Translations under genes and position numbers: made by a program | The notes under the pieces: model-generated | The model's database searches: none | What the model saw: only the letters and a program-made list of their open reading frames with translations | What the model was told of the DNA's origin: nothing | Assembly: GCA_025060695.1 (NCBI GenBank) | Contig: JANXBH010000002.1 | Span: 1 to 64,000 of the forward strand | Source of the DNA: Caldifarciminota bacterium | Lineage (GTDB): Bacteria; Hydrothermota; Hydrothermia; LBFQ01; DSFT01 | DNA: 64,000 nucleotides | Direction of reading: 5' to 3' | In this document: positions 1 through 64,000 of the stretch, in pieces | Position numbering within the stretch: position 1 is the first letter of the stretch | Layout of the letters: each line of letters starts with the position of its first letter

Positions 1-2
1 GT

Positions 3-317
3 TGTAAATTTTATAAGAATTTTTATCATGGAATAGTAGCATTGGAACAAACAGAACTAAATATGAAAGATTGCAAAATATTTGGAAATGGAAATAAAGA
101 AGGTAGATATCCACAAATGTGGATAGAAAATTCAATTGCAAACATAGAAAATACAGAAGTGTATGAGTCTGTAAATGGAAATGGAATATATGTAGAAAGC
201 GGTGGTGTATTATTGTATAAAGTTAGGACTTATGGAAATAGTTATGGAGTATATGCTGAATGTAATAGATGTGTAGCTATTAAAGATTGCGAAATAAAAG
301 ATGGAGTTTATCCATGA
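3..317 (+). CDS. Right-handed beta-helix repeat protein, C-terminal end (5' cut by window)
   Basis: The reading frame is open from the third base of the window, so the gene enters from upstream; an internal TTG at 42 is not needed as a start. The visible 104 codons consist of short strands with regularly spaced small and asparagine residues (DCKIFGNG, YESVNGNGIYVESGG, RTYGNSYGVYAE, IKDCEIKDG). This is the pattern of pectate-lyase-type parallel beta-helix repeats. The stop TGA overlaps the ATG of the following AAA ATPase (ATGA), so the two are translationally coupled and probably belong to one operon. Function is unknown; a scaffold or binding role is an inference. Confidence 0.6.
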   Translation, partial: CKFYKNFYHGIVALEQTELNMKDCKIFGNGNKEGRYPQMWIENSIANIENTEVYESVNGNGIYVESGGVLLYKVRTYGNSYGVYAECNRCVAIKDCEIKDGVYP

Positions 318-1828
318 ACATTCAAAAGTTTAAGCAACACTTGTTAGAACACATAGATGCTGATGCGTATAAGATAATCTATATTGAAACACTTGAAGAA
401 GATAGAGTTTTAGAAATTATTCAGGAAATAGCAACTCAAAAAAATTCTAATCTCTATACATTTGATATTGCACGAGGTTTGACTTCAAAGGAAGATAGAA
501 GACTTGCAAATCTTCCACCAAATAGTCTTTTAGACCCATCTTTTTGTATAAAATGGCTTGAGGATAATGCAAGAGGCTTTATAGTTTTTCTCAATCCTCA
601 TAATCTTTTTGAAACAGATTTAAAATTTGCAAGACATCTTAAAAACCTTATTAAAAACGTAGTAAATAAGCAACTTTTCTTAAAAGTCATTATAATCTCT
701 CCTGTTTTCTCAGTACCAAAAGAAATACAAATAGACACGTTATATCTTCAAATACCAATACCAACAAGAGAAGAAATAGAAAAAATAGTAGAATCTTATC
801 TAACAGAATTTGATATTCATACTACTCAAGCTTTAAAAGATAGACTTGTAAACACACTTCAAGGACTAAAGGAAACGGAGATACACAATGCAATAAAGTA
901 TGCAATACTTGATGGGAGGTTAGATGAGGCTGACATAGAGCATGTAGTATCACTTAAAAGACAAATGATTAGAAAAGACTCTGTACTTGAGTTTGTGGAA
1001 TTAAAAAGTAGTGAAGAACAACTTGGAGGAATGAAAAAACTAAAAGAGTGGTTAAATAGGAAAAAGTATATCTTTTCAAATCTTGAAAGAGCAAAAGAAT
1101 TTGGAGTATCTATACCAAAGGGGATACTTCTTTTTGGTATGCCTGGCTGTGGAAAAAGCCTTTCCGCAAAAGTAATAGCATATGAGTTCAAATTGCCACT
1201 TTTAAGACTTGATATGGGTCTTGTGCTTGGACCATATGTGGGTCAATCAGAGGAAAATATTAGAAAAGCTATAAGACTTGCAGAGGCATTATCTCCATGT
1301 GTACTATGGATAGATGAGCTTGAAAAAGTATTCTCTGGAGTTTCTAGTGGAAGTAGCTCTTCTGACGTTATGAAAAGAATATTTGGAACTTTTCTAACAT
1401 GGATGCAAGAGAAGGAATCTCCGGTTTTTGTAATTGCAACTTCTAATGATATATCTGAAATTCCGCCGGAATTTTTAAGAAAAGGAAGATTTGATGAAAT
1501 ATTTTTTGTAGACTTTCCGAAAAAAGAAGAAAGAGAAGAAATTCTTAAAATTCATTTAAAAAAGAGAAATAAGTTAGAATATCTATCGCTTTTAAGTAAG
1601 TATATAGATAAGATGGAGGATTTCTCCGGTGCGGATATAGAGGCAGTGGTAGTTGAATTTATAGAGAAAGTTTTTATAAAGCAGGAAATATTAGGTGAAA
1701 AGGCAGATTTAGAAAAGGAGCTTGAGAGCATATTAGCGGAATTTAAACCGTTTGCTAAGGTTATGCCAAATAAAGTAAAAGAGATAAGAGAAAAAACAAA
1801 AGAAATAAATGCAATGGTAGCAAACTAA
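314..1828 (+). CDS. Ycf46/SpoVK-like AAA+ ATPase
   Basis: A 504-residue AAA+ ATPase. An upstream GTG-type extension exists, but ATG 314 overlaps the preceding stop and follows GGAG, so it is preferred. The N-terminal ~200 residues resemble the Ycf46 N-domain, which senses or positions the ATPase. The AAA core has Walker A GMPGCGKS near residues 275-282, Walker B and following CVLWIDELEKVFSG near 329-342, and an arginine finger in RKGRFDE near 392. The PCVLWIDE..KVFSG and KLPLLRLDMG signatures are characteristic of the Ycf46 branch rather than of FtsH or Cdc48. Ycf46 proteins are poorly characterised. Here the gene sits between a beta-helix protein and two small unknowns, which may be its substrates or partners (inference). 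Confidence 0.85.
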   Translation: MNIQKFKQHLLEHIDADAYKIIYIETLEEDRVLEIIQEIATQKNSNLYTFDIARGLTSKEDRRLANLPPNSLLDPSFCIKWLEDNARGFIVFLNPHNLFETDLKFARHLKNLIKNVVNKQLFLKVIIISPVFSVPKEIQIDTLYLQIPIPTREEIEKIVESYLTEFDIHTTQALKDRLVNTLQGLKETEIHNAIKYAILDGRLDEADIEHVVSLKRQMIRKDSVLEFVELKSSEEQLGGMKKLKEWLNRKKYIFSNLERAKEFGVSIPKGILLFGMPGCGKSLSAKVIAYEFKLPLLRLDMGLVLGPYVGQSEENIRKAIRLAEALSPCVLWIDELEKVFSGVSSGSSSSDVMKRIFGTFLTWMQEKESPVFVIATSNDISEIPPEFLRKGRFDEIFFVDFPKKEEREEILKIHLKKRNKLEYLSLLSKYIDKMEDFSGADIEAVVVEFIEKVFIKQEILGEKADLEKELESILAEFKPFAKVMPNKVKEIREKTKEINAMVAN

Positions 1829-1840
1829 GGAGGTTAAGTT

Positions 1841-2248
1841 ATGGAAGATAGCATTGAGTATGCACAAGCCAGAGCTCAAGTTTTAGAGAACCTTTGGAAA
1901 GAACTTGAAGAACAAAGTCCAGAAGATATCTACGAATGGGCAACAAGTAAGATTATTCAGGTAAAAGGCTGTAGCAAAGAGGAAGCAGAAAAGATTTTAA
2001 GGGAAATTATAGAAGGGATTGATATTTATAGGAAATTAGAAACTTCACAAGAAGAATATATTCAAAAACTAACAGAAAAATTAAGTGAAGAAGAGAAAAA
2101 GGAACTGGATAGTCTAATTGATGATATAGCGGAAAAAATACTTTTGTCAGCAGAACAAGGACAAGAGGAATATACCCAAAAGTTAGAAGAAGATATAACC
2201 TATGAAGATAAAAAAGATAATGTAATTCAGGAAAAAGATGAGAAATAG
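1841..2248 (+). CDS. Small acidic coiled-coil protein of unknown function
   Basis: 135 residues, rich in Glu, Lys and Gln. AAGGAGG at 1827-1833 lies 7 bases before the ATG, a textbook ribosome binding site. Two related segments are visible: EEYIQKLTEKLSEEEKK near residue 70 and EEYTQKLEEDITYEDKK near residue 108, suggesting an internal duplication. No transmembrane segment or signal peptide is seen. I do not recognise a family. Its position 12 bases after the AAA ATPase stop suggests an adaptor or substrate of that ATPase (inference). Confidence 0.7.
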   Translation: MEDSIEYAQARAQVLENLWKELEEQSPEDIYEWATSKIIQVKGCSKEEAEKILREIIEGIDIYRKLETSQEEYIQKLTEKLSEEEKKELDSLIDDIAEKILLSAEQGQEEYTQKLEEDITYEDKKDNVIQEKDEK

Positions 2249-2263
2249 AAAGGAGTTTACAAA

Positions 2264-2689
2264 ATGAATGACGAAAAAGAAAAAAGAGTAAAAGACATAG
2301 TCAATAGTCTTGGTTTGTATATATCAAAAGAAACAGGCATACTTAAGGGTGATTATTCTAATAAGGAAATAGGTATTTTAGGTTCATATCAAACCGATAT
2401 ATTGGATACAGCAAAAAGGTATAAAGAAGAAAAAATAAGTAGAAATGAAGCAAAAGAAGAAATTCACGCATCTACAGTAAAAGCCATAATAGCACCAATA
2501 GTTGAAGTAGGCTATAATGTTTTAGCAGTAGGGATATCAAAACTCCTTAGTCGGCCCGTTCCACTACTTGCACCAGTAGTAAATACCACTTTGATGGTAT
2601 TAAGAAAACCAATTGTAGAAACAATTACAAATATAGTAACAGGTGTTGTACAAAAGGTTAAAAATTTTTTACTAAAGCTATTTTCATAA
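2264..2689 (+). CDS. Small protein with amphipathic/hydrophobic C-terminal half, unknown
   Basis: 141 residues preceded by AAAGGAG, 9 bases before the ATG. The first ~75 residues are charged and helical. The remainder (AIIAPIVEVGYNVLAVGISKLL, then a proline-rich stretch and TNIVTGVVQKVKNFLLKLF) is hydrophobic to amphipathic and looks membrane-seeking, without a clear classical transmembrane helix. It is the last gene of the AAA ATPase cassette. No family is recognised. A membrane-associated partner of the ATPase is possible but unproven. Confidence 0.65.
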   Translation: MNDEKEKRVKDIVNSLGLYISKETGILKGDYSNKEIGILGSYQTDILDTAKRYKEEKISRNEAKEEIHASTVKAIIAPIVEVGYNVLAVGISKLLSRPVPLLAPVVNTTLMVLRKPIVETITNIVTGVVQKVKNFLLKLFS

Positions 2690-2784
2690 CTGAAATTTAA
2701 AATAGAAAATACGGATGCATATAATTCCCAGACAGAGCTAAATACAAGCAATTACGATGTATTTAGATTTTAAACTTCATGCTT

Positions 2785-2790
2785 TAAAAT
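2785..2790 (+). promoter_or_regulatory. TAAAAT -10 element before reverse gyrase remnant
   Basis: CTTTAAAATTC with the core ending 10 bases before ATG 2801, the same arrangement as at intact genes in the window. It suggests the promoter of the decayed gene has outlived the coding sequence. Confidence 0.5.
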
Positions 2791-2800
2791 TCTGCTTGTC

Positions 2801-4318
2801 ATGATTGAAAATTCAGTAAAAGTTTCTAAGTTAGTAGACTTTTTATAGGTGTAAAAGTGAGAGGAAAAATATGAAAAGGTGTTAGAATATTATTCAATGC
2901 TAAAATCTCTCTAATAAAAGAAGAATATTGTAAGCACTTAGGAAAACATGGAGAATTAAGTAAAGTTTGTCAGATGGAAGAAGAATTATAAAAATGAGGG
3001 AAAGAATTTGAAAGATTTTTTAAATCAAAACCATGGAGTTTACAACTTGGATAGGCAAAGAGGGTTCTTTTGGGAAATTCATTTGTTCTTCTTGCACCAA
3101 CAGGAGTAGGTAAAACTTCCTTTGGAATTTCTATAGCAAGTTTTAAAAGGAGATTTTATATTTTTCAGAAGAATCACAAAAGCAAAAGGAAATAAAAAAA
3201 GAAAGACTAAAAAGGAGACTTTAAAGTCCTTGTAAGCACTTCAATGTTTCTTTATAAAAACTAAGGAAAAGGGGAACTTGTAGTTTCTTCCGCCTTTTTA
3301 TTTAAGAAATGTTATAGATTTATACGAAGATATAGATAAAAAGCCAATTGAAGAACGGATTAAGAATTTAGGAAAAGGTGGACTTCTTTTTATATCTTCA
3401 AAAAAGTCAATCGGAAGAGGATGGATCAGATGATAGTTTCAGATGCAACTGGATATTTACAGGCAAGTGGAAGAACCTCTCGTATGTATGCAGGTGGATT
3501 AAGTAAAGGTTTAAGTATTGTTCTTGTTGATGAAAGGAGAGCATTTAAGCATTTAATAAAAAAAGTAAATAAGAATATAGAAGGAAGTATTAAAACCTGT
3601 ATTAATAATTGTAGAATCTCCAAATAAAGCAAAAACTATAGCAAACTTCTTCGTAAAGGCTATAAAAAGGAAATTTGGAGAACACAAGGTTTTAGAAACT
3701 TTCGCAGAAGATAAATATATTATGATTACAGCAAGCTTAGGGCATATATTGGATTTAAATAAGGAAGAATGGAAATATTGTGCCAGTATATATGGGATAT
3801 TGCACAATTAGTAAGACCATATAATTCTAACATAAGTATAATAGAATTTCATGAAGTAACAAAAAAAGCAATTTTAAGGGCTATTAAAGAAAAAAGAAAT
3901 ATTGATTTAAATTTAGTAAAGGGTAGGCTTTCCGCAGGAAGAGTTCAAACTCCTTTTCTTGGTTGGATAATACAAGTAGTTTCATTTACTATAGATGAAA
4001 AAGGAAGGTTTAAGATAGATTACTCTTAGAAGAGAAAATATAAGTTCCTTTACCACCTTTTAGAACTGATACTATGCTTAAGTCCGCAAACGATTTATAT
4101 CATTGGTCTCTTCCTAAAAGAACTAACTCTATTAGGGTATCTGATTTATATTTTAGAAGAATTAAAATCAAAAGAGCATCTTTTACTCTATGAGATGATA
4201 TTTAAAAGATTTATAGCAAGTCAAATGAGAGAGTTAAAGCTAAAAATAAAGAATTAGAAGTTCCTATAAAAATATTGCAAAATGGAAAGGTTTATTCTTT
4301 ATACCTTAAAATTTAAAA
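2801..4318 (+). pseudogene. rgy: Reverse gyrase, degraded pseudogene
   Basis: No single frame is open, but consecutive fragments match reverse gyrase in the right order. They are: a cysteine-containing start (EEYCKHLGKHGEL, ~2925); the helicase Q/Walker A region (KPWSLQLG, then VLLAPTGVGKTSFG, ~3035-3129); LVSTSMFL (~3237); LQASGRTSRMYAGGLSKGL (~3448-3510), the hallmark of the second helicase domain; TOPRIM IIVESPNKAKTIANFF (~3603-3650) with ITASLGHILDL (~3724); and topoisomerase [15 protein letters not shown] and [13 protein letters not shown] (~3848-3966). Later come RTNSIRVSD (~4120), where the catalytic Tyr-x-Arg-Thr-Asp motif has lost Tyr and Asp, and YEMIFKRFIASQMREL (~4190). Frameshifts, stops and deletions have removed over half of the usual ~1100-1200 codons. 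The 5' limit is inferred from the promoter at 2785. Confidence 0.9.
4307..4312 (+). promoter_or_regulatory. TAAAAT -10 element, leaderless start at 4319
   Basis: CCTTAAAATT ends 6 bases before ATG 4319. It lies inside the tail of the reverse gyrase remnant. Confidence 0.55.
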
Positions 4319-4651
4319 ATGAGTATAAATGGGGTTCTTGGGCTTTCTTTAATAGTAATGGACCTTTCTATTAAAATAGTATTGAATCTAAACGAGATGG
4401 ATAGTTATCCAGATTTTGGGCTTTTCTACGTAGGCATAATAAATCTGTTTTTTTATTTAGTAAAGGACCAGTTTGAAAAATCCTCATCAACTATCATCTC
4501 AATACTTCTAATTCTATCAGTTATATATCCTATTTCAAGTATTCTAAAGAACTTCTTAGGTTATAGTATACTAAAAAACCTTGAAGCGGGAGGATTATGG
4601 AGCTTATGTATGGCGATTATAATGATGATACTATCCAAGTTCAAAATTTAA
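4319..4651 (+). CDS. Small integral membrane protein, unknown (weak LspA-like pattern)
   Basis: 110 residues with about three to four hydrophobic segments (GVLGLSLIVMDL, FGLFYVGIINLFFYLV, IISILLILSVIYPI, LWSLCMAIIMMIL). The order D-x-x-x-K in the first helix and a later G-Y/G-G stretch faintly resemble signal peptidase II, but the N/D catalytic signature is absent, so I do not assign it. Translation would start on a leaderless mRNA. Its 3' end overlaps the SdhE-like gene by 55 bases, suggesting co-expression. Confidence 0.55.
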   Translation: MSINGVLGLSLIVMDLSIKIVLNLNEMDSYPDFGLFYVGIINLFFYLVKDQFEKSSSTIISILLILSVIYPISSILKNFLGYSILKNLEAGGLWSLCMAIIMMILSKFKI

Positions 4652-4821
4652 GAAAAAAAGCTAAATTTTTAATTTTATATAGAGGGACAAAGGAAGCTGA
4701 GGAATTACTCAAGAAATTCTACTTAGACGAGATTGATAATATGACGAAAGAAGAACTTATAGAACTTATTGAATTTTTGGAAAAGGATGATTTTACAATA
4801 TTAGAAAAACTAATTAAATAG
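4597..4821 (+). CDS. sdhE: SdhE-like FAD assembly factor (succinate dehydrogenase flavinylation)
   Basis: A 74-residue helical protein. The core RKKAKFLILYRGTKEAEELL followed by LTKEEL-like spacing and a terminal ...FLEKDDFTILEKLI matches the SdhE/SDHAF2 layout (Arg-Gly contact motif RG-T-x-E, then helices ending in D-x-D-L). SdhE promotes covalent attachment of FAD to SdhA; an sdhA gene with the FAD-linking His region lies at 20.5 kb. The start is uncertain: ATG 4597 or 4606, both inside the upstream membrane-protein gene. The RG motif and length support the family, but similarity is judged by eye only. Confidence 0.6.
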   Translation: MELMYGDYNDDTIQVQNLRKKAKFLILYRGTKEAEELLKKFYLDEIDNMTKEELIELIEFLEKDDFTILEKLIK

Positions 4822-4824
4822 ACT

Positions 4825-4853
4825 GCAACCAAAAAAGTAAGAACTTTGTCTAT
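4825..4853 (+). promoter_or_regulatory. Candidate ECF-sigma autoregulated promoter
   Basis: GCAACC at 4825-4830 and GTCTAT at 4848-4853 are separated by 17 bases. AAC in the -35 and GTC in the -10 are typical of ECF sigma promoters. A transcription start ~7 bases later would fall at or next to ATG 4860, giving a leaderless sigma mRNA. It differs from the TAAAAT elements used elsewhere. Confidence 0.4.
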
Positions 4854-4859
4854 ATTAAT

Positions 4860-5366
4860 ATGAGCCAAGATGAAAAAATAAAATTCTTTAACCACATAAT
4901 TGAAAGTTATGCAAATTATATTTATAACATAGTTTACTATAGTGTTTTAAACGAAGAGGATACTAAGGAATTAGTTCAGGATATTTTTTACAAAATTTGG
5001 AAAGGTCTTGACAACTTTAAAAACAAATCAAGTTTAAAAACTTGGATTTATAGAATTACCCAAAATCACATTAAAAACTATTTTAGAAAAAAGAAGCTTA
5101 GAAAAATAATATCATTGGAGTTCTTATTTGAAGAGAAGCATATGGACTTTGAAATGGAAGAAAACCCATACCCATATTCTATTGAATACCTACTATCAAA
5201 ATTACCTGAAGATTATAGAAGAGTTATAGTATTGTTCTATTTTGAAGATTACGATATAAAGGAAATTGCTTCTATTTTAAACATAAACGAAAATACTGTA
5301 AAGTCCAAATTACATAGAGCAAGAGAAAAGTTAAAAAAACTATGGAGGTTATACTATGAAACTTGA
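4860..5366 (+). CDS. ECF-type RNA polymerase sigma factor
   Basis: 168 residues, the usual size for a group 4 sigma factor. Region 2 runs from YANYIYNIVYYSVLNEEDTKELVQ through KTWIYRITQNHIKNYFRKKK (residues ~17-78); region 4 starts at LPEDYRRVIVLFYFEDYDIKEIA and ends with the helix-turn-helix INENTVKSKLHRAREKLKKL (~118-162). It would direct RNA polymerase to a small regulon, including probably its own promoter just upstream. The next gene overlaps by 11 bases and encodes a single-pass membrane protein, the usual place for an anti-sigma factor. Confidence 0.9.
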   Translation: MSQDEKIKFFNHIIESYANYIYNIVYYSVLNEEDTKELVQDIFYKIWKGLDNFKNKSSLKTWIYRITQNHIKNYFRKKKLRKIISLEFLFEEKHMDFEMEENPYPYSIEYLLSKLPEDYRRVIVLFYFEDYDIKEIASILNINENTVKSKLHRAREKLKKLWRLYYET

Positions 5367-5748
5367 AGTGAAAACCATACCCAACGATTTAAAGAATTTA
5401 CTATATCAAATACCATATAGGGAAAAGAAAAGAAAATTTCTACCCATCTCATTAGGTATAATTACCCTTGCAACTTTGTTAATTTATATAAAAAGTGCTT
5501 TCTTTACATATAATAAACACTTTGAATATACTGGACCTAAAGACGGGGAAGTTATTTTACCTTCCGAATTCTCCGTAATATCTAAAGAACCAATAAAAGT
5601 GTTTATTAATTCTGAACTTATTGAACCAAGAAAAGAAAATAAATACTACATATTTGAAAAAGAATTAGAAGAGGGAGAATATATTTTAGAGATAGTTAAG
5701 GAAAACACGAAGCATAAAATAAAATTCTATGTTGTGGATATTGGCTGA
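5356..5748 (+). CDS. Single-pass membrane protein, candidate anti-sigma factor
   Basis: 130 residues. A basic cytoplasmic N-terminus (~30 residues, ending EKKRKFL) precedes one transmembrane helix (PISLGIITLATLLIYI, ~31-46) and an extracytoplasmic beta-rich domain of ~80 residues. That domain reads like an Ig/fibronectin-type fold (GPKDGEVI..., KPIKVFINSELIEP, LEEGEYILEIV). The cytoplasmic part is shorter than a standard zinc-binding anti-sigma domain and has no His/Cys motif. The anti-sigma role is inferred only from topology and the overlap with the sigma gene. Confidence 0.65.
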   Translation: MKLEVKTIPNDLKNLLYQIPYREKKRKFLPISLGIITLATLLIYIKSAFFTYNKHFEYTGPKDGEVILPSEFSVISKEPIKVFINSELIEPRKENKYYIFEKELEEGEYILEIVKENTKHKIKFYVVDIG

Positions 5749-6727
5749 AATTAGAACCTTTGTTGGAGATACTATAAGTTTTGAAAGTAAAGTTATAAAG
5801 GTTATTCCAAAAGAAAAAGCTTATGTATTTTCAAATTCAATTATTCCAATGAAACCCGGAAGGGCTATTGTAATAACTGAGAATTCCGAAATACCTATAT
5901 TTATAGCGAAACTAAAAAAGATAAAATTACCTTACGATAGTCTTATTTTAAATGTAGGAGATAGCATAGAATTAAATTTTGGAAATTACAAATATGAAAT
6001 AAGACCAAAACTATTAGGAAATATTCAAGGAAATAAGCTTTTTATAATTTCTCCCGGTAGAGGAATCTTAATAGCAAAAACAGAAAAGGCTATTGGAAAA
6101 ATAAAAATTATAGCAATAGTAAAGAACAAAAAGGAAATTAAGTTAGACTTATTTGATAAAATTGTGTTGGATATGGGAGAGAGAAGAGTTTTTAGTGGTT
6201 ATAAAATAATATCAAAGGGGGATAAAATTAAAGCTATATCTGATACCATAGAAGCAATAAAGTATGGTATTGAAAAAGTTAGAATTTTTTATGAAAGCAA
6301 AGATAGTTATGGATATAAGGATGTAATTGTTATAGTAAAGCCTAAGTTTATGGAAATAATTTCAAAAACTGGTGATAAGGTAAAGATTGGAAATACAGCA
6401 AAAATAGTATTTTCAAAGGGAGATGTTATTATCAAGGATAGTTTTTTATATTGTCAAAGTCAGTGCTATGGAATTATAAGATTAAATGGCAGGCTTGTTC
6501 CATTCCTATTCCACAAAGATGCATATAAAGAAAGTGAAGAAAAAGATTTTCTTATTATTGAAAATTCTTTTAATATTCCAAAGCCTTTAGAAGTTTTAGA
6601 CTATTTTCCTAAAAGGAAAATAAAAATAATCAACAACAAAATTATAGTAAAGGAGAAAGGTTTAGCCTTTCTACTTGTAAAAACTGAAAAAGGTATTACA
6701 ATTATAAAAATTATTGCAACATTCTGA
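5729..6727 (+). CDS. Repeated beta-domain protein, unknown, in sigma-factor operon
   Basis: About 330 residues; ATG 5729 or TTG 5741 (which overlaps the preceding stop) could initiate. It contains several ~80-residue beta-rich units starting with FVGDTISF, NVGDSIEL, TGDKVKIG and similar G-D-x-I motifs, and ending in patterns like IPMKPGRAIVI and ISPGRGILIA. This recalls bacterial Ig-like (BIG2) domains, in which P-G-x-A/G-x-I closes each repeat. No signal peptide is evident at either start, which is odd for an Ig-like protein. It may be the sensor or target partner of the membrane protein upstream (inference). Confidence 0.6.
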   Translation: MLWILAEIRTFVGDTISFESKVIKVIPKEKAYVFSNSIIPMKPGRAIVITENSEIPIFIAKLKKIKLPYDSLILNVGDSIELNFGNYKYEIRPKLLGNIQGNKLFIISPGRGILIAKTEKAIGKIKIIAIVKNKKEIKLDLFDKIVLDMGERRVFSGYKIISKGDKIKAISDTIEAIKYGIEKVRIFYESKDSYGYKDVIVIVKPKFMEIISKTGDKVKIGNTAKIVFSKGDVIIKDSFLYCQSQCYGIIRLNGRLVPFLFHKDAYKESEEKDFLIIENSFNIPKPLEVLDYFPKRKIKIINNKIIVKEKGLAFLLVKTEKGITIIKIIATF

Positions 6728-6731
6728 TATT

Positions 6732-7721
6732 TTATTTCTTTACTGAGGTAATTTCGTAGTATAACAATTTTATTTCCTTAACAAGCTCATTTAAATTTAT
6801 CTTTTCCTTAGCAGAAATCTTTATTACCTTATGACCTTCTATAGTATCTGGTATTAAACTCTTATCAAAAATGTCAATCTTGTTCGCAATTAATAAATAT
6901 GGTTTTTTTAGAATCTCCGGATTATAGGCTAAAATTTCTTGCTTCAAAACTGAAAATTGTTCTAAAATATCACCCTGAGTAGGGTCTAATAGAAATAGAA
7001 TTATTCTTACCCTTTCAACATGTCTTAGAAAACTTATTCCTAAACCTTTACCTTTGCTTGCATTTTCTATTAAACCCGGTATATCCACAACTATTATTCT
7101 ATTGTAATAATCGTCTACTATTACTCCTAAATTTGGAAAGAGTGTTGTAAATGGATAGTTAGCTATTTTACTTTTTGAAGAAGTTATCGCATTTAATAAA
7201 GTGGATTTTCCTGCATTTGGAAATCCTACTATTCCAACATCTGCAATAGTCTTAAGTTCAAGTTTTAATTTAAGTTTTTTTGAAGGCTCTCCTTCCTCCG
7301 CAAATTGCGGAGCTCTATTTTCAGCACTTGCAAAATGATAATTTCCTCTACCACCTTTACCACCATTTAAAATAAGAACTTTCTGATTATGATATAATAT
7401 TTCACCTAACTTTTCACCTGTTTCAAAATTATAAATTATAGTTCCTATAGGAACTTTAATATTTATATCTTCTCCCTTTTTACCCCTCATCTTCTTTGGC
7501 TTTCCATTACCTCCATCCCCTGCCTTAAAAAATCTTTTTTTTCTAAAATGTAATAAGGAATTAAGACTACTATCCCCTACTATATAAACATTTCCCCCAT
7601 CTCCACCATCACCGCCATCAGGACCTCCTCTTGGAACATACTTTTCTCTTCTAAAGTGAACTAAACCATTCCCTCCTCTACCTGATTCTACAACTATATA
7701 AGCAATATCGTAAAAATTCAT
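6732..7721 (-). CDS. obgE: Obg GTPase (ribosome assembly)
   Basis: 329 residues. The N-terminal Obg fold (1-158) is glycine-rich (GRGGNGLVHFRREK, GPDGGDGGDGGNVY). The G domain carries G1 GFPNAGKST (~168), the switch TLFPNLG, G3 DIPG (~213), G4 NKID (~283) and G5 SAKE (~306). The C-terminal OCT domain seen in some Obg proteins is absent. Obg acts in late 50S assembly and the stringent response. It overlaps the upstream PIN gene by 4 bases and is convergent with the sigma operon only a few bases away, leaving no room for a separate terminator. Confidence 0.95.
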   Translation of the reverse strand: MNFYDIAYIVVESGRGGNGLVHFRREKYVPRGGPDGGDGGDGGNVYIVGDSSLNSLLHFRKKRFFKAGDGGNGKPKKMRGKKGEDINIKVPIGTIIYNFETGEKLGEILYHNQKVLILNGGKGGRGNYHFASAENRAPQFAEEGEPSKKLKLKLELKTIADVGIVGFPNAGKSTLLNAITSSKSKIANYPFTTLFPNLGVIVDDYYNRIIVVDIPGLIENASKGKGLGISFLRHVERVRIILFLLDPTQGDILEQFSVLKQEILAYNPEILKKPYLLIANKIDIFDKSLIPDTIEGHKVIKISAKEKINLNELVKEIKLLYYEITSVKK

Positions 7722-8253
7722 AAGAGGTCGTAAAAATTTGCAGGTTCCATAACTTCTATACCAAGCTCCATGGCAAGTTTAACTTGACCTTCATCATAAG
7801 TAGACAAGATAGCTTTCTGCTCAAGACATAGTAAAATCGTATCTATATCTTCTTTTGAGTCCACTATTCCCTCTCTCATTACTCTTCTATAGTTTTCCCT
7901 TAGATATTTAATAGCCTCATCTTTGTTTACATATTCTCTTACTGCTTTTTCTGAAACTCTTAAACCACGATTTATTCTATCTCTTATTTCTTCAAGCAAA
8001 TTATACAAAACAATTCCGGGTATTTTTACTTTGTATCTATTCGGAGTTTTAATCCTAAAGAACTTTCTAAATTCCTTTGGTATTGTAATAAAAGTTGACA
8101 GTTCCCTTAGTGTATTTGGTGTTAAATATATCTGTATTTCAGATTTTTTTTTAGTTTATCTATTATCCATAGGACTGCCTCTTCAATAGTATTAGCCACA
8201 TTTCTATAACTATAAGGATTTGTTAAAACACTTGTATCTAATACTATTTTCAT
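7718..8253 (-). CDS. PIN-fold protein (RNA ligase partner-like), frameshifted at a run of nine A
   Basis: Reading from ATG 8253 gives MKIVLDTSVLTNP, a PIN-domain start with the first catalytic Asp, and continues to LKKN. There the frame breaks at nine A residues (minus-strand sense; 8144-8152). One extra A would join it to SEIQIYLTPNTLRELSTF... and on to the 96-codon downstream frame. That part carries the PIN acidic residues (DSKEDIDTILLCLEQKAILSTYDEGQ) and the ending GIEVMEPANF. The layout fits the family found beside RNA ligases (RNA ligase partner proteins), although no ligase is seen here. Either polymerase slippage, a sequencing error or recent inactivation explains the break. ATG 8253 overlaps the stop of the upstream lipoprotein. 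Confidence 0.7.
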
Positions 8254-8657
8254 TAGTTATAGACGCAGCTATTTGCATATATTATAACATTACTAAATAC
8301 CTTATTACTCACTTTAAATGTATCTGGCGTTGAGCCATAGCATATCCAAGTTCTTGTTTCCTTAATACCATTTACTTTCACCTGAAATTTTAAATATCCA
8401 TTTTCATAACCCTGTGGGATACCTATTTTTATGCTATCAAATACTATAACTTTGCTATTACTACTCCTTGTCTCACCCTGTATATTAACTCTACCATTGT
8501 ATATTCCATATAATGTATAGTTTTGAACTATATTCATGGAATCATTGACATATATAGTTCCTGAAACTTTCAACGTATCAACTATAACTATTTCCTCAGT
8601 TTTATCTCTTGAAGGATTACATGCAAGAAGAATAAGAAAAATTGATAAATATCTCAT
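8253..8657 (-). CDS. Predicted lipoprotein, unknown
   Basis: 134 residues with a short signal MRYLSIFLILLAC; the LLAC lipobox gives lipidation at Cys13. The mature part is beta-rich (TLKVSGTIYVNDS, TLYGIYNGRVNIQG, ITYANSCVYN) and resembles a small beta-sandwich, with no recognised family. Its ATG lies only 3 bases from the 3' end of tRNA-Lys, so tRNA 3' processing would leave a nearly leaderless mRNA. Its stop overlaps the PIN gene start. Confidence 0.75.
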   Translation of the reverse strand: MRYLSIFLILLACNPSRDKTEEIVIVDTLKVSGTIYVNDSMNIVQNYTLYGIYNGRVNIQGETRSSNSKVIVFDSIKIGIPQGYENGYLKFQVKVNGIKETRTWICYGSTPDTFKVSNKVFSNVIIYANSCVYN

Positions 8658-8660
8658 TTA

Positions 8661-8734
8661 TGGGTCCGCCGGGATTCGAACCCGGGACCCCTGGATTAAA
8701 AATCCAGTGCTCTAACCACCTGAGCTACGGACCC
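8661..8734 (-). tRNA. tRNA-Lys (UUU)
   Basis: Cloverleaf on the minus strand: acceptor GGGTCCG/CGGACCC with discriminator A, D arm GCTC..GAGC, anticodon stem CTGGA/TCCAG with loop TTTTTAA (anticodon TTT), T arm CCGGG TTCGAAT CCCGG. 74 bases; CCA is not encoded (TAAATG follows). Confidence 0.97.
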
Positions 8735-8748
8735 TTACGATTTGCAAA

Positions 8749-8754
8749 ATTTTA
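8749..8754 (-). promoter_or_regulatory. TAAAAT -10 element of tRNA-Lys
   Basis: Minus-strand GCTTTAAAATTTTGC; the core ends 14 bases before the mature tRNA 5' end, leaving a short precursor leader. This acts as an internal control for the motif's role as a -10 element. Confidence 0.7.
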
Positions 8755-8759
8755 AAGCA

Positions 8760-9206
8760 CTATATAATACCATATAGTTTAAGTAAGGAATTTATAATTC
8801 TTGCTGTAGCACCCCATATTACACCCTCAGAACTTGCAAATATATACCAATAACCAATAACTATTACTCTTCTATATTTTACTAATTCATCAAATGAATA
8901 CAAAATTACATCTTCAACTTCATCTTTATTTATTCTTATTGATTTTAAAGCATTTTCTTCAATAGTTGAAATTACGGGAATTATATGAAAATTTGTTCTT
9001 GATATATAAACTCCTTCAAGTATTCCAATAACATTTATAAAATCTCTTTTAATTGAAAGTTCTTCTTCAGTTTCTCTAATTGCAGCTTCTATAGGATTTT
9101 CATTATTTTTAATAATACCTCCCGGAAATGCAATCTCACCTGCATGAAATTTTAAGTTTTTACTTCTTTTAATAAGTAATAACTTATCGTTTTTAACTAT
9201 AGGCAC
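8760..9206 (-). CDS. Nudix hydrolase, CoA pyrophosphatase (NudL) type
   Basis: 148 residues from GTG 9206. The Nudix box GIIKNNENPIEAAIRETEEE (~29-48) has the G-x5-E-x7-R-E-x2-E-E pattern, and HAGEIAFPGG just before it is the NudL signature (coenzyme A diphosphatase). The family usually begins with a strand like AVLVPL, and codons upstream of the GTG read IIKSAVLV, so the true start may be a rare ATT at 9228-9230, correctly placed 6 bases after the TAAAAT at 9237. It is divergent from the MidA-like gene and sits just upstream of tRNA-Lys on the same strand. Confidence 0.85.
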   Translation of the reverse strand: MPIVKNDKLLLIKRSKNLKFHAGEIAFPGGIIKNNENPIEAAIRETEEELSIKRDFINVIGILEGVYISRTNFHIIPVISTIEENALKSIRINKDEVEDVILYSFDELVKYRRVIVIGYWYIFASSEGVIWGATARIINSLLKLYGII

Positions 9207-9236
9207 TAAAACAGCGGACTTTATTATAATAATATA

Positions 9237-9242
9237 ATTTTA
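9237..9242 (-). promoter_or_regulatory. TAAAAT -10 element of Nudix gene
   Basis: Minus-strand CTATAAAATTA, separated by only 5 bases from the oppositely oriented TAAAAT at 9248-9253. It has no room for a conventional start codon within 11 bases, except ATT/ATA. Confidence 0.5.
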
Positions 9243-9247
9243 TAGTT

Positions 9248-9253
9248 TAAAAT
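9248..9253 (+). promoter_or_regulatory. TAAAAT -10 element, leaderless TTG start at 9260
   Basis: GTTTAAAATT; the core ends 6 bases before TTG 9260. Confidence 0.65.
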
Positions 9254-9259
9254 TTTTAA

Positions 9260-10192
9260 TTGAGATTTGATGAGTTTTTGAGTGAAGTTCTTTATAATAG
9301 TGAAAAAGGATATTATTTTAGAAAAAGAATTGGAGAAGACTACTATACAGCTACATCGTTTGAAAAACTATTTTCTTGGACTTTTGGAAAATATTTTATA
9401 AAATTAGGAATAGAGAATATATTAGAAATTGGTTTTGGAGAAGGGCACTTTGCAAGAGAAGTTATTGAGTTTTATAGACTACATAAGAAAAATATAAACT
9501 ACTATGTTTATGAAAGGGCAAAGCGTGGATATATTAATGATGTTATGCATATTGATAGTATTATTCAACTTAGGAACTTTGAGGGTGTGATATTTCAAAA
9601 TGAAGTTTTGGATGCAATTGAATTTAGGAGGTTTGTATTTAAAAATGGCTCATGGTATGAACTATATGTAAAAGATATGAAAGAATTTTACATTCAAGAA
9701 ATTGAAGATACAGAAGTATTAGAGTATTTACCGAAGGAAGTAAATGAAGGCTTAATTTACGATATTTCCATTAAAGCACTTGAATTGCTAAAATCGGAGT
9801 ATGAGATTTTAAAAAGAGGGTTTATAGTAATTGTAGATTATGGTTATGAAAGAAGAGAAATTTTAGAGAGATTTCCGAATGGCTCTTTAACTTGCTACTA
9901 TAAACACAGAATATTAGATAATCCCTTTGAAAATCTTTACGAACAAGATATTACTTATTTTATTGACTTTACTTTGATAAAGGACTTTTTGAAAAAATTA
10001 GGAATGACTTTAGTTGTAGATAAATCTCAAGGTGAATTTTTAATAGAAAATGGTGTTCTTGATATTGCTGAATTTATCACAAGAAATATGAGTGAATATG
10101 AAAGATTTAAAATATTCAATAAGTTAAAAAGCCTTGTTTTGGATTTTTATAATTTTAGGGTCTTGGTATTTAGTAAAGATTTTCTTGTCTAA
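9260..10192 (+). CDS. MidA/NDUFAF7-family SAM-dependent methyltransferase
   Basis: 310 residues from TTG 9260. The start MRFDEFLSEVLYNSEKGYYF, the SAM motif EIGFGEGHFA (~53-62), NEVLDAIEFRRF (~114-125) and the C-terminal IVDYGYERRE...GSLTCYYKHR...DITYFIDF block match the MidA (DUF185) family. The eukaryotic member methylates a complex I subunit during assembly. A complex I subunit gene (nuoC) lies 7 kb away, which fits that role but does not prove it. The TTG start is supported by the promoter spacing and family N-terminus. Confidence 0.85.
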   Translation: MRFDEFLSEVLYNSEKGYYFRKRIGEDYYTATSFEKLFSWTFGKYFIKLGIENILEIGFGEGHFAREVIEFYRLHKKNINYYVYERAKRGYINDVMHIDSIIQLRNFEGVIFQNEVLDAIEFRRFVFKNGSWYELYVKDMKEFYIQEIEDTEVLEYLPKEVNEGLIYDISIKALELLKSEYEILKRGFIVIVDYGYERREILERFPNGSLTCYYKHRILDNPFENLYEQDITYFIDFTLIKDFLKKLGMTLVVDKSQGEFLIENGVLDIAEFITRNMSEYERFKIFNKLKSLVLDFYNFRVLVFSKDFLV

Positions 10193-10396
10193 GTCCATTT
10201 TTTAGGATACTCACTTTCTTCCTTACCAATAATGAATCGTCGTAGCAACTAAAGTATGTAAACAAAGATAATAAACCGAACACGATAGCTGATTTAAATG
10301 ATGAGCTTTAAATAATACATCAAATTTATGTGCTCCTATTACACCTGAGTATTAGTTTAAGCTTGAAAAAAGTCTATATACTAAGTCTTCTTACTT

Positions 10397-10402
10397 TAAA
10401 AT
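10397..10402 (+). promoter_or_regulatory. TAAAAT -10 element of miaB
   Basis: ACTTTAAAATTG; the core ends 11 bases before ATG 10414. The 221-base stretch before it (10193-10413) has stops in all frames and no other feature I can name. Confidence 0.6.
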
Positions 10403-10413
10403 TGTAAAGCGTT

Positions 10414-11694
10414 ATGAAAACTTTTTATATTAAAACATTTGGTTGTCAGATGAATGAGCATGATAGTGAATTAATTAGACAAAAACTTATAAATCAAGGA
10501 TACATTGAAACAAATAGTGAAAAACATGCAGAAATTATTCTTATAAATACTTGTTCTGTAAGAAAAAAAGCGGAAGAAAAAGCCATACAATATTCAAGAC
10601 AAATGAAGAATAAAAATAAAACTGTAGTAATGCTTGGATGCTTAGCACAGCATAAGGGGCAAGAATTGCTTTCAATATCAAAAGCAGATATAGTAATTGG
10701 CACAAGAAGCTATGAAAAAATTATAGATATACTTCTGGACTTTGAGAAAAAAGGAACTAAGAGAGCAATTTGTGAAGATTTAGGTATATTTCAACTAAAA
10801 AGAAGAAAAGTAAGAGAAGGAGAATTTTCCAGTTATGTAAATATTCAACAAGGTTGCGATAATTTTTGCACATTTTGTGTAGTTCCATATACAAGGGGAA
10901 GAGAAACCTCAAGAAATGCATACGATATATTAGAGGAAGTAATAGAGCTTGAAGAGCAAGGTATAATTGAAATTACACTACTTGGTCAAAATGTAGATTC
11001 ATATTTTGATGGAAAATATGACTTTTCAGATTTATTAAAACTTCTTGAGGATAATACGAAGTATATAAAAAGAATAAAATTTACAAGTCCCAATCCAAGG
11101 GACATGACTATGAAAGTAATTAAAACTATTTCAAATTCTGAAAAATTAGTAAGATGGATACATCTTCCGCTTCAAGCAGGTTCAAATAAAATTTTAAGAA
11201 AAATGAATAGAGGATATACAAAGGAAGAGTATATTTATCAAGCTCTTACAATAAGGGATTTAATAAAAGATGTTTCAATTACAACTGACATAATAGTAGG
11301 TTTTCCATATGAAACTGAAGAGGACTTTTATGAAACGTTAGATGTAGTAAAAAATGTAAAATATGATGGTGCATATATGTTCAAATATTCAAAAAGGGAA
11401 GGAACACCTGCAAGTCTTTTTAAGGAGCAAGTAGACGAAGAAACAAAAGGTAGAAGACTAAGAGAACTTATAGAAAATGTAAACAATTACATTATGGAAA
11501 GAAGAAAATTGATGCTAAATAGAGAATATGAGGTTTTAATTGAAGGTGAAAGTAAAAAGGATATTGGATATAGTGTTGGAAAGACATTTAACAATATTTC
11601 AGTCGTAGTGAAAGGATTCTTTAAACCTGGTACAATTGTAAAAGGTATTGTAAAGGAAATAAGAGGACACACTCCTGTTTTAAACATTGCCTAA
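10414..11694 (+). CDS. miaB: tRNA-2-methylthio-N6-dimethylallyladenosine synthase (MiaB)
   Basis: 426 residues in the standard methylthiotransferase order. The N-terminal UPF0004 domain has three cysteines (FGCQMN, NTCSVR, LGCLAQ) for the auxiliary 4Fe-4S cluster. The radical SAM domain has GCDNFCTFC (~147-155). A C-terminal TRAM domain runs from ~365 (NREYEVLIEGE...VKGIVKEIRGHTPVL). MiaB methylthiolates i6A37 in tRNAs reading U-starting codons. CSVRKKAEEKA and LPLQAGSNKIL favour MiaB over MtaB or RimO. The next gene starts 2 bases after the stop. Confidence 0.93.
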   Translation: MKTFYIKTFGCQMNEHDSELIRQKLINQGYIETNSEKHAEIILINTCSVRKKAEEKAIQYSRQMKNKNKTVVMLGCLAQHKGQELLSISKADIVIGTRSYEKIIDILLDFEKKGTKRAICEDLGIFQLKRRKVREGEFSSYVNIQQGCDNFCTFCVVPYTRGRETSRNAYDILEEVIELEEQGIIEITLLGQNVDSYFDGKYDFSDLLKLLEDNTKYIKRIKFTSPNPRDMTMKVIKTISNSEKLVRWIHLPLQAGSNKILRKMNRGYTKEEYIYQALTIRDLIKDVSITTDIIVGFPYETEEDFYETLDVVKNVKYDGAYMFKYSKREGTPASLFKEQVDEETKGRRLRELIENVNNYIMERRKLMLNREYEVLIEGESKKDIGYSVGKTFNNISVVVKGFFKPGTIVKGIVKEIRGHTPVLNIA

Positions 11695-11696
11695 AA

Positions 11697-12068
11697 TTGG
11701 AAATTGAAATTTTAAAAAAGTATCAAAACGGAAAGTTTTCTATTATAGAGCTATTAACAAAAAGTAAAATGGTTTATAAAGTTCTAAAAATTATATATGA
11801 AAAAAATAATAAAGAAAGTGCATATTTGGGAATAAGAAAGATTGGAGAAATACTTGGTTATAAGAATATTATTTCAAAAATTGTGAAAATGCTTGAAAAG
11901 GAAGAAATAATAGAAGCAAAGTTAGAGAAATTAACTAAAAGAAAACCAAGAAAAGTGCCATATTTAACTAAAAAAGGAGAAATTTTATTTCAACAAGCAA
12001 AAAAAAGAAAAATTTTAATATTAAAGAAAAGACTACAAAGAATAAGGAAAGAATTATCAGAGCTTTAA
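11697..12068 (+). CDS. Small basic winged-helix-like protein
   Basis: 123 residues from TTG 11697, immediately after miaB. Two-thirds reads as a winged helix: VYKVLKIIYEKNN, then IRKIGEILGYKNIISKIVKMLEKEEII (helix-turn-helix), then a strand pair and YLTKKGEILFQQAKKR. The C-terminal tail is strongly basic and helical (KKRLQRIRKE). It probably binds DNA. It lies directly before a sufD-like gene that has its own leaderless promoter overlapping this gene's stop, so a regulator of Fe-S assembly (as SufR/IscR elsewhere) is possible, although no cluster cysteines are present. Confidence 0.6.
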   Translation: MEIEILKKYQNGKFSIIELLTKSKMVYKVLKIIYEKNNKESAYLGIRKIGEILGYKNIISKIVKMLEKEEIIEAKLEKLTKRKPRKVPYLTKKGEILFQQAKKRKILILKKRLQRIRKELSEL

Positions 12069-12071
12069 AAT
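12066..12071 (+). promoter_or_regulatory. TAAAAT -10 element of sufD-like gene
   Basis: GCTTTAAAATTT; the core starts with the TAA stop of the upstream gene and ends 6 bases before ATG 12078. Confidence 0.65.
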
Positions 12072-12077
12072 TTTTAC

Positions 12078-13304
12078 ATGCTCATTAACACTAAATTTTT
12101 AGATGAAGTTAAAGAATTATCAGCTTTCCACTATAAAAATCTTCAACCTTTAAGAAATAAGTATGTAGACTATAGAATTTTAGAGCCCGAAAAGTATAAC
12201 CCGGATGCATTTTCAGAAATAGATATTTCAGATTATATAAAGGAAATAGAGAAAGATGAAATTTTAGGATATTTAGTATTTGTAGACAACAAACTTACGG
12301 CTATTAACATAGATGAAAGTTATAAAAATAATGGATTAATTGTAGAAGAAATTCTTAAAGCTCTTAATAGCATGGACTTTAACTTCTCCGCATACTTTTC
12401 AAAAATAGCAAGTCCTCAAGAGAGTAAATTCAATGCAAATCACTATCTGAATTTAAAAACTGGAGCTTTTATATATGTCCCTAAAAACTTAGTTATAGAA
12501 AAGCCATTACATATATTATTTATACACTCATCAGACAATGTAGCATTATATCCTCATATTTTACTTATTCTTGATAAAAATTCAAAGTTTAACTATATAG
12601 ACTACGTTATTTCAAAGAATGAAGAGATTAGTGGATTTTACAATCCTATATATGAAGTTTATTTACATGATGATTCAATATTGAACTTTTTATCAATTTA
12701 TAGACCAAATTTAAATGTATATTCTTATGGAAGCAGGAGAGTAATTATAAATAGAGATAGTAAAGCATATGTTAATCATGTTTGGCTTGGTGGAAAATAT
12801 AGTGTAAATTACATGGAATTATTTTTTAATGGAGAAGGAAGTGAGGGAGAAGATAATCAAATTTTCCTTGGAAGAAGTAAACAATTTTATAGTCTATATT
12901 CAAAACTAATGCATAGAGTAGGTAGTAGTGTTGGTAATGTGCTTGTAAAGGGTGCTTTAAAAGATAAGGCAAGAAGCCACTTTGATGGTCTAATAAAGAT
13001 ATTTCCAAAAGCACAAAAATCAAATGCATACCTACAAGAACATACATTATTACTTAATCCTGAGACGAGGTCCGATGCAATACCGGGACTTGAAATTTCA
13101 TCTAATGATGTAAGATGCACACATTCCGCAACTGTGAGTGAGGTTGATAGTGAAAAACTATTTTACTTAAAATCAAGAGGCATATCTGAAGAAGAAGCAA
13201 AGAAACTACTCGTACTTGGTCATTTTCAAACAGTATTAGAAAAGATAAACATAGAAAACTTAAAAGAAAAAGTTATAAAAATGATAGATGCAGTTTTTAA
13301 ATGA
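12078..13304 (+). CDS. sufD: SufD/SufB-family Fe-S cluster assembly scaffold subunit
   Basis: 408 residues. The N-terminal part is helical (FHYKNLQPLRNKYVDY). The C-terminal beta-helix core ends with the conserved block TRSDAIPGLEISSNDVRCTHSATVSEVD and the helical cap LKSRGISEEEAKKLLVLGHF, both diagnostic of SufB/SufD proteins. Ending and length fit SufD better than SufB. No sufC ATPase or sufB lies in the window, so it is separated from its usual partners, or it acts as a stand-alone paralogue. The 3' end overlaps the next gene by 17 bases. Confidence 0.85.
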   Translation: MLINTKFLDEVKELSAFHYKNLQPLRNKYVDYRILEPEKYNPDAFSEIDISDYIKEIEKDEILGYLVFVDNKLTAINIDESYKNNGLIVEEILKALNSMDFNFSAYFSKIASPQESKFNANHYLNLKTGAFIYVPKNLVIEKPLHILFIHSSDNVALYPHILLILDKNSKFNYIDYVISKNEEISGFYNPIYEVYLHDDSILNFLSIYRPNLNVYSYGSRRVIINRDSKAYVNHVWLGGKYSVNYMELFFNGEGSEGEDNQIFLGRSKQFYSLYSKLMHRVGSSVGNVLVKGALKDKARSHFDGLIKIFPKAQKSNAYLQEHTLLLNPETRSDAIPGLEISSNDVRCTHSATVSEVDSEKLFYLKSRGISEEEAKKLLVLGHFQTVLEKINIENLKEKVIKMIDAVFK

Positions 13305-14007
13305 AATTGAGTTCATAAGTATTGACAAAATTTTTCCTCACGAAACACCTTCTATTGAGAAGTTAAATAATTTACTTGAAAAGATAAAAATTGATAAATA
13401 TATTAACCATCCTATAGTTGCTACTAAAATAAGGGAAAAAATTATTATTTTAGATGGAACTCATAGATTTTATGCTCTAAAAAGTCTAAACGTAAATTTT
13501 GTACCTGTTCAATTAGTAAATTACGATAAAAGAAGGATAAGATTGAGCAGTTGGGCTTGGGATTTTAAAATAGGTGAGGAATTTATGGATTTTATAAGGT
13601 CATTTGATGGTAAGTTATATTTTAAAAAAGGTAATATTGGAATTTACGAAATTATGATAAAGTCAAGGGATATTTTCGTTTTAAACCTTGAGAAAAGAGA
13701 TAATTTTATAAAATTTTTAAATTCATTAGTTAAAAGAATAAGCCATTACAATAGAGTATTAAAGCAGGATTTAAAGGAAGGAATAATCTTTCCAAGATTA
13801 CATCATAAACTATTTCTATATCTGGCAAGAAATAATCTAACTATTCCATCAGGTATTACAAGATTTAAAGTGCAACATCGTATTTTGTATTTAAAAGTCC
13901 CTTTAGATGCTTTAAATGATATTAACCTCATATTGAAATTTAAAAGTGATATGCTAAACAGAAGTTATAGGATATACGATGAGAGTGTTTTAATTTTTGA
14001 AGAATGA
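13288..14007 (+). CDS. ParB-fold protein, SerK/SbnI-like
   Basis: 239 residues. Near residues 42-65 it has NHPIVATKIREKIIILDGTH then RFYALKSL, the ParB/Srx-type DGxHR motif. In SerK/SbnI serine kinases this motif binds nucleotide. The C-terminal FPRLHHK ... TIPSGITRF ... LKVPLDAL resembles the C-terminus of the same family. An alternative is a chromosome-partition-like DNA binder, but no helix-turn-helix is visible. It lies between sufD and a PhnD-like lipoprotein with overlaps on both sides, so the three are probably co-transcribed. Confidence 0.6.
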   Translation: MQFLNEIEFISIDKIFPHETPSIEKLNNLLEKIKIDKYINHPIVATKIREKIIILDGTHRFYALKSLNVNFVPVQLVNYDKRRIRLSSWAWDFKIGEEFMDFIRSFDGKLYFKKGNIGIYEIMIKSRDIFVLNLEKRDNFIKFLNSLVKRISHYNRVLKQDLKEGIIFPRLHHKLFLYLARNNLTIPSGITRFKVQHRILYLKVPLDALNDINLILKFKSDMLNRSYRIYDESVLIFEE

Positions 14008-14810
14008 AAAGATTAGCTCTATACTTATTTTTATTCTCATGTCAAGTCAGAGATAGTTATGTATTAGGAATATTTCCCTCTCAAAGAGAGTTAGTTAATT
14101 ATGAGGATATGTTGGTAATAACGGATGATTTTTCTAAGCTTTTAAAAAAACCTGTTCAGTTATATATAGGTAAAAACTACGATGATATTGAAGCGAAAAT
14201 GAAAGGAGGTGTTATTGATTTTGCATTTGTTCCTGCACTTATATATACGCAAATTAGTGATAATTACGAAATGGTTTTGAAATTTTTGAGAAATGGTAAA
14301 GGTTTTTATAAAGGACAAGTTGTAGTCTTGAAAAATATAAATGACTTATCTGAATTAAAGAATAAAAATTGGGCATTTCCTGATAGGAAATCCGCAAGTG
14401 GATATTTACTTGCGAAGTTGCTATTTTACAAAATGGGTATAGACCCCGATACTTTCTTTAATTATCAATATGAGGCAGGTTCGCACGATAAAGCTATGGA
14501 ATTACTATTAAAAGGCAATGTCCAAGTTGCAACCACATTTGAAGACATAAGAGAAAGGATGAAAGAGGTATACCCCGATATCTTTGAAAAAACTAAAATT
14601 TTATATTATACTGATTCTATACCTAATGACGGTTTCGCAATAAGTAGAAAAATTACTGGTAGAGAAAGAGAAGTTATTATAAATAAGACTATTGAATTAG
14701 TTAAAATGCATAAGAATATTTTTAAAAGACTATATGGCAGTGATACATTGGTTAAGGCAAGTGATAAAGAATACGATATAATAAGACAACTTAAAATACA
14801 CTCAGATTAA
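14004..14810 (+). CDS. PhnD-like substrate-binding lipoprotein
   Basis: 268 residues with a lipoprotein signal MKRLALYLFLFSC (lipobox LFSC). The mature protein follows the phosphate/phosphonate periplasmic-binding family: GIFPSQRELVNYEDM near the start, GGVIDFAFVPALIY (~72-85), KNWAFPDRKSASGYL (~122-136) and GNVQVATTFEDI (~172-183). No ABC permease or ATPase gene is adjacent, so it is an orphan receptor here. It may work with a transporter elsewhere or as a sensor. The stop is one base from the convergent cysS stop. Confidence 0.8.
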   Translation: MKRLALYLFLFSCQVRDSYVLGIFPSQRELVNYEDMLVITDDFSKLLKKPVQLYIGKNYDDIEAKMKGGVIDFAFVPALIYTQISDNYEMVLKFLRNGKGFYKGQVVVLKNINDLSELKNKNWAFPDRKSASGYLLAKLLFYKMGIDPDTFFNYQYEAGSHDKAMELLLKGNVQVATTFEDIRERMKEVYPDIFEKTKILYYTDSIPNDGFAISRKITGREREVIINKTIELVKMHKNIFKRLYGSDTLVKASDKEYDIIRQLKIHSD

Positions 14811-14811
14811 A

Positions 14812-16149
14812 CTATAGTACTTTCCACTTTGTACCTTCTTTAGTATCTTCTAAAACTATACCCATGTCCTTTAGACGAGTTCTTATTCTATCCGAAAGCT
14901 CAAATTGTGCATTTTTTCTAAGTTCATGTCTTATCTCAATAATAATATCCATAATTTCATTTAGTCTATTAGAAGTTCTTTGAAAATTTATATCAAAGCC
15001 TAAAATACTTAGTAGAAATCTAATGGTCCAAGAAACATCAATTGCAATTTCTCTATTTTTATATGCAAGATTAATAGCATCAAATATTACTGATATAGCT
15101 TTTGGAGTATTTAGATTATCATCCATGGCTTCTTCAAATTTATATAGAATATCAGTTAAAATTTTTCCATCCTGTGAATATTCTAAAAGAAAATTCTTTA
15201 CTCTATTCCAACTATTTTTTGCGTCGTTTAATAGTTCCTCTGAAAAATCCAAAGGAGTTCTATAGTGTGCCTTTATATAAAATAATCTAACAACATTCGG
15301 TTCGTAGTTTTCTAATAAATCCTTTGCACTAAGAAAAATACCTGTAGACTTAGACATTTTCTCACCTTTTATATTTAGAAAACCAGTATGTATCCAAAAA
15401 TTAGAAAATTTTTTGTTAGTATATGTTTCACTTTGTGCAATTTCATTTTCATGATGAGGAAAAATTAAGTCTTCAGCCCCCCCATGAATATCAACTGTTT
15501 CTCCAAGATGAGTAATTACCATAGCGGAGCACTCAATATGCCAACCAGGTCTCCCTCTTCCAAATGGAGCATACCAATAAGGCTCATTTTCCTTGTAAGC
15601 TTTCCATAGTGCAAAGTCATAAGGGTTTTTTTTAGATGAGTCAGGTTCAATCCTATATCCTGAAATTAATTCTTCAATAGTTTTCTTAGATAACTTACCA
15701 TAGCTTTCAAACTTTGAAACATCAAACCACACATTACCATTAGATACATATGCAAATCCTTTATTTATTAAACTCTGAATAATTTCTATAATTTCTTGAA
15801 TGTGTAATGTTGCTTTTGGATAAAAATCAGGTTCCTTAAAGTTCATCAATTTAGCATATTGAATATATTCTTGTTCATACTTATACGCAATTTTTCTCCA
15901 ATCAATTCCTAACTCCTTTGACTTATTTATTATTTTATCGTCAATATCTGTAAAGTTTTGAACAAAACTTACTTTATAACCCTTATATTCTAAATATCTT
16001 CTCAAAATGTCAAAACTTGTAAATGTTCTTAAATGACCAGCATGGGGGCTATCTTGAACAGTCATACCACATACATAAACTTTTACATTATTTCCATCTA
16101 TTGGCTTAAATTCTCTAATAGATGAAGTATAAGTATCGTAAAGTTTCAT
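14812..16149 (-). CDS. cysS: Cysteinyl-tRNA synthetase
   Basis: 445 residues, class I synthetase. The HIGH-type motif is in [17 protein letters not shown] (~28-44), with Cys28 a zinc ligand. Further zinc ligands are in WHIECSAM and [15 protein letters not shown] (~204-236), and the KMSKS motif is GEKMSKSTG (~263-271). The C-terminal anticodon-binding part is complete ([18 protein letters not shown]). The start ATG overlaps the 3' end of sucD by 4 bases, so it is co-transcribed from the sucD promoter. Confidence 0.95.
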
Positions 16150-17015
16150 TTTAATATTTCTTTTAAAATCTTTGGAACTTCTTCAGGAAGACTTGCTACT
16201 TTGACACCAGCCTTTTCAAATGCAATTATTTTCTCTTGTGCCGTTCCTTCGCTACCTGCAATTATAGCTCCTGCATGACCCATTCTTTTTTCTGCCGGTG
16301 CAGTTCTTCCTGCTATAAATGCTACAACAGGCTTATTAAAGTTAGTCTTAATATATTCTGCTGCATCTTGTTCATCAGTTCCCCCAATCTCACCAATTAA
16401 AACAACAGCTTCCGTTTTATCGTCTTTATTAAATAACTCCAAGATATCTATAAATTTTGAGCCTATTATTGGATCTCCGCCTATTCCAACTGCTGTAGAT
16501 TGACCAAGACCATTTAATGTAAGCTGATAGACTATTTCATACGTTAAAGTGCCACTTCTTGAAACGACACCAATATTTCCTCTTTTAAAAATATGTCCTG
16601 GCATTATACCAACTTTACTTTCATCAGGGGTAATAACTCCAGGGCAGTTTGGTCCTATTAATCTAATATGCTTTTTGTCCAAGTAGTTCTTAACTTTTAT
16701 CATGTCATGAATAGGAATGCCTTCTGTTATTACAACTATAAGAGGAATATTATTATCTGCAGATTCGTAAATAGCATCTACTGCAAACTGAGGTGGGACA
16801 AAGATTATAGAGCAATTAGGAGAAGTCTTTTTTACCGCATCCTTTACACTATCAAATACAGGAATACCATATACATCAGTCCCACCTTTTCCGGGCGTAA
16901 CACCTGCAACTATATTTGTCCCATACTCAAGCATTAGCTTTGTATGAAATGAACCATCCCTACCCGTAATTCCTTGGACAAGAACTCTTGTATTTCTATC
17001 TATAAGAATTGACAT
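16146..17015 (-). CDS. sucD: Succinyl-CoA synthetase, alpha subunit
   Basis: 289 residues. CoA-binding Rossmann start [28 protein letters not shown] (~120); phosphohistidine loop MGHAGAI (~245) near the C-terminus. It forms succinyl-CoA ligase with SucC and makes ATP or GTP in the TCA cycle. sucC is not beside it in this window. The mRNA should be leaderless: minus-strand TAAAAT at 17022-17027 ends 6 bases before the ATG, and the promoter is back to back with that of nuoC. Confidence 0.93.
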
Positions 17016-17021
17016 AATAAA

Positions 17022-17027
17022 ATTTTA
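17022..17027 (-). promoter_or_regulatory. TAAAAT -10 element of sucD
   Basis: Minus-strand TGTAAAATTTT; 6 bases to the ATG, 18 bases from the opposing element at 17046. Confidence 0.65.
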
Positions 17028-17045
17028 CAGGATTAATCAAAACTT

Positions 17046-17051
17046 TAAAAT
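17046..17051 (+). promoter_or_regulatory. TAAAAT -10 element of nuoC
   Basis: ACTTTAAAATTT; the core ends 9 bases before ATG 17061. Confidence 0.65.
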
Positions 17052-17060
17052 TTAAAAGAT

Positions 17061-17519
17061 ATGATTGAAAAAATAAAAGAAAGACTGAAAGAACATATTT
17101 TAGAATATAAAGAAAATATAGACATGCATATTTTAGTTATAAAAAAGGAAAGTTTGCTGAGTGTGATTAAAACACTACATGACGAGTTTAACTTTAACAT
17201 GCTTGTAGATTTAACAGCCATAGACTGGTTAGATAAAAAACAAGAAAGATTTGAGATAGTTTATCATCTGAGAAATTTAGATGAAAACTTTATGATTAGA
17301 GTAAAAACAAGTATAAATGAAAATGAGGAAATTGATAGTATAACTTCAATTTATAGAGGTGCAAATTGGTTAGAAAGAGAAGTATATGATATGTTTGGTA
17401 TAATTTTTAAAAATCATCCTAATTTAGAAAGAATTCTTATGTGGGAAAGTTTTCAAGGTCATCCCTTAAGAAAAGACTTCTTTATTAGAACAGAGGTTTC
17501 GCTTCCAGAGAATGAATAA
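17061..17519 (+). CDS. nuoC: NADH-quinone oxidoreductase 30 kDa subunit (NuoC type)
   Basis: 152 residues. The C-terminal signature is clear: SITSIYRGANWLEREVYDMFGIIFKNHPNLERILMWE in the family layout, followed by GHPLRKDF. This is the complex I 30 kDa subunit, also shared by related membrane hydrogenases. The rest of the nuo cluster is not here, which is unusual since nuoC is normally between nuoB and nuoD. The following phosphoesterase gene overlaps by one base (TAATG). Confidence 0.88.
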   Translation: MIEKIKERLKEHILEYKENIDMHILVIKKESLLSVIKTLHDEFNFNMLVDLTAIDWLDKKQERFEIVYHLRNLDENFMIRVKTSINENEEIDSITSIYRGANWLEREVYDMFGIIFKNHPNLERILMWESFQGHPLRKDFFIRTEVSLPENE

Positions 17520-18253
17520 TGAAAATAGCAATTTTATCTGATATTCATGGCAACTTAGAAGCTTTCGAAAGTGTTCTAAATGAGGTTTATAAAAGAAAAG
17601 TGGATAAAATTATCTGTCTTGGTGATTTAATAGACTATGGACCTAATCCGAATGAAGTAGTAGAAATAGCAAAAAGAGAATTCGATATTATAGTAATGGG
17701 AAATCATGATTATGCTGTAGTGGATAGGAGCATTATTAAACACTTTGCTGTAGTTGCAAGAAGTTCAATACTATGGACTTTAGACGTGTTAACAGACGAA
17801 AACAAATTATTTATTTCTTCTTTAAAACTTGAAGAGAACTTTAAAGATATTTATATAGTTCATGCATGTCCAAAGTTCATGCTTGACTGGACATATATAC
17901 TAAGTATAGATGAAGCGAAGATTTACTTTGAATATACTGACAGCTTTATTACACTAATCGGTCATACGCATATACCCGCAATATTTAAAAAGGTTTTTTC
18001 AAATATTGAACATATTGTCCCAAAAGAGGGAGTAAAGTATAAATTGGAAAGAGACGCAATGTATTTTTTAAATCCCGGAAGTGTAGGACAGCCAAGAGAT
18101 GGAGACTATAGGGCAAGCTTTGGTATTCTGAATTTAGATGAGCTAACATTTGAAATTCATAGAGTTGATTATGACGTGAAAAAAACCATAAAAAAAATTT
18201 TAAATTGCGACTTGCCTCAGATATTAGCTTATAGATTAGAAAATGGTTTATAA
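17519..18253 (+). CDS. Calcineurin-like metallophosphoesterase
   Basis: 244 residues. Metal ligands are visible in order: AILSDIHGNLEA (D-x-H, ~4-15), CLGDLIDYGPNP (G-D, ~39-50), VMGNHDYAVV (G-N-H-D, ~61-70), a later VHACP (~121) and GHTHIP (~150-155). It ends FLNPGSVGQPRDGD. The YfcE/MJ0936 group are phosphodiesterases of unclear substrate. Coupled to nuoC by TAATG. Confidence 0.88.
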   Translation: MKIAILSDIHGNLEAFESVLNEVYKRKVDKIICLGDLIDYGPNPNEVVEIAKREFDIIVMGNHDYAVVDRSIIKHFAVVARSSILWTLDVLTDENKLFISSLKLEENFKDIYIVHACPKFMLDWTYILSIDEAKIYFEYTDSFITLIGHTHIPAIFKKVFSNIEHIVPKEGVKYKLERDAMYFLNPGSVGQPRDGDYRASFGILNLDELTFEIHRVDYDVKKTIKKILNCDLPQILAYRLENGL

Positions 18254-18263
18254 AATTATGCTT

Positions 18264-18269
18264 TAAAAT
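18264..18269 (+). promoter_or_regulatory. TAAAAT -10 element, leaderless ATG at 18277
   Basis: GCTTTAAAATTG; 7 bases to ATG 18277, which argues against the GTG two codons upstream (18271), only 1 base away from the element. Confidence 0.65.
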
Positions 18270-18276
18270 TGTGGTT

Positions 18277-18678
18277 ATGAAAGAAAAACTATATGAAATT
18301 ATTTCAGGATTATCAAAAAAGGATATAGCATTACTTGCAATAGGGGAAAATGTAAATATATCTCTACCATCAGATGTGAACGACTATGTCGCACAAAACC
18401 CAGATATTCTATCACTTATTGCAACTGAAATATTAGCAAAACAAAAGGGTTATAAAATTGAAGAGACTGATGTCATCAAGCTAAAAAGAGATGGAGAATG
18501 GGTAGGTGATTATGCACTTTATAAATATAACGACGATTATTATATAATTATTGAAGATACTGTATACAAACTTCAAAAAGTCGAAAAATTAGAACCACTA
18601 AAAACTCAACAAAGAACACAATCTCAACAAAAACCTGAAACACTAAAACCAACAAGACCCAGAGCAAATATAGAATAG
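18277..18678 (+). CDS. Soluble protein of unknown function preceding accC
   Basis: 133 residues. Residues ~1-50 are helical and 60-105 beta-rich (VIKLKRDGEWVGDYALYKYN, DDYYIIIEDTVYKLQKV). The last 30 residues are a low-complexity Gln/Thr/Pro tail (KTQQRTQSQQKPETLKPTRP). The slot before accC is often taken by the biotin carrier protein, but no AMKM/VMKM biotinylation motif is present. It does not look secreted. Function unknown; accC begins at the next base after its stop. Confidence 0.65.
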   Translation: MKEKLYEIISGLSKKDIALLAIGENVNISLPSDVNDYVAQNPDILSLIATEILAKQKGYKIEETDVIKLKRDGEWVGDYALYKYNDDYYIIIEDTVYKLQKVEKLEPLKTQQRTQSQQKPETLKPTRPRANIE

Positions 18679-20139
18679 GTGAATTTTAAAAGAGTACTGA
18701 TAGCAAATAGAGGAGAAATTGCTTTAAGAATTATTAGAACCTTAAAACTATTAGAAATAGAGAGTGTTGTTATTTATTCAGAAGTAGACAAAGACTTGCC
18801 ATATGTAAAATATGCAGACTATAGCGAGAACATAGGAGAACCATTAAACTACTTGAATATGGAGTTGATTTTAGATATTGCAAAAAAATACAATGTAAAT
18901 GCAATTCACCCGGGATATGGATTTTTATCTGAAAATGCAGAGTTTTCTAAAATAATTGAAGAAAATGGTATAAAATTTATCGGACCAAACTATAATGCCA
19001 TAAAACTTCTTGGAGATAAATCTAATGCAAAGAGTATTGCAAGAGAAATTGGCATACCGATTGCACAAAGTTCAACCGCATTAACTAATATTGAAGAAAT
19101 AAAGAATTATATAAAGAATATTGGACTTCCTGTATTATTAAAAGCTTCCGCAGGTGGTGGAGGAAAAGGTATGAAAAAAATTGAAAGTTTAGAAAATATA
19201 GACGAAATAATTCTATCAGCAAAAAGAGAGGCTTTAAGTAGTTTCAAGGATGATAGAATTATAGTTGAAAAGTTCATATATCCTGCAAGACACATTGAGG
19301 TCCAAGTAATTGCGGATAATTATGGAAATGTATTTATATTTGGAGAAAGGGAGTGTTCACTTCAAAGAAGACATCAAAAAATTATAGAAGAAGCATTAAG
19401 CCCTGCATTAAATGAAGATGAAAGAAATGAACTATATGAATATGCAAGAAAAATAGTTAAGTATGCAAACTATACAAATGCCGGGACAGTAGAATTTTTA
19501 TATTCAGATGGAAAGTTTTATTTTCTTGAAGTAAATTCAAGAATACAGGTAGAACACCCTGTAAGTGAAATGATAACTAAATATGACCTAATAAGACTTC
19601 AAATAGAAGTTGCACAAGGTAAAGAGCTAAAAAATGAAAAAATTGAATTTAGAGGTCATTCGATTGAAGCAAGACTATATGCAGAAGACCCACTAAGCAA
19701 TTTCTTTCCACAAACAGGAAAAATTGAATATATTGAATATCCAATAATTCCATTTGTAAGGATAGACTACGGATACGAAACTAATAATGAAATTACTCCA
19801 TTTTACGACCCAATGATAGCAAAATTTATATCCTACGGAGAAACGAGGGAAATAGCAAGAAAAAGACTAATACATACCTTAAAAAGTGTTAAATATCTTG
19901 GTCCAATAAATAACTTAGAATTTCTCATATTTTTACTTGAGAGTGAGGAATTTAAAACAGCACAGACTTATACCCATACTATAGATGAGATTTTAGATAA
20001 GTATAAAAAAATAGATAGAAAACTGCCGATAGAAGTTTTAGAGTTCGTATCAAATAGTTTTTTAACTAATTCAAGAAAGATATATAGTCAAAAGAAATTT
20101 GACATTTTAAGTAGTATAAATGCAAAAATCTATCCATGA
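18679..20139 (+). CDS. accC: Biotin carboxylase (acetyl-CoA or pyruvate carboxylase subunit)
   Basis: 486 residues from GTG 18679, directly abutting the preceding stop. The N-terminal domain is RVLIANRGEIALRIIRT. The ATP-grasp core has KASAGGGGKGMKK (~154-166), the HIEVQVIAD strand (~197-205), the active-site block GERECSLQRRHQKIIEEALS (~212-231) and EVNSRIQVEHPVSE (~282-295). It carboxylates biotin on a carrier protein encoded elsewhere. It is ~35 residues longer than E. coli AccC at the C-terminus, as in pyruvate carboxylase A subunits; the two roles cannot be separated from sequence alone. The stop overlaps tsaE. Confidence 0.93.
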   Translation: MNFKRVLIANRGEIALRIIRTLKLLEIESVVIYSEVDKDLPYVKYADYSENIGEPLNYLNMELILDIAKKYNVNAIHPGYGFLSENAEFSKIIEENGIKFIGPNYNAIKLLGDKSNAKSIAREIGIPIAQSSTALTNIEEIKNYIKNIGLPVLLKASAGGGGKGMKKIESLENIDEIILSAKREALSSFKDDRIIVEKFIYPARHIEVQVIADNYGNVFIFGERECSLQRRHQKIIEEALSPALNEDERNELYEYARKIVKYANYTNAGTVEFLYSDGKFYFLEVNSRIQVEHPVSEMITKYDLIRLQIEVAQGKELKNEKIEFRGHSIEARLYAEDPLSNFFPQTGKIEYIEYPIIPFVRIDYGYETNNEITPFYDPMIAKFISYGETREIARKRLIHTLKSVKYLGPINNLEFLIFLLESEEFKTAQTYTHTIDEILDKYKKIDRKLPIEVLEFVSNSFLTNSRKIYSQKKFDILSSINAKIYP

Positions 20140-20546
20140 TTTATATTTCAAAAAGTGAAGAGGAAACAGAAAATTTAGGTTTTCAGCTTGCACGAAGTAT
20201 TAATCTTAACAATTTACCTATAGTAATTAGACTATTTGGGGACTTAGGAAGTGGAAAGACTACTTTTGCAAGGGGATTTTTGAAGTTTTTTAATATAAAG
20301 CACATAAGAAGTCCAAGCTTTGTTATAGTAATTGAGTATAAATACCAAGATATTTTCATTTACCATATGGACTTTTATAGACTTAGTTTTAAAGAAGTTG
20401 TTAATTTTGATTTTAGTGAAATTTTGAAAAAAAAGTCAATAGTTCTAATTGAATGGTGTCCCAAGGAATTTGAGTTTCAAAATTCAATTGATGTATATTT
20501 TGAAATAATTTCAGAAAACGAAAGAACTTTAAAATTTATGCTATGA
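20136..20546 (+). CDS. tsaE: tRNA threonylcarbamoyladenosine biosynthesis ATPase TsaE
   Basis: 136 residues. P-loop GDLGSGKTTFARGFL (~36-50), RSPSFVIVIEY (~62) and MDFYRL (~81), then IEWCPKEF (~107), are all TsaE signatures. With TsaB and TsaD it makes t6A37 of ANN-decoding tRNAs. It overlaps accC and sdhA by 4 bases each, so this trio is one transcription unit. Confidence 0.93.
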   Translation: MIYISKSEEETENLGFQLARSINLNNLPIVIRLFGDLGSGKTTFARGFLKFFNIKHIRSPSFVIVIEYKYQDIFIYHMDFYRLSFKEVVNFDFSEILKKKSIVLIEWCPKEFEFQNSIDVYFEIISENERTLKFML

Positions 20547-22264
20547 AAATAAGAGAGCATGATATAATTATTCTTGGAAGCGGTTTAGCGGGTTTAAGAG
20601 CTGCTTTACAAATAGCTATTGAAGGAAAAGGAAAGATTGATTTAGCAATAGTTTCCAAGGTCCAGCTCATGCGCTCACACTCAGTTTCTGCAGAAGGAGG
20701 AACTGCAGGTGCTATTAGACAAGATGAAGGCGACAGTCTTGAACTACATGCATGGGATTTAATTAAAGGTTCAGACTTTTTAGCTGACCAAGATGCAGTA
20801 TGGAAATATGTAAATAGAATGCCTTATGAAATACTATTATTAGATAGACTTGGTATGCCATGGAGTAGAAGACCAGATGGAAAAATAGCAACAAGATATT
20901 TTGGAGGACAAACATTTCCAAGAACCGCATATGCAGGAGACAAAACAGGTTTCTTTGCAATGCAAACATTATACGATTCATTACAAAAATATACCGACAG
21001 ATTTACGAGATACGACGAATTTTTTACAACTCATATTATAGTAGGAGAAGATAAAACTTTTAGAGCAATAGTTGGTATATTTTTACCAGAAGGAGAAACA
21101 TATGTACTAAGAGCAAAGGCTTTAATAATTGCAACAGGTTCTGCAATTAGGATGTATGGATTTACAACTATGGCGTTTTCTGGGACAGGTGATGGTGTTG
21201 CAATGGCTTATAGAATAGGTATTCCTATTAAGGATATGGAATTTATGCAGTTTCATCCAACGGGTATAGTTCCAAGTGGTATATTACTTACTGAGGGAGC
21301 AAGAGGTGAAGGTGGATATTTGATTAACAATAAAGGCGAAAGATTTATGAAAAGATATGCGGAAAAGTTTATGGAACTTGCTCCAAGGGATATTACTTCA
21401 AGGGCTATTATGAGTGAAATAGAGGAAGGAAGAGGATTTAAAGGTCCAAATAACTTGGACTATGTTTTATTAGATATTAGACACTTAGGAAAAGAAAAAA
21501 TATTAACAAGACTACCGTTAGTAAGAGAGCTTTCTATGAGATTAATAGGAGTTGATCCCATAAAAGAGCCTATTCCAATTAGACCTGTTGCACATTATAT
21601 GATGGGAGGAATAGATACTGACTTGGAAGGTAGAACTATTTATGAGGGAATATGGGCAATTGGTGAGTGTGCTTGTGTTTCGGTTCATGGTGCAAACAGA
21701 CTTGGTTCAAATGCAACTGCCGAATGCTTGGCATGGGGCTATTTTGCAGGAAACGATGCAAGTAAGTTTGTAATGGAAAAAGAGCTAAAGGAACTTCCTA
21801 CTGAAAAAGTAGAAAATGCACAAAAGGAAATAGAGGAAATTTTAAATAAGAATGGAAATGAAAATCAATATGAAATCAGAAAAGAACTATGGGAAACCAT
21901 GGATAAGTATGTAGGAGTTTATAGAGATAAAATAGGTCTTGAAAAGGCATTAGATAAGATAAGAGAACTAAAAAGAAGATGGAAGGATATAAAAATATTG
22001 GACAAAGACTTAATATACAACACTGAATTAATGAATGCAATTGAACTAAAGAATATGTTAGATTTAGCTGAAGTTGTAGTAGAAGGTGCACTATTAAGAG
22101 AAGAAAGTAGAGGTGCACACTATAGAAGGGATTTTCCAAAAAGAGATGATGAAAATTGGCTAAAGCATACTATTGCAACTTATGACCAAAAGGAAGACAA
22201 ACCTAAACTCGACTATAAACCTGTAAAAATTTTATATTGGAAACCTGTAGAAAGAAAATACTAA
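20543..22264 (+). CDS. sdhA: Succinate dehydrogenase/fumarate reductase flavoprotein subunit
   Basis: 573 residues. FAD-binding start HDIIILGSGLAGLRAALQIA (split here for length at ~5-24), the flavinylation region MRSHSVSAEGGTAGA (~50-64) whose His carries covalent FAD, substrate region MQFHPTGIVPSG (~233-244), LTEGARGEGG (~247-256) and RPVAHYMMGG (~350-359). It oxidises succinate or reduces fumarate. No SdhB or membrane-anchor genes follow; a terminator does. An SdhE-like flavinylation factor is encoded at 4.6 kb. FrdA and SdhA roles cannot be separated without the partners. Confidence 0.93.
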   Translation: MKIREHDIIILGSGLAGLRAALQIAIEGKGKIDLAIVSKVQLMRSHSVSAEGGTAGAIRQDEGDSLELHAWDLIKGSDFLADQDAVWKYVNRMPYEILLLDRLGMPWSRRPDGKIATRYFGGQTFPRTAYAGDKTGFFAMQTLYDSLQKYTDRFTRYDEFFTTHIIVGEDKTFRAIVGIFLPEGETYVLRAKALIIATGSAIRMYGFTTMAFSGTGDGVAMAYRIGIPIKDMEFMQFHPTGIVPSGILLTEGARGEGGYLINNKGERFMKRYAEKFMELAPRDITSRAIMSEIEEGRGFKGPNNLDYVLLDIRHLGKEKILTRLPLVRELSMRLIGVDPIKEPIPIRPVAHYMMGGIDTDLEGRTIYEGIWAIGECACVSVHGANRLGSNATAECLAWGYFAGNDASKFVMEKELKELPTEKVENAQKEIEEILNKNGNENQYEIRKELWETMDKYVGVYRDKIGLEKALDKIRELKRRWKDIKILDKDLIYNTELMNAIELKNMLDLAEVVVEGALLREESRGAHYRRDFPKRDDENWLKHTIATYDQKEDKPKLDYKPVKILYWKPVERKY

Positions 22265-22265
22265 A

Positions 22266-22283
22266 AAGGGGCAGACGCCCCTT
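22266..22283. terminator. Bidirectional terminator between sdhA and OMP gene
   Basis: Stem AAGGGGC/GCCCCTT with loop AGAC. It begins just after the sdhA stop and includes the last bases of the convergent OMP gene; A-runs on the left give the minus strand a U-tract. Confidence 0.8.
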
Positions 22284-23136
22284 AGTAAGAAAATTTTAAG
22301 CCTGCACTAACTCCAAGTCTACTTACAAAAGAATTTTTTCCCATAATGGAAATTCCATAATACCCATATTCATCAGAATATCCAAGTTTTAACCAAAGAC
22401 CAAGTGGTCCAGTTTTATAATTGAAATATGGCATAATTGAAAGATTGTTTCCACCTTCTCCTTCAACAGTAGCATTACCAACCTTCATCTTTTCAGCGGT
22501 AATAATTCTATAAATAATATCTAGTCCAAATCTTATTGAAACTACCTCGGAAAGTGCAAACTTATAACCACCACCAAAAGTTAGAATAATATTATCACCC
22601 ATATCATAAGTTACATTATCTTCTGTTTTCTCAAGTGTAAATGCATAATCAAAATTTGCATGAAAATCACCTAAACCTGCCATAAAAGGCACATTTGCAC
22701 CCAATCCAATAAGAATAGCATTTTGCCTATCTGAGTTTTCTCTTTTGTTCTGATCTGGTTTTGGTCCAAGATCTAATTGAAACCCGAGTTTTCCACTTAC
22801 AAAAAGATAATTTGCACCTACTAAAATAGCAATATACTGAGGAGCAAAACCACTACTTGAGGATTCCCCTTGCTTAGGTGAAAACTGGTGTTGAGATAGT
22901 TTGAATTTACCTCCAAGATACACCTTTGGACCTATATCAGGTGAAAAAACATAGTATTTACCACTTAGCCCCAAGTTTAAAACTGAACTTGTTCCTTGTA
23001 TATCTTGAGCTTTACCAGTAGAATCATACCGTTGTGTAGTTGAGCCATATCCAAAGCTTGCGCCTATTTCAAATTTACTTGCTTGTGCTACTGAAAAAAG
23101 CAGCATAATAGATATTAATGAAATGAACATTTTCAT
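22282..23136 (-). CDS. Outer membrane beta-barrel protein
   Basis: 284 residues. Signal peptide MKMFISLISIMLLFSVAQAS, then alternating strands with many Gly/Tyr/Phe residues (IGASFGYGSTTQRYD, KYYVFSPDIGPKVYLGG, LGLWLKLGYSDEYGYYGISI), ending in the outer-membrane C-terminal pattern SAGLKFSY. The strand count suggests an 8-12 stranded OmpA/OmpW-like barrel, with no family assigned. It has a strong AGGAGG ribosome binding site 7 bases before ATG, and a GTGCTTTAAACTT promoter box shared exactly with the sorted-protein gene at 59781. High expression is likely. Confidence 0.8.
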   Translation of the reverse strand: MKMFISLISIMLLFSVAQASKFEIGASFGYGSTTQRYDSTGKAQDIQGTSSVLNLGLSGKYYVFSPDIGPKVYLGGKFKLSQHQFSPKQGESSSSGFAPQYIAILVGANYLFVSGKLGFQLDLGPKPDQNKRENSDRQNAILIGLGANVPFMAGLGDFHANFDYAFTLEKTEDNVTYDMGDNIILTFGGGYKFALSEVVSIRFGLDIIYRIITAEKMKVGNATVEGEGGNNLSIMPYFNYKTGPLGLWLKLGYSDEYGYYGISIMGKNSFVSRLGVSAGLKFSY

Positions 23137-23159
23137 TTTTTAACCTCCTGTTGTTTAAA

Positions 23160-23165
23160 AGTTTA
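23160..23165 (-). promoter_or_regulatory. TAAACT -10 element of OMP gene
   Basis: Minus-strand GTGCTTTAAACTT (23159-23171), followed by AGGAGG. The same 13 bases occur at 59751-59763. Confidence 0.5.
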
Positions 23166-23206
23166 AAGCACACTAATACTTGTTATTCAAAAGTTTAAAT
23201 AGACAT

Positions 23207-23212
23207 TAAAAT
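23207..23212 (+). promoter_or_regulatory. TAAAAT -10 element of tgt
   Basis: CATTAAAATTT; 6 bases to ATG 23219. Confidence 0.65.
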
Positions 23213-23218
23213 TTTACT

Positions 23219-24343
23219 ATGGCATTAAAATTCAATGTAATAAAGGAAGATAGCGAAACTTTTGCAAGATATTCAATTATGCAAACAAAAACCTCAATTG
23301 TAGAACTTCCTAATTTTATGCCTGTAGTGACAACGGGGACTATAAAGTCCTTAACAACCTTAGATTTAAAAGAAATGCAAACACAAATTATTGTTTGCAA
23401 TACTTATCATTTACATCTTAGACCAGGAGAAGAAGTAATAAGTAGTCTTGGAGGACTGCATAAGTTTATAAATTTTCATAATTCAATTTTAACTGATTCT
23501 GGAGGCTTTCAGGCTTTTTCTTTATCAAAACTAAGAAAAGTAAGTGAAGAAGGGTTTATTTTCAAGTCGCACTTAGATGGTTCAATAGTTGAACTTAATC
23601 CTAAAAAAGTTATTGATATTCAAGTAAAATTAAATTCAGATATAATGATGGTTTTGGACTATCCTACAAACTATCCATCTACTTATGAAGAAAATCTAAT
23701 AAGTGTAAAACTAACCACAAGTTGGGCAAAAATTTCAAAAGAATATTATGATGAGTTAAAGCCAAAGTCCTCTATTTTTGCAATTATTCAAGGAGGCTTT
23801 TATAGAGATTTAAGAGAAAGGAGCTTTTTAGAGCTATTAGATTTAAATTTCGATGGATATGCAGTTGGAGGACTTGCCCTTGGTGAACCAAGAGAAGAAA
23901 GAGACTGGGTAGTAAGAGAATTTGGTCCAAAACTTCCAAAAGACAAACCAAGATATGTAATGGGTATTGGAAAACCTGAGGAAATTTTAGAGTATATTAG
24001 TTATGGTATTGACCTTTTTGATTGTGTGATACCTACAAGAAATGCAAGAAGAGGAAGTGTTTTTACAAGTGAAGGAATAATTAGATTAGAAAATGCTAAA
24101 TATAAATACGACGAAAGACCAATTGATTTAAATTGCGAATGTAAAGTTTGTAAAAACTACTCTAGAGCGTATATTAGACATTTATTTTCAATAGGAGAAG
24201 TTAGTGCAGGTATATTGGCAAGTTATCATTCTGTGTATTTTTTTATTAAATTCTTTGAAAAGATAAGAAAAGCAATCTTAGGAGGTTATTTTAATGAATT
24301 TAAAAAAGACTTCTTGGACAATTACCAAAAGTATACTTTATAG
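23219..24343 (+). CDS. tgt: Queuine/preQ1 tRNA-guanine transglycosylase
   Basis: 374 residues, TIM-barrel family. Proton-acceptor motif LTDSGGFQAFSLSKL (~88-102), nucleophile region VMVLDY (~143-148), GGLALGE (~218-224), DCVIPTRNARRG (~264-275) and the zinc site CECKVCKNYSRAYIRHLF (~302-319). It exchanges G34 for preQ1 in GUN-decoding tRNAs. QueA, the next enzyme, is encoded at 57 kb. Its last codons overlap a possible upstream start (AGGAGG, ATG 24294) for the next gene. Confidence 0.95.
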   Translation: MALKFNVIKEDSETFARYSIMQTKTSIVELPNFMPVVTTGTIKSLTTLDLKEMQTQIIVCNTYHLHLRPGEEVISSLGGLHKFINFHNSILTDSGGFQAFSLSKLRKVSEEGFIFKSHLDGSIVELNPKKVIDIQVKLNSDIMMVLDYPTNYPSTYEENLISVKLTTSWAKISKEYYDELKPKSSIFAIIQGGFYRDLRERSFLELLDLNFDGYAVGGLALGEPREERDWVVREFGPKLPKDKPRYVMGIGKPEEILEYISYGIDLFDCVIPTRNARRGSVFTSEGIIRLENAKYKYDERPIDLNCECKVCKNYSRAYIRHLFSIGEVSAGILASYHSVYFFIKFFEKIRKAILGGYFNEFKKDFLDNYQKYTL

Positions 24344-24345
24344 TT

Positions 24346-26547
24346 ATGCTTGTTATTTTGATTGTAGAAACTAACACAAAAGCTGGTAAAATAAATAATT
24401 TGGAAGAGATAACTTCTAATTCTAACTACTATATACCTAAGATTGACCATGCTTACAAAGTTGCCCCATTCTTCGGCTGGACACCTGAAAAAGAAGAAAT
24501 AGCTAACTCCATAAGAAATGGAAAACTTAGGGTTGATGAAATATTCCTACTAAATAGAATATCAAGACTTGATAGTTTCTATAATGAGCTATGGAAAAAG
24601 GAAAAACATGCGGTATGCGAGAGATATTCCATAAAAGGACTGTCTTGTCCAGAGCAACATATTCACATGGAAAGGATATATCATTATTATAACAAATGGA
24701 AAAATCAAAATGACGCTTGGGCATATGCAGAAATGGTCACACTAATAGAAGATGGCGAAAGATTACTTAGTGCATATGTAGATTTAGAAAATTCAAAAAA
24801 GGTAAAGAACGTCCCACCTGCTACTACTGTAGAACCACACCCTGAAATACAAAACAAGAGCTTCCCAAAAGATAGTTTTCGCATACTTACAGATGGTGCA
24901 AACTGGAATACATTTGCAATTGCAAACTCAGTAGCAAATGAGTATAACCCTACTATCGTTCAAGTCGGTAGAGAAGATACACTGATTGCTGGACTGAGTG
25001 TAAGACCATGTAATAATTGGTGTTTAACGAATTTTACTGGAGAATGCATTTTAATTTCAAGGTCAGTAAATGCAGGTCAAACTTGGAATCCCTTACTTTG
25101 TATTGTCCCTCCTTCAAATAATCCATATAATGTTGGTGAGGTTGCAATAGGAGCTGACCCATATAGAAGACTATTCGTAGTTGCATATACAAGCGATTAC
25201 TATTATCCAGATTATGATATAGGACAGATAACATTTCGTGCTAATGGAACTGTAGTTTATAATACTTGGGTAGATATCTCAACAGTTTCTACTTTAACAC
25301 CATACGTAAATGCTGAGTTTAACTGGGGAAGAAGTGGATGTGAAGGACAGCCATTAAGTGGTTCTTGCACTTGTAGTGCCGATGATAACTGGTTCTATAT
25401 TGGTATGAATAAAGGAGGTGGTGTAAGGATATACAGATCCACTACTTGTGGTTCTTCTTGGTCTCAGATTTACGATGGACCTGCAAGAACAGGTTCAGCA
25501 TATGCGAATAATCAAATAATGCTTGAAACAACTAATGATCCAAGAAGCGGTTCTTCTGTTTGCGCTTCATCAAATGGAGGAGATAATACTATACAGGCGG
25601 TTTACGGTTGGAGAAACTCTACAACTGACCATAGAATTACACACTTGTATACTGATATTAATCAAGGTTGGGGAAATACGTGGACAGAAACAAATGTTTT
25701 AGCAAACTACAGTTATCCTATAAACCAACCATGGCTCGCTGTCGCAAGAAGATTAACTACGACTAATACTACTCATTTCCTTGTATTTGAAAGTCAATAT
25801 AGTAGTACTGATGGAGATATTAGATATATTAGAGCTTCAGGAATTCCACCTGGTACCTGGTCGGCTGTCCAAAATATAGATTACACAACTGTTGATAGTA
25901 GAACTCCTACGGTTCACACGGATGCAAGATGGCAGTTTTGTCCAGGTGCTGCATCCAATACCGCAAACTTCTTTCATGTGGCTTTTTATCATAGATGTCA
26001 AAGTATAGATAATTCATTGTGCAATGATGCAGGCTATAATAATACATTTAGAGTAGCAGTTTTAAGATATAACTGGGATTTAACTCAAAGGGGTCCTGAG
26101 GTTTGTGGAAATCTTGTTGCGGATACTATTGCCATTCCTCCTCCCCCAGCATATTCTAATGGAGGGCTTTGGCAAAATTGGTGGCAGATAAATGGAACTA
26201 CATTTAGAACAAGCTATGTTCAAAATGCACCTTGGTGGTTTGGCACTATGTGGGTTTATATCTATAGGCAAAGTCCTCTTGACTTGGATATGATGTGGAC
26301 AATACTAAGCCACAATTGCATTACCCCTGTAAGTAGTAATGAGTTAAAAGAAGGAAAAGATTTTCTAATTAGAGGTAAAAATATGGAAATATACATTAAA
26401 GGTGATTGGAAGTTTATAGTTTATGACGTTTCAGGAAAGAAGATTTTAGAGAGAACAGGTAAAGGAGAAAGCAAACTACATTTAAATTTACCAAAGGGCG
26501 TTTATATCTACAAACTAAATCAAAACTTAGGAAAATTTGTAATATAG
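24346..26547 (+). CDS. Secreted sialidase-like/BNR protein with type IX-like C-terminal sorting domain
   Basis: 733 residues. N-terminus MLVILIVETNTKAGK is short, hydrophobic and lacks early Lys/Arg. A charged helical region (~20-130) is followed by a ~500-residue beta-rich domain with Ser/Asn/Thr, Trp and many Cys residues and phrases like ISRSVNAGQTWNPL, YRSTTCGSSWSQIYDG and IDNSLCNDAGYNN, as in six-bladed sialidase/BNR propellers. The last ~75 residues (WKFIVYDVSGKKILERTG ... PKGVYIYKLNQNLGKFVI) match a T9SS type A sorting domain. TATACT at 24332-24337 lies 8 bases before the ATG; an AGGAGG/ATG pair at 24282/24294 in another frame is an alternative start (see findings). A terminator follows. 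Confidence 0.75.
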   Translation: MLVILIVETNTKAGKINNLEEITSNSNYYIPKIDHAYKVAPFFGWTPEKEEIANSIRNGKLRVDEIFLLNRISRLDSFYNELWKKEKHAVCERYSIKGLSCPEQHIHMERIYHYYNKWKNQNDAWAYAEMVTLIEDGERLLSAYVDLENSKKVKNVPPATTVEPHPEIQNKSFPKDSFRILTDGANWNTFAIANSVANEYNPTIVQVGREDTLIAGLSVRPCNNWCLTNFTGECILISRSVNAGQTWNPLLCIVPPSNNPYNVGEVAIGADPYRRLFVVAYTSDYYYPDYDIGQITFRANGTVVYNTWVDISTVSTLTPYVNAEFNWGRSGCEGQPLSGSCTCSADDNWFYIGMNKGGGVRIYRSTTCGSSWSQIYDGPARTGSAYANNQIMLETTNDPRSGSSVCASSNGGDNTIQAVYGWRNSTTDHRITHLYTDINQGWGNTWTETNVLANYSYPINQPWLAVARRLTTTNTTHFLVFESQYSSTDGDIRYIRASGIPPGTWSAVQNIDYTTVDSRTPTVHTDARWQFCPGAASNTANFFHVAFYHRCQSIDNSLCNDAGYNNTFRVAVLRYNWDLTQRGPEVCGNLVADTIAIPPPPAYSNGGLWQNWWQINGTTFRTSYVQNAPWWFGTMWVYIYRQSPLDLDMMWTILSHNCITPVSSNELKEGKDFLIRGKNMEIYIKGDWKFIVYDVSGKKILERTGKGESKLHLNLPKGVYIYKLNQNLGKFVI

Positions 26548-26565
26548 GGGGATACTCCCCCTTTT
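26546..26565 (+). terminator. Rho-independent terminator after sorted-protein gene
   Basis: Stem AGGGGGA/TCCCCCT, loop TAC, then TTTT. The same stem follows the sorted-protein gene at 61594. Confidence 0.85.
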
Positions 26566-26572
26566 AAGAGTT

Positions 26573-26578
26573 TAAAAT
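26573..26578 (+). promoter_or_regulatory. TAAAAT -10 element, exchanger/mraY operon
   Basis: GTTTAAAATTT; 10 bases to ATG 26589, directly after the terminator. Confidence 0.6.
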
Positions 26579-26588
26579 TTCAAAACTT

Positions 26589-27773
26589 ATGAATTTTCCA
26601 TTTTTCATACTTTTTATATTGGGGATTATACCTCCTATAGCTATAAAACTTTTTCATATTGAAGTAAATAACTACTTAATGACATTACTTTCCGGTATAT
26701 CCATAGTATCAGCAGGATTTATTCTATCTATAGCTTCAGAAGTTGCTCAGAAGGATGTTCCCAGAAGTTTTGCAACTGTATTTCTTGCTTTAATAGCTAT
26801 CTTACCTGAGTATGCGGTGGATATATACCTTGCATATCAAGGAGGAAAAGACCCACAATATGCACATTATGCACTTGCTAATATGACAGGTGCTAATAGA
26901 CTACTTGTTGGAGCATTCTGGCCAGTGGTTTTAATTGCATTCGTTCTTTCAAGACTAAGAACAGAAAAAACACTTAAAGTATACTTAGATATTCACCTTG
27001 AAAAAATATTCTTAATTATTGCAACTTTCTATGGTTTTTTTCTTTACTTAAAATCTTCAATTACTATAGCTGATGCTATAATTCTAATTCTTATATTCTT
27101 AGCATATGGATATTTAGCAGGAAGGCAGGTTCATATAGAACCTGATTTTGAAGACGGAGTTCAAAAAGTAATTGCAAACTTACCGAAATTTCAAAGAGTA
27201 TTTACTTACGTTTCAATGTTTATTTACGCAGGTATAGGTATACTATTTTCCGCAAAACCTTTTGCAGAAGGTCTTATTAAATTAGGAAAAGACTTAGGAA
27301 TAGATGAATTTTTCTTAATTCAGTGGGTTGCCCCTTTTGCAAGCGAAAGTCCTGAGCTTGTAATAGTATTAATTTTTGCACTAAGGGGTTTTGCCTCTTG
27401 GGCAATTGGCACACTAATATCATCAGAAGTAAACCAGCTTACACTATTAATAGCAGCAATACCGATAGCATTTTCATTTGGAGCAGGAAACATTTCAGTT
27501 TTCTCCTTAAACCACAATCAAGCAGTAGAGGTATTCCTTACATTAGCACTATCATTCTTTGCGGTAATGGTAGTTGTAAATAATAGCTTTAACTTCTTTG
27601 AAGCACTTTTAATATTATTTGCATTTCTCATTACATTCCCTCTTAAGAGTTTTCACTTTGAATTATCCATAGTATTTATCATTTTCGGACTATTTTATGC
27701 TATTTTAAATAGAAGCTGGATACATATATCTTATTCAATTATGGTGGTTTTTAGACAGCTTGCAGGAAAGTAA
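26589..27773 (+). CDS. Cation/Ca2+ exchanger (CaCA family) membrane protein
   Basis: 394 residues, about 11 transmembrane helices. Two inverted alpha repeats are recognisable: LALIAILPEYAVDIYLAY with ALANMTGANRLLVG (~66-107), and PFASESPELVIVLIFAL with GTLISSEVNQLTLL (~247-284). These carry the acidic and Asn/Ser residues that coordinate the ion in Na+/Ca2+ and H+/Ca2+ exchangers. The loop between halves is short (EPDFEDGVQKV). Transported ion is not deducible. It overlaps mraY by one base (TAATG). Confidence 0.82.
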   Translation: MNFPFFILFILGIIPPIAIKLFHIEVNNYLMTLLSGISIVSAGFILSIASEVAQKDVPRSFATVFLALIAILPEYAVDIYLAYQGGKDPQYAHYALANMTGANRLLVGAFWPVVLIAFVLSRLRTEKTLKVYLDIHLEKIFLIIATFYGFFLYLKSSITIADAIILILIFLAYGYLAGRQVHIEPDFEDGVQKVIANLPKFQRVFTYVSMFIYAGIGILFSAKPFAEGLIKLGKDLGIDEFFLIQWVAPFASESPELVIVLIFALRGFASWAIGTLISSEVNQLTLLIAAIPIAFSFGAGNISVFSLNHNQAVEVFLTLALSFFAVMVVVNNSFNFFEALLILFAFLITFPLKSFHFELSIVFIIFGLFYAILNRSWIHISYSIMVVFRQLAGK

Positions 27774-28870
27774 TGCTATATCATATATTAGTGCCATTTT
27801 CAGAGGATTTTATTTTATTTAACCTTTTTAAATATATTACTTTTAGAGCTTTTTTAGCAGGTATAGTATCATTTTTTATAGTTGTTTTTCTTATGCCGTA
27901 TTTTATTAGAAAATTTAAAAATCTTAGAGAGAGAATAAAGGAAGATGTACCTATTAGACATAAAAAAAAGGAGGGGACTCCTACTGCTGGTGGCATAGTA
28001 ATGTTAATTGGTATTATAGTTAGTTCGCTATTACTTGTTAGATATGACAATCCACTCGTATGGATATCACTATTTGTTATAACCTATATGGCAATTATGG
28101 GTTTTTACGATGATTATAAGAAGATGACTTCTAAGGGAAAAGTTGACGGACTAAAAAAACTTCCGAAGTTCATACTTCAATCTATACTTTCTATTATAAT
28201 ATTTATTTTCGTGATACTATATTATCCATCTGAAATTGCAACGAAAACTCAAATTTTGTTCTTTAAAAATATCATGATAGATTTTTCATTTTTTTATCCT
28301 GTTTTTATATTCTTTGTATTTGTAGGAACCACCAATGCACTAAATTTAACTGACGGGCTTGATGGACTCGCAGGTTCATCTTCAATTCCTCCACTTATTA
28401 CATTTTTAATAATTGCGTATATTACAAGCCATGCTATAATTTCTAAATACTTAAATATTTTACATATACCTGAAACAGGCGAGCTAACTATAATAATATC
28501 AAGTATCGTAGGTTCTTTACTTGGATTTTTATGGTATAATACTTATCCTGCGGAAATATTTATGGGTGATACAGGTTCTCAAATGTTAGGTGGGGCATTC
28601 GGTATTTTTGCCATTTTAACAAAACAAGAAATTTTGCTTGCAATTGCAGGAGGTCTATTTGTAATTGAAACCTTATCTGTAATTTTACAAGTTGGATATT
28701 TTAAATGGACTAAGAAAAAATATGGAGAAGGAAGGAGAATTTTTAAAAGATCTCCTTTACATCATCACTTTGAAGAATTAGGTTGGGAAGAGCCAAAAAT
28801 TGTTTCAAGGTTTTTAATAATTTCCACTATATTTAGCATTTTAGCACTTGCGACTTTAAAGATAAGGTGA
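27773..28870 (+). CDS. mraY: Phospho-N-acetylmuramoyl-pentapeptide-transferase
   Basis: 365 residues, ~10 transmembrane helices. Catalytic and binding motifs: TPTAGGIVMLIG (~66), MGFYDDYKK (~109), ALNLTDGLDGLAGSS (~191-205), FMGDTGSQMLGG (~261-272) and the cytoplasmic histidines in RSPLHHHFEELGW (~326-338). It makes lipid I for peptidoglycan. It stands outside a mur cluster, coupled to an exchanger gene. Both features are unusual but not unique. Confidence 0.95.
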   Translation: MLYHILVPFSEDFILFNLFKYITFRAFLAGIVSFFIVVFLMPYFIRKFKNLRERIKEDVPIRHKKKEGTPTAGGIVMLIGIIVSSLLLVRYDNPLVWISLFVITYMAIMGFYDDYKKMTSKGKVDGLKKLPKFILQSILSIIIFIFVILYYPSEIATKTQILFFKNIMIDFSFFYPVFIFFVFVGTTNALNLTDGLDGLAGSSSIPPLITFLIIAYITSHAIISKYLNILHIPETGELTIIISSIVGSLLGFLWYNTYPAEIFMGDTGSQMLGGAFGIFAILTKQEILLAIAGGLFVIETLSVILQVGYFKWTKKKYGEGRRIFKRSPLHHHFEELGWEEPKIVSRFLIISTIFSILALATLKIR

Positions 28871-29223
28871 AATTTATATACTTTATATCAATTTCTGCTA
28901 TTTTCAAAATTGTAGTTTTTACAGGACTTAAACCTCTGATTTTAGAGACTCGTTTCAGATAAATACTATGGAAAGTTCTGTTTTTGCTTGAAAGGTTTGA
29001 AGTACTTTCGTGAGCTTGTAGATGAAAAAAGGAAAAAAGATATCTAATGCACTACAATAAACCCAAATTTTCCACCATTATTCTATATTTTCAAGAATTC
29101 TTAGTCTATTTTTAAAAGACATTGATATTTCAATGCTTCATGTATTTTTTCAATGAGTTTGAAGAACCATAGCTCTATATAAATCATGAGATGAAAACTT
29201 CTGTATTGAATAATTTTACCAGT
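28871..29223. other. 353-base gene-free stretch between mraY and prs
   Basis: Stops occur in all frames. One frame on the plus strand reads GLKYFRELVDEKRKKDI around 28990-29045 before a stop, so a decayed coding sequence is possible, but I cannot name it. No hairpin terminator, promoter element or repeat is evident. Confidence 0.4.
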
Positions 29224-30171
29224 TTAAATAAAGAGACTGCTAACTGACTCAGAACTGTATATTCTTAATATTGCTTCTGAAATAAGTGGAGCTATACTTA
29301 TTTTTCTGGCATTTCTTGGTATTCTATCTTCATTTCCTTCAATAGTATTAGTAATAACTATTTCCTTTATTGGTGAATTTTCCAATATTTCCTTCGCATT
29401 TGATGAAAATATACCATGAGTTGCAAATACGATAACTTCCTTTGCACCTCTATCAGATAAAGCTTTTGATGCTATAGAAATAGTCCTGCCTGTATCTATT
29501 ATATCATCTACTACTATAGCAATTTTATTATATACATCTCCTATTACGTTCATAATTTCAGCTTGATTTGGAAAAGGTCTCCTTTTATCTATTAGTGCAA
29601 TTGGTAAATCACCAAGTTTGTTAGCAAATAATCTTGCTCTTCTTGCTCCTCCTGCATCAGGTGAAACAATCACGAAGCTATCTGCATCTATATATGAATA
29701 TTGCTTTAATAAATAATCTTTAAATACAGGTATGGCATACAAATTATCAACGGGAATATTAAAAAATCCCTGTATCTGCTCAGCATGTAAATCAATAGTT
29801 AATACTCTACCTGCTCCTGCTATTTGAATTAAATCACTAACAAGTCTTGCACTAATTGGAACCCTCGGCGTATCCTTCCTATCTTGTCTTGAATATCCAA
29901 AATATGGTATTACCGCAGTAATTCTATTTGCAGATGCTCTCTTTACTGCATCAAGTATAAGTAATAATTCCATTAGATTATCAGACGGGGGATTAGTAGA
30001 CTGGACTACAAATACATCATAACCTCTAATGCTCTCAAGTATTTTTACCATTATCTCTCCATCTGAAAACCTATCTACAATGGAGGGTGTAGATGTTATT
30101 TTTAAATAATCACATATTTCTTTTAGCAATTGTTTTGATGCATTTCCTGATATAATTTTGAGATTTTCCAA
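29224..30171 (-). CDS. prs: Ribose-phosphate pyrophosphokinase
   Basis: 315 residues from TTG 30171. Start LKIISGNASKQL; DRFSDGEI (~36); PYFGYSRQDRKDTPRVPISA (~91-110); metal/His site TIDLHAEQIQGFF (~126-138); PRPP loop IVVDDIIDTGRTI (~217-229). It makes PRPP for nucleotides, His and Trp. It starts 9 bases after the 3' end of tRNA-Ala with no separate TAAAAT, so it is probably transcribed with the tRNA and released by tRNA 3' cleavage. Confidence 0.95.
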   Translation of the reverse strand: MENLKIISGNASKQLLKEICDYLKITSTPSIVDRFSDGEIMVKILESIRGYDVFVVQSTNPPSDNLMELLLILDAVKRASANRITAVIPYFGYSRQDRKDTPRVPISARLVSDLIQIAGAGRVLTIDLHAEQIQGFFNIPVDNLYAIPVFKDYLLKQYSYIDADSFVIVSPDAGGARRARLFANKLGDLPIALIDKRRPFPNQAEIMNVIGDVYNKIAIVVDDIIDTGRTISIASKALSDRGAKEVIVFATHGIFSSNAKEILENSPIKEIVITNTIEGNEDRIPRNARKISIAPLISEAILRIYSSESVSSLFI

Positions 30172-30180
30172 TTTTTAATA

Positions 30181-30253
30181 TGGAGCCGACCGGATTCGAA
30201 CCGGCGACCTCTTGGGTGCAAACCAAGCGCTCTCCCAACTGAGCTACGGCCCC
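30181..30253 (-). tRNA. tRNA-Ala (UGC)
   Basis: Acceptor GGGGCCG/CGGCTCC with discriminator A, including the G3:U70 alanine identity pair; anticodon stem CTTGG/CCAAG with loop TTTGCAC (anticodon TGC); T arm GCCGG TTCGAAT CCGGT. 73 bases, CCA not encoded. Confidence 0.97.
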
Positions 30254-30268
30254 AAAAATTAGTTTAAA

Positions 30269-30274
30269 ATTTTA
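30269..30274 (-). promoter_or_regulatory. TAAAAT -10 element of tRNA-Ala
   Basis: Minus-strand ACTTTAAAATTTTAAAC; the core ends 15 bases before the tRNA 5' end. Confidence 0.65.
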
Positions 30275-30283
30275 AAGTATATC

Positions 30284-31690
30284 CTATACATCGTAATAAA
30301 GGTAATAATCTAATGGAGTAATTCTTAATCTATACTCCTCTACTTCATTTTCGTATTTATATCTAATGAACTTTTCAATTAGCTGATTAGTGAATGCTCC
30401 TGACTTTGTAAGTAGTTCCCTATTTTTACTAAGATTTTCAAGGGCTTCTTCAAGTGATTTACATAGCTGTGGTATTTTCTCTCTTTCCTCTTCTGATAGT
30501 GCATATATATTTTTGTCTATAGGTTCAGGAGGCTTTAGGTTATTTATTATTCCATCAAGACCTGCAATAAGTATTGAAGAAAATGCTAAATAAGGATTTG
30601 AAGATGGATCAGGAAATCTTACTTCTACCCTTTTTGACTTTGGGTTATCTGAATAAACTGGTACTCTAATAGAAGCACTTCTATTTCTTTGTGAATATGC
30701 AAGATATATTGGAGCTTCATAACCTGGCACAAGCCTCTTAAATGAGTTCATAGTAGGATTAGTAAATGCTAATATAGTATTTGCATTATTTAGTATTCCT
30801 GCTATAAAACCTAAAGCTAATGTTGAAAGATTTGTATATTCATCTCCATAAAACAAATTTTCTCCATTTTTCCAAAGAGAAATATGCACATGCATACCTG
30901 AACCATTATCTTCGTATATCGGCTTTGGCATAAATGTTACAGTCTTATTGTATTTTCTGGCAACATTCCTAAGAACATATTTATACCACATTACATTATC
31001 CGCCATAGTAAGTAAATCACTATACTTAATATCTATCTCACCCTGACCTCCTGTTGCAACTTCATGATGAAAAGCCTCCACCTCAATACCTAAACTTTCC
31101 AAAATTAAGCTCGCTTCCGCTCTAATCTGATGTAATGTATCACTTGGAGGAACAGGTAAATATCCCTCTTTATGTCTTATAGTATAACCAAGTGCTTCTT
31201 CTTTTCCTGTATTCCATCTTGCTTCAACAGAGTCAATTTCATAAAAGCTTTTGTTCGTATTCACTTCAAATATAGCCTTATCGAATATAAAAAACTCAAT
31301 TTCAGGTCCTATATATACAGTATCGGCAATATCGGTCTTTTTTAAATATTCTATAGTTTTTTTTGAAACTGCTCTTGGGTCAAGTTCATATGGGGTTCTC
31401 CTTACAGGGTCATATACATCACAGAGAAGAACAAGAGTTTTAGGTTGCATAAATGGATCAACTTTTGCACTTTTTGGATCAGGTATAAGAAGCATATCTG
31501 ACTCGTATATTTCCTGCCACATCCTTATAGAAGAGCCGTCAAATCCTATACCTTCTACGAAGTCCCTTTCACTAAATGACTTTGAAGGGACAGATATATG
31601 ATGCCACCTTCCAAGTATATCTACAAACCTTAAATCAACAACTTTTATATCTTCTTTTTTTATAAAATCTAAAATATCTTTTACTTCCAT
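30284..31690 (-). CDS. glnA: Glutamine synthetase, type I
   Basis: 468 residues. Beta-grasp N-domain with VDLRFVDILGRWHHISVP and FVEGIGFDGSSIRMW (~43-57). Catalytic domain with GPEIEFFIFD (~128), VATGGQGEIDIKYSDLL (~213-229), MPKPIYEDNGSGMHVHIS (~256-273), a core ending in NRSASIRVPV and KRVEVRFPDPSSNPYLAFS. The adenylylation loop DKNIYALSEEEREKIP (~392) keeps the Tyr, so GlnE-type control is possible. It assimilates ammonia. AGGAGG lies 8 bases upstream of ATG; the leader contains palindromes (next entry). Confidence 0.95.
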   Translation of the reverse strand: MEVKDILDFIKKEDIKVVDLRFVDILGRWHHISVPSKSFSERDFVEGIGFDGSSIRMWQEIYESDMLLIPDPKSAKVDPFMQPKTLVLLCDVYDPVRRTPYELDPRAVSKKTIEYLKKTDIADTVYIGPEIEFFIFDKAIFEVNTNKSFYEIDSVEARWNTGKEEALGYTIRHKEGYLPVPPSDTLHQIRAEASLILESLGIEVEAFHHEVATGGQGEIDIKYSDLLTMADNVMWYKYVLRNVARKYNKTVTFMPKPIYEDNGSGMHVHISLWKNGENLFYGDEYTNLSTLALGFIAGILNNANTILAFTNPTMNSFKRLVPGYEAPIYLAYSQRNRSASIRVPVYSDNPKSKRVEVRFPDPSSNPYLAFSSILIAGLDGIINNLKPPEPIDKNIYALSEEEREKIPQLCKSLEEALENLSKNRELLTKSGAFTNQLIEKFIRYKYENEVEEYRLRITPLDYYLYYDV

Positions 31691-31704
31691 ATTATAAACC
31701 TCCT

Positions 31705-31766
31705 TTTTGAGAAATTTCTAATATTTAGAACAACTTTGTTCTCTTGACTACCACGACTTTGTGGTA
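31705..31766 (-). promoter_or_regulatory. glnA leader with palindromes, downstream of tRNA-Ile
   Basis: Three inverted repeats lie between tRNA-Ile and glnA: AGAAATTTCT (31710-31719, perfect), AGAACA-N4-TGTTCT (31727-31742) and TACCAC-N6-GTGGTA (31749-31766). No separate TAAAAT is visible. They could be a tRNA trailer terminator plus an operator or attenuator for glnA. Confidence 0.4.
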
Positions 31767-31768
31767 AA

Positions 31769-31840
31769 TGGGCGGTGGAGGGATCGAACCTCCGACCTTT
31801 CGGTTATCAGCCGAACGCTCTACCACTGAGCTAACCGCCC
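31769..31840 (-). tRNA. tRNA-Ile (GAU)
   Basis: Acceptor GGGCGGT/ACCGCCC with discriminator A; D arm GCTC..GAGC; anticodon stem TTCGG/CCGAA with loop CTGATAA (anticodon GAT); T arm GGAGG TTCGATC CCTCC. 72 bases, CCA not encoded. Confidence 0.97.
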
Positions 31841-31852
31841 AAAAAGTTCAAA

Positions 31853-31858
31853 ATTTTA
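31853..31858 (-). promoter_or_regulatory. TAAAAT -10 element of tRNA-Ile
   Basis: Minus-strand ACTTTAAAATTTTGAAC; the core ends 12 bases before the tRNA 5' end. Confidence 0.65.
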
Positions 31859-31899
31859 AAGTATAAACTGAAAATCACTTGCAAAAAATTAGACCTAAA

Positions 31900-31926
31900 A
31901 ATTTCTTACTCTTTTAGTAAGAAATT
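31900..31926 (+). promoter_or_regulatory. 10-bp inverted repeat in leader, abutting the ribosome binding site
   Basis: AATTTCTTAC (31900-31909), 7-base loop, GTAAGAAATT (31917-31926), followed at once by AAAGGAGG (31927-31934) and ATG 31942. It may be an mRNA hairpin controlling access to the RBS or an operator for a dimeric regulator such as a Fur/DtxR protein. Confidence 0.5.
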
Positions 31927-31941
31927 AAAGGAGGTAAAAAC

Positions 31942-32739
31942 ATGAAAAAACTTATAGCGATAACTTCTATAATTTTAGTATCTAAGCTATATGCACATGA
32001 AAGGTTATTCACATATTCTTACGATACAGACTATCTTCCTCAAGGTCTCTTTGAAGTTGAGCAATGGGTTACATTAAAATCAGGAAAAGAAAAAGGTATA
32101 TATAACCTTTGGGATATGAGAACTGAATTTGAGTATGCTATAACTCCAAAAACACACGTTGCTCTATATTTAAATTACTCATCGCTTTTTTATCAATACT
32201 ATGAAGACGGTCAGGTTATAACTCATCAAAGCTCAAAATTCAAAGGAGTGGACGTAGCAATTGTTCATAGATTATCTAATCCAAGACAGATATTAGGTTT
32301 CGGTTTATATGGAGAGTTAAAGTATAGAATGTATGAATATGAGTTTGAAGAAAAACTACTACTTAGTAAATACCTGCTTTCAGAGAAAGTCTTAACAACT
32401 CTTAATATTATATTTGAACAGAAACTTGAAAATGAATATAATGAAAATGGTAAGCTCGACTTAGAAAAAGAAGCAATACTTATGATACCAATAGGTATAG
32501 CTTATAAATTTTCTAACTTTGCATTGGGTATAGAAGCATGGACGCACAGCGAATGGAAAGATAAACTGCTTCCTTCTTCATTTAACCAAGCTGAACATAA
32601 TGCATTTTTCTTAGGACCTGTATTTCACTATTCCAATCCTAAGTTTTGGATAACTCTTACATTTACTCCTCAAATTACAAATGTTCTTGATGAGCATGAA
32701 AAACTTGAAGCAAGAATGATATTTAGTATTATATTTTAG
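31942..32739 (+). CDS. Outer membrane beta-barrel protein of an OMP/FMN-binding operon
   Basis: 265 residues. Signal peptide MKKLIAITSIILVSKLYA precedes HERLFTYSYDTDYLPQGLFEVEQW; the rest alternates polar and aromatic residues (THVALYLNYSSLFYQYYED, ILGFGLYGELKYRMYEYEF) and ends with EARMIFSIIF, an outer-membrane C-terminus. The HERLFTYxYxTDxLPKGxxExE start is seen in uncharacterised barrel proteins encoded with FMN-binding proteins. The following gene starts 1 base after its stop, which supports co-transcription. Confidence 0.75.
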   Translation: MKKLIAITSIILVSKLYAHERLFTYSYDTDYLPQGLFEVEQWVTLKSGKEKGIYNLWDMRTEFEYAITPKTHVALYLNYSSLFYQYYEDGQVITHQSSKFKGVDVAIVHRLSNPRQILGFGLYGELKYRMYEYEFEEKLLLSKYLLSEKVLTTLNIIFEQKLENEYNENGKLDLEKEAILMIPIGIAYKFSNFALGIEAWTHSEWKDKLLPSSFNQAEHNAFFLGPVFHYSNPKFWITLTFTPQITNVLDEHEKLEARMIFSIIF

Positions 32740-32740
32740 G

Positions 32741-33226
32741 ATGCTATTTTTCCTTTTAGCTCAAGTATTTTTAAAAAAAGAAGAAGCGATAAAGCTTGCA
32801 TTTAAAGAATGTAAAATAGATAGCTTTATACTTACTTTAGATAAAAATATAAAGCAAGAATTAAAAAATAGAAAAATGCCCTTACCATTGAGAGATACCT
32901 TAATTTTCTACTTTGGCTGTGATAAAGTTGCACTTATTGATGATATTATAGGAAAACATCTTCCAATTACATACATGGTTACTTTAAAGAAAAATGGAAA
33001 AGTTGATTTTGTAGAAATCTTAGTTTATAGAGAAAGTTATGGTGGAGAGATTAAAAATAAGAATTTTCTTATACAATTTGAGGATAAATCAATAAATGAT
33101 AGCTTAAGACCGAAGAAGGAAATAAAAAATATAGCAGGTGCTACTATATCTGTAAATTCCATAACTTACGCAATTAAGAGAACATTGTTTTTATATGAAA
33201 ACTATGTTAAATATAAAATTAAGTGA
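32741..33226 (+). CDS. FMN-binding domain protein (NqrC/RnfG-like), exported
   Basis: 161 residues. A very short hydrophobic N-terminus MLFFLLAQVF is followed by KKEEAIKLAFKE. The domain contains YMVTLKKNGKVDFVEILVYRE and the flavinylation motif IAGATISVNSITYAI (~131-145), where the Thr of GAT[IL]S would carry FMN by a phosphoester bond. Such proteins move electrons across or outside the inner membrane. No ApbE flavin transferase is in the window. The 3' end overlaps the membrane-protein gene by 32 bases. Confidence 0.75.
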   Translation: MLFFLLAQVFLKKEEAIKLAFKECKIDSFILTLDKNIKQELKNRKMPLPLRDTLIFYFGCDKVALIDDIIGKHLPITYMVTLKKNGKVDFVEILVYRESYGGEIKNKNFLIQFEDKSINDSLRPKKEIKNIAGATISVNSITYAIKRTLFLYENYVKYKIK

Positions 33227-33680
33227 ATTTCCATTTACTATTAAATTAGCATTCATTTGCTTTTATATATTTGTAATTTTGGGCTTCATTTTCGCACATC
33301 TTATATTACACTTTAAACTTGAAGGTTCATTTACACCTCAAGATTTCATTAATTACTATAAAGGAAATGAGACTTTACTAAAATTTCAAAAAACACCCTT
33401 GGAGTTATCAGAAGTTTCACATTTTCATTCGTTTATATCACCTGTAATAGCATTTATTCTTGCATTTTTCTTTTCTTTTTCAAAATTAAGTGAAAACATG
33501 AAAATTATTGTAATCCTTGCATCTTTTATATCTTCACTTTTTCTTGTTATAAATCCATGGCTACTAACACTCGGCCCCACATTCTTCGTTTATCTAAAAT
33601 ATATTAGTTCCATAGTTTTAGTCATTAGCTATCTATTTATGGGTGCATGTGTGATATATGAGTTTCTTAAAAATAGATAG
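33195..33680 (+). CDS. Four-helix membrane protein in OMP/FMN-binding operon
   Basis: 161 residues; ATG 33195 or 33204. Hydrophobic helices lie near residues 14-38 (IKLAFICFYIFVILGFIFAH), 77-93 (SPVIAFILAFFFSF), 104-120 (IIVILASFISSLFLVI) and 131-156. Conserved-looking polar residues HFHSF sit before helix 2 and may bind heme or metal. It could be the membrane electron-transfer partner of the FMN-binding protein. No family is recognised. Confidence 0.65.
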   Translation: MKTMLNIKLSEFPFTIKLAFICFYIFVILGFIFAHLILHFKLEGSFTPQDFINYYKGNETLLKFQKTPLELSEVSHFHSFISPVIAFILAFFFSFSKLSENMKIIVILASFISSLFLVINPWLLTLGPTFFVYLKYISSIVLVISYLFMGACVIYEFLKNR

Positions 33681-35362
33681 TCTATACTTTAGAGCCAAAA
33701 ACCAAAGCAAAAATACTAAGGATTACATATCATCTACGAGATTTTTTGCAGAACTCAGAACAGGATTAAATTCTCGCATATACTTTAAAAACGATTGGTT
33801 TGACTTATTTAATAGTATAAATGCGAAAGCAAGAGAAAAATCAGATTTAGATAAAGGAGCCAATATGGTCTACTACGGGATTTTTATGGCGATATTATCC
33901 AGTCAGGTAAATCTGGAAGTTGATTCTCATATCACAAATAAACAAGCTGATATGGTTTCAATATAATTCAACAGGATGTCTAACTTGTCATAATACACCT
34001 ATTGAGAGAATAAATGATAGTATATACGTTCTCGGTTCTTTTCATTACAATAATGGTCTAAGACCGATGCTAATGGGTGTAAAAGTAAAGCAAGGGATAA
34101 CCGTTGAGTAGTATAGCGCATTTAATTCCAATCCTTCACTCCAACTTGGCATTTCTGACATACTAAAAATAAACGATACACTAATTGCAGTTGCAGGAGG
34201 TCATGGTGGTTGTGGTCAAAACACTAACTGCTCTTTTTATGGTTTATTTAATTTAAAAACTAAAAACTTCGTATGGGCAAGATATCTTTCAAACAAAGGA
34301 ATAGCACACGGTCTTGCATATGATGGAAATAGCTTGTTAGTAGCTGTCATGGGATACGATGCTTCAAATATAGGAGCAATTATTAAAACTGATTTAAATG
34401 GAAATACAATATGGGCAATAGAAACTAATTTTGGATGTTCTAGAAATGACAATTATACAATAATTCCAGAAGCAAATGGTTATGTAGTTATGGGTATAGG
34501 TTGGTGGTGTGGTTTTTGGCAACCTGTGATATATAGAATAAGCTTAGATGGTTCAACAGCTACACTCATTATGGGTTTTTCAAATAATTATAGAGCTTAT
34601 AAGTTAATTAAGGATAGTGATGGAAATTATGCCTTAATAGGGTTTTATGAACCAGACTTTGCGGCATACTTAACAAGAATATTACCTAATGGGGATATAT
34701 TATATTCAAGGAGATACACAGCGAATAATGACTTAAGATTTTATGATATAGAACCTGATTTAGATGGTCATTATTTAGTAAGTGGGACTACAAGGATTGG
34801 TCAGACTGACTATCCTATTGCTATGAAAATCAATAAAAATGATGGAAGTGTAATATGGGCAAGATATTGGGCTGGTGCTCCTACAAATCAAATACATAAC
34901 CAAGCTAAAGGAATAGCACCAGTTAATCTAAATAAAATATTAGTTACAGGTCATCTTGGAACGCATGTTGATAACCATAACGGTTTCGTAGTTATTCTTG
35001 ATTCAATTGATTGTATGAGTGATTTTAGCCTTTCAGACTGGTCTCCAGATATAACATTATCAGATTATACACAAGCAATAAACAATCTAAGTTTATCAGA
35101 GTACAATTTTTCAATTACACAAACGCCAGATTGTCAAGTTCAACCAATAAGCGATAGAGAATATAAAAGCTGCAACTATAGAATTTATAGTGGAAAAGGA
35201 TATATAGGAGTTTCATCTGAAAAAGAGTTAAATGTTTCTATATATAGCATCAATGGATACAAAATTAGAGATGTTAGAATTAAAGAAGGAAAGATTTTTG
35301 TTAAAAGTGGTGTTTATATATTAAAAGTAAATGACGAAACTATAAAGCTTTTTGTAAAGTAG
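33681..35362 (+). pseudogene. Broken secreted repeat protein with type IX-like sorting domain
   Basis: The C-terminal frame is open from 34112 to 35362 without a start codon at its head. It contains beta-propeller-like repeats (IIKTDLNGNTIWAIET, RISLDGSTATLIMGF, RILPNGDILYSRRY, KINKNDGSVIWARYW) and a sorting domain (LNVSIYSINGYKIRDVRI ... KSGVYILKVN). The same frame upstream (33920-34108: YNSTGCLTCHNTPIERIND, a CxxCH heme-like motif) is separated only by TAG at 34109. Upstream of that, a different frame (33681-33966) carries more coding-like sequence, so at least one frameshift is also present. No signal peptide is found. It looks like a recently inactivated paralogue of the neighbouring sorted proteins. 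Confidence 0.7.
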
Positions 35363-35373
35363 GAGGTAAAATT

Positions 35374-36492
35374 ATGCTACTTTTGACCATAGTGGATGTA
35401 AACTCAATGGGTATGGTAAATAATCAAACCTGCTCTAAATCAAATGATGCAAGTATAAACTTTACACCATTTACTGAGTTTTATAGAGTAGTCCTGAGAG
35501 GAAATTTTGTTTATGGCTCTACGAGCTTGTCAAGCAATGCAGGTAGTGGAACTATAACTATAAGCGGTATTCCTGCTAATGCAAGTATAGTAAAAGCATT
35601 TCTATTCTGGGTAGAAGAAGACAACGACAATGCTTCAAGTGGAAATTTCAATGGAAATCCTATAAGTGGTATAAAGATAGCAGAAGACTGCACAGCCTGT
35701 TGGGGAACTCAAAGAAATGCACTATTTTACAGGGATGTTACTCCATTCATCGCAGGTAATGGAACATATAATTTAAGTGGTTTTACCGCTTTACAGTGCG
35801 AACCTTCTTCAGATGGTCCAGAAGGTGCAACACTTGTTGTAGTTTGGTGCAGGAATAGTGAGCCTGTAAGAACTATAACTATCTACACAGGAGATGTTGA
35901 AACACCTATCACCGCGTGTTTGTTTTCAGACTATTCTTGGACTCATACTAACTTCACAGCAAGCAATCCAGTATTGGATGCAAGATACTTGGTTTTGGTT
36001 GGAAATGGACAGAATTTTGGAGAATTTGCGAATGAGTATGTTTATCTTAACAACAATGTAATAACTAACACAATAAATGGAACTACTGTCCCAGGTAATG
36101 GTCCTTGCGAAAATGGTTCTTTGTGGGATGCTTTTGGTGGTAATGCAACAAGCTGGATACCAGCAAATTCTACCTCAGCAACCTTTAGAGTAAATAACGT
36201 TGCAGCAATTGATTGCTGGCATCCAGTCGTAAGTGTTTTATCTGTCACAAGTGTAGATGCTATTACTCATGATTGTGTTACTCAGATAAGTATTGACGAG
36301 CAAAAAGATAAACCTTATATTAAAATTTCTAATAAATTACTTGAAATTTCTTCTAATTATGACTTTGAAATATTAAGCATAAATGGGACTAAACTATTTA
36401 GTTATAAGTCTGGAAATTATAGAATAAGCCTAAAGTCTGGAGTTTATATTCTTAAATACAAAAATGCACACGAAAAAATTGTTGTGAAGTAA
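35374..36492 (+). CDS. Secreted DUF3344-like protein with type IX-like sorting domain
   Basis: 372 residues; AGGAGG at 35361-35366 lies 7 bases before ATG. N-terminus MLLLTIVDVNSMGMVNN resembles that of the sorted protein at 24346 (M-L-x-x-x-I-V-E/D-x-N). The central domain has FVYGSTSLSSNAGSGTITI, AFLFWVEEDND, LFYRDVTPFIAGNGTYNLSGF and GATLVVVWCRN, as in DUF3344-type beta-sandwich surface proteins. The final ~60 residues (NYDFEILSINGTKLFSYKSG ... KSGVYILKYKNAHEKIVVK) are a sorting domain. Six or more Cys in the mature part suggest disulphides. Confidence 0.78.
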   Translation: MLLLTIVDVNSMGMVNNQTCSKSNDASINFTPFTEFYRVVLRGNFVYGSTSLSSNAGSGTITISGIPANASIVKAFLFWVEEDNDNASSGNFNGNPISGIKIAEDCTACWGTQRNALFYRDVTPFIAGNGTYNLSGFTALQCEPSSDGPEGATLVVVWCRNSEPVRTITIYTGDVETPITACLFSDYSWTHTNFTASNPVLDARYLVLVGNGQNFGEFANEYVYLNNNVITNTINGTTVPGNGPCENGSLWDAFGGNATSWIPANSTSATFRVNNVAAIDCWHPVVSVLSVTSVDAITHDCVTQISIDEQKDKPYIKISNKLLEISSNYDFEILSINGTKLFSYKSGNYRISLKSGVYILKYKNAHEKIVVK

Positions 36493-36495
36493 GAG

Positions 36496-37305
36496 CTAAG
36501 GTTTCATAAGTTTGTAAGGTTTATATTCAAAAAACCTTTTACCTAATAGTTTATCAAAAAATTCTTTGGATAATTTAATAAGGTTCTCAAAATTCGGTTC
36601 TAAATTACACTTATTTATATCAAAATTATCTTCAAAATCTTCTATATATTTACCTAAAACACTTGGATGTTTACCAGTGTATTCTCTTAGCCACTCTTTT
36701 TTACATTCTTTGTATATTCTATCACCTAATTTTTTAAAAACAAAACCATAGTGATGAATATATGTATCACTATCTACAACCATTAGTTTCCTAAAGTTAG
36801 AACCTTCAACCAATCTAAAACCTTGTGCATCTTTATATGAAACAATATTTAGATTATTTCTAATTATTCTTACCTCCTTGTAATACCATCCCCTATCTAT
36901 ACGAATGTATCTAAAACTTCCATAAAAATGTCTATAATTTAATAGTATTCCCTCAACTTCTTTAACTTTTAAAAATTTCTCCATACAACGGTAAATTTTA
37001 TCCAGTTCCCACTCAGGAAAAACCTCATCCGCTTGTATATAAAAACACCAGTCTCCTCTACACAGAAAATATGCTAAATTAGTATATCTTGCATATGTCC
37101 AATCCTCATTTGAAACAAAAGGGGCAGAAATAACTTTTAACTTATTAGAATTTATTGATTTTACTAATTCCAATGTATTGTCCTCTGAGTCGCATACTAC
37201 AACTATAAACTCATCAACTATAGGAAGTATTGAATTAATTGAAGCTATAAATGGATAGTTATTCTTGACTGCATTTCTTAAAAACGTAAAACCGCTTACT
37301 TTCAT
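36496..37305 (-). CDS. Glycosyltransferase family 2
   Basis: 269 residues. GT-A fold: GFTFLRNAVKNNYPF at the start, DEFIVVVCDSEDNTLEL (~31-47), YTNLAYFLCRGDWCFYIQADEV with the metal-binding D-x-D replaced by Q-A-D (~74-95), and HHYGFVFKK later. This branch resembles glycosyltransferases of unknown acceptor found in surface polysaccharide loci. A leaderless promoter (37312-37317) lies 6 bases upstream. Confidence 0.82.
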   Translation of the reverse strand: MKVSGFTFLRNAVKNNYPFIASINSILPIVDEFIVVVCDSEDNTLELVKSINSNKLKVISAPFVSNEDWTYARYTNLAYFLCRGDWCFYIQADEVFPEWELDKIYRCMEKFLKVKEVEGILLNYRHFYGSFRYIRIDRGWYYKEVRIIRNNLNIVSYKDAQGFRLVEGSNFRKLMVVDSDTYIHHYGFVFKKLGDRIYKECKKEWLREYTGKHPSVLGKYIEDFEDNFDINKCNLEPNFENLIKLSKEFFDKLLGKRFFEYKPYKLMKP

Positions 37306-37311
37306 ATTTAA

Positions 37312-37317
37312 ATTTTA
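37312..37317 (-). promoter_or_regulatory. TAAAAT -10 element of GT2 gene
   Basis: Minus-strand GTTTAAAATTT; 6 bases to ATG 37305, inside the short gap after rlmH. Confidence 0.6.
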
Positions 37318-37321
37318 AACT

Positions 37322-37747
37322 CTACTTGCTATACTTAGGCTCAAAAGCTCTATATATTTGTTCAAGAAGCATTATTCTAATAATATTGTGATTAAAAGTC
37401 ATCCTTGAAAGGCTGATACTATTAAATTTTTTTATTTCATCACAAACACCCCATACACCGCCAATTATAAAATCTATGCCCATTTTCACATTTTCTTTTA
37501 AAAATATAGAAAATTGAACGCTTGACAGCTCCCTTCCAAACACATCAAGCAAAACTGGTTTATATCTAATAGCACTCAGGATTTTCCTACATTGCTCTTT
37601 TATAACATGCTCCTTATACTGTGATGAAGTTTCTTTCAGTTCTATAAACTCAATTTTTGTGTATCTTCTTATTAAATTTAAATAGTAGTCTTTTAATTTT
37701 TTTATTTCAATCGGTTCGGTTTTACCAATACATATAATCCTTATCAA
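37322..37747 (-). CDS. rlmH: 23S rRNA (pseudouridine1915-N3)-methyltransferase RlmH
   Basis: 141 residues, SPOUT family. RIICIGKTEPIEIKKLKDYYLNL start, LDVFGRELSS (~68-77), IIGGVWGVCDEI (~95-106) and LSRMTFNHNIIRIMLLEQIYRAF (~115-137). It methylates Psi1915 in helix 69. The family normally ends in a G-x-P-Y-H-[KR] tail with catalytic Tyr-His; here the protein stops at EPKYSK, so the His is missing and the tail is a few residues short. It overlaps the TPR gene by 4 bases. Confidence 0.88.
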   Translation of the reverse strand: MIRIICIGKTEPIEIKKLKDYYLNLIRRYTKIEFIELKETSSQYKEHVIKEQCRKILSAIRYKPVLLDVFGRELSSVQFSIFLKENVKMGIDFIIGGVWGVCDEIKKFNSISLSRMTFNHNIIRIMLLEQIYRAFEPKYSK

Positions 37748-38562
37748 TTCACTAATTCTTTAAATTCATTTAAGTCTCTTATATTGTCCAAGTCCTTATC
37801 GTCCTTAGCAAGTTCCTTTAGCTCTGGGTCAAGCCCAAATGCTATTTTCAAGTCTATTATAGCCCTAACTTTTTCATTCTTTAAACTATATGCACAAGCT
37901 CTATTATAGTAAGCAACAGCATCATTTTTATTCATCTCTATAATTCTATTTAAAACATCAATGGCTTCTTCAAATCTTCTTAATTCTATTAAGGAAAGAG
38001 CTTTTTCATGTAAAGCAGGCTGATAATTGCTTTTTATACTCAAAACCTTTTCCAAGTGTTTTAATGCATCTTCAATCATATTCATTTTTCTTAAAATTAT
38101 AGCTTTGTTTGTAAGTGCAAATATGTTATTTGGATCAAGAGAAATTGCCTTATCTTCATGTTCAAGTGCTTCATTATAAAAACCTATATCAGACAAGATA
38201 TTTGCTTTGTTATCCCAAAAAACGCTAAAATTCGGATTTAATTCAATTGCCTTGTTAATTAGTTCCAAAGCTTGGTCGTACCTCTTTAGCTGTCTATATA
38301 TCAGAGCTTTAAGATTATATCCCCTTGCAAAATCAGGTTTTAATTCTATAACTTTTTCCGAAAGTATAAGAGCTGTAGTATAATCCTTAGCAAAATAATA
38401 TTTAACACCTAAAAGAAAATAATCTTCATGATTAAGTTCATAATTATAATCTATAATCATCTTGTTTAATAACTTTGCGAAGTTATCAAGTTCATTTATA
38501 TCTGAAGCTGAGATAAACGGCTTAGATAGAAGTAAACTTTTTAACTCATAAAATAAATTCAT
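37744..38562 (-). CDS. Tetratricopeptide repeat protein
   Basis: 272 residues. At least five consecutive TPRs from ~63 to ~250 with the W/L-G-A-P spacing (ALILSEKVIELKPDFARGYN, ALELINKAIELNPNFSVFWD, ALEHEDKAISLDPNNIFALT, ALKHLEKVLSIKSNYQPALH, AIDVLNRIIEMNKNDAVAYY). No signal peptide. A protein-protein scaffold with an unknown partner, co-transcribed with rlmH from a leaderless promoter divergent from argS. Confidence 0.85.
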   Translation of the reverse strand: MNLFYELKSLLLSKPFISASDINELDNFAKLLNKMIIDYNYELNHEDYFLLGVKYYFAKDYTTALILSEKVIELKPDFARGYNLKALIYRQLKRYDQALELINKAIELNPNFSVFWDNKANILSDIGFYNEALEHEDKAISLDPNNIFALTNKAIILRKMNMIEDALKHLEKVLSIKSNYQPALHEKALSLIELRRFEEAIDVLNRIIEMNKNDAVAYYNRACAYSLKNEKVRAIIDLKIAFGLDPELKELAKDDKDLDNIRDLNEFKELVN

Positions 38563-38571
38563 AACTTATAA

Positions 38572-38577
38572 ATTTTA
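38572..38577 (-). promoter_or_regulatory. TAAAAT -10 element of TPR/rlmH operon
   Basis: Minus-strand GCTTTAAAATTT; 9 bases to ATG 38562 and 11 bases from the opposed element at 38589. Confidence 0.65.
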
Positions 38578-38588
38578 AAGCCAAACTT

Positions 38589-38594
38589 TAAAAT
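38589..38594 (+). promoter_or_regulatory. TAAAAT -10 element of argS
   Basis: ACTTTAAAATTTTGC; 5 bases to GTG 38600, the shortest gap in the set. Confidence 0.65.
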
Positions 38595-38599
38595 TTTGC

Positions 38600-40363
38600 G
38601 TGTTTAGTATAAAAACAAGTTTTGGAGAAATTGAATTTTTAAAACCTAATAACTTTAAATATGCAGATGCTACTTCAAATATAGCATTTAAGCTATCAAA
38701 AGAAATAAGAAAAAATCCAATAGTAATTGCAAATGAAATAGTAAATGAAATAAAAAATAATGATGCATTTGAAAAAGTTGAGAACATAAATGGCTTTATA
38801 AATGTATTTTTCAGTAAAAAATTTTTCATTGATTTTGTAATGAGAATAATTGAAGAGGATTTTATTAGCAAGATAGAAAAAAAGCAAAGATTTTTAATAG
38901 AATTTGTATCTGCTAATCCAACAGGACCATTAAATATAGTAAATGCAAGGGCAGGAGCTATTGGAGATAGTTTAGTTAGAATAGGTAGGTTTCTTGGAAA
39001 TGAAGTCTTAAGTGAATACTATGTTAATGATGAGGGAAGTCAAATCGAGAACTTAGGATATTCTATTCTTTGGAGATTGGGTATAAAATTTGTATTGAAA
39101 AATGGAATAATTTCTATCTTAAATAATGTAGAAATGGAAAAAATAGAGATTTTAGAAATTGATGGAAAAATCTTAGATATGAGTGAAAGCGTATATAAAG
39201 GTAGCTATCTAATAGAAATATCACAACTTATAAAGGAAGAAGTTATGGATAAAATTAGTCAATATTCTGGAAAAGAAGGGGACCTTGACAAAATAAGAAA
39301 AATCGCATATGAAATTGGTAAAATATGTGCAAAATATATTTTGTCTTGGCAGTTAGAAACTCTAAGAATTTATAGAGTAGAATATGATAATGTAGTAAAG
39401 GAGAGCTTTATTAGAAATTCAAAATATCCTAAAATTGTCCTTGAAAAATTGAAGGACCACTTATATTTAGAAGATATGGAAAAAAATAAGTATAAACTTG
39501 AGGAAAAGGAGTTAGAGAAACTTTTAAATAGAGAATACTACGTCAAAAACTATGGAGGAAAAGCATTAGTTTTAAAAACTACAATATATGGGGATGATAA
39601 GGATAGGGTTCTAATTCGCTCAAATGGAGAGCCTACTTATTTCTTCTGGGATATTGCATATCACTATTATAAAATTGAAAGGATAGGAAATGGATATATA
39701 ATAAATTTACTTGGACCAGACCACTATGGATATGTCCCAAGACTAAAATCCGCACTAAAAATGTTGAATTTTGAAAATATTCAAGTTCTTATTATACAAC
39801 AAACTAATCTAATTCAAGAAGGTAAAAAACTTGATATGAGTAAAAGAAAAGGACAAATATATGAAATGAATGAACTTATTGAGGAAGTAGGAATTGACGC
39901 TTCAAGGTTTTTCTTTTTACTAAGAAGTCCATCAGCACATCTCGATTTTGATATTAACTTAGCAAAAAAGTTATCATCAGAAAATCCTGTTTTTTATGTT
40001 CAATATGCACATGCAAGAATTGAAAGCATTAAAGAACATGCAAAAACTGTAGGAATAAGTATTGATTTTAATAGAAAATATCTTGAAAACTATAACTTTG
40101 AAAATGAAAGGCACTTATTAGTTCTATCTACTTACTTTGAAGATAATTTAAAAAAGGCATTTTACGGCTTAGAGCCACATTTATTAGTGTATTATCTGTT
40201 AGAAGTTGTAGAGGCTTTTCACAAATACTATCAAAAACATAGAGTTATTGATATAGAAGACAAAAACTCAACTATCTCAAGAATTATAATATTAGAAGCC
40301 ATTAGAAAAATTATAAACAAAGGATTAGAACTATTAGGAGTTGATGCACCAACAAAGATGTAA
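38600..40363 (+). CDS. argS: Arginyl-tRNA synthetase
   Basis: 587 residues from GTG 38600. N-terminal add-1 domain, then EFVSANPTGPLNIVNARAG (~100-118): the usual class I motif H-V-G-H is N-I-V-N here, a variant in which both histidines are replaced. The remainder is regular: EYYVNDEGSQIENLG (~142), GDDKDRVLIRSNGEPTYFFWDIAYH in two parts (~332-356), LDMSKRKGQIYEM (KMSKS-like, ~411-423), and the C-terminal anticodon domain ending LLGVDAPTKM. It charges tRNA-Arg. Confidence 0.94.
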   Translation: MFSIKTSFGEIEFLKPNNFKYADATSNIAFKLSKEIRKNPIVIANEIVNEIKNNDAFEKVENINGFINVFFSKKFFIDFVMRIIEEDFISKIEKKQRFLIEFVSANPTGPLNIVNARAGAIGDSLVRIGRFLGNEVLSEYYVNDEGSQIENLGYSILWRLGIKFVLKNGIISILNNVEMEKIEILEIDGKILDMSESVYKGSYLIEISQLIKEEVMDKISQYSGKEGDLDKIRKIAYEIGKICAKYILSWQLETLRIYRVEYDNVVKESFIRNSKYPKIVLEKLKDHLYLEDMEKNKYKLEEKELEKLLNREYYVKNYGGKALVLKTTIYGDDKDRVLIRSNGEPTYFFWDIAYHYYKIERIGNGYIINLLGPDHYGYVPRLKSALKMLNFENIQVLIIQQTNLIQEGKKLDMSKRKGQIYEMNELIEEVGIDASRFFFLLRSPSAHLDFDINLAKKLSSENPVFYVQYAHARIESIKEHAKTVGISIDFNRKYLENYNFENERHLLVLSTYFEDNLKKAFYGLEPHLLVYYLLEVVEAFHKYYQKHRVIDIEDKNSTISRIIILEAIRKIINKGLELLGVDAPTKM

Positions 40364-40365
40364 AG

Positions 40366-41022
40366 TTATATTATCTTCTTTACAACCACTCTCAAAAGAT
40401 CAATTTGAATATCGCTTTTACCCATCACAACTAAGTATGCACTTATAGTTTTATAAAAAAAATAAACTATTTCCCTTTCAAGGACAAAAATTTCTCCATT
40501 TTCAATTAGTCTACCAAACTTTCTTATATGCTCTGAAACACGTGATACTATTTCAACTCTCTTCTCAATAAAGTTAGGATCAATATATTCAATAGTAAAA
40601 ATCTCAGATTTCTTATCTTCAAAATAGTATATAATTGCTATTACAGAACCTATTTTTTTAATTTCATTAACTATACCATCTGCATTTATAAATGTTGTAA
40701 AAGATGGAAGTTTTTGATTTTGAAATGTCGCCTTAAGCAGTGCCTCATCTACTTTTAAATTAAGTGTCCTTTCTTCTATAAGCTTATCCATTTTTATAAT
40801 ATATGCTCTTTTAACTGGAAGACTAATTATTCTCTTTAAAGCTTCAACTCCATAATAATTTTCATATTCCGCATGGTATATTCTTTTATTGTGAACGAAA
40901 ATTTTTGCAACTTTATCCACTTTATTACCCTCAGAAATTATTACAATCATTAGAGGAGTTTTAGTAGTTTGAATGCTTTGTATTACATCTAATGCACAAA
41001 TATCAATATTTAACTCTTGCAT
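40366..41022 (-). CDS. DUF4388-like/roadblock-type signalling protein
   Basis: 218 residues. An N-terminal region with IFVHNKRIYHAEYENYYGVEALKRI (two overlapping parts, ~42-66) follows the DUF4388/PatA pattern in which I-x-F/V-x-N-x-x-I-x-H-A is followed by G-x-E-A. The C-terminal half (VSEHIRKFGRLIENGEIFVLEREIV split over ~165-190, then VVMGKSDIQIDLLRVVVKKI) resembles a roadblock/LC7 fold. Such proteins regulate motility or small GTPases in delta- and FCB-type bacteria. Assignment is by eye. Divergent from the 78-residue membrane protein. Confidence 0.5.
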   Translation of the reverse strand: MQELNIDICALDVIQSIQTTKTPLMIVIISEGNKVDKVAKIFVHNKRIYHAEYENYYGVEALKRIISLPVKRAYIIKMDKLIEERTLNLKVDEALLKATFQNQKLPSFTTFINADGIVNEIKKIGSVIAIIYYFEDKKSEIFTIEYIDPNFIEKRVEIVSRVSEHIRKFGRLIENGEIFVLEREIVYFFYKTISAYLVVMGKSDIQIDLLRVVVKKII

Positions 41023-41029
41023 TCTATAA

Positions 41030-41035
41030 ATTTTA
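41030..41035 (-). promoter_or_regulatory. TAAAAT -10 element of DUF4388-like gene
   Basis: Minus-strand CTTTAAAATTTATAG; 7 bases to ATG 41022. Confidence 0.6.
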
Positions 41036-41062
41036 AAGTCATAAGTTTTGGTTCTTTAACCT

Positions 41063-41068
41063 TAAAAT
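41063..41068 (+). promoter_or_regulatory. TAAAAT -10 element, leaderless ATG at 41076
   Basis: CCTTAAAATTA; 7 bases to the start codon. Confidence 0.6.
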
Positions 41069-41075
41069 TATAATT

Positions 41076-41312
41076 ATGTTTGGGTTTTTGAAATTTTTGC
41101 CTAAACTTATCTTGTCAATAGCACCACTTATTACTCAGCTAATGAATGAACAGATGAAACATAAGGAAGTAGAAAACTTAATCGTTCAACAAAGAGAAAT
41201 TTATGATCAATTAAATACAAAATTAGATAATATTTTTCTGCGATTAAGGTTAATCCTTATAGTTCAAATTATTATAATCATTCTTCTGCTTTTTGTGATT
41301 TTCGGTAAATAA
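41076..41312 (+). CDS. Small membrane protein with coiled coil, unknown
   Basis: 78 residues. A hydrophobic N-terminus (MFGFLKFLPKLILSIAPLI) precedes a polar heptad-like stretch (NEQMKHKEVENLIVQQREIYDQLNT spread over ~24-48) and a C-terminal transmembrane helix (LIVQIIIIILLLFVIF). Topology suggests two membrane ends flanking a short coiled coil. No family recognised. Only a few bases separate it from the next promoter at 41317. Confidence 0.6.
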   Translation: MFGFLKFLPKLILSIAPLITQLMNEQMKHKEVENLIVQQREIYDQLNTKLDNIFLRLRLILIVQIIIIILLLFVIFGK

Positions 41313-41316
41313 GCTA

Positions 41317-41322
41317 TAAAAT
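41317..41322 (+). promoter_or_regulatory. TAAAAT -10 element of methyltransferase/ATP-grasp gene
   Basis: GCTATAAAATTATG; 8 bases to GTG 41331. This spacing favours GTG 41331 over ATG 41337. Confidence 0.55.
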
Positions 41323-41330
41323 TATGACCA

Positions 41331-43202
41331 GTGCAAATGAGAGAGTTTACAAAGGAAAAGAAATTTAGAAAGTTCAAGGGAAGGATAGAATCACTTGAAG
41401 ACTTCGTAAGCCCTGAGTGGTGGAAGTATATATTCGATTCTATATATCTAAAAACCGATGCGGATGTAGTAATGGATGATGAACTAACAGAAAAAGAAGT
41501 AGATATTTTTCTTGAAATATTAAAACTTAAAAAAGATGATAGAATACTCGATTTAGCATGTGGTCAAGGAAGGCATACTATTGAATTTTATAAGAGAGGA
41601 TATAGGGAAATAGAAGGTATTGACCTTTCAGAATATTTAATAAATAAGGCAAAGCAAAAAGCAAAAAAAGAAGGTCTAAAAATTAAATTCAGAAAAGGAG
41701 ATGCAAGAAATTTGCCCTATAAAGATAATACCTTTGATTACGTAATGATACTTGGAAATAGCTTTGGATATTTTTCAAATGCATCAGATGACTATAAAGT
41801 CCTAAGAGAAGTATATAAAGTTTTAAAACCATATGGGACTTTACTACTTGATATAGCAGATGGGGATTATGTTAGAAACCATTATAAGCCATATACTTGG
41901 GAATGGATTGATGATAAATACGTAGTTTTAAGGGAAAGACAACTATCACATGATAAAAGATTACTAATTTCAAGAGAAATTGTTATTCATGCTCAAAAGG
42001 GTGTTGTAGTAGACCAGATATATTCAGAAAGATTGTATTCTCAGCTTGAAATTGAAGAGATACTAAAAAGTGCAGGTTTTAAGAATATTTCGTTTCATAC
42101 AAATCTTATTTTACAGTCTAAAAGAAATATGGACTTAGGTATGATGGAAAATAGAATAGTCCTAACCGCAATAGCACCTAAGGAAAATATAAAGATTAGC
42201 CCAAAAGTTAAAGTTTTTAATATATGCGTACTATTAGGTGATACGAACTTAAAAATGGACAATGAATATGAGATTGAAGCAATTAGACAGTTAAAAATAG
42301 CTCTTCAAAAATTAGAAGGATACAAATTTAGTTATATAGAGAATCACAAAAGTTTATTTTATGATTTTGGAAATTTAAAAACTGACTTGGTTTTCAACCT
42401 TTGCGATGATGGATATAACAATAATGCCAAGATGGAATTACATATTCCTGCACTTCTTGAGGTTTTAAACATACCATATACAGGCTCACCACCCCATACA
42501 TTAGCAGTATGTTATGATAAATCTCTTGTGAAAGCCATTGCTAATTCTCTTGGTATACCTACACCTAATGAGTATCTTATTATGCCTGAAGATACAACTT
42601 ATAATATACCTACAAATTTTCCTGTTATACTAAAACCGAATTTCGGAGATGGAAGTGAAGGCATATATAAAGATTCTGTTGTCTATAATTCCATAGAATT
42701 TACTGAGGCTTTAAATAGATTGAGAAAGGAAATGCCAACAACACCTATTTTAGTTGAAGAGTTTTTAACAGGTGATGAAATAAGTATAGGTATTATTGGT
42801 AATTTGCCCTATGACTTTGAAATACTACCTATTTTAAAAATTGACTATTCTGAACTTCCTGATGATTTACCTCCAATATGTGGTTATGAAGCAAAATGGG
42901 ATTTTAACTCAATTTATTATAAGAAAATAAAATATGTGCCTGCGGAATTAGACAAGGAAGTAGAAGAAAAACTATATGACATGCTATTAAAACTATATCA
43001 TAGATTAGATTTAAGAGACTATGCGAGATTTGATATTAGGTTCTCAGCAGACGGCACCCCAAAACTATTAGAAGTAAATCCGAATCCAGGCTGGTCCTGG
43101 GATGGAAAATTAAAAATTATGAGTGAATGGAAAAATATGGACTATAGTGAAATGTTAGAAAAGATTATTAGAAGCTCATTAAAAAGATACAATATGATAT
43201 AA
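41331..43202 (+). CDS. Fusion of SAM methyltransferase and D-Ala-D-Ala ligase-like ATP-grasp enzyme
   Basis: 623 residues. Residues ~1-290 form a class I methyltransferase: ILDLACGQGRHTIEFYKRG (~75-93, SAM motif I), GIDLSEYL, KGDARNLPYKDNTFDYVMIL split over ~123-142. Residues ~300-620 form a D-alanine-D-alanine ligase-like ATP-grasp: FNLCDDGYNNNAKMELHIP (~357-375), NIPYTGSPPHTLAVCYDKSLVK in two parts, VILKPNFGDGSEGI (~434-447), EEFLTGDEISIGI (~476-488), ARFDIRFSADGTPKLLEVNP split over ~567-586. The combination suggests a peptide-ligating enzyme whose product or substrate is methylated. The 3' end overlaps the convergent gene by 24 bases. Confidence 0.85.
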   Translation: MQMREFTKEKKFRKFKGRIESLEDFVSPEWWKYIFDSIYLKTDADVVMDDELTEKEVDIFLEILKLKKDDRILDLACGQGRHTIEFYKRGYREIEGIDLSEYLINKAKQKAKKEGLKIKFRKGDARNLPYKDNTFDYVMILGNSFGYFSNASDDYKVLREVYKVLKPYGTLLLDIADGDYVRNHYKPYTWEWIDDKYVVLRERQLSHDKRLLISREIVIHAQKGVVVDQIYSERLYSQLEIEEILKSAGFKNISFHTNLILQSKRNMDLGMMENRIVLTAIAPKENIKISPKVKVFNICVLLGDTNLKMDNEYEIEAIRQLKIALQKLEGYKFSYIENHKSLFYDFGNLKTDLVFNLCDDGYNNNAKMELHIPALLEVLNIPYTGSPPHTLAVCYDKSLVKAIANSLGIPTPNEYLIMPEDTTYNIPTNFPVILKPNFGDGSEGIYKDSVVYNSIEFTEALNRLRKEMPTTPILVEEFLTGDEISIGIIGNLPYDFEILPILKIDYSELPDDLPPICGYEAKWDFNSIYYKKIKYVPAELDKEVEEKLYDMLLKLYHRLDLRDYARFDIRFSADGTPKLLEVNPNPGWSWDGKLKIMSEWKNMDYSEMLEKIIRSSLKRYNMI

Positions 43203-43550
43203 AGCTTCATCTAAATTCTTTATTTTAACTTCAAAGGCTATCTCGTTATTTGGTATAATTAACTTATCTTTCTTGATTATAAAAACTTCGTAATTATATG
43301 TTCTTGCAATTCTTACTAATTTTTCTAAGTTAGAACCATTACTTAGAACAATAATTCCGGAAAGTTTATTTTCTTTCACTACTTTATTTACATCTGAAAA
43401 TTCAAATTTTGAAAAACTCGACTCATAAACAAAATACCTACTTATCTTGTTGTTATTATTTATCTCGCATATCTCGCAGTCCAAATTAAATCTTTTCCTA
43501 AAGTTTATAATTTCAATCGCATCTTTCAAAACAACTATGAAACACTTCAT
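43179..43550 (-). CDS. Small protein of unknown function after DtxR regulator
   Basis: 123 residues. Alternating strands and helices (MKCFIVVLKDAIEI, KLSGIIVLSNGSNLEKLVRIA, YNYEVFIIKKDKLII) suggest a Rossmann-like alpha/beta fold, loosely like a TrkA-N/RCK half, but no GxGxxG motif is present. Four bases of overlap with the DtxR gene make them co-transcribed, so it may assist metal sensing or transport (inference). Its 3' end overlaps the convergent ligase gene. Confidence 0.5.
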   Translation of the reverse strand: MKCFIVVLKDAIEIINFRKRFNLDCEICEINNNNKISRYFVYESSFSKFEFSDVNKVVKENKLSGIIVLSNGSNLEKLVRIARTYNYEVFIIKKDKLIIPNNEIAFEVKIKNLDEALYHIVSF

Positions 43551-44215
43551 AGTTTTCTTACCTTTATAAGCTTTGAAACATCAACTCCTAATATAACTTC
43601 ATTGTTTTCTATTAATAATTTTACATAACCTGCAATTTCACTTTTTTCTACAACTTTTCCAGTCTTTTGAGGAATAATATTTATATCATGTAAAAATTTT
43701 GTTAATTGAAAATTACTATCAGGTATTTCAAGAATTACAAATTCTTCATCTTCCTTTATTTCTGAAAGTAAAAGACATTCTCTTTGTGGTAGCCTTCCTT
43801 TGTCATCAGGTATTGGATGTCCATGAGGGTCAAAGCGAGGCTTTCCAAGAAATTCATATATAGCATCTGCTAACTCCTTTGAAATGTGGTGCTCTAAATT
43901 TTCTGCTTCTTGATGCAGTTTTTCATAGTCATATCCTAAACTCTTTAATAGATATAGCTCAATAAGTCTATGATGTCTAATAACTTCAAGAGCAACCTTT
44001 CTACCTAGCTCAGTTAATTCTATATCCGCATATTTTTCATGCCTAACTAATGACCTCTGAACTAATCTATCTATCATTTCACTAACAGACGAAGGTTTAA
44101 TATTCATCCTCTTAGAAAGCTCTACTATGCTACACTTGCCCTTTTCTTCTATTTCATAGTAAATATTCTTTAGATAGTCCTCCATAATTGGTGTTAGTTT
44201 CAATTTTTCCTTCAT
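43547..44215 (-). CDS. DtxR/MntR-family metal-dependent transcriptional repressor
   Basis: 222 residues. The winged helix-turn-helix has MEDYLKNIYYEIEEKGKCSI then ELSKRMNIKPSSVSEMIDRLVQ (~27-48). The dimerisation/metal domain has RHHRLIELYLLKSLGYDYEK and EAENLEHHISKEL (~85-123), with the expected His/Glu ligands and GKPRFDPHGHPIPD (~130-143). A C-terminal FeoA-like SH3 domain (~150-222) is present. It represses metal uptake genes when Fe2+ or Mn2+ is bound. It is co-transcribed with UXS upstream (4-base overlap). Confidence 0.92.
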   Translation of the reverse strand: MKEKLKLTPIMEDYLKNIYYEIEEKGKCSIVELSKRMNIKPSSVSEMIDRLVQRSLVRHEKYADIELTELGRKVALEVIRHHRLIELYLLKSLGYDYEKLHQEAENLEHHISKELADAIYEFLGKPRFDPHGHPIPDDKGRLPQRECLLLSEIKEDEEFVILEIPDSNFQLTKFLHDINIIPQKTGKVVEKSEIAGYVKLLIENNEVILGVDVSKLIKVRKL

Positions 44216-45162
44216 AACTCTAACTCCTTTTTAAAATAGTTTATAGTTAATTTTAAACCTTCTTTTATTGAAATTTTAGGTTCCCAGTTTAGTAATAATT
44301 TTGCTTTTGAAATATCAGGTCTTCTTTGTCTTGGATCATCTTCAAGTGGTGGAAGAAATTCAACACCCCTTGCACTTGGAATAAATTCCATAACTAAATT
44401 TGCAAGTTCTATTACTTTAAATTCTATTGGATTTCCAAGATTTATCACCTCTCCCTTCAAATTTTCGTAAGTAGAAAATCTATATATACCTTCTATTAAA
44501 TCATCTACATAACAAAAACTTCTTGTTTGATTTCCATCCCCATAAACTGTTAATCTTTGTCCTTTTAAAGCTTGAACTATGAAATTTGAAACTACCCTAC
44601 CGTCATTTATCCTCATTCTTGGACCATATGTGTTAAAGATTCTTATAATTCTAATATCTAAGTTATATGTTCTATAGTATGCCATAGATAAAGCTTCAGC
44701 AAACCTTTTTGCTTCATCGTATACACTTCTTGGTCCTATTGGATTTACATTCCCCCAATAGTTTTCATTTTGAGGATGGACTAATGGATCACCATAAATT
44801 TCACTTGTAGACGCTAAAACAAACCTACTATTGTACTTAAGTGCAATGTCAAGTAATCTTTTTGTCCCAACTGAGTTAACCAACATCGTTTCAATCTTGT
44901 ATTTATAATAATCTACAGGGCTTGCAGGAGAAGCAAAATGTAAAATAATATCAACTTTGGTATCTCTTAAAATGTTAATATCTAAATCGCAAACATCTAA
45001 CTCAATAAACTTAAAATTCTTATTCTCTAATAAATGACTTACATTCTTAATATGCGAAGTTATAAAGTTATCTATCCCAATAACCTCATATTCTTCAGAT
45101 AAAAACCTTTCACAAAGAAACGAACCCAAAAAACCACTCGCACCTGTTATTAAAACTTTCAA
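44212..45162 (-). CDS. UDP-glucuronate decarboxylase-like NAD-dependent sugar epimerase
   Basis: 316 residues from TTG 45162. Extended SDR with NAD motif TGASGFLGSFL (~6-16), LHFASPASPVDYYKYKIETM in the UXS-specific loop (~79-98), STSEIYGDP (~120-128) and the catalytic Y-x3-K in SVYDEAKRFAEAL (~149-161). ASPASPxxYxxxPIxTxxVN is characteristic of UDP-xylose synthase. The divergent gene encodes the UDP-sugar dehydrogenase that would supply UDP-glucuronate. Together they would make UDP-xylose for surface polysaccharide. Confidence 0.88.
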   Translation of the reverse strand: MKVLITGASGFLGSFLCERFLSEEYEVIGIDNFITSHIKNVSHLLENKNFKFIELDVCDLDINILRDTKVDIILHFASPASPVDYYKYKIETMLVNSVGTKRLLDIALKYNSRFVLASTSEIYGDPLVHPQNENYWGNVNPIGPRSVYDEAKRFAEALSMAYYRTYNLDIRIIRIFNTYGPRMRINDGRVVSNFIVQALKGQRLTVYGDGNQTRSFCYVDDLIEGIYRFSTYENLKGEVINLGNPIEFKVIELANLVMEFIPSARGVEFLPPLEDDPRQRRPDISKAKLLLNWEPKISIKEGLKLTINYFKKELEL

Positions 45163-45172
45163 AATTTCAGAA

Positions 45173-45178
45173 ATTTTA
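45173..45178 (-). promoter_or_regulatory. TAAAAT -10 element of UXS gene
   Basis: Minus-strand GCTTTAAAATTTC; 10 bases to TTG 45162; 11 bases from the opposed element at 45190. Confidence 0.65.
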
Positions 45179-45189
45179 AAGCTTTACTT

Positions 45190-45195
45190 TAAAAT
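45190..45195 (+). promoter_or_regulatory. TAAAAT -10 element of UDP-sugar dehydrogenase operon
   Basis: ACTTTAAAATTATG; 11 bases to ATG 45207; an out-of-frame ATG at 45197 is skipped. Confidence 0.6.
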
Positions 45196-45206
45196 TATGA
45201 ACCATC

Positions 45207-46505
45207 ATGGAAAAAGAAATACTAAAAAAACTTGAAGCTAAAGAATTAAAAATATCTATCTTAGGTCTTGGATATGTAGGACTTCCACTTGCATTGGAGT
45301 TTTATAAAAATGGTTTTGAAATTTATGGTATAGATGTAGACAAAGAAAAAGTAGAAAAATTAAATAATGGTATTTCATATGTATTGGATGTTTCTAATGA
45401 GGAAATTAAAGATGCAATAAAAAGCGGTAAATTTAAAGTTTTTGATAGTTATGAAGTTATAAAAGAGGTAGATGTAATTATAATTGCGGTTCCTACACCA
45501 CTTTCAAAGACAAAAGACCCAGACCTTAGCTATATTCTTGATGCAGTAGAAAATATAAAGAACCATCTTAAAAAAGGGCATATTGTAATTCTTGAAAGCA
45601 CAACTTATCCTGGGACAACTGATGAAATAATAAAATCAAAACTTGAAGAGACAGGACTAAAGTGTGGAGAAGACTTTTTCTTGGCATTCTCTCCTGAAAG
45701 GATAAATCCTGGTGATAAGGTTTATAAAATAAAAAATACTCCGAAGGTTGTAGGTGGTGTAGATGAAATATCTGGAATTATTGTAAAGAATATTTATTCA
45801 AAGATAGTAGATGAAGTGGTTCTTGTTTCCTCATCAAAAGTTGCGGAAATGGCTAAATTACTTGAAAACACATTTAGAGCTGTAAATATTGCACTTGTTA
45901 ATGAGCTTGCTATAATGTGTAATATTTTGAATATAGATGTATGGGAAGTAATAGAGAGTGCGGGGTCTAAACCTTTTGGTTTTATGAAATTTTATCCAGG
46001 ACCGGGAATAGGAGGTCATTGTATTCCAATAGACCCAATATACCTCTCCTGGAAAATGAAAACACTAAACTACAATGCAAGACTTATAGAGGTTGCAAGT
46101 GAGATAAATACCAATATGCCAAGATACGTAGTCCAGAGAATTAGTGATATTTTAAATGAATACGAAAGAAGCATAAAGGGAAGTAGAATACTAATCTTAG
46201 GTGTCACATATAAGAAAGATGTAAGCGATATTAGGGAATCACCTGCTATTGACATAATTTCCATGCTTGCAGACAAAGGTGCAATAGTTTACTATTTTGA
46301 TCCATACGTAGAAAAAATTAATATAGGTGAGCTTGAAATTGAAAGAGTAGAACTCACATCTGAAACTATAAAGGAAAGCGACATTGTAGTATTGATTACT
46401 GATCATAGCGTATTTGACTACGATTTTATATACAAGAACTCAAATTTGATTTTTGATACAAAAAACGCGTTTAGAAAATATAGTGAAAAAGTTTATAGAT
46501 TGTGA
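45207..46505 (+). CDS. Nucleotide-sugar (UDP-glucose/UDP-ManNAc-type) 6-dehydrogenase
   Basis: 432 residues. NAD domain ISILGLGYVGLPLALEFYKNG in two parts (~16-36), VPTPLSKTKDPDLSY (~98-112), LESTTYPGTTDE (~131-142), the catalytic Cys in GPGIGGHCIPIDPIYLSWK (~264-282), and the C-terminal ILGVTYKKDVSDIRESPA (~331-348). GGHCIPxDP and YxxxxxDxREsP are typical of the WbpA/WecC/Ugd group. Substrate is inferred as UDP-glucose from the adjacent UXS, but UDP-HexNAc is possible. The next GT gene overlaps by 4 bases. Confidence 0.9.
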   Translation: MEKEILKKLEAKELKISILGLGYVGLPLALEFYKNGFEIYGIDVDKEKVEKLNNGISYVLDVSNEEIKDAIKSGKFKVFDSYEVIKEVDVIIIAVPTPLSKTKDPDLSYILDAVENIKNHLKKGHIVILESTTYPGTTDEIIKSKLEETGLKCGEDFFLAFSPERINPGDKVYKIKNTPKVVGGVDEISGIIVKNIYSKIVDEVVLVSSSKVAEMAKLLENTFRAVNIALVNELAIMCNILNIDVWEVIESAGSKPFGFMKFYPGPGIGGHCIPIDPIYLSWKMKTLNYNARLIEVASEINTNMPRYVVQRISDILNEYERSIKGSRILILGVTYKKDVSDIRESPAIDIISMLADKGAIVYYFDPYVEKINIGELEIERVELTSETIKESDIVVLITDHSVFDYDFIYKNSNLIFDTKNAFRKYSEKVYRL

Positions 46506-47278
46506 ATGAAGGTCTTGTATCAATTATTATACCTACTTTAAATGAAGAAAAGTATTTACCTAAATTACTTAAGTCTATTTCTGAACAAACTTATAAAAAC
46601 TACGAAATTATAGTTGCTGATGCAGGCTCTATAGATAATACTGTAAGCATAGCAAATGATTACGGTGCTATAGTAGTAAAGGGTGGAAAACCCGCAGTTG
46701 GCAGAAACAACGGTACAAAAGTATCAAGAGGCGAATATTTAATATTCCTCGATGCGGATGTTATTCTTCCAAAGGATTTTTTAAGCAAAGCAATACAAGA
46801 CTTTGATTATCATTACTATGAAGTAGCAACATTTAGTTTTGAGCCTATTTCTAAGTTGAAAATAGATAAAATTCTATTTAAGATTGCAAATATATTAGTT
46901 AGAAGAACAAGGAAGTTATATCCCCTCGCCCCTGGATTTTGCATAATGAGCACAAGAAGGCTCTTTAGAAGAATCGGGGGTTTTGATGAAACACTTTATT
47001 TAGCAGAGGACCACGATTTTGTAAGGAGAGCTTCAAAACTTGCAAAATTTGGAATTATTAAAGAAACTAAAGTAGAAGTTAGTGTTAGAAGACTAGAAAA
47101 GGAAGGAAGAGTAAACTTAGTAAGAAAGTACTTTCAGGCAGAGATATATAGAGCATTAAAAGGAAAAATTGACAAGGAAATACTTGAGTATGAATTTGGA
47201 AAGTTTCAAAATACAAGTAATATGAGTGAATTTGAAAAGTTTCTTGAGAGAATTCTAAGGTTTTTGATTAGGGATTAA
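46502..47278 (+). CDS. Glycosyltransferase family 2 (inverting, surface glycan)
   Basis: 258 residues from GTG 46502. SIIIPTLNEEKYLPKLLKSI (~7-26), VADAGSIDNTVSIA (~39-52), GRNNGTKVSRGEYLIFLDAD with D-x-D (~67-86), and FDETLYLAEDHDFVRRA (~155-171) supplying the acidic base region. One C-terminal amphipathic stretch, no clear transmembrane helix. It follows the UDP-sugar dehydrogenase and precedes an ArnT-like membrane glycosyltransferase, so it probably assembles a surface glycan. Confidence 0.88.
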   Translation: MNEGLVSIIIPTLNEEKYLPKLLKSISEQTYKNYEIIVADAGSIDNTVSIANDYGAIVVKGGKPAVGRNNGTKVSRGEYLIFLDADVILPKDFLSKAIQDFDYHYYEVATFSFEPISKLKIDKILFKIANILVRRTRKLYPLAPGFCIMSTRRLFRRIGGFDETLYLAEDHDFVRRASKLAKFGIIKETKVEVSVRRLEKEGRVNLVRKYFQAEIYRALKGKIDKEILEYEFGKFQNTSNMSEFEKFLERILRFLIRD

Positions 47279-48559
47279 ATGATTTTTATTATACTCTTTT
47301 GGTTAATAGTGAATTCTATATTAGCTTATTTTTTAAAATTAGCTCCTGATGAGGCATACTATTGGGTATGGTCAAACTACTTGAGTTTTGGCTATTTTGA
47401 CCACCCTCCAATGGTAGCACTTTTAATAAAAATTGGCCATACCATATTTAAAAGTGAATTTGGAGTAAGATTTGCTACACTTTTATTAAGTAGCTTGACA
47501 ATATACTTTGTTTATAGAATTTCAAATGTTAAAAATTTCATTTTGTTCTTTCTTTTAATATTTTCCAATTTACTATTAAATGCAGGTGGTTTTATTGCTG
47601 TTCCCGATACTTTTTTGGTTTTCTTCTCTTCGGTTTATTTCTACTTTTTAAAAAGATATATAGAGAAAGAGAATTTTAGTTCTATATTTTTGCTTTCAAT
47701 CTCAATAAGCTTAATGCTATATTCAAAGTACCATGGTATTTTAATTATTCTATTTACACTTTTTGCTTTACCAAAGCTGTTTCTAAGAAAGTCATTTTAT
47801 ATGGTATTTTTATTGTCATTAATTTTCTATATGCCTCACATTATCTGGCTATTTCAAAATAATTTCATTACAATTAAGTATCAGCTACTTTATAGACAAG
47901 GTATAGATTTTAACCTTTACAATGTATTTGACTATATTATAGGTCAATTTTTGGTTTATGGACCAATTGTAGGATTTATTACCATAATTTCGGGTTTTTT
48001 ATATAAGCCAAAAGATGATTTTGAAAAAGTTTTAAAATATAACCTAATTGGTATATTTTTGTTTTTCTTAGTTTTTAGTTTTAGAAACAAGATCGAGGCA
48101 AATTGGACAAGTTCTCTTTTAGTCCCACTCTTTATTCTATCATATAACTATATAGTTCAAAATGAAAAAATAAAAAAATTGTTCTATAAACTTGCTACTT
48201 TAAATACCATTTTAATCTTTCTTGTGAGGCTGCATACTATTTATCCAATAATAAATATAAATAATGACCCAACAAGTCAATTTAGAAATTGGAAAGAGTT
48301 TGCAATAAAAGTAAGAAAAAAAACAGGAAATAGTAAAATTTGCGCGACTAACTATCAATTAACTTCAGAGTTATGGTTCTATCTAAAGGAAAAAGTTGGA
48401 TTTATTAATATACACTCTAGAGAAAACCAATATAGTCTATGGAAGTTTTCAATAGATTGTAAATATATTGTAAGTCATGTAAAAACTTCAAATGTAATAG
48501 ACTCACTAATTGCTCCTTATCTTGGAAAAGTATATATTATTTCCAAAATGGATCACTAA
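47279..48559 (+). CDS. ArnT/PMT-like membrane glycosyltransferase (GT39/GT83 type)
   Basis: 426 residues, about 10-11 transmembrane helices. The first loop has PDEAYYWVWSNYLSFGYFDHPP (split here; ~23-44): DEAYYW with the catalytic Asp-Glu and FDHPP is the signature of dolichyl/undecaprenyl-phosphate sugar-dependent transferases. The C-terminal ~90 residues are soluble and periplasmic. It would transfer a lipid-linked sugar to an envelope acceptor. It starts one base after the GT2 stop; its 3' end overlaps the convergent GT2 gene by 23 bases. Confidence 0.87.
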   Translation: MIFIILFWLIVNSILAYFLKLAPDEAYYWVWSNYLSFGYFDHPPMVALLIKIGHTIFKSEFGVRFATLLLSSLTIYFVYRISNVKNFILFFLLIFSNLLLNAGGFIAVPDTFLVFFSSVYFYFLKRYIEKENFSSIFLLSISISLMLYSKYHGILIILFTLFALPKLFLRKSFYMVFLLSLIFYMPHIIWLFQNNFITIKYQLLYRQGIDFNLYNVFDYIIGQFLVYGPIVGFITIISGFLYKPKDDFEKVLKYNLIGIFLFFLVFSFRNKIEANWTSSLLVPLFILSYNYIVQNEKIKKLFYKLATLNTILIFLVRLHTIYPIININNDPTSQFRNWKEFAIKVRKKTGNSKICATNYQLTSELWFYLKEKVGFINIHSRENQYSLWKFSIDCKYIVSHVKTSNVIDSLIAPYLGKVYIISKMDH

Positions 48560-49394
48560 TATATATTCCAAGAATTTCCCTTAACAGTAGAAAAATCAAA
48601 TATATACTAAGAATAGGCAATAGGAAGATTGAAAGAAATTTAAAAATTGGATAGTTTTTTATAAGGAAAAATATGAGTGATTTTGCCCTTTTATATTCAG
48701 CAAAGTAGTTTTTAATTTTTCTGGTAATTCCAACACTATGAAAAACAAAAATATCATTTAGTAGTATTAGTTTATATCCTCTTTTCCTTGCTCTAATACT
48801 AAGGTCTAAGTCCTCCGCATAGAAAAAGAACCTCTCATCAAATCCCCCAAGCTCTAAAAATACACTTTTCCTAAACATTAAAAATGTCCCCACTAAAGCT
48901 TCAACCTCAATTACTTTCTCATTTCTGTTTAAATATAAAAATTCATTACTTAAATTAAAAAATCTTAAAACTGACCTTCTTCCAAAAAATAGTAAAAATG
49001 GATTACTTAATTTTCTTGCAGATGGCCATACTTTATTACTACTTGTAAGTATTTTAGGACTTACCGCAAATACATCTTCATTATTTTTCAAATATTCGTA
49101 CATCTTATATATCGCATCTAACTCAAAATTGCAGTCCGGATTTAAAATGAGTACAAATTCATTTCTTGTATATTTTATTGCTCTATTTACCGCAGGTCCA
49201 AATCCAATATTTATATTGCTATTTATTACCTTTATGTTTTCATAGTCCAATTTTTCCAAAGAAGAATTATTCCAAACCACAACGTCGATATTTTCGTTTT
49301 TAAGCTTTTCTATGATTTTTCTAATTAAATCGGAGGTATAGTAGTTTACTAAGATTATAGATAAACTATTTTCTAAGTTTTGAGCCCTGTGCAT
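48537..49394 (-). CDS. Glycosyltransferase family 2 (rhamnosyltransferase-like)
   Basis: 285 residues. SLSIILVNYYTSDLIRKI (~10-27), WNNSSLEKLDYENI, SNINIGFGPAVNRAI (~59-73), LILNPDCNFEL (D-x-N/D site, ~82-92), EALVGTFLMFRKSVF and GGFDERFFFYAEDLDLSIRA in two parts (~178-197). A C-terminal transmembrane helix (FLSIFLLPILSIYLIFLLL) anchors it. The family adds rhamnose or similar sugars to surface polymers. It overlaps the BatA-like gene by 29 bases. Confidence 0.87.
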   Translation of the reverse strand: MHRAQNLENSLSIILVNYYTSDLIRKIIEKLKNENIDVVVWNNSSLEKLDYENIKVINSNINIGFGPAVNRAIKYTRNEFVLILNPDCNFELDAIYKMYEYLKNNEDVFAVSPKILTSSNKVWPSARKLSNPFLLFFGRRSVLRFFNLSNEFLYLNRNEKVIEVEALVGTFLMFRKSVFLELGGFDERFFFYAEDLDLSIRARKRGYKLILLNDIFVFHSVGITRKIKNYFAEYKRAKSLIFFLIKNYPIFKFLSIFLLPILSIYLIFLLLREILGIYISDPFWK

Positions 49395-50802
49395 ATAAAG
49401 TTTCTACTAAAAAGATAGTTAATAATATAAAAGATACAATACTTGAAATTTCATTTATCCTTGGAAGATTTTGACTTTTAACACTTAAATACTGATTTAC
49501 ACTTTCAACCCTATTCACATTAGACACTATAACTATTTTTTCTTCATCGGATGTATAAAATCCTAATTCAGTTATGTTTATACTACTTGAAATGAGTTTT
49601 ATATTACTTGGAGTTCTTATGATAGTTTCTTTTTCCAAATCTATTCTATCACCTACACTTGCGTATATTACTTTATATTTCCCAACTATTTCATTGAGGA
49701 AATTTTCGAACCATATAGTAAGTTTTGGATTTAAAAATATGACGTTTGGCTTCATGCCAATGAGAAATATATTATCTTTCTTATATACGGGACTATTTGA
49801 AAATAGCATTATGCTATCAATTATAACTCCATTAAATATGTAGTTAGTTTTTATTTCATATGGAATGTTTAAATTGTCGTAAAAAACTATAGCCTTTGAA
49901 TTTTGTCCTAAGATGCTACTAATTGGAAAGTTCTTTTCAGCAATTATGAAAATTTCATCACCTTCAATTGGATTGAATATAGTTTTTAAAAAAGTATTTA
50001 TAAGTTTGTAATTTACATTATCTGAAAAAATTCTAACTTTTAAGATTCTATGTGGCTCAAAAAAGGTATAGTAATAATTATCGTATTCAAGACTATCAAG
50101 TGGAAGAAAAACTAATTTTAGAAAACCTTGTTTTACTTTCAAGTTAGCAATTTTTAAAATACTATCTTTCGTATTTACTATATATAGTAAGTTTCTATCT
50201 TCGTAAATTTCAATAGTCCCCTCTCCTTTTAATTTAATAATTAGTGTTTCTGATTTTTGGACTGCTTGTAATATCGCTCTATTTTTAGAAACTTCTCCAA
50301 TTTTAAATTTTCCATAACTACCTAAACTTAAGTAGTTGCTTTTTTGAAAATCACTAATAACTAAAATAGTATCTCCATTGAATTTTTCTAATACTTCAGG
50401 TTTTAAATAAGAATTGAAGCTACTTGGCATATTTTCATAAATCCTGTCAGAAATATATACTTTTTTAACATTTAGATAGTTATTTGAAATTTCAATAATT
50501 TTTTCCTTAAATGGCTTCATACTAGCTGATACATCAAAAACTATAAGAGATGGCATCTTTGAAGAACTAAGAAAAGGTCTTGAAAGTAGAAGAACTATAA
50601 TTACTATAATTAAAACTCTTAAAAGCATTAGAATAATATCAGAAAACTTTTTCAATCCCCTCTCTTGTTCTTTTATATTTTTTAAAATGAGTATATTTGG
50701 GAAAACCTTTTGTTTTCTAACAATATTAAAAATCATATGCAAGACTACAGGAAATAAGGCAAGTGGTAGAATATATAGAAAAATAGGATTTAAAAAATTC
50801 AT
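49366..50802 (-). CDS. BatA-like membrane protein with VWA-type domain
   Basis: 478 residues. N-terminal double-transmembrane BatA module: FLNPIFLYILPLALFPVVLHM (split; ~3-23), KVFPNILILKNIKEQE, then IILMLLRVLIIVIIVLLLSRPF in two parts (~56-77). A shortened VWA-like segment has VFDVSASMKPFKEK (~89-102, MIDAS DxSxS). The middle is beta-rich and periplasmic, with a final transmembrane helix (ISSIVSFILLTIFLVE). Related proteins (aerotolerance operon, BatA N-domain) are common in FCB-type bacteria; function is envelope-related but undefined. Confidence 0.8.
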   Translation of the reverse strand: MNFLNPIFLYILPLALFPVVLHMIFNIVRKQKVFPNILILKNIKEQERGLKKFSDIILMLLRVLIIVIIVLLLSRPFLSSSKMPSLIVFDVSASMKPFKEKIIEISNNYLNVKKVYISDRIYENMPSSFNSYLKPEVLEKFNGDTILVISDFQKSNYLSLGSYGKFKIGEVSKNRAILQAVQKSETLIIKLKGEGTIEIYEDRNLLYIVNTKDSILKIANLKVKQGFLKLVFLPLDSLEYDNYYYTFFEPHRILKVRIFSDNVNYKLINTFLKTIFNPIEGDEIFIIAEKNFPISSILGQNSKAIVFYDNLNIPYEIKTNYIFNGVIIDSIMLFSNSPVYKKDNIFLIGMKPNVIFLNPKLTIWFENFLNEIVGKYKVIYASVGDRIDLEKETIIRTPSNIKLISSSINITELGFYTSDEEKIVIVSNVNRVESVNQYLSVKSQNLPRINEISSIVSFILLTIFLVETLYAQGSKLRK

Positions 50803-51174
50803 CTAATCTTCAGTTAGTTCTATAAGTGTTTTAAAATATTCCTTAGGGTCTAAAAATAAAACTTTTTTTGCAGTTATTCCTTCTTGAATATCAGTTATGC
50901 ACTTAAACTTCTCTTTGTATTTTTCTATATTTTTAACCTTTAGGGCGAAGTGATGTATTCCTCCTCCTCTTTTTTGTATAAAATTACTTATTTCTGAATT
51001 TTCACTAATTGGAGCCATTACCTCAATTCTTACATTTTCTAATTTAAAAATTCCAACAATAATGCCTCTTTTTTCATCTTTTTCTATTTCGGGCTCCACA
51101 TTTAATAAAGATTTATAAAACTCTAAAGCTTTTTCAAAATCATTTACTGCAATGGCAATATGATCAAGCTTCAT
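50803..51174 (-). CDS. mce: Methylmalonyl-CoA epimerase
   Basis: 123 residues, glyoxalase/VOC fold. [20 protein letters not shown] (~3-22) supplies the first metal His; [15 protein letters not shown] (~50-64) a Glu; [18 protein letters not shown] (~70-87) the second His pair. The pattern G-I-H-H-x-A is diagnostic of methylmalonyl-CoA epimerase. It interconverts (R)- and (S)-methylmalonyl-CoA in propionate metabolism, consistent with sucD and biotin carboxylase nearby. The usual mutase is not in the window. 4-base overlap with fusA. Confidence 0.9.
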
Positions 51175-53219
51175 ATTATGACTATGCCTTCCTCTACAGG
51201 TTCAAAGTGAGAAAGTTTCATCCAAAAACTTGCTCTTCCTTGACTAAGCGACCTCAATTGAGTTGCATATCCAAATATCTTTCTTAATGGAATAGTTGCT
51301 ATTATCTTTTGCAAAATAGGTGAATATTGTTCTATGCTTTTTAAATGACCCCCCCTACTTGATAAGTCAGATGTAATATTTCCCACAAATTCGGAAGGAA
51401 TTAGTATTTCTAATTGAACAACAGGCTCAAGTAAAATTCCATTAGCTTTTCTAAATCCATCTCTTATTCCTTTTAATACTGCAAGTCTAAGACCAAGAGC
51501 TGTAGTATAGTTATTTATGTAAATTTCTTCGATTTCTACCTTTACGTCTACTATAGGATAGCCCGCAATAGGACCATATCCAAATGCTTCTAATATTGCA
51601 CTTTCTATTGCTTTTATAAATTCATCGTTATTTAAAATAGGTTTTATTATATATTCATTTCCTGTTCCTCTTTCCATCGGTAGTATTCTAATCTTTACTT
51701 TTCCATAGTGCTTATTGCCCGCAATCTCTCTTTCTTCTTCCGATATAATTTCTACTTCATTAGTTATGGTTTCTCTATATGTAACTTGAGGTTTTCCTGC
51801 TCTAACTGGAATTTTAAAATCTCTATTTAATCTATCTACTACTATTTCTAAATGTAGCTCTCCCATACCTGAGAGTACAATTTGTCCTGTTTCTTGGTCT
51901 TTCTTTAGTTTTAAACTCGGGTCTTCATCAAGCATAAGCTTTAGTATTTCTTCAAGTTTTTCTAAGTCTTTATTTGACTTTGGTTCTATCGCAATAGAAA
52001 CTACGGGCTCAGGATAATCCAATCCTTTTAACTTAATTGGTCTTGAAATGTCACTTAATGTATGACCTGTTAGTGTGTTCTTTAGTCCAACAAGTGCTAC
52101 TATCTCACCAGCTCTTGCCTCATTTATCGTATTTTTTCTATTTGAATGCATTAGATATATCCTTGTAATTCTTTGCTCTTGTCTTGTATTTACATTTAAA
52201 ATCTTTTGGTTTACTCTAATTGTGCCTGAGTATATTCTTGTATAAAATAGCTCTTGTAAACTTTCTGGGTCTACTTGAACTTTAAATACAAGACCACAGA
52301 AACTTTCATTTTCAGAAGAATTTAAAAATACTGTTTGATTTTTTAAAATATCTATACCTTCAATTGATGATAAGTCCAAAGGTGAAGGCAAGTAATCTAT
52401 TATTGCATCTATTAAAGGTTGAATTGCCTTGTTTTTTAATGCTGAACCCATTAAAACTGGTACTAATTTTAATTCCAATACCGCTTTTCTTAATGCACTT
52501 TTCAATAAATCAGGCTTTACAAAAAAGTTCTTTTCATATTCATTTAAAATATTTTCATCTATTTCTGCAAGATTAAATACTATATCCTCATAAAACTTAA
52601 TATGCTCATCGTTAAACTCAATGTCTTCTATTCTATATTGCTGTCCAACTTCATCAATATCCCAAATATATGCCTTTTTTTCTATTAAATCTACAACTCC
52701 TACAAAGTCATTTTCTAAACCTATTGGATATTGAATAAAAATAGTTTTTATAGTTAACCTATTTCGCATTTGCTCTAAGACACTAAATGGATCTGCACCT
52801 ATTCTATCAAGTTTATTTATGAATGCTATTCTTGGGACTAAGTATTTATCTGCTTGATGCCATACGGTTTCACTTTGTGGCTCTACTCCTTCTACTGCTG
52901 AAAATATTACAATTAGTCCATCCAATACTCTTAAACTTCTTTCCACTTCAATAGTAAAATCCACATGTCCTGGTGTATCAATAATGTTTATTCTATGACC
53001 TTTCCAATATGTAGTTACCGCCGCAGAAGTAATAGTTATTCCCCTCTCCTTTTCCTGAACCATCCAATCGGTTGTAGTAGTTCCCTCGTCCACTTCTCCG
53101 ATTTTATGAATTCTTCCTGTATAAAATAATACTCTTTCTGTTGTTGTAGTCTTTCCTGCATCAATATGTGCTGCAAACCCAATATTTCTTAATTTTTTTA
53201 TATCGTATACTTCACTCAT
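51171..53219 (-). CDS. fusA: Translation elongation factor G
   Basis: 682 residues. GTPase domain: G1 [16 protein letters not shown] (~15-30), switch II region [17 protein letters not shown] (~56-72), DTPGHVDFT (~81-89), NKLD (~135-138). Domain IV has [17 protein letters not shown] then YGKVKIRI and [14 protein letters not shown]; domain V ends with the [20 protein letters not shown] block. It drives ribosome translocation. Unusually it is not in an str operon (rpsL-rpsG-tuf) but leads an operon with methylmalonyl-CoA epimerase and a BatA-like gene. Confidence 0.96.
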
Positions 53220-53230
53220 GAGTACTAAAA

Positions 53231-53236
53231 TTTTAA
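53231..53236 (-). promoter_or_regulatory. TAAAAT -10 element of fusA
   Basis: Minus-strand ACTTTAAAATTTTAG; 11 bases to ATG 53219. Confidence 0.65.
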
Positions 53237-53260
53237 AGTCCTATATTTTACTCCAGCTTT

Positions 53261-53266
53261 AAAATT
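53261..53266 (+). promoter_or_regulatory. TAAAAT -10 element of SQR-like gene
   Basis: GCTTTAAAATTTTG; here the start GTG 53296 lies 29 bases downstream and is preceded by AAGGGGG (53284-53289 region), so this mRNA has a short leader, unlike most others with the motif. Confidence 0.6.
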
Positions 53267-53295
53267 TTGATGCCTTTAAATGAAGGGGGTTAAAA

Positions 53296-54456
53296 GTGAA
53301 AACAAGAATATTGATTTTAGGTGGTGGTGTTGGTGGACTGGTGTCAGCAAACAAAATAAGCAAGATTTTAAATGGCAAAGCTGAAATTACCGTAATAGAT
53401 AAAAATCCTTATCATGAATTTATGGCAAGTTATCCTTGGGTAGCCCTTGGCTATAAAGAACCAGATGATATCAGAAGACCACTCTCACTTCTTTCGAAGA
53501 AAAATGTGAATTTTATTAATGATGAAATAGTAGAAATCCAGCCTTCAAAGAATAAAGTTATTACGAAAAACTCGGAGTATGAATACGATTTTTGTATCGT
53601 TTCGCTTGGAGCAGAAGTAAAAGAAGATGAAATTCCAAACTTTAGTGAAGAAGCTCATCATTCTTGGTCGCTTGAAGGCTCACTAAGACTAAGAGAAGCT
53701 ATAAAGAACTTTAAAGGGGGGAATATTGTAATTGGTATAGCTGGTGCATACTATCGTTGTCCTCCTGCTCCATACGAAATTGCAGGGCAAGTTGACTTCT
53801 TTCTTAGAATAAGGGGTGTAAGAAATAAATCAGAAATTACGGTTTTCCACATTACACCCGGACCTATGTCAAATATGGGACCTGCAATAAGCTCGGTCAT
53901 TTCAGAGATTCTATCTAATAAAGGAATAAAATTTGTTGGAAACTTCGAACCTGTAAGAATAGATAAGGAAAATAAAAAAGTAATTTCAAAAGATGGAAGA
54001 GAGCTAAACTATGACTTATTAATAATGACACCTCCTCATAAGCCAAACTCTGTAGTAGCAAAAAGTGAACTAAGTAGTCCAAAAGGTCTTCCTATAGTGG
54101 ATCCATCTACGTTTAGGTCTAAAAACTTTCCTAATGTATTTATAATAGGCGATGTAGTTAATCCTGCAATAAATCTACCGCCTGCAGGTGTAGTAGCTCA
54201 TTTTCAGGCAGAATTTGTATCAACGCAGATAGCAGCTGAAATAAAGGGAACTTATGTAGGAGATAGCTTTTCACCAGTTGCTATGTGTATTATGGATTTT
54301 GGAGATGACGCACTATTTCCTATGTGTGAATTTTCTAAAATGTACTTAGATCTATCTGGTCCTCCAAGTTGTGGTGTTTTAGCTCGTGGTAAGGAAGTTA
54401 AACTTATAAAGATGCTATTTGAATTTATGTGGTTTGCAAATTATCTATCTAAATAG
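53296..54456 (+). CDS. Sulfide:quinone oxidoreductase-like FAD-dependent oxidoreductase
   Basis: 386 residues from GTG 53296. FAD motif RILILGGGVGGLVSANKI (~3-20), second Rossmann GGNIVIGIAGAYYRCPPAPYE split (~137-157) with a Cys placed like the first SQR redox Cys, and the third FAD contact NVFIIGDVVNPAINLPPAGV (~276-295). C-terminal LDLSGPPSCGVLARGKEVKL (~354-373) supplies another Cys followed by an amphipathic membrane-binding helix. It probably reduces quinone from sulfide or another donor. The next gene encodes a DUF1641 protein, a common partner. Confidence 0.85.
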   Translation: MKTRILILGGGVGGLVSANKISKILNGKAEITVIDKNPYHEFMASYPWVALGYKEPDDIRRPLSLLSKKNVNFINDEIVEIQPSKNKVITKNSEYEYDFCIVSLGAEVKEDEIPNFSEEAHHSWSLEGSLRLREAIKNFKGGNIVIGIAGAYYRCPPAPYEIAGQVDFFLRIRGVRNKSEITVFHITPGPMSNMGPAISSVISEILSNKGIKFVGNFEPVRIDKENKKVISKDGRELNYDLLIMTPPHKPNSVVAKSELSSPKGLPIVDPSTFRSKNFPNVFIIGDVVNPAINLPPAGVVAHFQAEFVSTQIAAEIKGTYVGDSFSPVAMCIMDFGDDALFPMCEFSKMYLDLSGPPSCGVLARGKEVKLIKMLFEFMWFANYLSK

Positions 54457-54466
54457 GAGTTTAACT

Positions 54467-54943
54467 ATGGTAGAGGAAAGAAAAAAAGAAGTTTTGGACA
54501 GGATTATAGAGTTAGCAGATAAGTTAGACAAAAATGGAACTTTAGACCTCTTGGAGGGTATAAGCGAAATATCTACCGATGCAATAACCTACCTAACCGA
54601 TCCAAGAATACTTAAAATATGGGCTAATATAGCTTATTTACTACATATACTTGAAATGATAGAACCCACAATAGTTTCGGTTATGGGTAATAATTTATCT
54701 AAACATCTTTCCGAAGAGCTTAAACCTGAAGTATTTAGAGAACCGCCCAAATTAGGTCCTATGGGTATAATAAAAATGCTTAATGACAAAGATGTGCAGG
54801 TTGCTCTTGGATTTATATTTTTATTTTTAAAGGCTTTTGGAAAAACTATAACTACTTCAGGAAAACAACTCACTGAAATGATGGATATGATGCAGAAGCA
54901 ATTTGAACTTATGAAACAGCAAAGAAAGGAATTAGGTATTTAG
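54467..54943 (+). CDS. DUF1641 family protein, partner of SQR-like enzyme
   Basis: 158 residues from ATG 54467, which follows TAGGAG at a good distance; the frame is open further upstream, into the SQR-like gene, but that part is not needed. Helical protein with GTLDLLEGISEIS (~22-34), ILKIWANIAYLLHILE, LGPMGIIKMLNDKDVQVALGFIF in two parts (~103-125) and FLKAFGK, matching the DUF1641 family (L-G-x-L/I-K-x-L-x-D-x-D-V-Q). The family commonly accompanies SQR-like and formate-dehydrogenase flavoproteins; role unknown. A Met/Gln-rich tail ends it. Confidence 0.82.
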   Translation: MVEERKKEVLDRIIELADKLDKNGTLDLLEGISEISTDAITYLTDPRILKIWANIAYLLHILEMIEPTIVSVMGNNLSKHLSEELKPEVFREPPKLGPMGIIKMLNDKDVQVALGFIFLFLKAFGKTITTSGKQLTEMMDMMQKQFELMKQQRKELGI

Positions 54944-54978
54944 TAAAATTTAGTTTTTAACTATAGGAGGTAAAGAAT

Positions 54979-55971
54979 ATGATAAAAGTAGGTATAAATG
55001 GTTTTGGAAGGATAGGAAGGGAAGTTTTCAAGATAGCACAAAGTAGTAAGAACCTTGAGATAGTTGCTATAAACGATATAACTGATGCTAAGACTTTGGC
55101 TCATCTTCTAAAATACGATTCCATATATGGTATTTATAAAGCTGATATAAACTATGAAGGCAATGAATTAATAGTGGATGGAAAAAGAATAAAGGTATAT
55201 AGCTTTCAAAATCCGAGTGATATACCTTGGCAAGAGCACAATATAGAAATAGTAGTTGAAGCATCAGGTAAATTTACTGATAAAGAAAACGCCATAAAAC
55301 ATCTAAGAGGTTCAGTAAAAAAAGTAATAATTACCGCACCCGGTAAAAAAGAAGATATTACTATAGTTCTTGGTGCAAACGAACATCAATATGATCCACA
55401 AAAGCATCATATTATATCAAACGCATCTTGCACAACTAATGCATTTGCACTCATGGTAAAAGTACTACACGAAAACTTCACTATTGAAAAAGGTTTAATG
55501 ACAACAGTTCATAGTTATACAAACGATCAAAGAGTATTAGATTTAGCTCATAAGGACCTAAGAAGAGCAAGAGCTGCAGGTTTAAATATCATCCCTACTT
55601 CAACAGGTGCAGCAAATACCATATTTAAAATCTATCCAGAACTTGAAGGCAAAATAGATGCAATATCATTAAGAGTTCCAACACCAACAGTTTCCATAGT
55701 GGACTTTGCGGTTATTTTAAAGAAGAAAGTAACAAAAGAAGAAATAAACCAAGCTTTTAAATCTGCCCAAAATAAATATATTGGATATACCGAAGAACCT
55801 TTAGTTTCTTCAGATTTTATAGGTGATGAAAGAAGTGTAATAGTAGATGGGGGATTAACTCAAGTCGTAGATGATAATTTTGTAAAAGTTTTTGGATGGT
55901 ACGATAATGAATGGGGCTATTCAAGAAGAGTAGTTGATTTAATTGAGTATATAATTAGTAAAACATATTAA
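54979..55971 (+). CDS. gap: Glyceraldehyde-3-phosphate dehydrogenase
   Basis: 330 residues; AGGAGG 8 bases upstream of the ATG. NAD domain IKVGINGFGRIGREVF (~2-17), catalytic Cys in SNASCTTNAFALMVKVL (~148-164), TTVHSYTNDQRVLD (~174-187), RRARAAGLNIIPTSTGAA (~193-210), GWYDNEWGYSRRVVDL (~308-323). NAD is favoured by the Asp of NDITD at ~34. It works with pgk at 61.6 kb in glycolysis or gluconeogenesis. Confidence 0.96.
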   Translation: MIKVGINGFGRIGREVFKIAQSSKNLEIVAINDITDAKTLAHLLKYDSIYGIYKADINYEGNELIVDGKRIKVYSFQNPSDIPWQEHNIEIVVEASGKFTDKENAIKHLRGSVKKVIITAPGKKEDITIVLGANEHQYDPQKHHIISNASCTTNAFALMVKVLHENFTIEKGLMTTVHSYTNDQRVLDLAHKDLRRARAAGLNIIPTSTGAANTIFKIYPELEGKIDAISLRVPTPTVSIVDFAVILKKKVTKEEINQAFKSAQNKYIGYTEEPLVSSDFIGDERSVIVDGGLTQVVDDNFVKVFGWYDNEWGYSRRVVDLIEYIISKTY

Positions 55972-55972
55972 C

Positions 55973-56001
55973 TTGAAAAATTTTTTTTCATCCTTTATAA
56001 T
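55973..56001 (+). promoter_or_regulatory. Near-consensus sigma70-type promoter, leaderless ATG at 56009
   Basis: TTGAAA (55973-55978), 17-base spacer, TATAAT (55996-56001), then 7 bases to ATG 56009. It is the only leaderless start here with both elements clear, and it shows that the 5-11 base gap seen with TAAAAT is the normal distance from -10 to a leaderless start. Confidence 0.75.
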
Positions 56002-56008
56002 TTTCGGT

Positions 56009-56335
56009 ATGACGAGAAGGACATTTTTAAAATTGGCTGTTATCGCTGGGTTATTGGGTTTTCTCTTTAGAGGAAAAGCCTTCTCTAAAACCTATACTAC
56101 AAAGTCTATAAAGTTCGTAGAAAAATCAGGTAATGAATATAAGGTAGTATTTTCAGATGGCTCAATCCTTTCAGTAAATGAAACGGGCTTATATGTCCTT
56201 GGTAGAATAAAAGAAGGGGCAAGCATAAATCAAATAGCAAGCGAACTATCAAAACTCTCAGGCAAGAACATTTCATTAATAAAGGAAGATATAGGAGTAT
56301 TTTTAGATAATCTAAGGGTTTTGAGAGTCGTATAG
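56009..56335 (+). CDS. Tat-signal protein with PqqD-like domain
   Basis: 108 residues from ATG 56009 (a longer frame from 55973 is open but overlaps the promoter). The N-terminus MTRRTFLKLAVIAGLLGFLF has a twin-arginine motif RRTFLK and hydrophobic core, so it is predicted for folded export. The rest, VVFSDGSILSVNETGLYVLG (~48-67), IKEGASINQIASELSKLSG and ISLIKEDIGVFLDNLRVL (~89-106), has the PqqD/RRE layout (N-x-T/E-G-x-x-x-L...G-x-S/T-x-x-x-I...D-V-x-x-F-L-x-x-L). PqqD-type domains normally bind peptide precursors in the cytoplasm. Export would be unusual. The assignment is by eye. Confidence 0.65.
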   Translation: MTRRTFLKLAVIAGLLGFLFRGKAFSKTYTTKSIKFVEKSGNEYKVVFSDGSILSVNETGLYVLGRIKEGASINQIASELSKLSGKNISLIKEDIGVFLDNLRVLRVV

Positions 56336-57070
56336 TTGAAAAATATTATAGTAATTCCTGCGAGGTATAATTCGCAAAGATTAAAAGGTAAAGTTTTATT
56401 AGAACTAAAAGGAAAAACTATTTTAGAATGGGTATTAGAAAAAGCATCAAAATCAAAATTAGCACATGACATCGTAGTTGCTACAGAGGATATTAGAGTT
56501 TATGAGCATGTAGAGAAATTAGGATATAGATGCTTTTTAACTTCTAACGAACACAAAAGTGGAACTGATAGAATCAGTGAGGTTTTGTATAAACTAAGCG
56601 AGCATTATTACATTGTAAATCTTCAAGCGGACGAACCATTTATAGAACCAAAAATAATAGACAGTATATTTGAAAAACTACACGTTGATAAAGAAGCACA
56701 TATTATTACACCTGTAGCAAAGATAAGAGATGAAAAAGAGGTAAATAATCCTAACATTGTAAAAGTAGTTTTTGATAAAAACTTTTTTGCAATATATTTT
56801 TCCAGAAGTGCTATACCATATAATAGAAGTGGTAATGCAGTATACTACAAGCATATTGGGATTTATGGATATAAAAGGGATAGTCTATTTAGTTTTGTAA
56901 ATTTATCTGCTTCAAAGCTTGAGGAAACCGAAGGTTTAGAGCAACTTAGAGCTATTGAAAATGGACTAAAAATTAGATGTATTTTGGTTAATTACGATGG
57001 AATTTCTATAGATACTATTCAGGACTTAGAAAAAGCAAGAGTTATACTTGAAAATGGAAGAGATTTATAA
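56336..57070 (+). CDS. kdsB: 3-deoxy-manno-octulosonate cytidylyltransferase
   Basis: 244 residues from TTG 56336, one base after the upstream stop. VIPARYNSQRLKGKVLLEL (~6-24), IVVATEDIRVYEHVEKLG (~44-61), LTSNEHKSGTDRISEV (~65-80), VNLQADEPFIEP (~90-101) and HIGIYGYKRDSLFSF (~160-174) are all family motifs. It activates Kdo as CMP-Kdo for lipid A core, so an LPS-type outer membrane is implied. The last 17 bases overlap queA. Confidence 0.93.
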   Translation: MKNIIVIPARYNSQRLKGKVLLELKGKTILEWVLEKASKSKLAHDIVVATEDIRVYEHVEKLGYRCFLTSNEHKSGTDRISEVLYKLSEHYYIVNLQADEPFIEPKIIDSIFEKLHVDKEAHIITPVAKIRDEKEVNNPNIVKVVFDKNFFAIYFSRSAIPYNRSGNAVYYKHIGIYGYKRDSLFSFVNLSASKLEETEGLEQLRAIENGLKIRCILVNYDGISIDTIQDLEKARVILENGRDL

Positions 57071-58055
57071 CTTAGACTATTACGACTACAAAGTAAATAA
57101 GAAACTAATAGCACAAGAACCATTAAAAGAAAGAGATAAAGCAAGGCTTATGGTAATTCATAGAGAAAGTGGTAAAATAGAACACAGAATATTTAGAGAT
57201 ATTGTAGATTATCTTAATAAAGATGACTGCCTTGTATTGAACAATAGTAAAGTAATTAAAGCAAGAATCATTGGAGAACTAAATGGACAAGAAGTTGAAA
57301 TATTTTACACAAGAACTATAAATGAGAATGAATTTGAGGGCATAGGAAAGCCTTTAAGAAAACTAAAGAAGGGAAAAACTATAAAAGTTAAGGAATATGA
57401 GATTTTGGTAAAAGAAGAACTAAGAGGAAAAAGAATATTCTTTTTAGAAAATTTTATGAATGTTTTTGAAAAATACGGAATTATTCCACTTCCACATTAT
57501 ATTAATAGAAAGCCTACAAAAGAGGATGAAGTATTTTATCAAACCGTTTATGCAAAAGATGAAGGTTCAGTTGCTGCACCTACAGCAGGACTTCACTTTA
57601 CAAAAGAACTAATAGAGCAAATTCAAGAAAAAGGAGTAAATGTTTGCTATATAACATTACATGTAGGTATTGGGACATTTAAACCAATAACTGAAAAAGA
57701 TATTAGAAAACATACCATGGATAAGGAGTTTTATGAGATACCTGATGAAACTGCCAAAATAATAAAAACCTCAAAAAGAATAATAGCAGTAGGCACAACA
57801 ACTACAAGAGCATTGGAGTATTGGAACTTTGACGAAAATCCAACAAAAGGATGGACGAACTTATTTATCCATCCACCATATAAATTTAAGGTAATACATG
57901 GATTAATTACAAACTTTCACCCACCGAAGTCAACACCCTTAATATTAGTTAGTGCATTTATAGGAAGTTTTGAAAAACTAAAAAGAGCCTACGAAATTGC
58001 ACAAGAAGTAGAATATAGGCTTTTCTCATATGGAGACGCAATGCTAATACTTTAA
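57054..58055 (+). CDS. queA: S-adenosylmethionine:tRNA ribosyltransferase-isomerase
   Basis: 333 residues from ATG 57054 (TTG 57048 would add two residues). YNLDYYDYKVNKKLIAQEPL split (~4-23), RDKARLMVIHR (~26-36), CLVLNNSKVIKARIIGE (~61-77), TVYAKDEGSVAAPTAGLHFT (~164-183), ITLHVGIGTFKPI (~199-211) and TNFHPPKSTPLILVSAFIG (~279-297). It makes epoxyqueuosine from preQ1 in tRNA, following Tgt. The stop TAA is part of the next promoter (58053). Confidence 0.95.
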   Translation: MEEIYNLDYYDYKVNKKLIAQEPLKERDKARLMVIHRESGKIEHRIFRDIVDYLNKDDCLVLNNSKVIKARIIGELNGQEVEIFYTRTINENEFEGIGKPLRKLKKGKTIKVKEYEILVKEELRGKRIFFLENFMNVFEKYGIIPLPHYINRKPTKEDEVFYQTVYAKDEGSVAAPTAGLHFTKELIEQIQEKGVNVCYITLHVGIGTFKPITEKDIRKHTMDKEFYEIPDETAKIIKTSKRIIAVGTTTTRALEYWNFDENPTKGWTNLFIHPPYKFKVIHGLITNFHPPKSTPLILVSAFIGSFEKLKRAYEIAQEVEYRLFSYGDAMLIL

Positions 58056-58058
58056 AAT
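58053..58058 (+). promoter_or_regulatory. TAAAAT -10 element of etfBA
   Basis: ACTTTAAAATTT; begins with the queA stop codon; 7 bases to ATG 58066. Confidence 0.65.
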
Positions 58059-58065
58059 TTTAAAT

Positions 58066-58824
58066 ATGCGTATTCTCAATATTTTTAAAAGAGTCCCTGA
58101 TACATATGCGGAAATCAAATTGAGTAAAGATAATTCGGATATAGATAAAGAAAATCTAAACTATGTAATTGATCCATATGGAGAATATGCAATGGAAACA
58201 TCATTAAGAATAAAAGATAAAGATAGTTCCATAGAACTTGTTGTTTTGACAATAGGTCCTGAAAACTCAACCGAACTACTAAGAAATGCATTAGCACTTG
58301 GCTTTGATATTAGCTATTTAATTAAATACGAAAATTACGAAAAACTATCACCTCTTGCATTGTCAAAAATATATATAAAATTTATAGAAAAATATGGACC
58401 ATTTGACATTATTTTTTTACCAAAAGTTGACATTGATACCAATTTCCATTCAATATGTGGATACTTGGCAGGATATTTAAACATAAACTTCATTACAAGT
58501 ATAACAACTGCAGAGATAGTTGATAACCACGCTATAGTAGAAAGAGAAACAAGTATGGGAAAAGAAAAGTTAAAAATAAAAACTCCTTGCATTTTAAGCC
58601 ATGATAAAGCACCTTATGAAATTAGATTAGCAAGCTTAAAAGGTATAATGCTTTCAAAAAAGAAACCAATAAATATTATTGAATTATCAGAATTAGAAAT
58701 AAAGATAGAAGAGCACATCATAAGAAATACTCTAAGACTTCCACCACAAAGAAAAGGAGTAAAATTTTTAAATAATGCTGATGAACTTATAAAAGTGCTA
58801 AAAGAGGAGATAAAGATATTATGA
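58066..58824 (+). CDS. etfB: Electron transfer flavoprotein, beta subunit
   Basis: 252 residues. [17 protein letters not shown] (~3-19), [20 protein letters not shown] in the AMP-binding N-domain (~29-48), [20 protein letters not shown] (~60-79), [20 protein letters not shown] in two parts (~183-202) and a C-terminal [13 protein letters not shown] arm. With the alpha subunit it carries electrons from acyl-CoA or other dehydrogenases to quinone or ferredoxin. Four-base overlap with etfA. Confidence 0.94.
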
Positions 58825-59747
58825 AAGCACTTGTATATCTTGAAGCTGAAAACTCAATAAAGGAAGCAAGTTTATCAGCTATTGAATTTTCAAAAAATTT
58901 CTGTAAGGAAATATATGGTTTTATAGTAAATTCAGAAAGTGGAAATAAATTCGTGCAAAAACTTTATGTTTTAGAAGTTGATAGATTTATTCCAAAAATT
59001 ATTGCAAAAGAAATACAAAAAGTTATAGAAAGTGAAAAAATAGAGTATGTATTTTTTGGTTCAACGTCAAGTGCAATAGAAGTGCTAAGTTACTTAGCAG
59101 GTATAACGAACGCTATATTTTTTGAGGATGTTGAAGGTTATGAAAATGGTTATTTCATTAAGTCTATATATTCAAATAAAATAATAGGGTCATTTAAGAT
59201 AAGCTACGATGGAATTAAAATCATAGGTATTAAACCGAAAAGTTATAATTTAGCAAAACCCATGTACAATTCTGAAATTATAAAAATAAAATTGGAAAAC
59301 ATTAAAGATGATATTGAGCTGATTGAAGTAAAGGCAAAGGAGACAAAAGAAATAGATGTAACTGAAGCGGATATTGTAGTATCTGGTGGTAGAGGTCTTG
59401 GAAGTGCTGAAAATTATCATAGTTTATTAAAAGAACTAATTAAGGTTTTAAATGAAAAGACAGGATTGAAGGTGGCACTTGGGGCAAGTCAAGCTGTAGT
59501 AGATGCTGGTTGGATAGATCATTCGCATCAAGTTGGTCAAACAGGAAAAACAGTATCTCCTTTATTATACTTTGCTATTGGTATCTCAGGAGCTATTCAA
59601 CACTTAGCAGGTATGCGCACATCTAAATACATTATTGCAATAAATAAAGACAGTGAAGCACCAATATTTAAGGTCGCTGACTATGGTATAGTAGCAGATA
59701 TAAATATATTTCTACCAGAACTAATTGAAAAAATAAAGTCGTATTAA
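58821..59747 (+). CDS. etfA: Electron transfer flavoprotein, alpha subunit
   Basis: 308 residues. N-domain similar to the beta subunit; C-terminal FAD domain with [18 protein letters not shown] (~188-205), [18 protein letters not shown] (~219-236), [20 protein letters not shown] in two parts (~240-259) and [20 protein letters not shown] (~260-279), ending DEAPIF-like [14 protein letters not shown]-binding residues are intact. No bifurcating-type partners (FixC/FixX or acyl-CoA dehydrogenase) lie nearby. Confidence 0.95.
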
Positions 59748-59756
59748 ATTGTGCTT

Positions 59757-59762
59757 TAAACT
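59757..59762 (+). promoter_or_regulatory. TAAACT -10 element of sorted-protein gene
   Basis: GTGCTTTAAACTT (59751-59763) is identical to the OMP gene promoter box at 23159-23171 (opposite strand). AAGGAG follows at 59767-59772, 8 bases before ATG 59781. Confidence 0.5.
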
Positions 59763-59780
59763 TATCAAGGAGTTTGAGCT

Positions 59781-61595
59781 ATGGAACTGTTGATCATAGC
59801 CCATGTATGGCAAAAGTCAAGTGAAAGTGTAGAGAAAGCTCAAAAAAGAGCGAGTGAAAATGCTACAGTTGTCTCAAACTCAAAGGATAATCCAACTATC
59901 CAAACTTGGATGCCGATATTCCAAGAGAACTTCGAAAGTGTAACACCACCAGCTCTTCCATCAGGTTGGACAAGAGTAGATGGAAATAATGATGGAGTTA
60001 GTTGGGAAACATCTCCCCCTGGAACATGCGCAGGTCTTGTTTCTTTCAATTCTAAATACGCTTGCTATGATGATGATGGTGTTGGACAGAATAGTCCTGC
60101 TACAACTGAAATTCTAAGAACACCTAAAATCTACGTTCAAGGAGGTGCAAATGCTTATAGAGTAAGATTTAACTATAGTTTTGATGCATACCTTCTTCCA
60201 CCAGTTGAAACTTTCTATGTAAATTTAGTATATTGGTCAGGGAATAATCCGCCTCAAACTGTAAGAATACTTAATTTGATAGGTACAGCTGACTCCTTAG
60301 ATAAAACATTTTTAAGAGATATAACTTCATATATTACAGGTAATAACGATACCATACAGTTAGAATTTGTATATACAGATGCAGGTGGTTGGGAATGGGG
60401 CGCTGGTGTGGATAACGTAGTAGTTGAGGGAGACTATCAGCTAGCTAATGACTTGGCAACAATTGGAGTAAATGTTCAACTAACAAGTGGAGGCTACTTC
60501 TTTTATCCACCTGGTACAAGCATAAACTATGCTGGTAATATTTGGGTAAAAGTAACAAACACAGGAACTAATCCACAAAACAATATACCTGTATATTTAA
60601 GAGTTAATGCCAATGACTTTGGCCCACTAACTATTAGTAGTCTAAACTCAAACCAAACTGATTCGGTACAATTTACAAATATTTCCTTCAATGCAGGAAA
60701 TAATACAATAAGAGCATGGCATGGAATAAGTGATAACTTCGTAGCAAATGATACTTTCAATACCACATATACACCTCATACTTCAAAGGCTGACTCTATT
60801 TTAAATTATCCTCCAAGTTTGACTGCAGGTGATGCAATAGGTTCTCCAGGAAATCTTGGCAATTCCCATGAAGCTGTTAGATATGATAGTATAGCAATAT
60901 GGCCCTTCGTAGTTTCAATAGATAGCTACTATATAACTAAGGTATTCTTTTATCATTGCTCAACATTTCAACCATCAACCTGCCCTGGTGGAACTACAAG
61001 AATTAGCCTTTGGATGGATGATGGAACAGGAAAACCAGATGTAAACATGGAAATTATTGGAAAAGATACTACACTTCCAAGTGGAACTGCTGGCGCAAGG
61101 CTATGGTTTGTAGGACTTCCAAATCCAATTAAAGTGGAACAATCACTACTTCCATTCTATGCTGGAAGAAATTGGAATATAAGCGGTGTTTTCCCATTCG
61201 GGATAGATAATACTTCAACCTGTATACAAAACTACTCTTGTTGGATAAGAGCAGATAATATTGCTGGTGGTGCTTGGGACCAATTAACAACATACGGTCT
61301 TAACCACTCATGGATACTTGGTATAGTAGTTCAAAAGAAAGCAGCGGGTTATGAAGAGGTTGTTTTACCAAATGACGCAAGACTATTTAAGACTGAGATA
61401 GTAAAAGATGGTAAGTTAGAACTTAACAGGCCACTTGATAAGAACTCAAGAATAGAAATTTACAATCTAAATGGACAAATAGTAAGAAACATAGAACTAA
61501 CAAAAGGAACAACAGTAATCAATGTAGGAAAGCTTTCTAAGGGAGTTTACGTATACGTATTAGATGGTAAAGTAGGTAAGATTATATCTCAATAG
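59781..61595 (+). CDS. Secreted adhesin-like protein with type IX-like sorting domain
   Basis: 604 residues. N-terminus MELLIIAHVWQKSSESVEK has a short hydrophobic stretch without a basic n-region. Next a cleaved-adhesin/MAM-like beta domain: FQENFESVTPPALPSGWTRV (split; ~51-70), SWETSPPG, YVQGGANAYRVRFNYSF, DNVVVEGDYQLANDLA (~213-228). Then a CARDB-like unit (GNIWVKVTNTGTNPQNNIPV) and another beta domain with few Cys. The last ~70 residues (RIEIYNLNGQIVRNIELTKG ... LSKGVYVYVLDGKVGKIISQ) form a sorting domain. A terminator follows. Surface attachment or extracellular role is inferred. Confidence 0.8.
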   Translation: MELLIIAHVWQKSSESVEKAQKRASENATVVSNSKDNPTIQTWMPIFQENFESVTPPALPSGWTRVDGNNDGVSWETSPPGTCAGLVSFNSKYACYDDDGVGQNSPATTEILRTPKIYVQGGANAYRVRFNYSFDAYLLPPVETFYVNLVYWSGNNPPQTVRILNLIGTADSLDKTFLRDITSYITGNNDTIQLEFVYTDAGGWEWGAGVDNVVVEGDYQLANDLATIGVNVQLTSGGYFFYPPGTSINYAGNIWVKVTNTGTNPQNNIPVYLRVNANDFGPLTISSLNSNQTDSVQFTNISFNAGNNTIRAWHGISDNFVANDTFNTTYTPHTSKADSILNYPPSLTAGDAIGSPGNLGNSHEAVRYDSIAIWPFVVSIDSYYITKVFFYHCSTFQPSTCPGGTTRISLWMDDGTGKPDVNMEIIGKDTTLPSGTAGARLWFVGLPNPIKVEQSLLPFYAGRNWNISGVFPFGIDNTSTCIQNYSCWIRADNIAGGAWDQLTTYGLNHSWILGIVVQKKAAGYEEVVLPNDARLFKTEIVKDGKLELNRPLDKNSRIEIYNLNGQIVRNIELTKGTTVINVGKLSKGVYVYVLDGKVGKIISQ

Positions 61596-61613
61596 GGGGA
61601 TTTTCCCCCTTTT
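61594..61613 (+). terminator. Rho-independent terminator after sorted-protein gene
   Basis: Stem AGGGGGA/TCCCCCT, loop TTT, then TTTT. Stem identical to that at 26546. Confidence 0.85.
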
Positions 61614-61621
61614 AAATAAAA

Positions 61622-62812
61622 ATGAAAGTTCTTTCAATTTTGGACATAGACAAGAATTTATTAAAGGGTAAAAGGATATTCCTTAGAGTAGACTTTAATG
61701 TCCCAATAGAAAACGATATAGTAGTAGATGACTATAGAATTATAAAAAGTTTGGCTACAATTAGATATCTTTTAGATTTAGGCTGCATATTAATCTTAGC
61801 ATCTCATCTATCTAGACCAAAAGGTATAAATTTAAACTATTCACTAAAACCCGTTGCAAAACACTTATCCAATCTATTAAATAAAGAAGTAAAATTTATT
61901 GAAATCTATGAGAGTAATTACATTGACTATTTAAAAAAGGTTCAAAATGAGGTTTTAAAATTAAAAAGTGGTGATGTCTTAGTCCTTGAGAATCTAAGAT
62001 TTTCAGAAGGAGAAGAGAAAAACGATACAACCTTGATAGATGAACTATATAAATTAGGAGAAATTTATGTAAATGATGCGTTTGGAACAAGCCATAGAAA
62101 ACACGCATCTGTATATGGTCTTGCACTAAAGTATAACATAAGACTTGCAGGAATTTTAATGAAAAATGAGATAGATTATTTGTATAAAGTAAAGGAAAAT
62201 CCTACTAAACCATTTTATAGTATTATTGGAGGTGCAAAAGTTATAGACAAAATTAAAGTTTTAGAAAATCTCATAAAAGTTTCTGACAAAATGCTAATTG
62301 GTGGTGCAATGGCATATACATTTTTAAAGGTTAAAAATGTGCCTATTGGGAATTCTTTAGTTGATAGTGAAAGTTTTGAATTTGCAAAAGAATTTTTGGA
62401 AAAATATCAAAATAAAGTTATATTACCAATAGACCATGTAGTAAAAAATTCTGTTATAAAGGAAGTTGAAAATATTGAGGAAAACTATTTAGGAATGGAT
62501 ATTGGAAGCAGAACTATAGAACTATTTAAGAAAGAACTTAGTAATGCAAAAATGATATTTTGGAATGGACCACTTGGAAAGTTTGAGGAAAAAGAATTTA
62601 GCAATGGAACTATTGAAATAGCAAAATATTTATCAAAACTAACAAAAGATGGAACAATTACTGTTATTGGAGGAGGTGATACAGTTAGTGCTATTCATAT
62701 GGCAAACTTAAAAGATGAAGACTTCAGTCATGTTTCAACAGGTGGTGGTGCAACATTAGAATTCATTTCAGGTGAGGAAATGCCAGGTATAGAGGTTTTA
62801 AAGAATGTTTAA
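61622..62812 (+). CDS. pgk: Phosphoglycerate kinase
   Basis: 396 residues. RIFLRVDFNVPIENDIVVDD in two parts (~18-37), ASHLSRPKG (~59-67), LRFSEGEEKND (~120-130), NDAFGTSHRKHASVYGLA (~150-167), IGGAKVIDKIKVLENL (~200-215), WNGPLGKFEEKEFS (~318-331) and GGGDTVSAIHM (~350-360). It starts 9 bases after a terminator stem. The poly-T-TAAATA at 61610-61618 could double as its -10 element. The 3' end overlaps the bactofilin start by 8 bases. Confidence 0.95.
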   Translation: MKVLSILDIDKNLLKGKRIFLRVDFNVPIENDIVVDDYRIIKSLATIRYLLDLGCILILASHLSRPKGINLNYSLKPVAKHLSNLLNKEVKFIEIYESNYIDYLKKVQNEVLKLKSGDVLVLENLRFSEGEEKNDTTLIDELYKLGEIYVNDAFGTSHRKHASVYGLALKYNIRLAGILMKNEIDYLYKVKENPTKPFYSIIGGAKVIDKIKVLENLIKVSDKMLIGGAMAYTFLKVKNVPIGNSLVDSESFEFAKEFLEKYQNKVILPIDHVVKNSVIKEVENIEENYLGMDIGSRTIELFKKELSNAKMIFWNGPLGKFEEKEFSNGTIEIAKYLSKLTKDGTITVIGGGDTVSAIHMANLKDEDFSHVSTGGGATLEFISGEEMPGIEVLKNV

Positions 62813-63161
62813 GAAAAAAGATAATAATAATAATAATGTAGATACTATTCTTGGAAGTAAGGGTTCATTTAAGGGAGATATCTTAGTTGAGGGAGGAATA
62901 CTTATAGATGGTAATGTAGAAGGTAATGTAAAAACAAACAGTATTTTAATAGTTGGAAAAGAGGGGCATATTATTGGTGATGTATGGGCTAATGAACTTA
63001 TAGTTAGTGGTAAAATTGAGGGGAAAGTATTTGTAAAAAATAGAATAGAGGTTCAAAGTTCAGGTAAAATTGAAGGAGAAATTCATTGTAAGATATTAGT
63101 TGTAGATGAAGGTGGATTCGTTCATGGCATAACTGATATGAAGTATCAGGAAAATGAATGA
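62805..63161 (+). CDS. Bactofilin (polymer-forming cytoskeletal protein)
   Basis: 118 residues. After a short polar N-terminus with an (AAT)n-encoded Asn run (DNNNNNV), a right-handed beta-helix of regularly spaced Gly/Ile/Val: TILGSKGSFKGDILVEGGIL (~16-35), IDGNVEGNVKTNSILIVG, KEGHIIGDVWANELIVSGKI and KIEGEIHCKILVVDEGGFV, as in the DUF583 family. Bactofilins polymerise at membranes and guide cell shape or peptidoglycan synthesis. ATG 63158 of the next gene overlaps its stop. Confidence 0.92.
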   Translation: MFKKKDNNNNNVDTILGSKGSFKGDILVEGGILIDGNVEGNVKTNSILIVGKEGHIIGDVWANELIVSGKIEGKVFVKNRIEVQSSGKIEGEIHCKILVVDEGGFVHGITDMKYQENE

Positions 63162-64000
63162 TATTTCTATTTCTACTTCCATCTGATATTGAAAAGGCAT
63201 TAGTTTATAAAGAAAAACCAAGTTTAGAAATTCTAAATGAATTTAGAAAAAAATATCCTGATATAGAATGGGTTTTTGAAATTCTGTATCAAAGAGATTT
63301 TAAAAAATATGATATTCAAAAGCTCATATCGTTAGGTGCAAAGAAACAATATATTAGTGCAATTATTAATGAACTACTTTTAGATTTAAGTAAGAAAGAA
63401 CTAAAAGATAGTCTTAGAAAAATCTATCTAAATTACAAAAGCTATCTCAATATGAGAAGTTATGAAATTCTATATTCAGTACTAAAAGATAGAAGTATAC
63501 TACTTGAACTTGGTATGAATTTTCCAAAATCAAAAGTCTTAGCAGAGCATGTAGAAAAATTTCCACAACCTATAAAGGCACAGATATTATATTATAGTGA
63601 AAAATATGCGGACTTAGTAGAAAGTATAAAACCTGAGTCTTCACTTTATTTCTATATAGATGCACTATCAAAGCTATATAGATTTAAAGAAGCAAGTGAA
63701 ATATGCAGAAACTATAGAACTACAAACTATAAAAAATCAGACTACTTTTTTGAATGTGCCTTAAATCTTATCGAAATAGGTGATACAACATTAGCATTTA
63801 CTTTTTTGGATAGTTTATATGAATATAATCCTGAAGTAGCGGTAAGACATGCAAGCTATATTTCAATTTCTTCAAAGAAATACGATATATTTTTTAAAAC
63901 ACTTAAAGATACAAGTATTCCAGAAGTTCAATTTAGAAAAGCAATGGTTTACTATGCAAAGAAAGACTACATAAATGCAATTTCAAACTTAGAAAAAATA
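63158..64000 (+). CDS. Alpha-helical repeat protein, 3' end outside window
   Basis: Open from ATG 63158 (ATGA overlap with bactofilin) to the window end, 281 codons. Short hydrophobic N-terminus MIFLFLLPSDIEKALVYKE, then helix pairs with TPR/superhelix character (LIEIGDTTLAFTFLDSLYEY, YFYIDALSKLYRFKEASEI, FRKAMVYYAKKDYINAISNLEKI). Soluble lytic transglycosylases have such an N-terminal superhelix and occur next to bactofilins, but the catalytic domain, if any, is beyond the window. Function undetermined. Confidence 0.7.
   Translation, partial: MIFLFLLPSDIEKALVYKEKPSLEILNEFRKKYPDIEWVFEILYQRDFKKYDIQKLISLGAKKQYISAIINELLLDLSKKELKDSLRKIYLNYKSYLNMRSYEILYSVLKDRSILLELGMNFPKSKVLAEHVEKFPQPIKAQILYYSEKYADLVESIKPESSLYFYIDALSKLYRFKEASEICRNYRTTNYKKSDYFFECALNLIEIGDTTLAFTFLDSLYEYNPEVAVRHASYISISSKKYDIFFKTLKDTSIPEVQFRKAMVYYAKKDYINAISNLEKI

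Follow-up and report, generated by a model that had tools for sequence, protein, structure and literature searches.

The window examined here, the first 64,000 nucleotides of a contig of 173 kb from a Caldifarciminota bacterium (G000), carries a dead and collinear pseudogene of reverse gyrase (rgy) on the forward strand, at positions 2917–4310. We consider it highly probable that this relic descends from a once functional bacterial rgy of the same type as that of a same-genus relative (G001), most simply by inheritance from their common ancestor, and that the lineage cooled and the gene was inactivated and decayed. Reverse gyrase occurs in all hyperthermophiles. The presence of its gene serves as an indicator of hyperthermophily and has even been applied to the temperature of ancient ancestors, and a large survey of the family mentions possible rgy pseudogenes (PMC6878951). 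Clear intermediates between the presence and the absence of rgy seem to be rarely documented.

The genome under study is a MAG of 1.50 Mb in 77 contigs (94.9% complete, 0.35% contamination), in which 2.9 kb separate the relic from the end of its contig. It was compared with G001, with a same-family relative (G002), and with the class as a whole (40 genomes, namely G000 and 39 others). The proteome statistics draw on approximately 800 kb of G000 sequence and on smaller samples from G001–G003.

Identity and extent of the relic

A profile search of the G000 contigs with TIGR01054 matched the locus in collinear pieces (2908–4263, forward strand; best E = 7.7e-20). The pieces cover profile positions 37–1018 within 1.4 kb and thus place the helicase-like and topoisomerase IA modules in one gene. 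A tblastn search using G001 Rgy as the query recovered pieces in order, with 36–77% identity and E values from 6e-27 to 5e-7 (6e-27, 4e-26, 1e-19, and 1e-16 for the top four). The scores of these pieces were 39–99 bits, compared with a maximum of 24.6 bits in 200 shuffles. Frame-aware alignment of positions 2650–4420 to the same protein covered 478 codons with 61% identity, and nearly all bases from 2917 to about 4310 were used (Table 1). The three analyses bear out the sequence-only reading that first drew attention to the locus, which had recognized ordered helicase, TOPRIM, and topoisomerase IA fragments of reverse gyrase in three frames. Its starting point at 2785 has to be moved, since detectable homology begins at 2917.

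Table 1. The reverse gyrase pseudogene and its recognizable parts (positions in the window)
Feature	Position	Strand	Evidence
Reverse gyrase pseudogene, whole relic	2917..4310	+	Frame-aware alignment to G001 Rgy residues 36–998; TIGR01054 pieces
Helicase module, start of first lobe; Walker A APTGVGKT kept at 3094–3117; in-frame stops in the 2989–3000 stretch and at 3052	2917..3147	+	TIGR01054 E = 1.8e-15; tblastn; alignment
Helicase motif Ib region GDFKVLVSTSMFLYKN, in a shifted frame; motif II (FVDDVDS) downstream deleted	3211..3261	+	Alignment
Helicase piece PPFYLRNV...GKGGLLFISS	3287..3406	+	tblastn E = 1.6e-8, 52% identity
Second helicase lobe, motif VI region SDATGYLQASGRTSR	3430..3567	+	tblastn E = 1.4e-16, 65% identity; TIGR01054 E = 6.6e-18
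TOPRIM N-terminal half LIIVESPNKAKTIANFF; acidic DPDTEGEK half (Rgy 655–691) deleted at ~3791	3581..3763	+	tblastn E = 3.6e-26, 77% identity; alignment
Two topoisomerase IA pieces, the first starting with WD	3793..3978	+	tblastn E = 1e-19; alignment
Topoisomerase IA active-site neighbourhood; catalytic-Tyr segment (17 residues) deleted at ~4118; RTDS changed to RTNS; stop at 4041	4020..4145	+	tblastn E = 5e-7; alignment
Topoisomerase IA pieces KEHLLLYEMIFKRFIASQMR and weak tail; final ~110 codons missing	4162..4310	+	TIGR01054 E = 3.2e-8; alignment

Loss of function

The frame-aware alignment revealed 11 inferred frameshifts, about 22 deletions of 2–75 codons each, and several in-frame stops (those listed in Table 1 and one at 3262). 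Approximately half of the approximately 1,122 rgy codons have been deleted. The TYHRTDS active-site motif has lost its tyrosine, which falls in the 17-residue deletion, and its aspartate, which is replaced by asparagine (D877N, codon at 4125); both losses had already been noticed from the letters alone. The zinc-finger N-terminus, helicase motif II, the acidic TOPRIM motif, and the last ~110 codons are also missing. The best TIGR01054 piece of the relic scores 69 bits, against a curated cut-off of 471.7 bits. A topoisomerase IA without the catalytic tyrosine and the acidic TOPRIM residues is inactive. With segments for catalysis and nucleotide binding deleted and the reading frame interrupted repeatedly, the gene is dead and cannot encode an active reverse gyrase. 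No convincingly broken gene was seen in a comparison of 100 G001 proteins that have good relatives in the G000 sample, and general erosion of the genome was rejected on this ground.

Upstream region and gene order

The earlier reading had also proposed that a TAAAAT element 10 bases before a presumed start codon survives as an intact promoter. The hexamer is common, with 280 copies over both strands of the window (128 kb in all; ~2.2 per kb per strand), and positions 2600–4400 contain 13 promoter-like matches compared with 7.9 (sd 3.0) in shuffled sequences, a modest excess. The presumed ATG at 2802 is located 115 bases upstream of the homology start and out of frame with it, and a search of the sequence before 2917 gave no convincing homology to the Rgy N-terminus. 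The intact promoter was therefore discarded as evidence. Directly upstream of the relic, positions 317–2689 of the window contain an AAA ATPase (PADLOC IetA models, E = 1e-31) and, after it, two small genes whose family matches are weak or absent. No close relative of the ATPase was found in the sister genomes, and the stretch is possibly an accessory or defence cassette.

The gene order of G000 and G001 is scrambled throughout, and hence the neighbours of the intact rgy genes, in G001 (isocitrate dehydrogenase-like, MnmA, and GAPDH-like) and in G002, lie elsewhere in G000 rather than beside the relic. The GAPDH gene of G000 is 51 kb from the relic, and MnmA is on contig C9, with no rgy trace among the surrounding genes. 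With the order so rearranged, these neighbours lend no support to the decay in place that the earlier reading proposed. Throughout the class, the rRNA genes appear to be unlinked: the 16S and 23S genes are on different contigs in G000 (C8:30638-32181 and C7:28679-31583, respectively), and likewise in G001, G002, G003, G012, G022, and G025. The 23S match of G001 is in pieces over 4.3 kb (C183:6119-10419), suggesting one or more introns or inserts, and that of G022 spans 3.9 kb.

Reverse gyrase and other topoisomerases in the class

No second rgy was found in the profile search of the ~95% complete genome. Except for weak matches to ordinary helicases, the sole other TIGR01054 match in G000 is a separate intact TopA frame (664 codons, contig C4). 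GyrA is also intact (803 codons). Since the rgy-bearing relatives carry both TopA and GyrA, these enzymes represent the ancestral complement and not substitutes for reverse gyrase. The rgy genes of G001 (L043:13367-16732, 1,122 codons) and G002 (1,153 codons) are intact. In the class, rgy is present in 24 of the 39 other genomes; among the 16 genomes (of 40, including G000) that have no intact copy, a detectable relic occurs in G000 only. Four near-complete genomes (98–100%) of another genus are split, with rgy present in G018 and G026 and absent in G013 and G023, suggesting a recent gain or loss in that genus too. Such presence and absence within single genera means that the absence of rgy need not be ancient.

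Two further observations concern G001. Its Rgy is nearer to those of other families (G018 and G025) than to that of the same-family G002 (L043 compared with L044, L009, and L016), which suggests transfer or unequal rates. Its GyrA frame (C53:3263-5317) has 1,045 codons, compared with 797–803 in relatives, with profile positions 92 and 93 separated by ~745 additional bases that appear intein-like.

Timing of the loss

Of the codons that do not vary among up to 19 intact Rgy of the phylum, 83 are still present in the relic, and six of these have changed, one to a stop. In the same test, five intact rgy genes showed 0–2 changes each. In the tree, the sister of the relic is G001 Rgy (moderate support, 76), with branch lengths of 0.40 for the relic and 0.23 for G001. 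The excess branch length and the changed invariant codons point to relaxed constraint in the relic. The small number of invariant-codon changes, together with the intact copy in the same genus, led us to conclude that the inactivation is recent relative to the genus split and that most of the divergence from G001 built up while the gene worked. The proposal of a recent loss can thus be retained on these grounds, without the promoter argument originally advanced for it. The loss need not be recent in years, since the 16S identity between G000 and G001 is only 90.3%. The few replacement changes, compared with ~20 indel events, suggest that decay proceeded mainly through deletion rather than point mutation.

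Molecular thermometers

The 16S G+C is 0.569 in G000, 0.612 in G001, and 0.635–0.637 in G002 and G003 (~64% in the family). The G000 value is lower than any of those (0.603–0.652) from the 18 other class genomes whose full-length 16S is plausibly binned; the 16S sequences of G010 and G038 were excluded as doubtful bins, their identity to G000 being well under that of order and class mates. When the 16S changes were polarised using G002 and G003 as outgroups, 65 GC-to-AT and 12 AT-to-GC changes were assigned to the G000 branch, compared with 11 and 14, respectively, on the G001 branch (p = 1.5e-4). The 23S G+C is lower in G000 too, in parallel with the 16S. General drift of base composition does not explain the 16S difference from G001, because the genome G+C of G000 is not the lower one (30.1% vs 27.9% in G001).

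The proteome signal is ambiguous. In 100 orthologs, G000 has a lower CvP than G001 (p = 0.006, or p = 0.001 when only soluble-like proteins are counted), mildly in favour of cooling, but a slightly higher IVYWREL (p = 0.02), which gives no such indication. Absolute Zeldovich temperatures were computed and disbelieved, since low G+C inflates Ile and Tyr, and tRNA G+C was set aside, with at most six shared tRNAs. Among the class genomes with a usable 16S, the rgy-negative ones tend toward a lower 16S G+C, a non-significant trend (p = 0.09). G003 and some other rgy-negative genomes have a 16S G+C as high as the rgy-positive ones, indicating that cooling is not a prerequisite for the loss of rgy. 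Among Thermotogae that became mesophilic, rRNA G+C tracked growth temperature better than amino acid composition did (PMC7734402); across bacteria in general, 16S G+C and temperature are moderately correlated, with R of about 0.4–0.5 (PMC7511790). On the basis of these composition data, the direction of the probable temperature change in the G000 lineage, toward cooling, is well supported, and its size in degrees is not. The suggested move to lower temperature is thus favoured by the polarised rRNA G+C and, mildly, by CvP, and finds no echo in IVYWREL.

Proposed course of events and alternatives

In the simplest reading, a functional rgy would have been inherited from the common ancestor of G000 and G001. 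The lineage may then have moved to cooler conditions, where positive supercoiling and the protection of DNA against heat would no longer have been selected for. The gene would have been inactivated and then eroded, mainly by many short and mid-size deletions, and DNA topology is now presumably handled by gyrase and TopA, both also present in the relatives. The loss looks recent, gene-specific, and tied to cooling, and it yields a testable order of events. Tentatively, and with odds that we put somewhat below even, the lineage may be midway through an ordered exit from hyperthermophily, in which the ribosome cooled first, its rRNA losing G+C along much of the branch, and rgy was inactivated in the last small fraction of that branch, with the proteome lagging behind. 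If this is true, the relic fixes the order of the steps by which hyperthermophily is lost.

Could the fragments be something other than a decayed reverse gyrase gene? A plain topoisomerase I next to an unrelated helicase matches the locus far worse: G000's own TopA scores 38.9 bits and its helicases about 20 bits or less, compared with 98.6 bits for Rgy, and this identity was rejected in agreement with the initial assignment. In a fragmented MAG, with the relic so close to the contig end, errors of assembly or sequencing in an intact rgy might be suspected. Half of the gene is absent, however, through about 22 deletions and with 11 frameshifts, the flanking genes are open, and the 100 orthologs carry no such damage, so that the reading as a pseudogene rather than a sequencing error holds. 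We regard either of these explanations as extremely improbable. It is also very unlikely, though less so, that the dead gene has been replaced by another reverse gyrase, encoded by a second copy or a plasmid, and that the enzyme is still made. About 5% of the MAG is missing, rgy is patchy across the class, and transfer is known for the reverse gyrase family (PMC6878951). The replacement copy envisaged in the sequence-only reading did not turn up among the rgy matches in G000, whose only other topoisomerase IA is the plain TopA that rgy-bearing relatives carry too, and the rRNA cooling signal also speaks against it.

The alternative to which we give the most weight, while still considering it improbable, is loss without cooling: rgy would have become dispensable through other DNA-protecting factors, with growth temperature unchanged and the rRNA shift due to another cause. 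This would fit the IVYWREL values, which are not lower in G000, and the absence of rgy from G003 and G032 at a 16S G+C of 0.637–0.639, although gaps in these MAGs could account for that absence. Thermus thermophilus HB27, moreover, has lost rgy and is still thermophilic (PMC1274311). Against it stand the lower CvP and, above all, the strong one-sided loss of GC from the 16S, which is seen on the G000 branch only and runs against the genome G+C trend. We therefore prefer decay of rgy in a cooled lineage.

Comparison with known systems

The closest known counterpart of the relic in sequence is the bacterial Rgy of G001, which belongs to the same family (TIGR01054), shows 63% identity over the aligned codons, and is its sister in the tree; the G001 copy differs in being intact. 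Among cooled Thermotogae, Tepiditoga spiralis and Mesotoga are comparable to G000: after the move to mesophily, 16S G+C was a better guide to growth temperature than amino acid composition or genome G+C; the paper describing them does not mention reverse gyrase or pseudogenes (PMC7734402). The nearest parallel in gene fate is Thermus thermophilus, in which the megaplasmid of strain HB27 carries an rgy pseudogene and the gene is intact in HB8, a situation read as the decay of a gene that the common ancestor had possessed (PMC1274311). In both cases rgy has decayed in one genome and is intact in a close relative. The HB27 gene is reported as truncated, on a megaplasmid, and in a lineage that is still thermophilic, whereas that of G000 is broken by many deletions, on a 173 kb contig, and in an uncultured lineage whose rRNA carries a cooling signal. 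An rgy pseudogene with an intact sister copy is thus already known from Thermus thermophilus; what the G000 relic adds is an independent molecular thermometer that has shifted on the same branch.

Follow-up and report, generated by a model that had tools for sequence, protein, structure and literature searches.

In the Caldifarciminota genome studied here, the box RCTTTAAAATTT very probably represents the -10 element of the primary sigma factor and drives leaderless mRNAs, including those that start with GTG and TTG. Among the genes that clearly stand first in line, approximately two thirds carry a single, near-invariant box that ends just 6–11 bases ahead of the start codon. Judging from the DNA, the mRNAs of these genes almost certainly have their 5' end at that codon, with neither a leader nor a ribosome-binding site. 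In the mechanism we propose, TAAAAT at positions -12 to -7, together with a conserved C at -15, would form a -10 element active without a -35 element. The RNA start would fall 7–8 nt past the core, and in most genes heading a transcription unit it would coincide with the A of the start codon or lie a few bases upstream; mRNAs starting there would therefore be leaderless (0–5 nt). The ribosome would then initiate on a 5'-terminal AUG, GUG or UUG without Shine-Dalgarno (SD) pairing. If the start site scatters by 1–2 nt, leaders of 1–5 nt may be present on about half of the mRNAs.

The box and its distance from start codons

The window—the whole stretch of 64,000 nt that was analysed—contains 17 copies of the 10-mer CTTTAAAATT versus 2.4 (2.37) expected, and none of 100 dinucleotide shuffles reached 17. 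Beyond the window, 796 kb (about 53% of the genome) were read as stretches forming two independent sets of 460 kb and 336 kb. The motif learned separately from each of them was identical, RCTTTAAAATTTT, with a consensus 13 nt long and carrying approximately 14 bits. Among the matched sites, A at -11 and T at -7 of the hexamer TAAAAT are present in 100% of cases; the conserved bases 5' of the hexamer are RCTT (C at -15 in 92%, T at -14 in 85%), and CTTTATAATT is a variant form of the box. According to the motif search, the box heads 67–70% of unit-first genes in both samples, while 135 of 206 divergent genes (66%) have it upfront.

The first-pass annotation had listed TAAAAT cores 5–11 nt before a series of start codons in the window. 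We re-measured every start, and all gaps from TAAAAT or TATAAT indeed fell between 5 and 11 nt. On the forward strand, a gap of 6 nt separates the cores at 4307–4312, 9248–9253, 12066–12071 and 23207–23212 (the latter a CATTAAAATTTT variant) from ATG 4319, TTG 9260, ATG 12078 (SufB/D-type protein) and ATG 23219 (tgt), respectively. The gap is 7 nt for the cores at 18264–18269 (ATG 18277), 41063–41068 (ATG 41076, a short ORF), 58053–58058 (ATG 58066) and 20530–20535. The last of these, located just 5' of the 3' end of the upstream ORF, precedes ATG 20543 of a succinate dehydrogenase/fumarate reductase flavoprotein, a start absent from the earlier list and found on re-measurement. Other forward cores lie at 38589–38594 (5 nt to GTG 38600, argS), 41317–41322 (8 nt to GTG 41331), 17046–17051 (9 nt to ATG 17061), 26573–26578 (10 nt to ATG 26589, Na/Ca exchanger family), 10397–10402 (11 nt to ATG 10414, a MiaB-like radical SAM/UPF0004-type protein) and 45190–45195 (11 nt to ATG 45207, UDP-glucose/GDP-mannose dehydrogenase). 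On the reverse strand, they were found at 17022–17027 (6 nt to ATG 17015, divergent from 17061), 37312–37317 (6 nt to ATG 37305), 41030–41035 (7 nt to ATG 41022), 38572–38577 (9 nt to ATG 38562, back-to-back with the box at 38589–38594 in a gap of 37 bp), 45173–45178 (10 nt to TTG 45162) and 53230–53235 (10 nt to ATG 53219 of fusA, encoding EF-G).

The distance histogram that had been proposed as a check came out as predicted. Core-to-start distances peak sharply at 6–11 nt, are nearly empty at 12–20 nt and then return among genes with SD sites. Gene starts were called from coding potential, not proteomics. In a test independent of gene calls, ATG occurs 6–11 nt past the TAAAAT core 133 times versus 21.6 expected over the 796 kb. 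Split by sample, and measured as an offset of 5–10 after CTTTAAAATT, the counts are 82 versus 12.7 expected in the 460 kb and 51 versus 8.9 in the 336 kb. A local dip in the first sample, at a single gap length, was dropped, being absent from the second. Where the 10-mer has no in-frame ATG 4–10 nt downstream, in-frame GTG (18) and TTG (26) cluster in that very interval, and almost none occur outside it; this supports the extension of the leaderless reading to GTG and TTG, as originally suggested.

At position 55996, a TATAAT variant of the box (CTTTATAATTTT, 55996–56001, forward strand) had been described as lying 7 nt before ATG 56009 and 17 bases downstream of TTGAAA. The gap holds, but the TTGAAA does not reflect a genome-wide rule: no -35 element was detected at any spacing in this genome, all positions from -50 to -17 relative to the core carrying ≤0.09 bit and the frequency of TTGA being flat over all spacings upstream of the core. 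Such a signal is also absent from the order-mates G008 and G002 (51–53% GC). We also rejected TATAAT as the general -10 element of the genome, given that, in the test without gene calls, no ATG peak follows it in either sample.

In a genome of 30% GC, one might suppose that the box is merely a by-product of AT-richness combined with starts called to fit. However, the shuffles described above fall far below the observed count, TATAAT is equally AT-rich and gives no peak, and the same architecture is found in a family member at 51% GC and in sister-family members at 53–57% GC. In our view, the shuffles and the relatives with higher GC already refute this explanation, whose chance of being correct is negligible.

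Transcripts other than mRNA, Shine-Dalgarno sites and the RNA start

The box precedes 21 of 24 tRNA transcription units and is also present upstream of tmRNA, 16S rRNA and a cobalamin riboswitch, which identifies it as a transcription element. In the window, reverse-strand cores at 8749–8754, 30269–30274 and 31853–31858 lie 14, 15 and 12 nt before the 5' ends (taken from Rfam) of tRNA-Lys, tRNA-Ala and tRNA-Ile, respectively, matching the 12–15 nt noted before. These tRNAs had been proposed as an internal control for the transcription start. They do serve this purpose insofar as short tRNA gaps are informative, capping the distance of the RNA start from the core. The contrast with mRNAs was overstated, though, because gaps over all 21 units (ARAGORN ends) range from 7 to 15 nt and overlap the mRNA range. 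In the cobalamin riboswitch, the P1 stem (10 bp) starts 6 nt after TAAAAT; together with the shortest tRNA gaps, this would place the RNA start at the 7th–8th nucleotide after the core. RNase P RNA and SRP RNA, sought as additional controls with unprocessed 5' ends, were not found. Overall, the histogram, the boxes before non-mRNA transcripts and the riboswitch stem lend support to the initial proposal that transcription starts at or beside the start codon and that translation is probably leaderless.

The 3' end of 16S rRNA carries a standard anti-SD sequence, CACCTCCTTT. An SD site of five or more bases was found in none of 221 genes with a near box versus 19 of 72 with a farther one, an exclusion that is partly mechanical since the box fills the place of the SD site. 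In a minority of genes, the box lies 18–40 nt or more upstream, often accompanied by an SD site. The window offers an internal contrast of this kind: the forward core at 53260–53265 is located 30 nt before GTG 53296, and AAGGGGG stands just 5' of the start.

This occupation of the usual SD place might also suggest an AU-rich enhancer of translation, such as a site for protein S1, within an ordinary 5' leader whose RNA start lies farther upstream; in other phyla, AT-rich tracts near -10 have indeed been interpreted as possible S1 sites (PMC5397173). Yet the same box precedes tRNAs, tmRNA, 16S rRNA and the riboswitch, a 13-nt consensus of approximately 14 bits is too rigid for an S1 site, and no further conserved element is found within 50 nt upstream of the box. 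We therefore regard an enhancer as very unlikely and retain the -10 element as the preferred interpretation.

Comparison with known systems

Leaderless bacterial genes are already known; the variant found here is new. Primary-sigma promoters of Campylobacter and Helicobacter likewise belong to AT-rich genomes and have a consensus confined to the -10, with no -35 element. Unlike what we propose here, their mRNAs are generally leadered, and periodic upstream T-tracts replace the -35 element. The TA-led (leaderless) genes of Zheng et al. (2011), reported from Actinobacteria, Deinococcus-Thermus and two of five Aquificae genomes, have a TA-like -10 signal (TANNNT or TATAAT) about 12 bp upstream, counted from the first T to the start, and no SD site (PMC3160421). 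A -10 signal close to the start codon and the absence of SD are common to both cases, whereas the present one is distinguished by a rigid 13-nt box with TAAAAT, a C at -15, no -35 element and presence at 66% of divergent genes. Extended -10 promoters, defined by TGn at -15/-13 (PMC2613000), also have conserved bases 5' of the hexamer and work without a -35 element; here, however, these bases are RCTT with C at -15, and TG at -15/-14 is absent from the box.

If correct, our reading would extend leaderless initiation to an uncultured order of bacteria where it is the usual mode for unit-first genes instead of a minority one. DNA alone would then suffice to locate promoters, RNA starts and the majority of unit-first start codons, and gene calling in these genomes would improve, GTG and TTG starts being fixable by the box.

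Relatives, the sigma factor and divergent pairs

The same architecture recurs over the order at 28–57% GC, the sister family having a different -10 consensus. Such a range would provide a natural test of co-evolution between the sigma factor and its -10 box, as well as of how translation copes without leaders. Among orthologues of boxed genes with matching starts, the box is kept in 12 of 13 in a same-genus species and in 16 of 19 in another genus (51% GC), where identity between the flanks (28%) is at chance level. The closest glutamine synthetases are those of metagenome-assembled genomes (81% to an isolate labelled JZ-1), and a glnA tree does not place this genome.

In region 2.4 of sigma-A, every order member read has His at the position of E. 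coli Gln437, and this species has Ile at that of Thr440. His437 might have explained why the family has a box of its own, CTTTAAAATT, but the idea is weakened by the sister family f2, which has His437 and yet a different box, with C at both -18 (90%) and -15 (74%), in further departure from extended -10 promoters. It is also weakened by family f4, in which the single sigma read (G026) has Gln437 and another member (G018) shows a GC-TTTATAAT tendency. It is tempting to suppose, albeit tentatively, that the order possesses a one-element promoter code, in which a primary sigma altered in region 2.4 recognises nothing but an extended -10 carrying C at -15 (also -18 in the sister family). Loss of the -35 element could then have allowed the promoter, the RNA start and the start codon to fuse, within some 20 bp, with the stop codon of the neighbour or the promoter opposite.

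In some divergent pairs, a single palindromic box in a gap of 18–23 bp is common to both genes, with predicted starts 15 bp apart. One such palindromic gap, of 18 bp, lies on contig C44 of this genome (30281–30300). Overlapping -10 elements on both strands, with predicted starts 7–25 bp apart, were found for at least four gene pairs by automated search and about six by eye. In this predicted geometry they would resemble the bidirectional promoters of Warman et al. (2021), which, according to PMC10268837, have overlapping symmetric -10 elements and starts 7–25 bp apart. The present cases differ in that 18–23 bp make up the entire intergenic gap and both products are predicted leaderless mRNAs of adjoining genes.

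Palindromic copies and inverted pairs (AATTTTAAAG-n-CTTTAAAATT) in divergent gaps could alternatively mark the operator of a global regulator, the promoter being a separate sequence. Nevertheless, a single copy is enough for most genes, and the spacing of paired copies varies (6–31 bp and more), whereas each copy keeps a fixed distance to its start. Moreover, housekeeping genes, tRNAs and rRNA all have the box, and no other promoter motif was found. An operator thus seems highly improbable, and we keep to the -10 element.

On the same strand, the box supplied the stop codon of the upstream gene in 20 of 86 cases. In the window, the TAA of the cores at 12066–12071 and 58053–58058 is the stop of the upstream ORFs 11697–12068 and 57048–58055, respectively.

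Box-to-start distances

The window lies at one end of a contig of 172,825 bases, part of a draft genome of 1.50 Mb (30% GC, 94.9% complete). Within it, the near-invariant 10-mer CTTTAAAATT, hereafter the box, occurs 17 times against 2.37 expected, and none of 100 shuffles reached this number. The first-pass annotation had placed TAAAAT cores 5–11 nt before a series of start codons. After re-measurement of all coordinates, the 3' end of the core does lie 5–11 nt before each of these starts, the core being TAAAAT at all of them except for TATAAT at 56009. The sole exact box in the window lacking an obvious start or tRNA closely downstream (2782–2791) could belong to a short gene or RNA that is not annotated.

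Genome-wide, stretches totalling 796 kb, about 53% of the genome, were sampled in two sets, A and B. In a test free of gene calling, ATG followed the box at offset 5–10 in 82 cases against 12.7 expected (sample A, 132 boxes) and in 51 against 8.9 (sample B, 95 boxes); TATAAT, with 1147 and 958 copies, respectively, showed no ATG peak. The pattern CTTTAAAATT-N5-10-ATG occurs 240 times genome-wide versus 9 for the reversed control. An EM motif search upstream of unit-first genes returned an identical matrix from both samples (consensus R-C-T-T-T-A-A-A-A-T-T-T-(T)), found in 70% and 67% of these genes.

For the distance histogram, genes were called from coding potential alone and the matrix from sample A was applied to B and vice versa, start codons being computational inferences throughout. 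The core-to-start gaps peak at 6–11 nt (24, 46, 20, 39, 18 and 8 genes at 6, 7, 8, 9, 10 and 11 nt), are almost absent from 12 to 20 nt, and form a second group at 18–40 nt together with Shine-Dalgarno genes; the spacing first seen in the window thus extends to the genome. Such a two-humped distribution, empty at leader lengths that could not accommodate a Shine-Dalgarno sequence, is as expected from leaderless and leadered classes. Shine-Dalgarno sequences of at least 5 nt were found in 0/221 genes with a near box (short gap) versus 19/72 with a farther one. Among divergent genes, 135/206 (66%) have a near box, as do 221/745 (30%) of all classed genes.

Leaderless GTG and TTG starts had also been proposed. 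A called start lies within 60 nt of 224 boxes. In 145 of these, an ATG is found in frame at offset 4–10; among the remaining 79, in-frame GTG (18) and TTG (26) occur at these offsets and scarcely at others. By this clustering, GTG and TTG are genuine start codons.

Promoter function and the predicted RNA start

The same box lies upstream of 21/24 tRNA transcription units (gap 7–15 nt), about 60 nt upstream of 16S rRNA, and before tmRNA, which argues that it is a promoter. Using tRNAs as a control for the transcription start was sound logic, but the three in the window (gaps 14, 15 and 12 nt) sit at the long end of the range, and the RNA start is bounded by short tRNA gaps instead. The sharpest ruler is given by a cobalamin riboswitch on another stretch of this genome (L103, 5758–5926, minus strand): its 10-bp closing stem, GCTCGTTAGC/GCTAACGAGC, begins exactly 6 nt past TAAAAT, so that the transcript must start no later than the 7th nucleotide. 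Bacterial RNA polymerases initiate about 7 nt past the -10 hexamer. Together, stem and spacing place the predicted +1 at the 7th–8th nucleotide after the core, which would leave near-box mRNAs with leaders of 0–5 nt.

In an alignment of 227 near-box promoters, the signal stayed at or below 0.09 bit at every position between -50 and -17, counted from the core, and TTGA had no favoured spacing upstream of the box. A -35 element was likewise not found in relatives of 51% and 53% GC, where it would be conspicuous. Since neither this genome nor these two relatives show such a signal, the TTGAAA that the first-pass annotation had paired with the TATAAT at 55996 belongs to no genome-wide -35 signal and is most likely incidental.

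The primary sigma factor (a 542-aa open frame on stretch L117) reads DHARIIRIP in region 2.4, against DQARTIRIP in E. coli. Gln437 is replaced by His in all order members read (G000, the present genome, to G004, G006 and G007), and Thr440 by Ile in the present species only, being absent from the others read. In E. coli, these two substitutions suppress a -12 T-to-C change (PMC2613000). The association of His437/Ile440 with the box is only a correlation, because the sister family with His437 has a different box.

Shared stops and palindromic boxes

In 20/86 same-strand near-box genes, the upstream gene takes its stop codon from the TAA inside the box, as before the window starts 12078 and 58066. 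Near boxes occur on both sides in 46/103 divergent pairs, with intergenic gaps mostly of 31–52 bp. In at least four divergent pairs (about six by eye), a single palindromic box is common to both genes (C44:30281–30300, C44:44002–44025, C6:23238–23257, C3:14467–14489, and cases on contigs C33 and C11). Their entire intergenic separation is 18–23 bp, as in aatagcat-CTTTAAAATTTTAAAGCT-atggaacc, with an 18-bp gap. Such gaps apparently represent two leaderless promoters on one site. From the geometry, their starts are predicted to lie 15 bp apart, within the 7–25 bp that defines bidirectional promoters (PMC10268837), and transcription would run both ways from the palindromic box.

Relatives and side observations

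The exact CTTTAAAATT-ATG arrangement has 351 copies in a same-genus species (G001) and 68–70 in two further members of the family (G002 and G003), and is near background beyond the family. The box architecture is more widespread: TANAAT lies 5–11 nt before 31/64 divergent genes in G002 (51% GC) and, in the sister family, before 44/62 in G008 (53% GC) and 8/10 in G005 (57% GC), versus 0–2 genes at control distances. The box of G008 reads TnCnnCCTTANAATA; 90% of the sites carry C at -18, and 74% carry it at -15. Orthologous genes with agreeing starts have kept the box in 12/13 cases in G001 and 16/19 in G002, where flanking DNA aligned no better than chance. Two genera of one family share a promoter architecture at 28–30% GC (this genome and G001) and 51% GC (G002).

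In class-mates outside the order, TANAAT at 5–11 nt is less frequent (3/18 to 10/18). Whole-genome counts of TATAAT-N6-9-ATG are about two-fold or more over the reversed control in every one of them. From this excess, leaderless initiation appears to be an ancestral trait of the class that was expanded in the order.

TA-led leaderless genes have been predicted in Actinobacteria, Deinococcus-Thermus and two Aquificae (PMC3160421). The mechanism proposed here would be the same and is already known; what differs is the rigid single-element promoter with no -35, its dominance across the order, the merging of stop codon and promoter, and the palindromic arrangements.

A frame change at nine consecutive A (8144–8152) breaks up a HARP-family gene (RNA-free RNase P, PF08745/TIGR03875; window 7721–8272, minus strand). 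G001 has the same run, with the break at the same codon, and the frame is intact in G002 and G003; type-A RNase P RNA was not found in the present genome. This pattern points to a tRNA 5'-processing enzyme with a conserved slippage (frameshift) site. The proteins at window 24346–26547 and 59781–61595 carry a weak C-terminal type IX secretion sorting domain (TIGR04183), barely above the cut-off and surprising beyond Bacteroidota-related phyla. Finally, a CRISPR-DR2-type direct repeat lies at the end of stretch L103 (16819–16848).
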